Source: a virus
Direction: 5' to 3' (one strand)
Length of the DNA: 22,556 nucleotides
IMG/VR virus record: IMGVR_UViG_3300028844_006851
Coordinates: 1 to 22,556 of that record
Under the pieces are notes generated by a model. That model did not search any database. It was not told the origin of the DNA and saw nothing but the letters and a program-made list of their open reading frames with translations. This document shows, in pieces, positions 1 to 22,556 of the stretch; within the stretch, counting starts at the first letter, position 1; each line of letters begins with the position of its first letter. The position numbers were made by a program, and so were the translations under genes.

Positions 1-2
1 GT

Positions 3-293
3 AATCCTGCAACAAGGGAGGGTGGCTTTTTATCAGTTGGTAAAATCACCTTTCAAAGAAACAGTGAGCCAGATACTTTGCCGAAAATTCAAGGAGCCAA
101 GGTAACTACATCTTATAACGCCACAGTAGAGATCACTCAGTACAAACCTAGTTTCGCGAAAAAGATGGTTAATGCTAGTAAGAATGACGACAGAAAAGAC
201 GCGGGCCTTACGGAAGTATATGCTCCCCCAAAAGATCTTACGCCCAAGCAGTATGTACCCGAAATTCTATATGTAAGCTTTTTTGGAAAATAA
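3..293 (+). CDS. C-terminal part of an unknown protein, truncated by window start
   Basis: The reading frame is open from base 3 to a TAA at 291-293, so only the last 96 residues are visible and the start lies outside the window. The segment is soluble and beta-like, with no membrane span, and ends in the motif EILYVSFFGK. Position directly before two same-strand genes, at a spacing of one base, suggests the 3' part of an operon. No family is recognised; a virion or accessory protein is possible but is inference from the neighbourhood only. Confidence 0.6.
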   Translation, partial: NPATREGGFLSVGKITFQRNSEPDTLPKIQGAKVTTSYNATVEITQYKPSFAKKMVNASKNDDRKDAGLTEVYAPPKDLTPKQYVPEILYVSFFGK

Positions 294-294
294 T

Positions 295-729
295 ATGAAT
301 ATAAAATCTTATATAGTATCAAAAGGAGACGGAGAGTTCTGCGTGGTTTGCGGTGATGTATCCGATCAAGGCTTTGTGGATTCATTGGAGGGAAAAGAGT
401 ATTTTGAAAGAGTGCCAGATGTTCCTCTTGTAGACGATGATCCTCATGGACACTTTTACGCAGCATATGAAATGGAAAAAGGCAGAATAATCATTAACAT
501 GGAAAAAGCCAAAAAAGGATATCTTGACTGGATGAAGGAACTTAGAGAAATAAAATTGCAAGACCTAGACTTAGAGCAAGTCAAAGCTTTGGGTAAATTA
601 GATTTCGACAAAATCAAAGAAATAGAAACGACCAAAGAAAGCCTGCGAGACTTACCTAATTTGATTGACTGGGACTCAATTGAAACGATATATGACTTAA
701 TGCATATATTTCCTCCGATTCTGCAATGA
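295..729 (+). CDS. Hypothetical phage protein, acidic and helical
   Basis: A 144-residue protein starting MNIKSYIVSK. ATG 295 is chosen over an in-frame TTG at 283 because it directly follows the previous stop. The N-terminal 60 residues contain a Cys-x-x-Cys pair (FCVVCGD) and an acidic VDDDPHG stretch; the C-terminal half is charged and helix-rich (KLQDLDLEQVKALGKLDF). The segment EKGRIIINMEKAKK resembles the conserved motif seen in phage tail-fibre assembly-like proteins, but this is a weak impression. Its end overlaps the next gene by 4 bases (ATGA), indicating translational coupling with the oxygenase gene. Confidence 0.75.
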   Translation: MNIKSYIVSKGDGEFCVVCGDVSDQGFVDSLEGKEYFERVPDVPLVDDDPHGHFYAAYEMEKGRIIINMEKAKKGYLDWMKELREIKLQDLDLEQVKALGKLDFDKIKEIETTKESLRDLPNLIDWDSIETIYDLMHIFPPILQ

Positions 730-1262
730 TCAGAAAGCCGCCCTTAAACGAAGAATTTATATCAGGCTTAAATTTCCTAGAAGAGATCTACAAAAAGCCC
801 CCACCCCCAATCAAGGGACAAAAAGGACTACAATATACCTCCGAAAGGTATCTTAATAATTTATTAGGCAGTCCCCCTCTAGATATATGCGAAGTCAGCG
901 AACTGAAGCACATATCCTTCACAGAAAAGCAAAAGAGTTTTTTTTATAATACCCTAGCTAGGGAATACCCCAAGAGCTCAGTATTACTCAGTGGTCACTT
1001 TTTCTATCCTGAAAATGGATATATGTCTTGGCATACAAATAACAAGGCTCCTGGCCTCAGGGTCTACCTTTCGTATACAGAGCATGAAGGCGGCTCTTAC
1101 TTCTCATACAAAAGCGGCAACAAGATCATTAAGGACATGGACGGCAAAGGATGGACTCTTAGGGAATTTGATATCAATAAAGAAAATCTATTGTGGCATT
1201 CAGTGTTTGCGCACAAACCAAGGATATCCCTAGGGTTTAGAGTTATTAAAAATTTACTCTAA
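726..1262 (+). CDS. Phage-type 2OG-Fe(II) oxygenase
   Basis: A 178-residue protein resembling the small 2-oxoglutarate/Fe(II) dioxygenases common in T4-like cyanophages. Visible core elements are GYMSWHTNNKAPG (proximal metal histidine, with HTN where many families have HxD), RVYLSYTEHEGGSYFSY, and the distal LWHSVFAHKPRISLGFRV, which supplies the second histidine and the arginine expected to bind 2-oxoglutarate. The substrate cannot be read from sequence; phage homologues are proposed to hydroxylate proteins or nucleic acids. The Asp-to-Asn change at the metal triad is shared by the phage group as I recall it, so activity is uncertain. It is coupled by ATGA overlap to the preceding gene and converges on the protease gene, overlapping it by 4 bases. 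Confidence 0.75.
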   Translation: MIRKPPLNEEFISGLNFLEEIYKKPPPPIKGQKGLQYTSERYLNNLLGSPPLDICEVSELKHISFTEKQKSFFYNTLAREYPKSSVLLSGHFFYPENGYMSWHTNNKAPGLRVYLSYTEHEGGSYFSYKSGNKIIKDMDGKGWTLREFDINKENLLWHSVFAHKPRISLGFRVIKNLL

Positions 1263-2155
1263 TCCGTAAGGCTTGTTGTTTTAATCAAAAAAACTGTTTT
1301 TCTGTTACTTTTTTTTGAACTTCCTGATTCTTTTATTCCAGAAGATTCTATTGGTAATTCTTTTATCTCTTTTATTGTTGGAGTTTTTTGTTTTGGGTCT
1401 AATGCCCATAAGACATTATTATCCTTAGCCCATGAAGTCATCCTTCTGATTGGTATCATTAGGTTGAAACCCTCTCCTGCTCCTCTAGCGATCATACCTA
1501 CATATGTTCCATTCTCTAAGTAGACTCCTCCCCCAGAAGATCCAGGAAAGGCGGTAACTGTTGTTTGGTCAAATTCAAATTTATCTTCCACTCTTCCGAT
1601 CTGAGACACAATACCAGTAGTCATACTGTTAGCGCCCATTTGGCCTAATAATGAGCCTACATGAAAAAGCCTTGTACCAATAGGAACAATTGGGGATTCT
1701 TTATTTAAATAGAATTTTGCACTTTCTTTACCATAGTCCTTGGCTCTTACCATTAGTAAAGCTAGATCATGTCCATAATTATAGTTACTATATTTTATTA
1801 CTTGTGCATCCATTTTAATCTCCCCAACTCTCCTGCCCTCCTCTACAAGTTCTTTTACAATTTGCACATCACCAAATTCCACTAATTTTATAGGGTTCCC
1901 GCTCTCGTTAACAACGGTCCTAACGCTCCTTAAGTTATCCACTACATGAGCACATGTCCATACAAAAGTAACATCTTGGCCAGAAATCTTTCTAGTAATT
2001 AAAACACCAGAACCCTCTGACTGACTATCGCTGGCTTTTGATTTAATTGTCACAGATATACTCTGCAGGTACTCTGCTACCTTTTGCTTTTCCTGAGAAT
2101 ATAAATTAAAAACCAAAAAGATAGAGACGATAGATGTAATAAATATTTTATGCAT
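1259..2155 (-). CDS. Secreted trypsin-like serine protease
   Basis: A 298-residue protein with an N-terminal hydrophobic signal (residues 1-20, cleavable after about LYS-Q). It has the S1 chymotrypsin/DegP-like catalytic triad: His70 in WTCAHVVD, Asp130 in GHDLALL, and Ser207 in the GSSGGG oxyanion motif. There is no PDZ domain. After residue 240 comes a lysine/serine-rich tail of low complexity. It probably acts in the periplasm or at the virion, cleaving a host or phage protein; the substrate is unknown. It is the last gene of a minus-strand run that begins with Hsp20, so both deal with protein quality or processing. The upstream AT-rich stretch has TATATT close to the ATG but no good -35. 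Confidence 0.88.
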   Translation of the reverse strand: MHKIFITSIVSIFLVFNLYSQEKQKVAEYLQSISVTIKSKASDSQSEGSGVLITRKISGQDVTFVWTCAHVVDNLRSVRTVVNESGNPIKLVEFGDVQIVKELVEEGRRVGEIKMDAQVIKYSNYNYGHDLALLMVRAKDYGKESAKFYLNKESPIVPIGTRLFHVGSLLGQMGANSMTTGIVSQIGRVEDKFEFDQTTVTAFPGSSGGGVYLENGTYVGMIARGAGEGFNLMIPIRRMTSWAKDNNVLWALDPKQKTPTIKEIKELPIESSGIKESGSSKKSNRKTVFLIKTTSLTD

Positions 2156-2181
2156 AATACATAATATAATCGGGTAGCTAT

Positions 2182-2304
2182 TTATTCAAATAATTTATTC
2201 ACAAATAACATCAAATGAACTATACCTAAAGTTGCACATAAATATAGGGTTACTATTGAGCATGCATAAAATACAAGCACAACTATCTCTAGCCACCTCT
2301 TCAT
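2182..2304 (-). CDS. 40-residue single-pass membrane micro-protein
   Basis: A short frame, ATG 2304 to TAA 2182, begins MKRWLEIVVL and is hydrophobic across residues 5-35 with small and aromatic residues, ending in charged VNKLFE. This is the composition of a one-helix inner-membrane protein. It sits between two same-strand genes with gaps of 24 and 26 bases, as expected for an operon member. Function is unknown; a small holin- or spanin-like role is conceivable, but nothing in the sequence demonstrates it. There is no strong Shine-Dalgarno site; a 6-bp hairpin lies just before the start. Confidence 0.55.
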   Translation of the reverse strand: MKRWLEIVVLVFYACSIVTLYLCATLGIVHLMLFVNKLFE

Positions 2305-2310
2305 AAAACC

Positions 2311-2328
2311 GTAAAGACAGGAGAGTCT
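2311..2328 (-). other. Intercistronic hairpin
   Basis: AAAGAC and GTCTTT form a perfect 6-bp stem around a 6-base loop immediately after the stop of the 2329-2574 gene. No T-tract follows in the minus direction, so it may be an mRNA processing or attenuation hairpin rather than a true terminator. Confidence 0.4.
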
Positions 2329-2574
2329 TTATTTCTTATTATAGATTGATACAAACTTATTGTACCAATATCCAGAATTTCTCCTTAAGCTGTCATTAGA
2401 ATCCCTCACATATTCTAATGTTGAATCAAGTAGGTCGATTTTTTTTGTAACAAACTCACTATCCGCCTCGTCTTTAACTTCTTTTAATATTTCTTGTATG
2501 AAATCAATGTAGGGGCAAGTATGCCCAGGTATTTCTGGACTCTCCTCTTTATACTTTTCTAAACTTTTTTTCAT
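2329..2574 (-). CDS. Small hypothetical protein, helical
   Basis: An 81-residue charged, helical protein beginning MKKSLEKYKE. ATG 2574 is preferred to an upstream GTG that would run into the Hsp20 terminator. It contains HTCPYIDFIQ near residue 20, then long amphipathic helices (ILKEVKDEADS and LDSTLEYVRDSND) and an aromatic end (SGYWYNKFVSIYNK). The pattern suggests a small coiled-coil or helical-bundle protein. It follows a terminator downstream of Hsp20, so it either has its own promoter in the 2575-2640 gap or depends on read-through. No family is recognised. Confidence 0.7.
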   Translation of the reverse strand: MKKSLEKYKEESPEIPGHTCPYIDFIQEILKEVKDEADSEFVTKKIDLLDSTLEYVRDSNDSLRRNSGYWYNKFVSIYNKK

Positions 2575-2593
2575 GATATTTATTAGTACACAC

Positions 2594-2619
2594 AAAAAAA
2601 CCCCCTATTTCTAGGGGGT
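2594..2619 (-). terminator. Rho-independent terminator after Hsp20 gene
   Basis: On the minus strand CCCCCTA-GAAA-TAGGGGG forms a perfect 7-bp stem with a GAAA tetraloop, followed directly by seven T. It lies 22 bases after the Hsp20 stop codon. Confidence 0.9.
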
Positions 2620-2640
2620 CACCAAAATTAAGTATCTTGA

Positions 2641-3108
2641 TTACAATATTTTAACCTTTTTAGACTTTTCTGGTTTTTTCTTAGGTACGGTTATTAACAA
2701 TAACCCGTTTTCGAACTTTGCTTTTATTTTTTGAAAGTCAAAAGAGTCTGCCAGTTTAAATGATCTAGAAAAACTTGACCTTTTAAGTTCTTTTCTTACA
2801 TATTTATGGTCTTCTGGTCTAGAGTCTTCTCTCTTGGATCCAGCGATGGTAAGAACACCTTCTTCGAAATCTACATTGACTTCTTCCTTAGATAGTCCTG
2901 GTATTTCGGCTTCCAAGATTAGGTTTTTTTCGGAATCTATAATATCCACTTTTGGATAACTGTTGTTGCCGAAAAAGTTAACCCCAAACTCTTGAGAGAA
3001 ATCTGGGAATGCTTTTCCCACCATTTCATCAAACATTGAGTCAAATGAAGTTAAAAATTCATTTCTCCTCGTAGGGAGTAACGTTTTGCTACTGAGCGAT
3101 TTTGTCAT
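2641..3108 (-). CDS. Small heat-shock protein (Hsp20/alpha-crystallin)
   Basis: A 155-residue protein with a typical Hsp20 layout: a variable N-terminal arm (residues 1-50, including a LTSFDSMFDEMV helix), an alpha-crystallin domain from about residue 52 (YPKVDIIDSEKNLILEAEIPG) to the conserved FENGLLLITVPK near residue 140, and a lysine-rich C-terminus ending KVKIL, which fits the I/L-x-I/L oligomer-capping motif. It is an ATP-independent holdase in the cytoplasm, possibly helping virion-protein folding; Hsp20 genes are frequent in cyanophages. A good ribosome site (AAAGGA) lies 5 bases before ATG 3108, and a strong terminator follows. Confidence 0.95.
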   Translation of the reverse strand: MTKSLSSKTLLPTRRNEFLTSFDSMFDEMVGKAFPDFSQEFGVNFFGNNSYPKVDIIDSEKNLILEAEIPGLSKEEVNVDFEEGVLTIAGSKREDSRPEDHKYVRKELKRSSFSRSFKLADSFDFQKIKAKFENGLLLITVPKKKPEKSKKVKIL

Positions 3109-3208
3109 ATCTTTCCTTTACTTTATAATGTTATGAGCCCTTTTGGCACTCAAGAAGCCCCGTTTTGAGTACTTCCAGTATATAAGTAGAAAGAACTATG
3201 CCAATTTA
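3109..3208. other. Intergenic region between tail-fibre and Hsp20 genes
   Basis: On the minus strand this holds an imperfect hairpin (stem ACTCAA/TTGAGT at 3148-3153 and 3165-3170, 11-base loop) with no T-tract, then ATTATAAAG, which could be a -10-only phage-type promoter for the Hsp20 gene, then its ribosome site. The promoter reading is speculative. Confidence 0.35.
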
Positions 3209-4087
3209 TTAAGCACCGTAGTTAGATGTAGCGATTTCTGGGTGCAAGTTCCTGCCGTTATTGTGGCCATTACCCCACAATGTAACCACATAGGAATTAA
3301 GAATATTAAAAAATGTATTACTTTGACTTAAACCCCTGTCTCCAAATCTAGATCCGCTCCCAGTGGCTCCGCCGCTGTCAATCTTTAAAGATGCATTGGT
3401 TTTATTTAATATTTTACAATGCCAACCTTCTCCATACTGATCATTTATTGTGATTGTTCCGCAACCTGGGTTTGCTACAACTAGCTTACCTAGATCGCTC
3501 GCCTTTAAAGTGTAATTTGCAGTTAACTGCAATGTATGCTTCCTCATTGTTGTCAGCAATTGAAGGGAGTTATCTTCTTTTATATATACGGCTTTATCTG
3601 ATGTATCATATAAAAGTTGTCCGTCAGTTACAAAATCATGTATAGTTGCCCCGCTTGTATCTGCTACCCAACTTCCATTTTGATAAGCATAAGTTGTGTT
3701 TGACTCTAGGTCAAATACGAATTTATTTATATCTGGGTCTGGCTGGGGATTCATTTGCGATGTACCTGTGCCAGAAAGCTGAGCAGGTCCTCCATCTAAA
3801 GTAAGATCTTTCCAACTACAAAAACCTTGCGAGGCAGCTATGAGTCCCCATCTTGAAGGTTGTCTAAATTTTGCTAGAGTTGCGGCACTTACTCCGTTGT
3901 TTGCTACGGTTAGATCCACACTGATATAATTACCCCAACTTGCATCATTGAATGCTGGAGGCGACGCAACATTTTGAACAAGCCATACTTCAAGAAGATC
4001 TGCGGTTCTGCGGAATTTTATAGCATCTCCGCTTGGGTAAGGAGTGCTCCATCCGCCTCCAGTTACACCAGCTCCATTTGAAGCCAA
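3209..4087 (-). CDS. Tail-fibre-like protein, distal part (probably a shifted continuation of the next gene)
   Basis: A frame of about 292 codons rich in Gly, Ser, Thr and Asn, typical of phage fibre or adhesin tips. It opens GAGVTGGGWSTPYPSGDAIK and ends with beta-rich segments such as LTANYTLKASDLGK, GTITINDQYGEGW and VVTLWGNGHNNG, resembling C-terminal fibre domains that contain a glycine-rich carbohydrate-contact region. No proper start codon is seen: only TTG 4087 inside the upstream gene, and no ATG for about 100 codons. The frame overlaps 4063-4989 in the -1 frame at two runs of six A, so the two probably form one fibre protein through slippage, or represent a single gene broken by an indel or assembly error. 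Confidence 0.7.
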   Translation of the reverse strand: MASNGAGVTGGGWSTPYPSGDAIKFRRTADLLEVWLVQNVASPPAFNDASWGNYISVDLTVANNGVSAATLAKFRQPSRWGLIAASQGFCSWKDLTLDGGPAQLSGTGTSQMNPQPDPDINKFVFDLESNTTYAYQNGSWVADTSGATIHDFVTDGQLLYDTSDKAVYIKEDNSLQLLTTMRKHTLQLTANYTLKASDLGKLVVANPGCGTITINDQYGEGWHCKILNKTNASLKIDSGGATGSGSRFGDRGLSQSNTFFNILNSYVVTLWGNGHNNGRNLHPEIATSNYGA

Positions 4088-4989
4088 TATTTTTTCACCA
4101 GTTTTTTATGACCACCCATTTCATTTGTTCTTACAACACTAATTGTTTCGTCGCCTATGTTATTACCGTTTTCATCTTGCTGGCATAAAGCTAGGACAAA
4201 TCCCATAAGATCATTGTCGCTGTCGCTACTTCTTACCAAAATTGTTCCTTCGAATTGATCGTAAAACTGCTGACTTGCAAAACCTAAAGCGTTGTCAGTG
4301 TTAGTGGGTTGACTTAAATTACCGCTAGCATCCATACTCCAACCCTGTTCGTTGGCAACATTCGCATGATCTGAGCCGTCTTTATGACTAAACCTATAAA
4401 AATTATCCAAAATATCCTGAAACGAAGCATTTAACTGTATAACGGCTTGACCTTGCGCTTGATTTACAAAATTAGTTCTAGCTGCTGAAGACGCTTTTAT
4501 GACAAGTTTTTTGTTATTTACCTGTGTGCTTCCTGCAGCTCCATATATTAAGTGTTCACCTGCTCTTGAAGAAGTGGGTAGCGGAAGTAAGGGTTGACCA
4601 TTAACTGTTGGGGGATTGGTGTAAGTTACGGTTGTCGTTGGGTTATTGTTAACCTGCGTAATCTGTGTGTTCATTGCGGCTTTAGTGCCTGGATCATTGG
4701 TGATCGCATTTGTTACTTGACTATTAAAGACATTATTAACAGCATTATCATTTTGTATAGCATCTCCAACTTGATTATTAAATACTTGCTTGACACTATT
4801 GTCATTCTGGATTGCATTCGATGTTTGAGCATTAAATGCGGTCTGAACGGTTGTGCTACTTGATATAGCTTTCTCAACCATATCTTCAGCTGTGACAGCA
4901 ACAACAGTACTGCCAGAGGTTACCCCTAGCATTTTATTATTATTTGTAGAAGCTGATGCTACAAGATCCTTTAGCCTAAGCCAGCTCAT
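4063..4989 (-). CDS. Tail-fibre-like structural protein, proximal part
   Basis: A 308-residue protein starting MSWLRLKDLV. Residues about 48-110 contain roughly 18-residue tandem repeats (NAIQNDNSVKQVFNNQV, DAIQNDNAVNNVFNSQV, NAITNDPG...), the heptad-like pattern of trimeric fibre shafts. A later globular beta-rich region contains GWSMDASGNLSQP and ILVRSSDSDNDLMGFVLALCQQDENG, similar in style to lectin- or laminin-G-like modules of phage fibres. It overlaps the upstream lysine-rich gene by 4 bases (ATGA). Its final residues (KYWLQMELV) look unnatural and lie just past runs of six A, where the -1 frame continues as the 3209-4087 protein. Confidence 0.75.
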   Translation of the reverse strand: MSWLRLKDLVASASTNNNKMLGVTSGSTVVAVTAEDMVEKAISSSTTVQTAFNAQTSNAIQNDNSVKQVFNNQVGDAIQNDNAVNNVFNSQVTNAITNDPGTKAAMNTQITQVNNNPTTTVTYTNPPTVNGQPLLPLPTSSRAGEHLIYGAAGSTQVNNKKLVIKASSAARTNFVNQAQGQAVIQLNASFQDILDNFYRFSHKDGSDHANVANEQGWSMDASGNLSQPTNTDNALGFASQQFYDQFEGTILVRSSDSDNDLMGFVLALCQQDENGNNIGDETISVVRTNEMGGHKKLVKKYWLQMELV

Positions 4990-5927
4990 TTCTTGTATTT
5001 CTTTTTACCTTTGTAGCCAGATTCAGAAGGTTTTTCGTGAGTGTAGCCCATTTTCTTCATGCGGAGATGATCCTCTTTACTTTTTGCATCATAAGCTTTA
5101 CCATTTTTATCGTACATTTTATGTGGCTTGAACTCTTCATCTTCAGCTTTAGATTTTTTCTTTTTTTCTAAAATTGACTTTTTAATTGCATCTGGCAATT
5201 TTTTTTGCTGGTCTGTAAGTTTTGACTCCTTATTATCATCTTCAGCTTTTGTCTTATCTTTTTTATTTAAAATAGATTTTTTAATTGCATCTGGTAGCTT
5301 CTTCTGCTGTTCAGTTAACTTAGACTCTTTCCCTTTTTTATCTTCTTTTTCGTCTTCAGCTTTTGACTTTTTCTTTTTTGGTCCCTGAGCCTTCTTTAGT
5401 GATTTAGAATCTGGATAGTCTTTATCGCCAGGTTTTGCAGGCTTGTAGTTCTTGCCCTCTCTTTTTTTCTTTTCTCTAATATTATGCCAAAGGCCTTTGC
5501 CTTTTGCATCAGACTCGTCAAGGAACTCCGCCATTTCATCTTCGAGTTCTTCGAAGCTCTGTTCTTCGCCCTTTGTCATTTTGGTGACACTTTTCTTGCT
5601 CCACATTTTACAACTCCAGTATTTTGCCTTTGTCTTTGGCCCTGGATTATCGCAACCATGTCTGGCTCTGAAACTTTTTCGGCGAGTAGGGTCATCGCGC
5701 TTGATGGACATGTTCGGGTCTCCGAAGTTCACTTTAACAACATTACCTTTTTCATTTTTTACATATACTGAGAACTTTTTTGGTCCACCAGAAGTACGAA
5801 AAGGCTTGTTAAGTTTTTTGCCGCTATTCTCTTCTGCAGCCCAAGCCTCTTGCGTTAATTCTTCTTCAAAACCCTCTTGCTCGAGAAGTTTTGCCTTAAT
5901 CTGATCTGTGAAATCTATTTCGCTCAT
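4986..5927 (-). CDS. Lysine-rich, internally repeated phage protein
   Basis: A 313-residue, extremely Lys/Glu-rich protein. Residues about 45-110 form a conserved module: PKKFSVYVKNEKGNVVKV, FGDPNMSIKRDDP, RRKSFRARHGCDNPGPK and KAKYWSCKMW. I associate this module with virion-associated proteins of T4-like marine phages, without a certain family name. Residues about 195-270 contain two near-copies of KLT(E/D)QQKKLPDAIKKSIL separated by KKxKxKAED linkers; the C-terminus is YKGKKKYKK. High positive charge suggests DNA or RNA contact, or packaging in the virion. It is the first gene of the fibre operon; upstream TATAAT is 5 bases from the ATG but lacks a -35. Confidence 0.75.
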   Translation of the reverse strand: MSEIDFTDQIKAKLLEQEGFEEELTQEAWAAEENSGKKLNKPFRTSGGPKKFSVYVKNEKGNVVKVNFGDPNMSIKRDDPTRRKSFRARHGCDNPGPKTKAKYWSCKMWSKKSVTKMTKGEEQSFEELEDEMAEFLDESDAKGKGLWHNIREKKKREGKNYKPAKPGDKDYPDSKSLKKAQGPKKKKSKAEDEKEDKKGKESKLTEQQKKLPDAIKKSILNKKDKTKAEDDNKESKLTDQQKKLPDAIKKSILEKKKKSKAEDEEFKPHKMYDKNGKAYDAKSKEDHLRMKKMGYTHEKPSESGYKGKKKYKK

Positions 5928-6152
5928 AATATATTATAACTTAATTACTATTAATATTACACCTCTTTAATAAAAATCGGCGGCATAATGTTATTTATTT
6001 ATTCAGCTTTTGTTTATATTATTATAACTTGCACACAGAGCTGGGTATTTTTTGCAGCTTTTGTTTGTTTGTTTTAGTTTAAAGCATTAAGATTTATTAT
6101 GTTTATATTATTGTTTGTTATGGAACTTTTGTTTTATTAATTACCTTTTTAG

Positions 6153-6176
6153 AAAATCCCCCTCGGGATTTTTTTT
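6153..6176 (+). terminator. Rho-independent terminator without an obvious upstream gene
   Basis: AAAATCCC-CCTC-GGGATTTT is a perfect 8-bp stem with a four-base loop and a continuing T-run on the plus strand. No plus-strand gene precedes it within 4.8 kb, so it may end an untranslated transcript or insulate the divergent blocks. Confidence 0.75.
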
Positions 6177-6328
6177 ACATTAGCAATTTATTGAAACATT
6201 AATTGATTATTTGGAGAATGAGAAAGGTGCCCCCCCGCCCTTATATGAAACACATCTATTTACAATTATTCAAAAAACTGGCGCCCCTAATTCGATTAAA
6301 TTTTTTTTTACTTTTCTTTCTGTTTAGC

Positions 6329-6357
6329 TTGACTCTTAGCGTTTATCCTGTTAGTTT
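6329..6357 (+). promoter_or_regulatory. Leaderless-type promoter for 6364
   Basis: -35 TTGACT (6329-6334), 17-base spacer, -10 TAGTTT (6352-6357), six bases (TATAAT), then ATG 6364. The expected transcription start coincides with the ATG. Confidence 0.7.
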
Positions 6358-6363
6358 TATAAT

Positions 6364-6506
6364 ATGAAAGCTACTAAAAACAATTGGTAGATGATCCTAT
6401 CGATCACCCATCATTCGGTGCTTGTGCTAATATGCGCAAGTACAATACCAACATAACCCATGGCATCCGTTTGCGTGACGTACGTCATCACCCATTCTTT
6501 AAATAA
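6364..6506 (+). pseudogene. Small gene with an apparent -1 frame disruption
   Basis: ATG 6364 has a correctly placed leaderless-type promoter, but its frame ends after eight codons (MKATKNNW). In the -1 frame a convincing coding stretch runs to TAA 6504-6506, containing VDDPIDHPSFGACANMRK and GIRLRDVRHHPFFK. One extra A in the A-run at 6375-6379 would give a continuous 47-residue protein beginning MKATKKQLVDD. It is therefore a frame-disrupted gene, an assembly or sequencing error, or a slippage-dependent gene. The product is unknown: basic, with clustered His residues. Confidence 0.45.
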
Positions 6507-6567
6507 TGGTCTTTGAAATAGTCGCCTTCGCCATCATATCAATCATCATAATAGGAAATCATAACAA

Positions 6568-6876
6568 ATGAGAAAAGTAACAGAACAAATCAAACAAGCC
6601 TTTAATAACGGCACATCTTTAAAAGTCGGCAATACACGTACAGACGGGCAAACCGTTTGGCTGCATGGTAACGCCATTGTTAAGCGTGACCCTGACGGGT
6701 TGGTGCGTTGGTCGCTTGCAGGATGGAATACGCCCACCACACGCGAACGCGTCAACGGCATAGCCAATGCCAATGTTTTTCAGTTTAAATTCGAGCCTGT
6801 ACTAAACGGCGAAGTAATTGACGCAAACGATTGGTTCGCTAGTAACACTACATTGCCCGACATTCTAGTGTTCTAA
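6568..6876 (+). CDS. Hypothetical phage protein, 102 residues
   Basis: Begins MRKVTEQIKQAF; a helical N-terminus is followed by a compact beta-like region with LHGNAIVKR and SLAGWNTPTTRERVNGI. The combination of a short HGN-x-I motif and GWxTxTTRERVN recurs in small phage proteins of unknown function, so the gene is conserved rather than random. The weak ribosome site AGGAAA lies 11 bases upstream. The stop codon TAA (6874-6876) is the first three bases of repeat element R1, so the gene abuts the element directly. Confidence 0.85.
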   Translation: MRKVTEQIKQAFNNGTSLKVGNTRTDGQTVWLHGNAIVKRDPDGLVRWSLAGWNTPTTRERVNGIANANVFQFKFEPVLNGEVIDANDWFASNTTLPDILVF

Positions 6877-6939
6877 GTCGTTGACTATCAGCGCCTTAGG
6901 GCGCCCCCGCGCCGCAAGTCGTTGGTATACAGGTACTTA
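6874..6939 (+). repeat. Double-palindrome element R1
   Basis: Left palindrome arms TAAGTCGTTGA / TCAGCGCCTTA; spacer GGGCGCCCCCGCGCCG; second palindrome starts CAAGTCGTTGG. Between two plus-strand genes; supplies the stop codon of the first. Confidence 0.9.
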
Positions 6940-6966
6940 CAGCGCAAAAAAAAGTGAAAAAAAAAC

Positions 6967-6995
6967 TTGCAATTAGCCTGCAATGGTGGTACCTT
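6967..6995 (+). promoter_or_regulatory. Leaderless-type promoter for 7001
   Basis: -35 TTGCAA (6967-6972), 17-base spacer, -10 TACCTT (6990-6995), five bases, ATG 7001. An A-rich GTGAAA stretch precedes the -35, as at several sister promoters. Confidence 0.75.
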
Positions 6996-7000
6996 TAGGT

Positions 7001-7204
7001 ATGAGTTCATTTATGATAAAGTCAAGAATACAAGATGTTCAACGTCAGCTCGATGGAGCTACTGATGCCGAAGAGATTGCTCGGTTTAAGCAGGACATAC
7101 GTGAGTGGAAGCGCCACCTGCACGATGCTGAGATGATCGAGTTCGAGGAGCGAGTAGGCTTCAAGTCCATGGAGCGCAACCATGGTGTATGGGACGAGTG
7201 CTAA
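7001..7204 (+). CDS. Small hypothetical helical protein
   Basis: A 67-residue protein, MSSFMIKSRIQDVQ. ATG 7001 is chosen over an in-frame ATG at 6983 because the latter lies inside the promoter spacer. Almost entirely charged helix (QRQLDGATDAEEIARFKQDIREWKR) and ending HGVWDEC; likely a small coiled-coil protein. It forms a one-gene cassette: promoter before it, element R1 upstream and R2 downstream. No family is recognised. Confidence 0.75.
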   Translation: MSSFMIKSRIQDVQRQLDGATDAEEIARFKQDIREWKRHLHDAEMIEFEERVGFKSMERNHGVWDEC

Positions 7205-7212
7205 TCGTCTCC

Positions 7213-7278
7213 TAAGTCGCTGATAACCAAGGGGTTACGGCGCGGGGGCCGCGTAAGTCGTTGATATACAGCAACTTA
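7213..7278 (+). repeat. Double-palindrome element R2
   Basis: First arms TAAGTCGCTGA / CCAAGGGGTTA, spacer CGGCGCGGGGGCCGCG (roughly the reverse complement of the R1 spacer), second arms TAAGTCGTTGA / ACAGCAACTTA. Between two plus-strand genes. Confidence 0.9.
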
Positions 7279-7318
7279 TGAAAAAAAATAAAAAAAACAA
7301 AAAAAGTGAAAATAAAGT

Positions 7319-7347
7319 TTGCAATTACTACTCTTTAGTGGTACATT
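7319..7347 (+). promoter_or_regulatory. Leaderless-type promoter for 7354
   Basis: -35 TTGCAA, 17-base spacer, -10 TACATT (7342-7347), GTATAT, ATG 7354. No ribosome-binding site is present. Confidence 0.8.
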
Positions 7348-7353
7348 GTATAT

Positions 7354-7635
7354 ATGATTAAGAATAAAACATTCGTAGCAAGCGTTCATGTCTCTTCCCT
7401 CGATGGCGAAGCAATTTCCTTATGGAATAGCAATACCAAGTCATACATCGACATTGACAAGACACATCATGCGATCACTATACAAGCTGAAGACAAGCAC
7501 GAAGTAAGGCGAAAAGTTGCTCGCATGATTCGCACGCTTCAACCAAAGTTGCAATTTCAAACAAGCATCCAACGCAAAGATGGCGATAATGCTCAATACT
7601 ACATCCAAGAAATAAGAGAAAAAAAGACAAAATAA
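7354..7635 (+). CDS. Hypothetical protein, 93 residues
   Basis: Begins MIKNKTFVASVHVSS and alternates beta strands (AVSLWNSNTKS-like, HAITIQAEDKHEV) with a basic helix (RRKVARMIRTLQPK) and a lysine-rich tail (EIREKKTK). It could be a small alpha/beta nucleic-acid- or protein-binding factor; nothing more specific can be read. It is a leaderless first gene, followed only 38 bases later by the independently promoted 7674 gene. Confidence 0.8.
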   Translation: MIKNKTFVASVHVSSLDGEAISLWNSNTKSYIDIDKTHHAITIQAEDKHEVRRKVARMIRTLQPKLQFQTSIQRKDGDNAQYYIQEIREKKTK

Positions 7636-7638
7636 AGT

Positions 7639-7667
7639 TTGCAATTATCTGAAAACTAGCTTATATT
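7639..7667 (+). promoter_or_regulatory. Leaderless-type promoter for 7674
   Basis: -35 TTGCAA (7639-7644), 17-base spacer, -10 TATATT (7662-7667), GTATAT, ATG 7674; starts four bases after the preceding stop codon. Confidence 0.8.
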
Positions 7668-7673
7668 GTATAT

Positions 7674-7901
7674 ATGAATCAAATAGAAGAAGTAAGAAAA
7701 GAATTAAATAGAGATCTCGACCTTGGGCTTGCTCTCTCTAAAGCCGAGGGAAACCTCAACTACTTAGCAGGAGAATCCAATCAAGAGAATTGGCAATCTT
7801 CCATGACTCAAGGAATGGCTATACTCGACGCCTTGGAAGCCGTGCAGGTTGCCCGTAAAGCTTGGCAAGAAATCATTACCGAGAAAAGAGCAAATGGCTA
7901 A
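7674..7901 (+). CDS. Small hypothetical helical protein
   Basis: A 75-residue, acidic, helical protein: MNQIEEVRKELNRDLDL, then KAEGNLNYLAGES and a second helix GMAILDALEAVQVARKAWQE. Probably a two-helix bundle. It is leaderless, and the next gene (7914) starts 12 bases after its stop, so the two form a bicistronic unit bounded downstream by R3. Function unknown. Confidence 0.78.
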   Translation: MNQIEEVRKELNRDLDLGLALSKAEGNLNYLAGESNQENWQSSMTQGMAILDALEAVQVARKAWQEIITEKRANG

Positions 7902-7913
7902 AGAAAAAATCTT

Positions 7914-8063
7914 ATGTTTATACTAAAGTCAATCCTTAATCAGGCAGGGTCTGTCTGGAAAGTAGAATCCATCGCCATGCGCAAGCATGACGCTGAGCGC
8001 CTCCTTCGCAGGAGAGCAGCTCGCAATGACGGCACCCGTAGGTACGGGCTATTCAAGGCATAA
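7914..8063 (+). CDS. Small basic protein, 49 residues
   Basis: A short frame, MFILKSILNQAGSVWKVESI, followed by an arginine-rich helix (MRKHDAERLLRRRAARNDG) and RRYGLFKA. The strongly basic C-terminal half suggests nucleic-acid binding. It follows the 7674 gene with a weak AAAGAAA ribosome site. Its TAA stop (8061-8063) is the first three bases of element R3, the same gene-to-repeat junction as at 6876. High GC third positions match neighbouring genes. Confidence 0.65.
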   Translation: MFILKSILNQAGSVWKVESIAMRKHDAERLLRRRAARNDGTRRYGLFKA

Positions 8064-8126
8064 GTCCTTGATAGTCAGGTACTTAGGGCGCCCCCGCGCC
8101 GTAAGTCGTTGATAGTCAACAACTTA
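8061..8126 (+). repeat. Double-palindrome element R3
   Basis: First arms TAAGTCCTTGA / TCAGGTACTTA, spacer GGGCGCCCCCGCGCCG, second arms TAAGTCGTTGA / TCAACAACTTA. Supplies the stop codon of the 7914 gene. Confidence 0.9.
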
Positions 8127-8203
8127 GGGAATCTTTTGACACAGCGCAGCCGAAGGCCCGCCCGCCTTTTATTTGGCTTATTTACATTTATCGTCAAATT
8201 AAT

Positions 8204-8232
8204 TTGACTTAGGGCCGCAATGGCCTTATGTT
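8204..8232 (+). promoter_or_regulatory. Leaderless-type promoter for 8239
   Basis: -35 TTGACT (8204-8209), 17-base spacer, -10 TATGTT (8227-8232), ATATAT, ATG 8239. Confidence 0.75.
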
Positions 8233-8238
8233 ATATAT

Positions 8239-8478
8239 ATGGAAAACGAAAATGATTCACTCGCCCGCCTCGCCCATGTCAACGGCATCACTGATGTCGA
8301 GTTTGAAGTTCAGGAGAAAGAGCTTGCCCGTCTTGCTCGCCTTGATAGGATACTCGGCGATATCAGGAACAGCGACGAACCTGCTGAGATGCCAGAAGTA
8401 CACCGCAACCATGAAGAGCCTAGCTCTGACCTATATCAGGACTATGACTATGGATACCATGACCAATACGACTTTTAA
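8239..8478 (+). CDS. Small acidic hypothetical protein
   Basis: A 79-residue, very acidic protein: MENENDSLARLAHVNGIT, helix VQEKELARLARLDRILGDIRNS, and a Tyr/Asp-rich tail (LYQDYDYGYHDQYDF). An overlapping +1 frame of similar length is a shadow; this frame is chosen because its ATG is six bases after the -10. The acidic tail could mimic nucleic acid or bind a basic partner, as in some phage inhibitors; this is inference only. R3 lies upstream and R4 begins two bases after the stop codon. Confidence 0.75.
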   Translation: MENENDSLARLAHVNGITDVEFEVQEKELARLARLDRILGDIRNSDEPAEMPEVHRNHEEPSSDLYQDYDYGYHDQYDF

Positions 8479-8480
8479 CA

Positions 8481-8546
8481 TAAGTCCTTGATAGTCAGGC
8501 GCTTAGGGCGCCCCCGCGCCGTAAGCCGTTGATTACCAACGACTTA
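8481..8546 (+). repeat. Double-palindrome element R4
   Basis: First arms TAAGTCCTTGA / TCAGGCGCTTA, spacer GGGCGCCCCCGCGCCG, second arms TAAGCCGTTGA / CCAACGACTTA. Between convergent genes (8239 plus, 8570 minus). Confidence 0.9.
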
Positions 8547-8569
8547 CGACCTTTTAACTAACTATGAAG

Positions 8570-9064
8570 TTAAGCGACTTGAGCGAGCAACTCACCAAAT
8601 TCACTATTGAGCTTTTCTTGCTTGACTTGGTAAGTTCTAAGCTTTGCAGTTGCTTGCCTTGGGGTAGGCTTTGGGCTTGCGCCTAAAACTGCATTACCGA
8701 GAGTCTTAAACAAGAATTTAAGAATGACCCTGTCGATGTCGGTGACATTTGGATTGGGGTTGGAACAGCCATGTGAACTTGGCGCATGGTGGAGTTTAGC
8801 ATTGTAGCCCTTTGACTCGACCAAATCAGCAAAGAAACGAATGGTGTTAATTACCTTTTGCTCTTTGTCAAGAAAGTGTTTGAATTGCCTAGTATAAACT
8901 AAATCATCCTCGTTGAGAACATTCGGATAAGAATGTTGGTTAGCAGTGCCTTGGGCAAAATGCATCTGCATTCTGAGGCGAGGCTCTAAGGAAGTTGAAC
9001 CACCTTTGATGTGGATAGTTTTGGAACGTTTGTTGTAGTAGAATGCAATGTATATGTTTTTCAT
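8570..9064 (-). CDS. Hypothetical protein, 164 residues
   Basis: Begins MKNIYIAFYYNKRSKTIHIKGG, followed by SLEPRLRMQMHFAQG, a helical middle (KHFLDKEQKVINTIRFFADLVES) and a basic C-terminal helix (PRQATAKLRTYQVKQEKL). No known catalytic motif. It has no promoter of its own at the ATG, unlike its neighbours, and lies 45 bases after the 9110-9283 gene, so it is probably the second gene of that leaderless transcript. The gap contains an A-run but no clear Shine-Dalgarno site. Confidence 0.8.
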   Translation of the reverse strand: MKNIYIAFYYNKRSKTIHIKGGSTSLEPRLRMQMHFAQGTANQHSYPNVLNEDDLVYTRQFKHFLDKEQKVINTIRFFADLVESKGYNAKLHHAPSSHGCSNPNPNVTDIDRVILKFLFKTLGNAVLGASPKPTPRQATAKLRTYQVKQEKLNSEFGELLAQVA

Positions 9065-9109
9065 AATCAGTTTTTTTTGTAGTTATTGTTAGGTTAGAAT
9101 AAATTTATA

Positions 9110-9283
9110 TTAGACTTTTTCCATGAGTCCGTCAACATTAATCATATCTTTTTTGTGTGCTTTTGCAAGTTGTCTTGCAATACGGATTGCCTTGCTTCTG
9201 CGCTCGACCTCCTCGACGAACTCTCCAAAAGCGAAGACTTGAAAAAATTTAGTGAAGTTTGGGTTTTGTCTTATCGTTATCAT
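9110..9283 (-). CDS. 57-residue protein, paralogue of 13771-13944
   Basis: ATG 9283 (MITIRQNPNFTKFF) is selected because a leaderless-type promoter ends six bases upstream; longer readings run through the promoter. The protein is basic, with VFAFGEFVEEVERRSKA followed by an arginine/lysine helix. It matches the 13771-13944 product in length (57 residues) and in the positions of MITI, NPNF, FG, V-x-x-V, RxKA/RARA, LA-K-L-like and HK, so the two are paralogues. Many residues differ, so the duplication is not recent. Function is unknown; the fold may be DNA-binding. Confidence 0.75.
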   Translation of the reverse strand: MITIRQNPNFTKFFQVFAFGEFVEEVERRSKAIRIARQLAKAHKKDMINVDGLMEKV

Positions 9284-9289
9284 AATATA

Positions 9290-9318
9290 AATATAATGAA
9301 TTTTTCGTCGAATTGCAA
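9290..9318 (-). promoter_or_regulatory. Leaderless-type promoter for 9283
   Basis: Minus strand: -35 TTGCAA (9313-9318), 17-base spacer, -10 TATATT (9290-9295), six bases, ATG. Confidence 0.8.
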
Positions 9319-9355
9319 GGAAAAAGTGAAGTTTTTTTAATCTTTTTTTTTGTTG

Positions 9356-9422
9356 TAAGTCTTTGATGGTCAAGCACTTACGGCGGCCCGCGCACCCTAA
9401 GTCGTTGAATATCAATGACTTA
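9356..9422 (+). repeat. Double-palindrome element R5
   Basis: First arms TAAGTCTTTGA / TCAAGCACTTA, 17-base spacer CGGCGGCCCGCGCACCC, second arms TAAGTCGTTGA / TCAATGACTTA. Between divergent genes, separating their two promoters. Confidence 0.9.
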
Positions 9423-9442
9423 AAAAAAAGTGAAACTTTTTC

Positions 9443-9471
9443 TTGACTTTGGCCCAGAACAGAGGTAGATT
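9443..9471 (+). promoter_or_regulatory. Leaderless-type promoter for 9477
   Basis: -35 TTGACT, 17-base spacer (TTGGCCCAGAACAGAGG), -10 TAGATT, AAGGT, ATG 9477. Preceded by the shared GTGAAACTTTTTC element. Confidence 0.8.
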
Positions 9472-9476
9472 AAGGT

Positions 9477-9680
9477 ATGAAGAAAGCAATAATAACACAA
9501 AAACAAATAAATGAAGAAAATTTCGATATCAACTTTCAGGCATGGATGGAAGATATAGGATTTTCGCACATCCTGACTCACGCCAAATCTGGCTACAGCT
9601 TTTATGAAGATCCAGGCGGCAACCTCTGGGAGTGGGATCAAATGATTGATGCTTTCAAAAAAGATTCCCTAACTCGTTGA
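9477..9680 (+). CDS. Small hypothetical protein ending inside R6
   Basis: A 67-residue protein, MKKAIITQKQINEENFDINF, with an aromatic, acidic centre (QAWMEDIGFSHI, SGYSFYEDPGGNLWEWDQ). The EDPGGNLWEW-type motif recalls small phage proteins but no family name is justified. The final residues LTR and the TGA stop are encoded by the left arm of R6 (9670-9680), so element and coding sequence overlap by 11 bases. Single-gene leaderless cassette between R5 and R6. Confidence 0.78.
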   Translation: MKKAIITQKQINEENFDINFQAWMEDIGFSHILTHAKSGYSFYEDPGGNLWEWDQMIDAFKKDSLTR

Positions 9681-9736
9681 TTATCAGCGGGTTACGGCGG
9701 CCCGCGCGCCCTAAGTGCTTGATAGTCAACGACTTA
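9670..9736 (+). repeat. Double-palindrome element R6
   Basis: First arms TAACTCGTTGA / TCAGCGGGTTA (outer bases changed on both sides relative to TAAG/CTTA, so pairing is kept), spacer CGGCGGCCCGCGCGCCC, second arms TAAGTGCTTGA / TCAACGACTTA. Carries the stop of the 9477 gene. Confidence 0.9.
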
Positions 9737-9766
9737 CGAAAAGATAAAAAAAAGTGAAACTTTTTC

Positions 9767-9795
9767 TTGACTTTTGCCCAGGATAGGGCTATATT
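9767..9795 (+). promoter_or_regulatory. Leaderless-type promoter for 9801
   Basis: -35 TTGACT, 17-base spacer, -10 TATATT (9790-9795), AGGGT, ATG 9801; nearly the same sequence as the 9477 and 11799 promoters. Confidence 0.8.
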
Positions 9796-9800
9796 AGGGT

Positions 9801-9944
9801 ATGAATAAAAATAATACATCTCGCAAAAATACTAACGCTGACAAAAAAGTCAACATCTGCCCTGCGCTAAATCAAATTTTCTCAGTACACGGAAAATCTC
9901 TAAACCAGCAGTTGGTCGCAATAACTGCGATTAAGAAAAGTTAA
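9801..9944 (+). CDS. 47-residue hypothetical protein
   Basis: A short frame, MNKNNTSRKNTNADKKVNIC, then ALNQIFSVHGKSLNQQLVAI and AIKKS. The basic, Asn/Lys-rich N-terminus is probably disordered; the C-terminal part could form one amphipathic helix. The case for it being real rests on its ATG standing five bases after a strong promoter and on occupying the full cassette between R6 and R7. Function unknown. Confidence 0.6.
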   Translation: MNKNNTSRKNTNADKKVNICPALNQIFSVHGKSLNQQLVAITAIKKS

Positions 9945-9956
9945 CCTTAAATGTCG

Positions 9957-10023
9957 TAACTTGTTGGTTGTCAGCGAGTTACGGCGGCCCGCGCGCCCTA
10001 AGTCGTTGGTAGTCAACAACTTA
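9957..10023 (+). repeat. Double-palindrome element R7
   Basis: First arms TAACTTGTTGG / TCAGCGAGTTA, spacer CGGCGGCCCGCGCGCCC identical to R6, second arms TAAGTCGTTGG / TCAACAACTTA. Between convergent genes. Confidence 0.9.
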
Positions 10024-10030
10024 GGTAAAA

Positions 10031-10073
10031 AGCGCAGCGCAGCGCAGCGGCGTCAAGCCTTTTATTTGGCAAT
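10031..10073. other. GCGCA micro-repeat and possible weak terminator
   Basis: About four tandem copies of a GCGCA-like unit are followed by GGC-GTCAA-GCC and TTTTATTT. A closely similar CCTTTTATTTGGC ending follows R3 (8162-8178). This could be a weak plus-strand terminator after R7 and R3; the stem is short. Confidence 0.35.
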
Positions 10074-10080
10074 ACCCTAT

Positions 10081-10275
10081 TTAGTCCCTCATGAGGTACA
10101 ACCTGCCTTCTGCATTCCACCCTTCATTTGATACATCACGGAATAATCCACTCTCAAGATTCACTTTCAGGCAATCTTCGCTCACATACCTTTCCCCTCT
10201 CTTGGCATCTGCTTCTGAGCTAGTTTCTATGATCGCGACTTTACCTTGATCTATTGTTGTAATTATAAGTTTCAT
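10081..10275 (-). CDS. Small hypothetical protein, 64 residues
   Basis: ATG 10275 (MKLIITTIDQGKVAII) is chosen because a perfect TATAAT lies six bases upstream; the longer reading starts with TTG. A compact alpha/beta-like protein: strand, strand, EADAKRGERYVSEDCLKV helix, then GWNAEGRLYLMRD. Last of three consecutive minus-strand genes that each appear to have their own promoter. Function unknown. Confidence 0.7.
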   Translation of the reverse strand: MKLIITTIDQGKVAIIETSSEADAKRGERYVSEDCLKVNLESGLFRDVSNEGWNAEGRLYLMRD

Positions 10276-10281
10276 TGTGAG

Positions 10282-10310
10282 ATTATATCTTGCCACATAA
10301 TGTAAAAGAC
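10282..10310 (-). promoter_or_regulatory. Probable leaderless-type promoter for 10275
   Basis: Perfect -10 TATAAT (10282-10287) six bases before the ATG; the -35 position (GTCTTT) is poor, making this the weakest of the set. Confidence 0.5.
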
Positions 10311-10345
10311 TGCCAACCAAGGTAGGAATAAAAGTATGTCCCAAC

Positions 10346-10609
10346 TCATGAATAAACTCCTTTCATTTCATCGGACAAACCGATCTCTTGATCTTCTTCG
10401 TCAATATCTTCGGCTGAGTCTGAGTGAAGGAATTGAGATTCGTCCTCAAGATCTTCTTTCTGAGCATCAAGCAATCCATGCTCTGTGACTACATCCTCTG
10501 TTTTTATCTCTGCGATAAATTCCTCAACTGATTGAGTCGGCATGATTGTTTCTGAGTTTTCGACTGCTTTAGCGATAACTGCGATTCTTTGTTCTAGTGT
10601 TAGTTCCAT
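10346..10609 (-). CDS. Small acidic hypothetical protein
   Basis: An 87-residue, strongly acidic protein: MELTLEQRIAVIAKAVENSET, helix SVEEFIAEIKTED, and an Asp/Glu-rich C-terminal half (DLEDESQFLHSDSAEDIDEEDQ). The N-terminal helix pair may be an interaction module. Acidic tails are common among early phage proteins that block host nucleic-acid-binding enzymes, but that function is not demonstrated. Its -35 overlaps the end of the 10638 gene. Confidence 0.78.
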   Translation of the reverse strand: MELTLEQRIAVIAKAVENSETIMPTQSVEEFIAEIKTEDVVTEHGLLDAQKEDLEDESQFLHSDSAEDIDEEDQEIGLSDEMKGVYS

Positions 10610-10616
10610 AATATAT

Positions 10617-10645
10617 AATATAGTTTAGTTGTTTTAATTAGTCAA
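10617..10645 (-). promoter_or_regulatory. Leaderless-type promoter for 10609
   Basis: -35 TTGACT (10640-10645), overlapping the stop codon of the upstream gene; 17-base spacer; -10 TATATT (10617-10622); seven bases to ATG. Confidence 0.75.
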
Positions 10646-10991
10646 GCCCTAATTCTTTGTCGTTATCTGCTTTTATCTTTCTTAATAAGTCAACCCATAC
10701 AAATCCATTAAGTTGAGCATCTCTCATGTGTTTACTGATTTGAGCAGGAGATTGACTTGTAAGAACATCGCCACATACTGCGAGAGGAATTGTTGCATCT
10801 TTAAAAGTCATTAAAACTTCGTATTCATTGTCGTCAACATGACCATAAAGACCACGACCATCTTCAGTGTTGGCAACGACAGAAACCATGAAGTCGCCAA
10901 ACTTTAGTTGAGCCATCACTGCCTTTGGGCAAGTAGGATGAGTATGAAAAGCGAGATTGTCGAAGTCGAGTAGTTGTTGTTTTGTTGTCAT
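10638..10991 (-). CDS. Hypothetical protein, 117 residues
   Basis: Begins MTTKQQLLDFDNLAFHTHPT, and contains a beta-rich middle (LKFGDFMVSVVANTEDG, YGHVDDNEYEVLMTFKD) and a C-terminal helix (PAQISKHMRDAQLNGFVWVDLLRKI). A compact globular protein is likely. Phages often carry one-off proteins of this size in their early regions. No motif identifies a function. Its leaderless promoter has a perfect TTGACA -35. Confidence 0.8.
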   Translation of the reverse strand: MTTKQQLLDFDNLAFHTHPTCPKAVMAQLKFGDFMVSVVANTEDGRGLYGHVDDNEYEVLMTFKDATIPLAVCGDVLTSQSPAQISKHMRDAQLNGFVWVDLLRKIKADNDKELGLD

Positions 10992-10997
10992 ATATAT

Positions 10998-11026
10998 AAA
11001 CTAAGCTATAACACGCCTCGTGTCAA
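10998..11026 (-). promoter_or_regulatory. Leaderless-type promoter for 10991
   Basis: -35 TTGACA (11021-11026), 17-base spacer, -10 TAGTTT (10998-11003), ATATAT, ATG. Confidence 0.8.
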
Positions 11027-11066
11027 ATAAAAAGAAAAAAAAGATGAATTAATTTTAATATTGTTG

Positions 11067-11132
11067 TAAGTCGTTGAATATCAAGGGTTTGCGCGGGCCA
11101 GGCGCCGTAAGTCGTTGACTTACAGTGACTTA
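11067..11132 (+). repeat. Double-palindrome element R8
   Basis: First arms TAAGTCGTTGA / TCAAGGGTTTG, spacer CGCGGGCCAGGCGCCG, second arms TAAGTCGTTGA / ACAGTGACTTA. Between two minus-strand genes. Confidence 0.9.
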
Positions 11133-11143
11133 GGGGATTAACC

Positions 11144-11335
11144 TTACGCTTCTATCAGTTGTTTAAATTCATCGTAAACCTTTTGCTTGCTACCTTTTAG
11201 ATTAAACTCTTGCTTGATGATGGAGTAGCAACTTCTGCCCCTTGACATCTTCAAGCCATTAAGCTCAAGCCTTAGCCCCCGAAGTAATGTTTTAAATCTG
11301 AATGCTTCAATTTGTGTTGGTGTGTATAATGTCAT
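11144..11335 (-). CDS. Small conserved phage/plasmid-type protein
   Basis: A 63-residue protein, MTLYTPTQIEAFRFKTLLRG, then LRLELNGLKMSRGRSCYSII and KQEFNLKGSKQKVYDEF. The TPxQIxAFRxxTLxxxLxLExxGxKxSRGRSxYxIIK pattern is one I recognise from short, widely distributed phage and plasmid proteins of unknown function. Basic, all-helical; probably nucleic-acid-associated by charge. It sits 11 bases from R8 and is transcribed from its own promoter, which overlaps the end of 11367-11612. Confidence 0.8.
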   Translation of the reverse strand: MTLYTPTQIEAFRFKTLLRGLRLELNGLKMSRGRSCYSIIKQEFNLKGSKQKVYDEFKQLIEA

Positions 11336-11341
11336 AATAAT

Positions 11342-11370
11342 AATATAGTTTAGTTGTTGTTGTATGTCAA
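11342..11370 (-). promoter_or_regulatory. Leaderless-type promoter for 11335
   Basis: -35 TTGACA (11365-11370) overlapping the stop codon of the upstream gene, 17-base spacer, -10 TATATT (11342-11347), six bases, ATG. Confidence 0.8.
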
Positions 11371-11612
11371 ACGATTTCTTTAACCATTTTCATTAATTGC
11401 TTTACTTCGTCTAGGTTTTGTTGAAGCAAGTTGAGTTGTGCAAGTATGCCTTTATAGCCAACATACCCTCCGTTCATGTGACCCTGCCAAGTGTTGCCCA
11501 CTTTCTTGAATGAAACATCCCAACCACAATGATGATCATATGCTTTTAGGATGCCGTTTGGCAAGCGCTCGAATGTCAGTTCTTTTCCGTTTGTTATGTC
11601 TTTTAATGTCAT
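11367..11612 (-). CDS. Hypothetical protein, 81 residues
   Basis: ATG 11612 (MTLKDITNGKELTFERL) follows a leaderless-type promoter; a longer reading would translate the -10/-35 region. The N-terminal half is a small beta-sheet (ILKAYDHHCGWDVSFKKVG, TWQGHMNGGYVGYKG), the C-terminal third a helix (LNLLQQNLDEVKQLMKMV). Unknown function. Shares with 11144 a single minus-strand run starting beside R9. Confidence 0.75.
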   Translation of the reverse strand: MTLKDITNGKELTFERLPNGILKAYDHHCGWDVSFKKVGNTWQGHMNGGYVGYKGILAQLNLLQQNLDEVKQLMKMVKEIV

Positions 11613-11618
11613 ATATAC

Positions 11619-11647
11619 AATGTAAGGCATAAACCTAATTATAGCAA
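11619..11647 (-). promoter_or_regulatory. Leaderless-type promoter for 11612
   Basis: -35 TTGCTA (11642-11647), 17-base spacer, -10 TACATT (11619-11624), GTATAT, ATG. Confidence 0.8.
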
Positions 11648-11677
11648 GAAAAAAGATCAACTAAATGCATTTTGTTG

Positions 11678-11744
11678 TAAGTCGTTGAGTACCAAGTACT
11701 TGCGGCGGCCCGCGTGCCCTAAGTCGTTGAATATCAAGTACTTA
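11678..11744 (+). repeat. Double-palindrome element R9
   Basis: First arms TAAGTCGTTGA / CCAAGTACTTG, spacer CGGCGGCCCGCGTGCCC, second arms TAAGTCGTTGA / TCAAGTACTTA. Between divergent promoters. Confidence 0.9.
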
Positions 11745-11764
11745 AAGAAAGATAAAACTTTTTC

Positions 11765-11793
11765 TTGACTTTCGCTCGGTACAGGGGTATATT
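11765..11793 (+). promoter_or_regulatory. Leaderless-type promoter for 11799
   Basis: -35 TTGACT, 17-base spacer, -10 TATATT (11788-11793), AAAGT, ATG 11799. Confidence 0.8.
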
Positions 11794-11798
11794 AAAGT

Positions 11799-12128
11799 AT
11801 GAAATTAATAATAAACGACATCGACCCTAGCGAACATACATTCTTCGCATCAATCTCAAACGACGACTGCCAAGAAATGATCCTGAGATGCTCATTTTAC
11901 ACAGACGAGCAAGAAGAATTGTATGGAGATCAAGTTTCAGCGATTCATGTGGTCGGCTACTTCAATTCAGTCGAGGAGATTGTAGCTTATGGAGATAATG
12001 GATTTCCGATGACCCCACCTGCTGAGCTAGTAAAATCAGCTATGGATCAACTCAAGGATGTTGAGCTAGAAATTGAGTCTCGAGAATGTGAAGTCGATTA
12101 CTCACCTCAATACTACGATCTAATTTAA
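11799..12128 (+). CDS. Acidic hypothetical protein, 109 residues
   Basis: Begins MKLIINDIDPSEHTFFASIS; strands (EMILRCSFYTDE, VSAIHVVGYFNSVEEIVAY) are followed by a helix (PPAELVKSAMDQLKDVELEI) and an acidic, tyrosine-rich end (EVDYSPQYYDLI). Likely an alpha/beta fold of about 100 residues, overall strongly acidic. No family is recognised. A single-gene leaderless cassette between R9 and R10, with its stop six bases before R10. Confidence 0.8.
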   Translation: MKLIINDIDPSEHTFFASISNDDCQEMILRCSFYTDEQEELYGDQVSAIHVVGYFNSVEEIVAYGDNGFPMTPPAELVKSAMDQLKDVELEIESRECEVDYSPQYYDLI

Positions 12129-12133
12129 ACCCT

Positions 12134-12199
12134 TAAGTCGTTGACAACCAAGGGGTTGCGGCGCGGGGGCGCCGTAAGTCGTTGACTATCAATCACTTA
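12134..12199 (+). repeat. Double-palindrome element R10
   Basis: First arms TAAGTCGTTGA / CCAAGGGGTTG, spacer CGGCGCGGGGGCGCCG, second arms TAAGTCGTTGA / TCAATCACTTA. The minus-strand gene 12189-12317 ends inside its right arm. Confidence 0.9.
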
Positions 12200-12317
12200 G
12201 GAGAACTTCTTTTAACTCTGTAACTGCCCACCCCGAAAGCTGAGAAAGCTCTCGGAGTGTCATTGATATATTTGAGTCAAATGTATTTGTTACTTTTTCT
12301 TTTGTCCATTTATTCAT
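12189..12317 (-). CDS. 42-residue protein coupled to the GP88-like gene
   Basis: The frame starts MNKWTKEKVTNTFDSNISMT and continues LRELSQLSGWAVTELKEVLL, which looks like a short helix-turn-helix (LRELSQLSG as first helix, AVTELKEVL as second). The ATG overlaps the stop of the GP88-like gene (ATGA, 4 bases), showing translational coupling. The last codons (LSD and TGA) lie inside the right arm of R10, so the repeat has become part of the coding sequence. A small DNA-binding or adaptor protein is possible. Confidence 0.65.
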   Translation of the reverse strand: MNKWTKEKVTNTFDSNISMTLRELSQLSGWAVTELKEVLLSD

Positions 12318-13051
12318 GAGTCAACCCCTTCTACTACAAATCCCGTTTCATCCTTCTTTGCCAAACCTTTTTCGATAAGACCAACAACAACACCTTTCTT
12401 GTCAAGAAAACGCAAGTCAGTTTCATCACCATTGACGACCTCAAAACCTTTCCATGTTTTGGGTAATTGATTGCGAAATACAACGGCAACATTGCCACCC
12501 ATTAAAAGAACCATCTCGCACTTTTTGTCGTTATTCTCTGAGCGAGAAAAAGTTAAATGATAATTAGAGGGAAATTTTGCCTCGCCCTTAACAAAAGGCT
12601 TGCCAAGAAAAGAACACATTCTTTTGAATGACTTAGTATAATCATAAAATTGAGTGGATGAATGTTTTTCTAGAATGGTCACACCATCCTCATTGATCTC
12701 ATTTTCCCACATAATATCACTTGTGAGATTAGGGCGAAATACAGCTTGCATACTTTTCTTTTGTGCTGACTTAATTGAAGAAGTAATTTCTTTGGATAGT
12801 TTTTCAAAAAACTCGATTTTCTTCTCGAAGAACAATTTTGTTTTGTTAATGCGTGAATCTTGAACAGATCCCATTTGACCACGACCTGCCGTATTCAAAC
12901 AAGACATTGTGCAACCTTTAGAACGCCATTGGCAAGTTTCGTAGCCTGAAAGATTTGCTGGGGCAAGGTGAATGCCTTTTGTGATGTAGCCTAATTTCTC
13001 GCCTTTGAGAATCTTTTGGTTACCTGATGTTAGAAGTGTTGTTTTAATCAT
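12314..13051 (-). CDS. GP88-family phage protein
   Basis: A 245-residue protein. Residues 30-60 carry the family's recognisable segment: APANLSGYETCQWRSKGCTM then SCLNTAGRG, with cysteines at 40, 47 and 51 (C-x6-C-x3-C), probably binding metal or an iron-sulphur cluster. Downstream are the VFRPNLTSDIMWE region (expected RxN-x-SDI) and a long alpha/beta domain with FYDYTKSFKRM and NYHLTFSRSEN. I recognise this as the mycobacteriophage gene product 88 family, found in many phages and plasmids; its biochemical role is unknown. It is leaderless and heads a bicistronic unit with 12189-12317. Confidence 0.72.
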   Translation of the reverse strand: MIKTTLLTSGNQKILKGEKLGYITKGIHLAPANLSGYETCQWRSKGCTMSCLNTAGRGQMGSVQDSRINKTKLFFEKKIEFFEKLSKEITSSIKSAQKKSMQAVFRPNLTSDIMWENEINEDGVTILEKHSSTQFYDYTKSFKRMCSFLGKPFVKGEAKFPSNYHLTFSRSENNDKKCEMVLLMGGNVAVVFRNQLPKTWKGFEVVNGDETDLRFLDKKGVVVGLIEKGLAKKDETGFVVEGVDS

Positions 13052-13057
13052 AACTAC

Positions 13058-13086
13058 ATACTAAGGCACTTTTTTAAATATAGCAA
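13058..13086 (-). promoter_or_regulatory. Leaderless-type promoter for 13051
   Basis: -35 TTGCTA (13081-13086), 17-base spacer, -10 TAGTAT (13058-13063), GTAGTT, ATG. Confidence 0.8.
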
Positions 13087-13116
13087 GAAAAAAGATCAAC
13101 TAAATGAAAATAGTTG

Positions 13117-13182
13117 TAAGTCGTTGGATATCAAGGAGTTACGTGGGCCAGGCGCCGTAAGTCGTTGAACATCAACGGTTTA
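13117..13182 (+). repeat. Double-palindrome element R11
   Basis: First arms TAAGTCGTTGG / TCAAGGAGTTA, spacer CGTGGGCCAGGCGCCG, second arms TAAGTCGTTGA / TCAACGGTTTA. Lies between a minus-strand terminator and the next minus-strand promoter. Confidence 0.9.
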
Positions 13183-13199
13183 CGGAAAAAATACACTAC

Positions 13200-13232
13200 A
13201 AAAAGGCCCCGCCCGTCCGAAGGGCGAGGTCT
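13200..13232 (-). terminator. Rho-independent terminator after 13258
   Basis: Minus strand GACCTCGCCC / GGGCGGGGCC around a TTCGGAC-type loop, followed by a T-run; located 26 bases after the stop codon. Confidence 0.85.
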
Positions 13233-13257
13233 TATTTACGTTAAACCTATTTAGGGC

Positions 13258-13587
13258 TCAAATGACTTGGTGCGCATTCTCGTAAAATTCTTTATCATGC
13301 TCGCCTGTCTTTTTCACCTTGCGAAGCTCTTCGCACTCAGAAGGGTAAGCATGGCAGGGTTCGTCTTTTCCGTTCTGCTTGATATACCAAGCAGGTGGGT
13401 CAAGAGGTTGAACAAGCAAACCGATAAACCCATACTCCACAAAGTACTTGAGTATTGTTGATCTACCAATCCCATTGATGCAAACATTTACTTCAGTACC
13501 TACGGCAGGTATTGGCTTTTCGCAAACCCATTGGAGTTTCTCGAACTCGGTATAAGATGATACGGGTTGTTCTACTTTTTCGTGCAT
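13258..13587 (-). CDS. Conserved phage protein of unknown function
   Basis: A 109-residue protein: MHEKVEQPVSSYTEFEKLQW, then the characteristic PIPAVGTEVNVCINGIGRST and VEYGFIGLLVQPLDPPAWYI. The IPAxGxxVxVxINGIGxxT...YFxExGFxGxxV...PPAWYxKQN pattern recurs in small phage proteins and forms a probable SH3-like beta barrel; no activity is known. ATG 13587 overlaps the previous gene by 16 bases and has the strong ribosome site AAGGAAGAAG, so here translation is Shine-Dalgarno-driven and coupled, unlike promoter-proximal genes. Confidence 0.85.
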   Translation of the reverse strand: MHEKVEQPVSSYTEFEKLQWVCEKPIPAVGTEVNVCINGIGRSTILKYFVEYGFIGLLVQPLDPPAWYIKQNGKDEPCHAYPSECEELRKVKKTGEHDKEFYENAHQVI

Positions 13588-13757
13588 TTTTCTTCTTCCT
13601 TCTTTACTTTGTTTAATTGATCGATACTCTTAGCCAGAAAGATGATATCTTCTCTTGCTATCTGTTTTCCCTCGGCTGAGGCGTTATCATTTTCGAGAAC
13701 CTGCAAGTAAACTCTTACTGCTGACTCCCAACTAGGTGCTATATCTATTGTTTCCAT
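13572..13757 (-). CDS. Small hypothetical helical protein
   Basis: A 61-residue protein: METIDIAPSWESAVRVYLQV, then LENDNASAEGKQIAREDIIF and a basic/acidic helical end (DQLNKVKKEEEKCTKK). Mostly helix. It is the leaderless first gene of a two-gene unit with 13258-13587, whose ribosome site lies within its last codons. The promoter overlaps the end of the 13771-13944 gene. Function unknown. Confidence 0.75.
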   Translation of the reverse strand: METIDIAPSWESAVRVYLQVLENDNASAEGKQIAREDIIFLAKSIDQLNKVKKEEEKCTKK

Positions 13758-13764
13758 ACTTAGT

Positions 13765-13794
13765 ATTCTATTATTTTCTGTTGACGATTGTCAA
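13765..13794 (-). promoter_or_regulatory. Leaderless-type promoter for 13757
   Basis: -35 TTGACA (13789-13794), 18-base spacer, -10 TAGAAT (13765-13770), seven bases, ATG; lies within the end of the upstream gene. Confidence 0.7.
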
Positions 13795-13944
13795 CCTTTC
13801 TCCTGTTTTTATCTTGTGGTCGATGTAGAGTTTGTTTGCTAAGTGGTTCGCTCTAGCTCTTGATTTTACATTATCAACTAGCTTGCCGAATACACGAATA
13901 TTGAGCCACTCTTTGAAGTTTGGGTTTGTACTAATCGTTATCAT
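13771..13944 (-). CDS. 57-residue protein, paralogue of 9110-9283
   Basis: A short gene, MITISTNPNFKEWLNIRVFG, continuing KLVDNVKSRARANHLANKLY and ending GERLTIVNRK. It aligns without gaps to the 9110-9283 product at MITI, NPNF, FG, V-x-x-V, the basic RxKA/RARA stretch and HK, and both have 57 residues. ATG 13944 sits six bases after a -10. The helix KSRARANHLANKL is basic, compatible with nucleic-acid contact. Function unknown. Confidence 0.72.
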   Translation of the reverse strand: MITISTNPNFKEWLNIRVFGKLVDNVKSRARANHLANKLYIDHKIKTGERLTIVNRK

Positions 13945-13950
13945 ATATAC

Positions 13951-13979
13951 ATACTAGAGCCATTCGTGCTAAACTGCAA
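13951..13979 (-). promoter_or_regulatory. Leaderless-type promoter for 13944
   Basis: -35 TTGCAG (13974-13979), 17-base spacer, -10 TAGTAT (13951-13956), GTATAT, ATG. Confidence 0.8.
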
Positions 13980-14010
13980 GAAAAAAATGATGTTTAAATG
14001 CATTTTGTCG

Positions 14011-14076
14011 TAACCTCTTGGTTATCAAGTAGTTACAGCGCCCCCGCGCCGTAAGTCGTTGATAGTCAACAACTTA
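14011..14076 (+). repeat. Double-palindrome element R12
   Basis: First arms TAACCTCTTGG / TCAAGTAGTTA, spacer CAGCGCCCCCGCGCCG, second arms TAAGTCGTTGA / TCAACAACTTA. Between a minus-strand terminator and the next minus-strand promoter. Confidence 0.9.
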
Positions 14077-14092
14077 GGTAATTGTCAAGCAC

Positions 14093-14126
14093 AAAAAAAA
14101 CCCCCTCCCGCTACGCAGGAAGGGGT
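14093..14126 (-). terminator. Rho-independent terminator after 14142
   Basis: Minus strand ACCCCTTCCTGC / GCGGGAGGGGG stem with a short loop, followed by eight T; 16 bases beyond the stop codon. Confidence 0.88.
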
Positions 14127-14141
14127 AAGTAACAACGACGT

Positions 14142-15005
14142 TTACACTTCGACTAATTCGTCTTCGATGACCTCCATGTCAAGAACATTCTCGACGTGAT
14201 CGTCCATCTCAAAACTGACCTCGCCATCAAGAACTGAATGCAAAGCATCAGAGCGATTTGGCAAGGCAACTAAATTCCCCTTGTAGACCTCAGTGAAGGC
14301 ATTGTAAAGAGAATTTACATTGCGATCCCAAAATTGAGGATGATCGGAGGATTCCCATTGGTCAACCACGTCGATGATCTTGGACTTAGGTAAAGCACCT
14401 GCCTTGCAAGCACGAATGACAATGTCATTGACTTGGGCATTGGTAAGCTCCACATTCTTGTAGGCATTGATGCGCTGATCTTGACCATGCCAAAATCCGA
14501 ACAATTTACCTAGCGCACGATTGATCGTGAAGTCCAAGTCCTGCAATATGTTGCGAGTATGACGACGAGCCAACTTAATGGTATTAGTAAAAATAAGGTT
14601 GTCGCAAACAAATGGAGCATCACCTGCGCACAATCCCGCAGGAAAAGTCTTGTCGTGAGAATTGCGCAAACCGATTACACAACCACGATCCGACTCGGCA
14701 CGATTGGCATGATCCACGGCAAACAAACCAAAATAATGATTGTTGTTCCTAGCAAGAGAATGAACCTCGTCTTGAATGGTGAACCCTTGATCGCCTAAGA
14801 AACCTCTAGCACGAGTTACTAAATCGTGGTGAGCGATAGGTTGGTAAGAGATTGCCCTCTCGCCATTGGCATTTTCTTTTTTGCGAAACTCGACAGGTGG
14901 AGTAGGAACTCCTACGACTTGATCGTAGTCTACGAGAGTGCGATTGCCTCCACAAATGCTAAGGTTAATTTTGCGAGGAGCGATGTTGTTTTCTTGATTT
15001 TCCAT
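14142..15005 (-). CDS. DUF932-like phage protein
   Basis: A 287-residue protein. The N-terminus has SYQPIAHHDLVTRARGFLGD; the centre has the recognisable CVIGLRNSHDKTFPAGLCAG and PFVCDNLIFTN, then RRHTRNILQDL. I associate the xGLRNSHDKS...FVCDNLxF...RHT pattern with DUF932 proteins of phages and plasmids, whose role is unknown (an anti-restriction-like function is sometimes suggested). The C-terminus is acidic (EMDDHVENVLDMEVIEDELV). GC content is higher than the neighbours. It is a leaderless single-gene unit with a strong terminator. Confidence 0.72.
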   Translation of the reverse strand: MENQENNIAPRKINLSICGGNRTLVDYDQVVGVPTPPVEFRKKENANGERAISYQPIAHHDLVTRARGFLGDQGFTIQDEVHSLARNNNHYFGLFAVDHANRAESDRGCVIGLRNSHDKTFPAGLCAGDAPFVCDNLIFTNTIKLARRHTRNILQDLDFTINRALGKLFGFWHGQDQRINAYKNVELTNAQVNDIVIRACKAGALPKSKIIDVVDQWESSDHPQFWDRNVNSLYNAFTEVYKGNLVALPNRSDALHSVLDGEVSFEMDDHVENVLDMEVIEDELVEV

Positions 15006-15013
15006 AATATATA

Positions 15014-15042
15014 ATAATAGTTGAGTTTTAGTGTTTAGTCAA
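15014..15042 (-). promoter_or_regulatory. Leaderless-type promoter for 15005
   Basis: -35 TTGACT (15037-15042), 17-base spacer, -10 TATTAT (15014-15019), eight bases, ATG. Spacing is slightly longer than in sister promoters. Confidence 0.65.
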
Positions 15043-15045
15043 GGA

Positions 15046-15279
15046 TTAATTTCTTGAAAATTGTTCTGAGTTATTCTGCATTTGATCGTAAGCATCTGCG
15101 CGACGAGCAATCTCTTTAAGAGTGACCCCCATGACTGCAAGTAGCATGGTTTCGTCTTCGTCGATTTCGCCTTGCTTAGGCTCAATGAAAGTTTCGAACA
15201 ACCACCCCATAGTATGCTCCATAGCATCAATGGCAGTTTCAAATGAGTCGTCCGATGAGTAGTCTTTTTTAATATTCAT
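15046..15279 (-). CDS. Small acidic hypothetical protein
   Basis: A 77-residue protein: MNIKKDYSSDDSFETAIDAM, then EHTMGWLFETFIEPKQGEID and MLLAVMGVTLKEIARRADAYD. Helical and acidic. Its ATG lies inside the end of 15269-15394 (overlap 11 bases), so it is translationally coupled to that leaderless gene, with only a weak AAGAAA ribosome site. Function unknown. Confidence 0.75.
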   Translation of the reverse strand: MNIKKDYSSDDSFETAIDAMEHTMGWLFETFIEPKQGEIDEDETMLLAVMGVTLKEIARRADAYDQMQNNSEQFSRN

Positions 15280-15394
15280 AGTTTCTTTTATGCTTAGGTT
15301 TCCTGTTGTACTTAGAGTTATTCTTGTGAGGACGTGCCTTGGTGAAGAGGACTTGAAGTCTGATCTTCGGGGTCTTTGTCTTTCTCACTTTCAT
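15269..15394 (-). CDS. 41-residue highly basic peptide
   Basis: ATG 15394 (MKVRKTKTPKIRLQVLF) is chosen because it stands six bases from a -10; the longer reading translates the promoter. The whole peptide is Lys/Arg-rich (TKARPHKNNSKYNRKPKHKR), so it may bind nucleic acid, or may serve mainly as the translated lead-in to the coupled 15046-15279 gene. Function unknown. Confidence 0.6.
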   Translation of the reverse strand: MKVRKTKTPKIRLQVLFTKARPHKNNSKYNRKPKHKRNYEY

Positions 15395-15400
15395 ATATAC

Positions 15401-15429
15401 ATAGTAACACCTAGAGGTTAAAAGCGCAA
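15401..15429 (-). promoter_or_regulatory. Leaderless-type promoter for 15394
   Basis: -35 TTGCGC (15424-15429), 17-base spacer, -10 TACTAT (15401-15406), GTATAT, ATG. Confidence 0.75.
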
Positions 15430-15460
15430 GAAAAAAATGATGTTTAAATGCATTTTGTTG

Positions 15461-15526
15461 TAAGTCGTTGAATATCAAGGACTTGCGCGGGCCAGGCGCC
15501 GTAAGTCGTTGAGCACCAAAGGTTTA
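15461..15526 (+). repeat. Double-palindrome element R13
   Basis: First arms TAAGTCGTTGA / TCAAGGACTTG, spacer CGCGGGCCAGGCGCCG identical to R8, second arms TAAGTCGTTGA / CCAAAGGTTTA. Between divergent promoters. Confidence 0.9.
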
Positions 15527-15552
15527 TGGCATAAAAAAAATAAACTAAATTC

Positions 15553-15581
15553 TTGACTCTCGGTCATTTATGCCCTAGTAT
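15553..15581 (+). promoter_or_regulatory. Promoter for 15618 with a true leader
   Basis: -35 TTGACT, 17-base spacer, -10 TAGTAT; start expected near 15588, leaving about 30 bases that contain AAAGGA seven bases before ATG 15618. It contrasts with the leaderless sites. Confidence 0.75.
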
Positions 15582-15617
15582 ATATACATAACATTAATCA
15601 TTAACCAAAGGAAAAAT

Positions 15618-15926
15618 ATGACCCACACAATAAATAGCGAAACTCTAGAAACTGCAGTTCAGATGAAACAAGGAATCGTGGTACACGATTTGGAAACCCT
15701 CAATCAATTAGTCGGTGATGCAATTCTTCAGCTTGCCTCTCAGGACACACTTGGATCACTGAATGCTAAGTCTGCGGTAGAGAAAGTTGCTAAAGATCAA
15801 TTTGAAAAAGATTACGGAAGTCGCCAGATCTCATGGGTAGATTATGCTACCAAATTCTCCAAGAATCTTGACGGCAACCCTTTTCTTCTTGACGAGATAC
15901 TCGCTGATAGATTAGAGAGGTCTTAA
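15618..15926 (+). CDS. Hypothetical protein, 102 residues
   Basis: Begins MTHTINSETLETAVQMKQGI; helical throughout (HDLETLNQLVGDAILQLAS, KSAVEKVAKDQFEKDYG), with RQISWVDYATKFSKNL and an acidic end (LDEILADRLERS). Has a conventional leader and Shine-Dalgarno site (AAAGGA), which may mean a higher or differently timed expression than the leaderless genes. It forms the cassette between R13 and R14. Function unknown. Confidence 0.82.
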   Translation: MTHTINSETLETAVQMKQGIVVHDLETLNQLVGDAILQLASQDTLGSLNAKSAVEKVAKDQFEKDYGSRQISWVDYATKFSKNLDGNPFLLDEILADRLERS

Positions 15927-15941
15927 TCTCTCAAAAGCCCA

Positions 15942-16007
15942 TAAGTCCTTGGCAGTCAAGGGCTTAGGGCGCGGGGGCGCCGTAAGTCGTTGATATTCAA
16001 CAACTTA
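15942..16007 (+). repeat. Double-palindrome element R14
   Basis: First arms TAAGTCCTTGG / TCAAGGGCTTA, spacer GGGCGCGGGGGCGCCG, second arms TAAGTCGTTGA / TCAACAACTTA. Between convergent genes, next to the terminator of the minus-strand operon. Confidence 0.9.
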
Positions 16008-16023
16008 GGGAAAATAACCTCAC

Positions 16024-16056
16024 AAAAAAAACCCCACCTTTCCGAAGGGTGGGGTT
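16024..16056 (-). terminator. Terminator of the 17776-16076 operon
   Basis: Minus strand AACCCCACCCT / AGGTGGGGT stem with TCGGAA-type loop, then eight T. It lies about 20 bases after the last stop codon of the operon. Confidence 0.9.
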
Positions 16057-16075
16057 ATATTTGGTCACTTCCTAT

Positions 16076-16228
16076 TTAGGAGTGACATTTTTGTAATCGA
16101 TATAATTTTTGAAGCAAGTAATTATGCTCTCTTTTAAGTTTGTAGTAAGACGGGGTGTTCTCACCGTAGATTTCCCTACAGGCCAATTGGTACCCAAGGA
16201 ATCTGACTCTTTCTCTTAATGTATCCAT
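16076..16228 (-). CDS. 50-residue basic hypothetical protein
   Basis: A short frame, MDTLRERVRFLGYQLACREI, then YGENTPSYYKLKREHNYLLQ and KLYRLQKCHS. Basic, helical, tyrosine-rich; composition and codon use are protein-like. It starts three bases after the stop of 16232-16471 and ends just before a strong terminator, so it is the last gene of the seven-gene operon starting at 17776. Function unknown. Confidence 0.65.
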   Translation of the reverse strand: MDTLRERVRFLGYQLACREIYGENTPSYYKLKREHNYLLQKLYRLQKCHS

Positions 16229-16231
16229 AAT

Positions 16232-16471
16232 CTAGACCTTGTTGAGGCTAACAATTCTGTCGTAGCGAAAAGAGCGAACTTCGCCACGATTAAAACAGTG
16301 TGCCCTGAAACCCGCAACACTCAAGCCTTGCTTTATGTTTCCGAACTCATTCCTGTGTTTGGGTTGTGATATGGTGTACATTGCGGTGTTGCCACCCTTG
16401 GTTTTATATACCAAGCTGTACATGGGGTTGAATAATCTAGCAATTTTAACTAGTAACTTTTTCATCTTCAT
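16232..16471 (-). CDS. Small protein with WYL-like C-terminal motif
   Basis: A 79-residue protein with an N-terminal basic amphipathic helix (MKMKKLLVKIARLFNP) and a C-terminal half containing AGFRAHCFNRGEVRSFRYDRIVSL. The FRAxC...xGxxRxFRYDRI pattern resembles the core of WYL ligand-binding domains, here in a minimal form, so a sensory or regulatory role is possible; this is a tentative reading. The strong ribosome site GAGGAG lies five bases before ATG 16471, and the gene overlaps the preceding one by 26 bases. Confidence 0.72.
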   Translation of the reverse strand: MKMKKLLVKIARLFNPMYSLVYKTKGGNTAMYTISQPKHRNEFGNIKQGLSVAGFRAHCFNRGEVRSFRYDRIVSLNKV

Positions 16472-16685
16472 TTATCTCCTCTATTGGGTTTTTGTTGTAG
16501 TGGTTGTAGAGTTCGCACGCCTCATCGGCAGTCTCACAGGTGTAAGAAATAATATCTCTTCCGAAGTAGGGGTGGTAATTGTCTCGATTTTCTTCGAAAT
16601 AAACCTCCCATTGTTCAGTGCTTTCGTTGTAGCTAGGTAAGTCCATTGGTTTACCTACGCAGAGTGCTTCTATGTAATTGTTCAT
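16446..16685 (-). CDS. Acidic hypothetical protein, 79 residues
   Basis: Begins MNNYIEALCVGKPMDLPSYN; central EQWEVYFEENRDNYHPYFGR, then TCETADEACELYNHYNKN and an acidic end. The DEACELYNHYNK helix after a small beta-like part resembles DUF-type sensor-like phage proteins but no family is certain. It starts one base after the previous stop and overlaps the next gene; its ribosome site is poor, so coupling is likely. Confidence 0.75.
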   Translation of the reverse strand: MNNYIEALCVGKPMDLPSYNESTEQWEVYFEENRDNYHPYFGRDIISYTCETADEACELYNHYNKNPIEEINEDEKVTS

Positions 16686-16686
16686 T

Positions 16687-16902
16687 TTAATAATTGTTTA
16701 CTCCTTCTAATTCTGATTCTAACCATAGCATGGCTTTTTGTCTGATGTCACAGTGTGAGACTTCAGTAAATACATCGTCATTGACTCGAAGATAAAGATC
16801 ATTCCCGTGCTTGTTCTCAGTCTCTAAGTCGTTTGCTGAATACCATGCTTGAGCATAGTGTATTGCTCTTTTCTCTATCTGTTTTGATTCTTCTAATTTC
16901 AT
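16687..16902 (-). CDS. Hypothetical protein, 71 residues
   Basis: ATG 16902 (MKLEESKQIEKRAIHYAQ) is two bases after the preceding stop. A TTG at 16938, inside the preceding gene, is an alternative start with a GGAG site at good spacing and would add 12 residues. The protein is acidic and helical (AWYSANDLETENKHGND, HCDIRQKAMLWLESELEG). Unknown function; middle gene of the 17776-16076 operon. Confidence 0.7.
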   Translation of the reverse strand: MKLEESKQIEKRAIHYAQAWYSANDLETENKHGNDLYLRVNDDVFTEVSHCDIRQKAMLWLESELEGVNNY

Positions 16903-16903
16903 C

Positions 16904-17125
16904 TTAGCAAGGGATTGGTGAGTCTTCGTCTGTTTCAATGGTTACTCCGAAATGAGATGCTAGCTCTGAAATCATTGTATCCTTATTGAAATAATTATAT
17001 GCATGGGTTAAAAGTTGCTCTTGCTCTTCTCCTGTATGCCCGTCTCTGAGTTCATCATATATCTCAAAGATATTCATATTCCAGTTCCATCCTTCTACTC
17101 GTGATTCTATTTGTGATTTTGTCAT
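16904..17125 (-). CDS. Acidic hypothetical protein, 73 residues
   Basis: Begins MTKSQIESRVEGWNWNMNIF; helical with EIYDELRDGHTGEEQEQLL, and a C-terminal HFGVTIETDEDSPIP. Starts 13 bases after the previous stop with a weak AAGAAA site. Nothing identifies a function; position and spacing mark it as an operon gene. Confidence 0.75.
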   Translation of the reverse strand: MTKSQIESRVEGWNWNMNIFEIYDELRDGHTGEEQEQLLTHAYNYFNKDTMISELASHFGVTIETDEDSPIPC

Positions 17126-17138
17126 ATTTCTTGTTTGT

Positions 17139-17372
17139 TTATAGTTGTGCTGATTGAAAAGATGATTCTATTCTAAGCTCATTTTGTAATGATGTCAAAC
17201 TTAAAATGATATCTTCTAGGGTTTCTTCGGCAGACATCATGGTTGCGCCAAGTGGAAACTTTTCAGGGTGTTGTTCGTGTCGATCCAAACATACTTTGGA
17301 CATCGGATCGGCATATGCCATTTCTCCTCTGACTATGTCTAGGATGGTTTCTCTTATCTTTGCTTGTGTCAT
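17139..17372 (-). CDS. Acidic hypothetical protein, 77 residues
   Basis: Begins MTQAKIRETILDIVRGEMAY, with YADPMSKVCLDRHEQHPEKF in the middle and a helical C-terminus (SAEETLEDIILSLTSLQNEL). Its ATG lies two bases after the previous stop, with AGG as a weak ribosome site, so it depends on the 17776 promoter. Function unknown. Confidence 0.75.
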   Translation of the reverse strand: MTQAKIRETILDIVRGEMAYADPMSKVCLDRHEQHPEKFPLGATMMSAEETLEDIILSLTSLQNELRIESSFQSAQL

Positions 17373-17374
17373 AA

Positions 17375-17776
17375 TTACCTATTGTATGCGGTTACTTGGT
17401 TGTGTTGTAATAAAACTTGATCTGCATAGTATACAAAACTTTCGTCCTTCTTGTCAACAAAAGTCTCATACTTATATGGATTATATGTTACCTCTGTCGC
17501 GGGGAGATCGGTGTCTACATTCTCTGCATCTTGAAGATAACCCTTGACAAACGCATGAACATTCTTACGCTTCTCACGAAGAACCTTTTCCCTACCCTTA
17601 ACATCAACATGAAAATAGCAATCCCATAAACCAATGGAATGATTCTTTGGAATGTGAGCCTTAACTAATCCGTGTTGCTTGACTGACCAGCAGTCCTTGT
17701 GAAGATTCTTGTATACATAAACAGGTCGGTTTGACTTGATTATATATCGTGGGTCTTGTTGGTTTCTCTTTATCAT
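17375..17776 (-). CDS. Hypothetical protein, 133 residues, first gene of operon
   Basis: ATG 17776 (MIKRNQQDPRYIIKSNRPVY) is selected from the promoter position; a longer reading would translate the promoter. Basic and beta-rich: VYVYKNLHKDCWSVKQHG, GLWDCYFHVDVKGREK, a basic helix VLREKRKNVHAFVKGYLQD, then acidic LPATEVTYNPYKYETFVDKK. It heads seven tightly spaced minus-strand genes ending at a terminator at 16024. Unknown function. Confidence 0.8.
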   Translation of the reverse strand: MIKRNQQDPRYIIKSNRPVYVYKNLHKDCWSVKQHGLVKAHIPKNHSIGLWDCYFHVDVKGREKVLREKRKNVHAFVKGYLQDAENVDTDLPATEVTYNPYKYETFVDKKDESFVYYADQVLLQHNQVTAYNR

Positions 17777-17782
17777 ATATAC

Positions 17783-17811
17783 ATAGTAAGGCACTTTTAT
17801 GATTAAGGCAA
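17783..17811 (-). promoter_or_regulatory. Leaderless-type promoter for 17776 operon
   Basis: -35 TTGCCT (17806-17811), 17-base spacer, -10 TACTAT (17783-17788), GTATAT, ATG. Confidence 0.8.
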
Positions 17812-17842
17812 GAAAAAAGATCAATTAAAATGAATTTTGTCG

Positions 17843-17908
17843 TAAGTCTATGGTAATCAAGGGTTTACGGCACGGGGGCGCCGTAAGTCGTTGATAGTCA
17901 AGGACTTA
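17843..17908 (+). repeat. Double-palindrome element R15
   Basis: First arms TAAGTCTATGG / TCAAGGGTTTA, spacer CGGCACGGGGGCGCCG, second arms TAAGTCGTTGA / TCAAGGACTTA. Rightmost copy; between a minus-strand terminator and the next minus-strand promoter. Confidence 0.9.
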
Positions 17909-17924
17909 TGAAAGTGTCAAGCCC

Positions 17925-17963
17925 AAAAAAAAGCGACCCCCCCTAACCACAAGAGGAGTCGCT
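17925..17963 (-). terminator. Rho-independent terminator upstream of R15
   Basis: Minus strand AGCGACTCCTC / GGGGGGTCGCT stem with a nine-base loop followed by eight T. Ends the transcript of the 18147-18401 gene. Confidence 0.88.
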
Positions 17964-18054
17964 CGATTATTTGACAATTCTGTATTTAGAATCGTCTCTA
18001 ACCATTAACCATAATAACTATAACCAAAAATTTTATCAATAATTATTGTAATCT

Positions 18055-18129
18055 CTATGTCCCACAAATATAATCGTCACTATAATAAACATTGTAAACA
18101 TCCCAACTAATTCCATATTTTAATTTCAT
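18055..18129 (-). CDS. Possible 24-residue micro-protein
   Basis: ATG 18129 opens a short frame, MKLKYGISWDVYNVYYSDDY and four more residues, ending at TAG 18055. Aromatic and acidic composition looks protein-like, and it lies 17 bases after the stop of 18147-18401 on the same transcript, before the terminator. No ribosome site is evident, so it remains a guess. Confidence 0.25.
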   Translation of the reverse strand: MKLKYGISWDVYNVYYSDDYICGT

Positions 18130-18146
18130 ATTATTTTTTGTATAAT

Positions 18147-18401
18147 TTAGTCTGCAATAGCAAACACTTCTTTTAACTTCTTAGATTGATCTGCCGTAAT
18201 AAACACGGATCTGCAGTAATCAATATCATTATCCTCTACATACTTTATCCTCTTGGCTACTTCTGAGACCATTACCTGCTCCCGAGGAAGCCCGCCCCAC
18301 TGAATGATGACCTTCATACATGGAAAGTGCTCGCTTAAGACCTCAGCTTGAGGCGACGTGATATAACCGAATTGACTTAGTATTGTTTTTAATGTTTCCA
18401 T
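18147..18401 (-). CDS. Hypothetical protein, 84 residues
   Basis: Begins METLKTILSQFGYITSPQAE; continues VLSEHFPCMKVIIQWGGLPR, EVAKRIKYVEDNDIDYC and a helical end DQSKKLKEVFAI. Likely a small alpha/beta protein. Its leaderless promoter begins immediately after the ncRNA terminator T-tract (the T-run runs into the -35), so the two units are packed end to end. Function unknown. Confidence 0.8.
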   Translation of the reverse strand: METLKTILSQFGYITSPQAEVLSEHFPCMKVIIQWGGLPREQVMVSEVAKRIKYVEDNDIDYCRSVFITADQSKKLKEVFAIAD

Positions 18402-18407
18402 GATAGT

Positions 18408-18436
18408 ATACTAGCGCACCGATTCCGTGGAGTCAA
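18408..18436 (-). promoter_or_regulatory. Leaderless-type promoter for 18401
   Basis: -35 TTGACT (18431-18436), 17-base spacer, -10 TAGTAT (18408-18413), six bases, ATG. Abuts the terminator ending at 18439. Confidence 0.8.
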
Positions 18437-18438
18437 AT

Positions 18439-18491
18439 AAAAAACCCCCACCGAAGGAAATTAATCTTTCGATGAGGGCTGTGCGGGTGGG
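18439..18491 (-). terminator. Terminator-like 3' end of the ncRNA
   Basis: Minus strand: outer stem CCCACC / GGTGGG with an inner imperfect CGAAAG / CCTTCG stem, then GGTTTTTT. The long irregular loop makes it less certain than the others. Confidence 0.65.
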
Positions 18492-18796
18492 AGAAACTCG
18501 CTTAAACAAAAATGTGTGGGGGAGGACTACTGTATACCTCCAACTTTTCGGCGTGAACATCAGTTCAGGATTACCTACTTCGAACTACAAACTAGACATG
18601 GTATTTATCATCGGCTCATCCGATTGGACTCTACCGCCCCACCACAGGGAGCTTGCATACCTTAGCCCGCTCACGACAGGCTTAGTTCGGGTCACCCACA
18701 GGGAGGGTTATAAGACCTCCCAAAGTGATAAAAATATTAAAGAACAAAAATTTGGATTATTTGATTTACTTGAGCTTATCCTTCTCAACCTTAACT
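18439..18796 (-). ncRNA. Candidate structured non-coding RNA, about 360 nt
   Basis: The minus strand has a near-consensus promoter at 18803-18831, then about 360 bases with no usable minus-strand reading frame, then a terminator. The segment is much more GC-rich than its surroundings and contains several local hairpins: TTGAG/CTCAA near the 5' end, GGGAGG/CCTCCC at about 18700-18720, ATCGG/CCGAT at about 18611-18625, and GGAGG/CCTCC at about 18521-18543. It matches no tRNA, tmRNA, RNase P or 6S pattern that I can see. An antisense frame is open on the plus strand (GTG 18427 or ATG 18472 to 18798) but lacks a ribosome site and its product is not protein-like. Role unknown; a regulatory or decoy RNA expressed early is plausible. 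Confidence 0.6.
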
Positions 18797-18802
18797 AGAT
18801 AT

Positions 18803-18831
18803 ATATTACTACTTTATTTGTTATTTGTCAA
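18803..18831 (-). promoter_or_regulatory. Strong promoter for the ncRNA
   Basis: -35 TTGACA (18826-18831), exactly 17 bases, -10 TAATAT (18803-18808). No ATG follows nearby in a long frame; start predicted near 18796. Confidence 0.75.
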
Positions 18832-18858
18832 GTTATAATTTATTTTTTATTAAAAAAG

Positions 18859-19098
18859 TTATTCACAATTTAGCTTATTTAACTCAACTAAAATTTCTGT
18901 TATGCTATTGTACTTACTAGATGCAACCATACTTAACTCTCCGTTAGTCTTCTCTGTGAGATGTAGTAAATCTTTAATATACTCATCTAGTTTAGCCAAT
19001 TTAATTGTAGTTATTTCTCTGTTAGTTAATTTGTCATATAAATCATCATTAGATGCAAACATACTAACTCTTTTATTAAGTGGTTTTATTAAGTCCAT
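18859..19098 (-). CDS. Hypothetical protein, 79 residues
   Basis: Begins MDLIKPLNKRVSMFASNDDL; helical (YDKLTNREITTIKLAKLDEY, TEILVELNKLNCE). Probably a helical bundle or coiled coil. ATG 19098 is one base after the previous stop, with GGGGG-type purines upstream as ribosome site, so it is cotranscribed with 19100-19300. Function unknown. Confidence 0.75.
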   Translation of the reverse strand: MDLIKPLNKRVSMFASNDDLYDKLTNREITTIKLAKLDEYIKDLLHLTEKTNGELSMVASSKYNSITEILVELNKLNCE

Positions 19099-19099
19099 A

Positions 19100-19300
19100 T
19101 TATACTACCCCCTTTTTTAATCTTAATGCTCTCTCTGCTTGGATTTGTTTCAACCTGCGATCTGCCTCTCGTTGTTGAGCCATGATACCTTCGGTTGCTT
19201 CGTTGTAACCTGCGAACCTCATGCTGAAGGCGTGAGGGTTCTTGCCGTTTACTTTACTTAATACTTCTGATGCTCTTGCGCATTTTGCTATGTTTGCCAT
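19100..19300 (-). CDS. Small basic hypothetical protein, 66 residues
   Basis: Begins MANIAKCARASEVLSKVNGK, with PHAFSMRFAGYNEATEG and then a long arginine-rich helix (AQQREADRRLKQIQAERALR). Has the conventional ribosome site AAAGGA, seven bases before the ATG. The charged helix suggests coiled-coil or RNA/DNA binding. Followed at once by 18859-19098. Function unknown. Confidence 0.75.
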   Translation of the reverse strand: MANIAKCARASEVLSKVNGKNPHAFSMRFAGYNEATEGIMAQQREADRRLKQIQAERALRLKKGVV

Positions 19301-19321
19301 AATTTTTCCTTTTGTTGGTGA

Positions 19322-19519
19322 TTAATATGTACTAACAATAGCATCGGAATGATCCTCTGTCAACACTTTTCTGTCCCAAGTTAAGCAAGTATTGCAAAAA
19401 TCTTTTCTCCATGCAGGGTTGTCAGCAAAACAATTGGGACAAATTTTTCCATCAAGTATTTGGCTCTTAGGTGAGCAACCAAGTATGAATATAATAGGAA
19501 TTATTAAGAAAAATTTCAT
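19322..19519 (-). CDS. Small lipoprotein with two Cys pairs
   Basis: ATG 19519 (MKFFLIIPIIFILGCSPKS) begins a signal peptide with the lipobox LGC, so the mature protein would be lipid-anchored at Cys15. The exported part contains CPNC and CNTC separated by 12 residues, a zinc-ribbon-like or disulphide pair arrangement. Phage lipoproteins of this size often act at the cell surface, for example in superinfection exclusion; that role is inference. An in-frame TTG at 19525 is less likely as the start. Confidence 0.72.
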   Translation of the reverse strand: MKFFLIIPIIFILGCSPKSQILDGKICPNCFADNPAWRKDFCNTCLTWDRKVLTEDHSDAIVSTY

Positions 19520-19658
19520 TTGCAATTAAAAAGATTTGGGGTGTTCAATGAAGGAGGAAACAAACCCATGACACTCAATTTAAAAGAGAGTGGTGGGAAA
19601 AACTCCTTGTCCTAACACATCGTTAGACTCTATGCCCCCAAAATTATTATTAAAAATT
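19520..19658. other. Short intergenic region with hairpin
   Basis: Contains a CTAAC/GTTAG hairpin (19613-19627). On the plus strand there is a consensus-like AAGGAGG ten bases before an ATG with only a 15-codon frame (MTLNLKESGGKNSLS). Nothing here is convincing as a gene. Confidence 0.3.
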
Positions 19659-19955
19659 TTATTTATTATTATTTCGGACTATTCTTTTATCTTCCATATT
19701 ATCATTTACATAGAAGTTATTTGTAAAAACATCTTTCACGTTTTGTCCATTATTTGTAAGTTTATTAATATCACTTTTAAGTTGAGTAATAATCTTCTCA
19801 ACTAAATTTAAAGCATCTTCTTGTGTGGCTTTCTTGCCTGTCTCTAGATTGACCAAAGGTTCATTATTATTTAAATCTTTTTTCATTCTATTTATTTCGG
19901 CGCGAAGTTTTAAAATTTCGTCCAATTTATCATTAATGTTATTTGCTAAAGTCAT
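19659..19955 (-). CDS. Coiled-coil hypothetical protein, 98 residues
   Basis: Begins MTLANNINDKLDEILKLRAE; heptad-like hydrophobic spacing continues through EINRMKKDLNNNEPL and NLVEKIITQLKSDINKLTN, with an Asn-rich basic end. Probably forms a coiled-coil oligomer. It is preceded by a good promoter with a short A-rich leader and no ribosome site. Function unknown. Confidence 0.75.
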   Translation of the reverse strand: MTLANNINDKLDEILKLRAEINRMKKDLNNNEPLVNLETGKKATQEDALNLVEKIITQLKSDINKLTNNGQNVKDVFTNNFYVNDNMEDKRIVRNNNK

Positions 19956-19977
19956 GTTTGTTATTTGTTATGTTTAC

Positions 19978-20006
19978 ACTATACTAAATATAACGACCAA
20001 TGTCAA
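19978..20006 (-). promoter_or_regulatory. Promoter for 19955
   Basis: -35 TTGACA (20001-20006), 17-base spacer, -10 TATAGT (19978-19983); about 16 untranslated bases follow, so it is not leaderless. Confidence 0.75.
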
Positions 20007-20026
20007 GTCTTAGTGTAATCTTTTTT

Positions 20027-20230
20027 ATGGGTATCAATAAGAGAAGTGAAATAAGAAGAGTAGTAATAGATTATTTGCAAAAATTTTATTTAGATTTTAT
20101 TTTATATAAAGAGTTACCTGTTGTAAACAAGATACATTGTAAGGCGTGGGCTATGGATATGTATGAGCAATTAAGCGATCAACAGAGAATAGCAATTTAT
20201 TTGAAGCTAATTAAAGAAACTGGCAAATAA
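20027..20230 (+). CDS. Small basic hypothetical protein, 67 residues
   Basis: ATG 20027 (MGINKRSEIRRVVIDYLQ) is preferred to ATG 20000, whose first codons overlap the divergent promoter. Helical, with KFYLDFILYKELPVVNKIH and AWAMDMYEQLSDQQRIAIYL. The only plus-strand gene in this part, divergent from 19659-19955 and convergent with 20234-20518 (three bases between stops). No ribosome site or clear promoter. Unknown function. Confidence 0.65.
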   Translation: MGINKRSEIRRVVIDYLQKFYLDFILYKELPVVNKIHCKAWAMDMYEQLSDQQRIAIYLKLIKETGK

Positions 20231-20233
20231 TTA

Positions 20234-20518
20234 TTATAAATATTTTTCTTTATTAAATGGGGGGCAAAGGCATACTAAGTTACTTGGTATATCTTCAATA
20301 GGTTCTGTAATCAATAAAGGATAAACCCCTGTCTCATAGTCTGCCTCGAACCATTCTACATCCACTAGAAGGTGCGTAGGATCACCGACCTCTTCATCTG
20401 TAGTGTGATCCCCGAAAATGTGACTAAAGCAGTCCTGCATCTTCTCCTGCACAAAGCTTACACTCTCTTTTCCTAGATCACTCATATCTTCAGTATCAAA
20501 TTCATCGTAATTTATCAT
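20234..20518 (-). CDS. Acidic hypothetical protein, 94 residues
   Basis: Begins MINYDEFDTEDMSDLGKESV; helix SFVQEKMQDCFSHIFGD, then DPTHLLVDVEWFEADYETG and LVCLCPPFNKEKYL. Very acidic N-terminus, beta-like C-terminus with CLCPPF. It has the leaderless-type promoter although it lies 2.6 kb beyond the last repeat element, so that promoter type is not restricted to the repeat array. Function unknown. Confidence 0.8.
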   Translation of the reverse strand: MINYDEFDTEDMSDLGKESVSFVQEKMQDCFSHIFGDHTTDEEVGDPTHLLVDVEWFEADYETGVYPLLITEPIEDIPSNLVCLCPPFNKEKYL

Positions 20519-20524
20519 AACTAT

Positions 20525-20553
20525 AAACTAAGCTAAAATAAGCTCAATGTCAA
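20525..20553 (-). promoter_or_regulatory. Leaderless-type promoter for 20518
   Basis: -35 TTGACA (20548-20553), 17-base spacer, -10 TAGTTT (20525-20530), ATAGTT, ATG. Confidence 0.8.
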
Positions 20554-20619
20554 TGTTATTTATTAAAAATAGCTAAAGCCGCGCAAAATGAATTAAAATT
20601 TATTAAAATTATTTGGGGC

Positions 20620-20790
20620 TTATTGTTTAATATTTCTTTGATTTTTATCTATGTAAACAGGATACCCGAATTTATTTCTATTAATTTTTTGTTCAATTAT
20701 TTCGGGTTTATTACTTAAATTTTCTTCTTTATTTGTTTTATTTCTATTGAGAAGATTATTTATTTTGTTTATTATTTGTTTGTATTTCAT
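20620..20790 (-). CDS. 56-residue Asn/Lys-rich protein
   Basis: A short frame, MKYKQIINKINNLLNRNKTN, through KEENLSNKPEIIEQKINRNK to FGYPVYIDKNQRNIKQ. Very AT-rich codons, so amino-acid composition is biased, but the FGYPVYIDKNQRN end is protein-like. TATAAT lies about 15 bases upstream. Unknown function; could be spurious in this AT-rich stretch. Confidence 0.45.
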   Translation of the reverse strand: MKYKQIINKINNLLNRNKTNKEENLSNKPEIIEQKINRNKFGYPVYIDKNQRNIKQ

Positions 20791-21010
20791 ATTTCGATTA
20801 AGTTTATTATAATAAATATTTTAAAGAATTAATTCGCGCACTCCACATTCACCCACTTTAAACCATAATAAACCACAATATCATGCTTGTATTATCTAGT
20901 ATTTGTAGTATATTCATTGTTTATTGCTTCCTATGTAGTTTGCTTATTTGATATGAGAACTTACTTAAATCGAATTATTAATCAAATTATATTTAATATG
21001 CCCCGAATTA
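20791..21010. other. AT-rich gap, possible 19-residue hydrophobic peptide at 20858-20917 (minus)
   Basis: No substantial gene. On the minus strand ATG 20917 preceded by GGAAG encodes MNILQILDNTSMILWFIMV, a hydrophobic micro-peptide that could span a membrane, but chance is an equal explanation. Confidence 0.25.
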
Positions 21011-21193
21011 TTATTTATTAGAAGAATTTTTATCTTTATTTATCTTCTTATCTTCTTTATTATCCTTATCCTTATTCCTAATCTTTCTTTGTGCTTCTAA
21101 CTCTTCTTTAATCTCTTGTGGGACTTCTGCCCTCAAATGTGAGAGTGAATCACGAATGACTTGGTTTGGATCAATCATCGAGATACGAGACAT
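21011..21193 (-). CDS. Small lysine-rich hypothetical protein, 60 residues
   Basis: ATG 21193 (MSRISMIDPNQVIRDSLS) with GAAGG just upstream. The N-terminal part is helical (LRAEVPQEIKEELEAQRK), and the last third is a Lys/Asp/Asn low-complexity tail. It overlaps the end of 21171-21404 and is the last gene of the rIIB-like operon. Function unknown. Confidence 0.68.
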   Translation of the reverse strand: MSRISMIDPNQVIRDSLSHLRAEVPQEIKEELEAQRKIRNKDKDNKEDKKINKDKNSSNK

Positions 21194-21404
21194 TGCCTTC
21201 AAGCATATCATACTCATCGACTAAACTAAACAATTCTTTAACTATTTGCGCAGTTTCTTCGACTTGCTTTAGAACCATATCGTTTTGAGATTGACTAGGA
21301 TTGTCTAATAAGTTTTTTAATAATTGGTCTTTTGACATGGAGTTTGACTTAAACTCTCTTGCTTTGTCAATTATCTTTCTAGCAATGTCTGCATCTCTAT
21401 TCAT
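21171..21404 (-). CDS. Small helical hypothetical protein, 77 residues
   Basis: Begins MNRDADIARKIIDKAREFKS; helical, amphipathic, with KDQLLKNLLDNPSQSQND and EETAQIVKELFSLVDEYDML. It starts one base after the rIIB-like stop, so it is in the same transcript. Likely a small helical-bundle protein; no family recognised. Confidence 0.75.
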   Translation of the reverse strand: MNRDADIARKIIDKAREFKSNSMSKDQLLKNLLDNPSQSQNDMVLKQVEETAQIVKELFSLVDEYDMLEGNVSYLDD

Positions 21405-21405
21405 A

Positions 21406-22556
21406 TTAAAAACTTGGAAGAACTCTTAAACTACTGAAAATTTTATTGTCATTATCTTCTACATAGTACCCCAAACTTTCAACAATGTCAACCACTTTCT
21501 TGCAAGTAACTTTATTGTATTTGCAGATTCTTAGGTCAGCAATATTCTTTAAGGTAGGATCAACTCCAAGTTCATGTTTCTTGATAATATATAAATCGAC
21601 AGAATTTTTTACATTTTCTGCTTCATCTTGAGTCTGTACCATATTGTAATCATCAGAGTCGAAATCTTCATCATCATAACCTTCGGGGAGAGTCACTTTT
21701 GGTTCTCCGTATTCGTCAAGATCATAATTGTCATCATCTTCCAAGTCAACGAACTCATCATCGCAATCGTCAACACAATCATAATCGCAATCTTCATCAT
21801 CGCAACATACATCGTCATCATCCGATCCATAGATGGGTTTATTAGCTTCGTAGACAGGCGTATCTAACTCTTTTCTTGTATCAGTAATGTCAGAGATCAC
21901 CTTGTACTTGGAAACCCTAAGTTTCTGAAACGAGCAATCAGTAGGAACTGAAACTGCATCAGATGGATCAAATTCTACTAGAAGCAATCGACCATCCGAT
22001 CCTGCCCAACCATCTGCATAATCGAATGAACCGACATGAAGACCAAAAGAGCAATGATTATCCTTGTTGTCATCAACACAACGACGTGCAACTTCAATCG
22101 TAGCGCCAACTTCGTTGAGAATTTGATGACGTTCATTGGTTTCGCCTTGAACGACAATCGTATCAGCATTGCCTGTACTTGACCAATAATCTTTCTGAAC
22201 ACCCTTGTAGCCCAAAATTTTACCTTCGGGGGTATTAGCGAGTGACTTGTAACTCATAAAAGAATAAAGTTCATTTACCGAGTTGGCAGATGGATTAGCT
22301 TGCAACCTAGTAATAAAGTTGGTAAAAGGAGCAGAATCCTTCAAACCTGCACGAAGCATGGTAAGAAGTTTATCTACAACAACACCATGCAAACGATGAC
22401 CTTTGTAGTAAACAAGTTCGTCTTTAACCTCAATGTCTCCTTCGACAAAGTTCTCGACTGCACGTGCAATGTCAAGATGCTCTTCAAGCTCGTCATAGCG
22501 ACCATCAATGATCGCTTGTTCGACATTGTGGTAATTGGCATGATCCTTGCGAATCG
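21406..22556 (-). CDS. rIIB-like protein, N-terminus beyond window
   Basis: The frame is open to the window edge, giving 383 visible residues without a start. It shows the rIIB-like pattern of T4-related phages: VYYKGHRLHGVVVDKLLTML, PFTNFITRLQANPSANSVNE, GKILGYKGVQKDYW, then CSFGLHVGSFDYADGW, LLLVEFDPSDAVSVPTD and KLRVSKYKVI. In T4, rIIA and rIIB act at the membrane in rapid-lysis control and exclusion resistance; the biochemical role is unresolved. An unusual Asp/Cys-rich insert (DDDDVCCDDEDCDYDCVDD) separates this core from a C-terminal helical domain. It heads a three-gene minus-strand run. Confidence 0.8.
   Translation of the reverse strand, partial: IRKDHANYHNVEQAIIDGRYDELEEHLDIARAVENFVEGDIEVKDELVYYKGHRLHGVVVDKLLTMLRAGLKDSAPFTNFITRLQANPSANSVNELYSFMSYKSLANTPEGKILGYKGVQKDYWSSTGNADTIVVQGETNERHQILNEVGATIEVARRCVDDNKDNHCSFGLHVGSFDYADGWAGSDGRLLLVEFDPSDAVSVPTDCSFQKLRVSKYKVISDITDTRKELDTPVYEANKPIYGSDDDDVCCDDEDCDYDCVDDCDDEFVDLEDDDNYDLDEYGEPKVTLPEGYDDEDFDSDDYNMVQTQDEAENVKNSVDLYIIKKHELGVDPTLKNIADLRICKYNKVTCKKVVDIVESLGYYVEDNDNKIFSSLRVLPSF

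Follow-up and report, generated by a model that had tools for sequence, protein, structure and literature searches.

The window analysed here is the whole of a 22,556-nucleotide (22.6-kb) uncultured virus record, IMG/VR IMGVR_UViG_3300028844_006851, and it contains fifteen copies of a double-palindrome element (Table 1). Each copy is composed of a dyad with two 11-bp arms and a 3-bp loop, a GC-rich spacer of 16 or 17 bp and a second 11-3-11 dyad, in the order L1, loop 1, R1, spacer, L2, loop 2, R2. The copies are 66 bp long, except for elements 5, 6, 7 and 9, which are 67 bp long, and the consensus of each 25-bp dyad over the fifteen window copies is TAAGTCGTTGA-nnn-TCAACGACTTA. All the copies listed in the first-pass annotation were recovered at their places, confined to 6874-17908. 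No further copy was found in the rest of the window even when three mismatches were allowed, and 100 first-order Markov sequences of matched length and composition contained no copy that equalled even the weakest of the fifteen. When the Rfam models were compared with the window, none matched an element and the sole match was a manA RNA at 18511-18721. The window also encodes Hsp20, trypsin-like, GP88 and DUF932 proteins and has tail-fibre-like matches.

Table 1. Elements, units and compared segments in the window (whole-window positions)
Feature	Position	Strand	Remark
Element 1, 66 bp	6874-6939	+	Gene 6568-6876 stops at the first TAA of this element
Element 2, 66 bp	7213-7278	+	
Element 3, 66 bp	8061-8126	+	In relative L046, left part retained; loop 2, R2 and right flank changed
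Element 4, 66 bp	8481-8546	+	Convergent junction
Element 5, 67 bp	9356-9422	+	Divergent junction; left and right parts split in L046
Cassette promoter	9443-9477	+	TTGACT-17-TAGATT, adjoining an element; 6 nt between end of -10 box and ATG
Element 6, 67 bp	9670-9736	+	Overlaps last 11 bases (3ʹ end) of gene 9477-9680
Element 7, 67 bp	9957-10023	+	
Element 8, 66 bp	11067-11132	+	
Element 9, 67 bp	11678-11744	+	Divergent junction
Element 10, 66 bp	12134-12199	+	Convergent junction
Element 11, 66 bp	13117-13182	+	
Two cassettes	13183-15460		Absent in L062; flanking segments continuous across one element
Intrinsic terminator	13207-13229		
Element 12, 66 bp	14011-14076	+	
Intrinsic terminator	14100-14126	-	Separate from element 12
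Element 13, 66 bp	15461-15526	+	Divergent junction; left parent of L046 hybrid element
Cassette (gene 15618-15926)	15527-15941		Missing in L046, single hybrid element left
Element 14, 66 bp	15942-16007	+	Convergent junction; right parent of L046 hybrid element
Seven-gene unit	16076-17776	-	No element inside
Element 15, 66 bp	17843-17908	+	Right end of the array
Intrinsic terminator	17931-17964		

The copies are intergenic or extend over the 3ʹ end of a gene (elements 1 and 6), and they occupy convergent, divergent and also tandem junctions, as had been noted before. Every element of the window coincides with the border of a transcription unit, with one element per border, and multi-gene units have none in their interior. 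As there is no element within the unit of seven genes on the minus strand, the elements bound units and not single genes. Genes were called with a simple script, which served for placement and for the neighbour counts given below, and of the 343 elements at all loci none lay inside a predicted gene. The 5ʹ starts of genes are almost never less than 20 bp from an element, the nearest tenth lying some 60 bp away, and 3ʹ ends can directly adjoin it; the distance of about 60 bp between start codon and element is room for a promoter. Most units possess a sigma-70-like promoter with a -10 box ending 6-7 nt before the ATG, and these promoters adjoin elements at tandem and divergent junctions and are absent at convergent ones. 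Ordinary intrinsic terminators stand separately beside many elements. The elements themselves are not canonical terminators, in agreement with the initial reading, with no T-run after either end.

A one-dyad pattern was found in at least 118 viral stretches. Exact matches to the palindrome are present in 21 stretches, compared to 0 for a reversed-palindrome control of the same composition, and such conserved copies in other viral stretches rule out a local low-complexity expansion, the alternative that the first-pass annotation had raised. The 84,980 bacterial and archaeal species searched yielded just 15 dyads, all single, and blastn detected no isolate phage with the element. The dyads are paired, with a start-to-start spacing that is nearly constant within a contig and differs between contigs (mostly 50, 58, 42, 48, 41, 52 or 53), and the elements are 66-83 bp long. 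Where the contigs are long (100-223 kb), the listed dyads are grouped within a single stretch of some 5-15 kb. The DnaE of a 200-kb relative (G001, which also encodes UvsX-like, DnaB-like, ClpA-like and NrdA-like proteins) had matches of 39-59% identity in all records longer than 100 kb apart from three with few dyads each, of which G003 gave a weak match and G004 and G019 gave none; isolate phages match only distantly. As this divergent DnaE is common to nearly all long carriers, the element is, as judged from these protein comparisons, characteristic of a single broad, undescribed family of large, never-cultured phages. The dyad pair and its spacing provide a sequence handle for finding and classifying this family in metagenomes.

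Within the arms, TAA and TTGA are nearly invariant and positions 4-8 are variable, and L2 is the most conserved arm, with a mean identity of 93% between window copies. When the R arms were shuffled within the same array, no excess pairing was observed for L1:R1 (z -1.6) or L2:R2 (z 1.1), and L1:R2 and L2:R1 were less complementary than the shuffles (z about -5). A hairpin of RNA or single-stranded DNA was rejected as the conserved feature, the weak pooled covariation at arm position 4 having disappeared with within-array shuffling; with compensatory covariation absent, the single-strand structure proposed in the first-pass annotation did not hold up. The spacers are GC-rich and often self-complementary, most clearly in the group with 58-bp spacing, and overall only slightly more foldable than shuffled spacers. 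The nearly invariant TAA and TTGA and the lack of excess L1:R1 or L2:R2 pairing favour half-sites that are recognised in double-stranded DNA, rather than a fold, as the conserved feature.

All fifteen copies had also been described as sharing one plus-strand polarity, with conserved left and more variable right arms. This polarity is real and weaker than stated, as the left arms are closer to the consensus than the right arms in 12 of the 15 copies, with 2 copies showing the opposite and 1 a tie. Most arrays have a majority polarity shared within the array, the direction of which is unrelated to the coding strand (over 29 strongly polar arrays, the plus strand carries a mean coding share of 0.50). 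On the L091/L025 contig, three cassettes homologous to cassettes of the window and L046 are reversed relative to element polarity. As polarity thus reverses against the cassettes between related phages, the strand-polar role argued from it is unsupported. Polarity looks like a lineage-specific state, and uneven recombination or copying within arrays would be one possible cause.

Comparison with related phages revealed genes gained, lost and reordered at the elements. Many similarity blocks start or end at elements when the window is aligned with its closest relative, L046, and also with L062, L019, L016, L050 and L056. At least one clear hybrid element was found, at 10118 in L046, where a cassette of the window is missing: it matches element 13 from the left flank through L1, loop 1 and R1 to the spacer (15/16) and element 14 in R2 and the right flank, and the switch lies inside L2/loop 2. 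Comparable splits between left and right parts occur in L046 at elements 3 and 5, two cassettes are absent in L062, and a single cassette is transplanted and inverted in L019. The hybrid copies suggest that blocks have been gained and lost by recombination inside the elements.

Gene order was then counted across all loci in pairs of relatives, which are not independent of each other. Neighbours across an element were still adjacent in the relative in 53% of cases (n=352), close in-array neighbours without an element were kept adjacent in 83%, and neighbours outside arrays in 88-94%. In-array junctions of at least 60 bp without an element were kept in 57%, breaking as often as element junctions, which indicates that the region, and not only the element, is unstable. 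For indels of 1-4 genes with elements on both sides, the joint retained an element in 59 of 62, and for indels without a flanking element, one was present at the joint in 13 of 149. Element pairs sharing only the left flank resembled each other in loop 1 (similarity 0.73, background 0.47) and the spacer (0.76, background 0.53), and less in loop 2 (0.50, background 0.40). Elements sharing only the right flank were often shared whole, so crossovers were not confined to one spot. The ends of similarity blocks fell on elements in 25% of cases compared to 11% expected in more divergent comparisons, and in 15% compared to 13% expected, without enrichment, between genomes at least 88% identical; as the enrichment is absent at this identity, and divergence itself can end blocks, it is not usable as proof. 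A role of the elements in recombination is likely rather than proven.

PeSL (promoter early stem-loop) motifs were reportedly described by Arbiol et al. in 2010 and by Comeau et al. in 2014. They are presented in PMC4503421 as mobile regulatory cassettes of T4-type phages, and they resemble the present element in being repeated intergenic motifs that border small variable genes near early-type promoters, with shuffling in the absence of a dedicated recombinase. The element differs in that it contains no promoter and also occupies convergent junctions, that it lacks the T-run of a stem-loop terminator while terminators stand separately nearby, and that it is built from two dyads, set at a fixed spacing and different in sequence. 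Unlike the T4-type carriers of PeSL, the relatives have a PolIII-type DnaE, and none of the tests made placed them with T4. The unit of the indels and the hybrid element agree with PeSL-like gene shuffling, whereas the breakpoints in near-identical genomes do not. On balance, the best reading of these comparisons is that the element may work like PeSL motifs, with a sequence, geometry and phage group that appear to be new. In lambdoid phages, short, conserved boundary or linker sequences at gene borders are considered to direct homologous recombination among mosaic genomes. The element likewise lies at borders and, as far as genome comparisons go, may serve recombination as well, but a lambdoid boundary is a single short stretch, whereas here a rigid double-dyad of 66-83 bp is repeated at every unit border. 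Like bacterial REP/BIME sequences, the elements are intergenic palindromes in pairs, yet they occur in one phage region only, the Y1 (RAYT) transposase was not found, and, as first noted, the core matches neither REP nor integron attC.

Taking these results together, we give little better than even weight to the reading that the elements are cassette borders and portable homology for cassette exchange in one hypervariable region of this large-phage family. Each cassette would be self-contained, with its own promoter and one to seven genes, and an element would mark the border between two. Recombination between element copies would insert, delete or reorder cassettes, leaving one (hybrid) element per joint, and would probably rely on homologous recombination functions of the phage itself, with a UvsX/RecA-like protein encoded in G001. 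A dimeric or tetrameric protein may bind the four 11-bp half-sites, which are conserved and have a fixed spacing, and may insulate adjacent units from each other; because of such putative binding the element sequence would stay conserved. What counts against this reading is that a pure homology role alone would not require degenerate arms and avoided perfect pairing. Four degenerate half-site copies, with one fixed spacing per genome and no compensatory pairing, are also what favours a rather less probable account, in which the elements are primarily protein-binding insulators (a double operator or roadblock) acting in both directions and recombination is a by-product of repeated sequence. Their presence at convergent junctions with no promoter near, and the occurrence of an identical 11-mer as direct pairs at unit borders of the unrelated phage DLP6 and in 18 more viral stretches (see below), are in line with insulation, but indels carry exactly one element along with the genes, and separate intrinsic terminators already adjoin many elements.

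A role as bidirectional transcription terminators or as hairpins for RNA processing is improbable. In the window, plus-strand genes do end directly at an element without an additional terminator, and six copies fold well as RNA (z -3.3 to -6.8); however, the T-run is absent at both ends, minus-strand units and the 58-spacing group also have ordinary terminators, the spacer loops occur in both orientations, and the arms show no within-array covariation, the L1:R2 and L2:R1 combinations being less complementary than chance. Still less credible, and in our view very improbable, is an integron-like site-specific system with attC-like sites cut by a dedicated recombinase. As in integrons, there is one site per cassette, made of two 25-bp inverted-repeat parts (simple sites) around a palindromic, lineage-specific centre of variable length, and polarity is common within arrays. 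Unlike attC, the spacing is constant within a genome, cassettes stand in both orientations and no single-strand fold is supported by covariation; the ends are TAAG...CTTA rather than RYYYAAC/GTTRRRY, crossovers would not be restricted to one position, and polarity reverses against cassettes, which also invert, between relatives. As for the site-specific cassette recombinase that the first-pass annotation had envisaged, no tyrosine recombinase (PF00589) was found in 45 records, most of them fragments, and no serine recombinase (PF00239) or Y1 transposase (PF01797) in 18 records, and these enzymes were rejected as cassette movers. Under the cassette-exchange reading, the array would be a testable case of how small accessory genes may enter and leave the genomes of large phages with no cassette integrase involved.

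An identical 11-mer was found in the unrelated Stenotrophomonas phage DLP6 (KU682439; PMC5349666), where TCAACGACTTA occurs as direct pairs with a 25-bp period at unit borders, on one strand and mostly followed by an intrinsic terminator. DLP6 and the element thus share two copies of the 11-mer per site at unit borders, but the DLP6 boxes are direct repeats and form no dyad. When the DLP6 box was searched for in other isolate phages and plasmids, weak matches, mostly single boxes, were at chance level and were dismissed. The likeness may reflect convergence, a binding specificity in common or mere coincidence. It is a doubtful conjecture that the 11-bp box is a unit-border signal of unrelated phages, used in different geometries and read by one widely shared undescribed protein, and that it organises an integrase-free cassette array here. 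The elements point to a putative DNA-binding activity that unrelated phages may share. Similar direct pairs were present in 18 more viral stretches, many of which came from one group of near-identical contigs.

The -10 box was located 6-7 nt upstream of the ATG in most cassette promoters at 6998-17776 of the window, which suggests that the cassette mRNAs are leaderless. Array genes of the GP88 family were found in 39 loci and those of the phage L5 gp82 family in 34, and both families occurred across the groups of carrier genomes defined by the distance between paired dyads.

Array gene families and RNA motif in the window
Feature	Position	Strand	Match
Array genes, GP88 and phage L5 gp82 families	12314-13051 and 17375-17776		
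manA RNA motif	18511-18721	-	Rfam RF01745, 70 bits

In another locus, L077 (reverse complement, 11902-12176), three elements were placed in direct tandem between one gene pair, about 14 bp apart.

The arm-like 11-mer TCAACGACTTA formed intergenic direct pairs with a period of 25-26 bp in Stenotrophomonas phage DLP6 (KU682439), where the two stretches read (L144 and L145) held nine such sites, most of them followed by a terminator and a promoter. Direct pairs of the same 11-mer, often as AAATCAACGACTTA in three or four copies, were carried by several apparently unrelated viral groups (L151, L152, L153, L162, L167 and related loci).

In three bacterial genomes (L123, L124 and L129), a single dyad sat directly 3ʹ of an apparent tRNA gene, inside a larger hairpin. 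Other bacterial dyads were located 20-30 bp away from a parS-like TGTTCCACATGGAACA (L130 and L134) and, in Treponema (L135), in the dnaA/dnaN interval.

Follow-up and report, generated by a model that had tools for sequence, protein, structure and literature searches.

A manA-family RNA in viral DNA that is probably a stand-alone transcript with an rRNA-operon-like leader

Introduction

The manA RNA was described in 2010 from marine metagenomes, T4-like cyanophages and two gamma-proteobacteria and was proposed as a probable cis-regulator, with a pseudoknot drawn with a question mark (Weinberg et al. 2010, PMC2864571). A corrected structure came with Rfam 14 (PMC7779021), and Rfam assigns the family (RF01745) the type "Cis-reg". 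A second system for comparison is the rRNA operon. In this system the Nus/SuhB complex protects the untranslated RNA from Rho, tethers its 5' end to the polymerase and helps long-range folding (PMC4807359, PMC10250234). The boxA consensus GYTCTTTAANA is gamma-proteobacterial, and non-coding RNAs were outside the consideration of the genome-wide boxA survey (PMC5725501). CRISPR arrays can also have boxA leaders, so that boxA stands before a long untranslated RNA outside rRNA, at least in the passage of PMC7862264 that cites Stringer 2020.

We analyzed a 22,556-nt stretch of viral DNA (IMG/VR record IMGVR_UViG_3300028844_006851; hereafter the window), in which an earlier note, made from the sequence alone, had proposed a new structured non-coding RNA with its own promoter and terminator. 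The unit has the same order of elements as E. coli rrnB P2-boxB-boxA, namely a promoter, a boxB hairpin, boxA and a long closed-ended untranslated RNA. It differs from an rRNA operon in that the RNA is manA and not 16S, is short, has its own terminator and lies in a phage, and from the CRISPR arrays in that it is a compact folded phage RNA with no repeats or spacers. The lambda nut sites likewise combine boxA and boxB in a phage, but in the order boxA-boxB, which is the reverse of that in the window, where a terminator and then a fresh promoter-like sequence come after the manA domain.

Results

The RNA is a distant member of the manA family. The single match in the window at or above the Rfam gathering score was RF01745, which covered model positions 1-192 of 192 and exceeded the cut-off of 55.2 bits. 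The earlier note had proposed the RNA as a new one that fitted no phage RNA recognised by its author; the second claim is wrong because a full-length RF01745 match lies above the gathering score, and the first is not supported since the family was described in 2010 (PMC2864571). A permissive Rfam search of the region (E<=1) returned nothing besides manA, and known phage RNAs other than manA were ruled out by the lack of an Rfam match. No tRNA or tmRNA was found in the window by ARAGORN or Rfam. 6S, tmRNA and the other phage or bacterial non-coding RNAs in Rfam are likewise stand-alone structured RNAs, and the window matched none of them but manA. The consensus fold of manA is present in the window, with the 5' hairpin (P1), the closing helix and the internal multi-branched domain, as are the GUGAC, UAAGGU, GUGGUG and GGUAUACAGUA..CC motifs of canonical manA. 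Several helices of the window depart from the canonical model, which is no surprise in a distant branch, and the score is 70 bits as against 158-181 bits for canonical phage manA. The elements of the unit and of its downstream side are:

18803..18831, minus strand: promoter TTGACA-17-TAATAT of the RNA unit, 10/12 match, predicted start ~18796
18770..18788, minus strand: boxB-like hairpin TTGAG-AAGGATAAG-CTCAA, common to 28 of 33 scored loci
18731..18746, minus strand: boxA TGTTCTTTAATATTTT, with the core GTTCTTTAATA at 18735-18745, an exact GYTCTTTAANA
18511..18721, minus strand: manA RNA domain (RF01745), 70 bits, full model length
18439..18480, minus strand: intrinsic terminator, 13-bp stem and T6
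18408..18436, minus strand: promoter-like TTGACT-17-TAGTAT of the next gene, 9/12 match, its -10 and the ATG just 6 nt apart
18147..18401, minus strand: downstream gene of 84 aa, conserved in many of these phages and outside the RNA unit

The layout described in the earlier note was otherwise confirmed. A minus-strand unit with its own promoter and terminator is present in the sequence (18439-18831), and 35 related loci are laid out alike. The claimed promoter was found at 18831-18803, and the GC-rich island has a GC content of 0.57 at 18600-18699 as compared to 0.16-0.33 on the distal side. The stem and T-run at the minus-strand 3' end make up an intrinsic terminator that is strong, and a promoter-like sequence for the next gene begins 3 nt past the T-run. 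A usable minus-strand reading frame had been said to be lacking, and indeed none was open across the core in any of the 35 relatives. The predicted transcript, from ~18796 to the terminator at 18439, would be about 355 nt long. Promoter-like sites are frequent in this DNA (17 observed vs 9.6 expected at 17400-19900), and strict TTGACA sites numbered 13 in the whole window vs 1.6 expected.

Two kinds of repeated sequence were also noted in the window. Promoter-like blocks of the form CTTTTTCTTGAC..TATATTA.GGTATGAA stand immediately before short ORFs with a -10-like element a few bases from the ATG (9421-9485, 9745-9809, 11743-11807 and 6945-7009; also at 11600, 13039 and 17764). In addition, a dispersed element of ~73-84 nt is present in about 15 copies at 6865-17917 (e.g. 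8052-8135, 11058-11141 and 17834-17917), in which TAAGTCGTTGATAGTCAACRACTTA flanks a GC-rich GGCGCCCCCGCGCC core on both sides and the halves look palindromic. A related set was seen at 9356, 9670, 9957 and 11678.

Relatives were collected by pattern scans of viral contigs and fell into two kinds, type A (canonical) and type B (the kind of the window). RF01745 matched 45 of the 46 related records at 64-181 bits, the remaining one being an edge contig; type A scored 158-181 bits and type B 64-93 bits. Removal of identical and near-identical loci left 35 distinct type B sequences including the window, and all but one of these came from uncultured viral contigs. Type A was carried by cyanophage isolates such as P-SSM2, P-SSM4, P-HM1, P-HM2 and S-SSM5, while no isolate with type B was found in the phage collection searched. 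Isolate matches of the window proteins, of the terminase of a related contig and of RIIB were distant and mixed only. Type B carriers appear to be large marine phages in which no T4-type capsid gene was detected (28 contigs), a search whose own controls also gave no match.

When type B was compared with 15 canonical manA loci, the boxB-boxA leader, the separate terminator and the optional inserted hairpins were confined to type B. Among the 15 type A loci, boxA was found in none and a T-run followed the closing strand in all, and where the type A promoter was scored its -10 ended ~6 nt before P1. The type A sites in the genome are varied (after pstS, regA, gp23 or ferredoxin, or before gp32 or talC), and canonical members do precede genes such as gp32, purL and talC. 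For the type A locus of the cyanophage P-TIM68, the next annotated gene lies on the opposite strand. Several "hypothetical proteins" are annotated inside manA, namely PSSM4_169.1 in P-SSM4 (L150, 1567-1740), SSSM5_127 in S-SSM5 (L154, 1548-1754) and PHM2_011/012 in P-HM2 (L152, 1556-1660 and 1632-1730); these may be annotation errors.

Since the folding energy of the whole unit was unremarkable (z -1.8; 6 of 100 shuffles as good), the case for structure must rest on comparison: thermodynamic stability is insufficient as proof of structure, which covariation supplies. The covariation analysis called for in the earlier note strongly supported the fold across the 35 type B sequences, and with the Rfam match it bears out a structured RNA on the minus strand. 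RNAalifold gave 49 nested pairs, 20 of them with compensatory changes. With the pseudoknot included, 98.4% of cells were paired and 22 pairs had changed on both sides; the covariation score was 0.344 as against 0.170 for shuffled alignments, and none of 500 shuffles reached 0.344. When the partners were shifted along by one to three columns, pairing fell to <50%. The main helices are:

18701..18721, minus strand: P1, the 5' hairpin of the manA domain, 5 of 6 pairs changed on both sides
18695..18700, minus strand: closing helix, 5' strand UGUGGG (alignment A1 columns 27-32)
18515..18520, minus strand: closing helix, 3' strand CCCACA (alignment A1 columns 213-218)
18673..18675, minus strand: pseudoknot, hairpin-loop side (CGU), compensatory changes
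18552..18554, minus strand: pseudoknot, partner side (ACG), compensatory changes

The closing helix of 6 bp bridges manA ends ~180 nt apart and is nearly invariant within type B; in the window, the closing strand could also pair differently (CUGUGGGUG with CACCCGCACAG). The 3-bp pseudoknot was found by a column-pair scan, and was chosen and counted on the same alignment. Its pairs are CGU/ACG in most sequences and GAU/AUC in nine, with compensatory changes at two of the three pairs (10 and 9 sequences) and none broken. Two lone column pairs of alignment A1 also covary, 41-191 (A-T/G-C in 34 of 35) and 149-189 (C-G/G-C/T-A/T-G in 35 of 35), which suggests tertiary contacts in manA.

The compensatory changes also bear on whether the plus strand encodes a protein instead (18427-18798, 123 aa), a reading that we consider hardly credible. 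The frame is open from a GTG, but antisense frames were open in only 12 of the 35 relatives, the core lengths were spread evenly modulo 3, and the substitutions tracked the RNA helices. The ORFs had no PHROG match above chance, so the protein homologues of the antisense plus-strand frame that would have spoken against an RNA were not found there. We therefore rejected a protein-coding origin.

The leader between the promoter and the RNA, the most informative part of the unit, had gone unnoticed in the earlier note. In the window, boxA lies between the promoter and the long untranslated RNA with boxB upstream, as in an rrn-type leader. The window holds a single exact GYTCTTTAANA, GTTCTTTAATA, and its consensus is that of gamma-proteobacteria. 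An exact match arises by chance in about one quarter of shuffles; the weight of boxA lies in its conservation in place. Upstream DNA was available at 35 loci (L094 had none and was excluded), and 34 of these loci carried a boxA-like motif, against a background of 0.022 per 320 nt; the sole locus without it (L056) has TGTTCTTTATAGT at the same place. Many relatives carry GATCTTTAACA, one base off the gamma-proteobacterial consensus. A TTGAC[AT]-16/17 promoter preceded boxA in 33 of 34 loci, and the exception (L091) lies near a contig end. The boxB-like hairpin is weak in the window alone (z -1.5); it was detected in 28 of the 33 loci whose promoter was scored, and L023 (TTAAG/CTTAA) and L081 (TCGAG/CTCGA) have compensatory variants of it. 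The distance from boxA to P1 was either 24-27 nt or 76-231 nt. About 15 relatives keep boxA although a hairpin domain that is self-contained and mostly of unrelated sequence is inserted between it and P1.

The terminator of the window had a folding energy of -21.1 kcal/mol (z -5.6), and none of 200 shuffles was as good. Terminators of <= -16 kcal/mol within 200 nt were found in 28 of 37 type B units, among which some pairs, L087/L089 for example, are closely related, vs 2 of 182 control stretches of the same DNA; at a threshold of -10 the counts were 31 and 7. The terminators of L061 and L090 lie just past the 200-nt limit, and L006 and L035 had no clear terminator. The hairpins are largely unrelated in sequence from locus to locus, and a new TTGAC[AT] promoter follows in ~26 loci. 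The gene behind manA varies as well, the 84-aa gene being the commonest, with a gp82-like gene and others elsewhere. The 84-aa family had no Pfam or PHROG match and has invariant residues W35, G36, R40, D61 and R64. An extra conserved-looking domain between manA and the terminator was seen in L022, L084 and L125 (GCAAATATGCGGAGGT..TGTGTTGCCTCTAGT..) and another in L061/L090; neither had an Rfam match.

Judged by sequence, manA in the window is not in the 5' UTR of a controlled gene on one transcript, unlike Rfam's cis-regulatory class. An expression platform sharing an aptamer strand was not found in the window either, where the terminator lies 31 nt past the manA domain and has neither overlap nor a common strand with 18511-18721. 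The "Cis-reg" label thus appears not to fit the type B branch, because a terminator and a fresh promoter follow the RNA and the downstream genes differ; type A deserves a test. Such varied placement together with terminators is the apparent pattern of a stand-alone gene and is awkward for the leader of one gene.

When 85,000 bacterial genomes were scanned for the exact 19-mer boxA, most matches were due to chance or lay in coding sequence, and one complete unit (L125) was found on a contig assigned to the bin "Rickettsiales bacterium MED606", a bacterial MAG. This contig either points to the host or is phage DNA binned in error. The RNA model matched only the MED606 bin among 28 genomes of its order, and the rRNA leaders of SAR11 and related alphaproteobacteria that were examined, including relatives of the MED606 bin, were without this boxA. 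In one type B contig ARAGORN predicted a tmRNA whose tag peptide is unusually long (L035, 10941-11374, minus strand); this prediction may be spurious.

Discussion

Homology to manA, the fold, the promoter, the conserved boxA and boxB and the terminator are established at the sequence level. We consider it probable, at roughly two chances in three, that the RNA is a stand-alone phage non-coding RNA of the manA family with an rrn-like leader, whose transcription and folding are aided by Nus factors and which acts in trans. That it is an RF01745 homologue and that it is a separate, terminated transcript would each rate higher than this combined reading. Host RNA polymerase would start at TTGACA-17-TAATAT, transcribe the boxB-like hairpin and boxA, arranged like the leader of an rRNA operon, and then the ~210-nt manA domain, and stop at the terminator to yield an RNA of ~355 nt. 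By analogy with rRNA, we infer that boxA recruits host NusB-S10 and the Nus/SuhB complex, which would shield the untranslated RNA from Rho. By tethering the 5' end until the 3' end has been transcribed, this complex would also let the pseudoknot and the long-range closing helix form. Such help with folding is plausible for manA because a 6-bp helix has to close across ~180 nt and a pseudoknot has to form. The folded RNA, presumably abundant, would then act in trans. The core task of manA should not depend on Nus factors, because canonical manA shares the fold without boxA.

Three other readings have to be weighed against this one. That manA serves the 84-aa gene as a cis-regulatory leader or riboswitch, its fold controlling read-through of the terminator, is unlikely. 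The classification of the family as cis-regulatory by Rfam and Weinberg 2010 counts against a stand-alone RNA, as do the canonical members in front of genes, and the 84-aa gene is the usual type B neighbour, which leaves some probability to a cis link. Control of that gene by the fold is nevertheless hard to reconcile with a terminator that shares no strand with the domain, with the next gene's own promoter-like sequence behind it, with downstream genes that change and terminators unrelated in sequence, and with the opposite strand of the next annotated gene in P-TIM68. Use of boxA and boxB by phages is a textbook case, and the conserved promoter, boxB and boxA could instead be a nut- or put-like site that, perhaps with the manA fold, modifies polymerase in cis for read-through into phage genes. 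This is improbable: the boxB-boxA order is that of rrn and not of lambda nut, a strong terminator and a fresh promoter stand right behind, and boxA is absent from canonical manA.

When NutL RNA is expressed at a high level, it titrates Nus factors and rRNA expression falls (PMC4807359), and with its strong promoter and terminator the unit might serve as an abundant boxA decoy that titrates NusB-S10 and lowers host rRNA synthesis. A decoy requires no conserved 210-nt fold with a pseudoknot, and canonical manA keeps that fold without boxA; we regard this reading as quite improbable, slightly more so than a nut-like site. As for Nus protection in the stand-alone reading, a structured RNA of ~355 nt may need no protection from Rho.

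What appears to be new is that manA in this branch would be a self-contained gene read from an rRNA-operon-like leader. No paper linking manA to boxA was found in the literature searched, which does not in itself show that none exists. Still more tentatively, and with the odds somewhat against it, the manA class as a whole could be phage-borne, trans-acting structured RNAs and not riboswitches, with type B expressed from a mini rRNA-operon-like unit that captures Nus/SuhB for transcription and folding. The family is an orphan that has been classed since 2010 as a probable cis-regulator. If manA is a stand-alone gene in type B, the search for its function shifts from riboswitch ligands to trans targets, and, if the reading is true, a phage structured RNA joins the few users of boxA outside rRNA.
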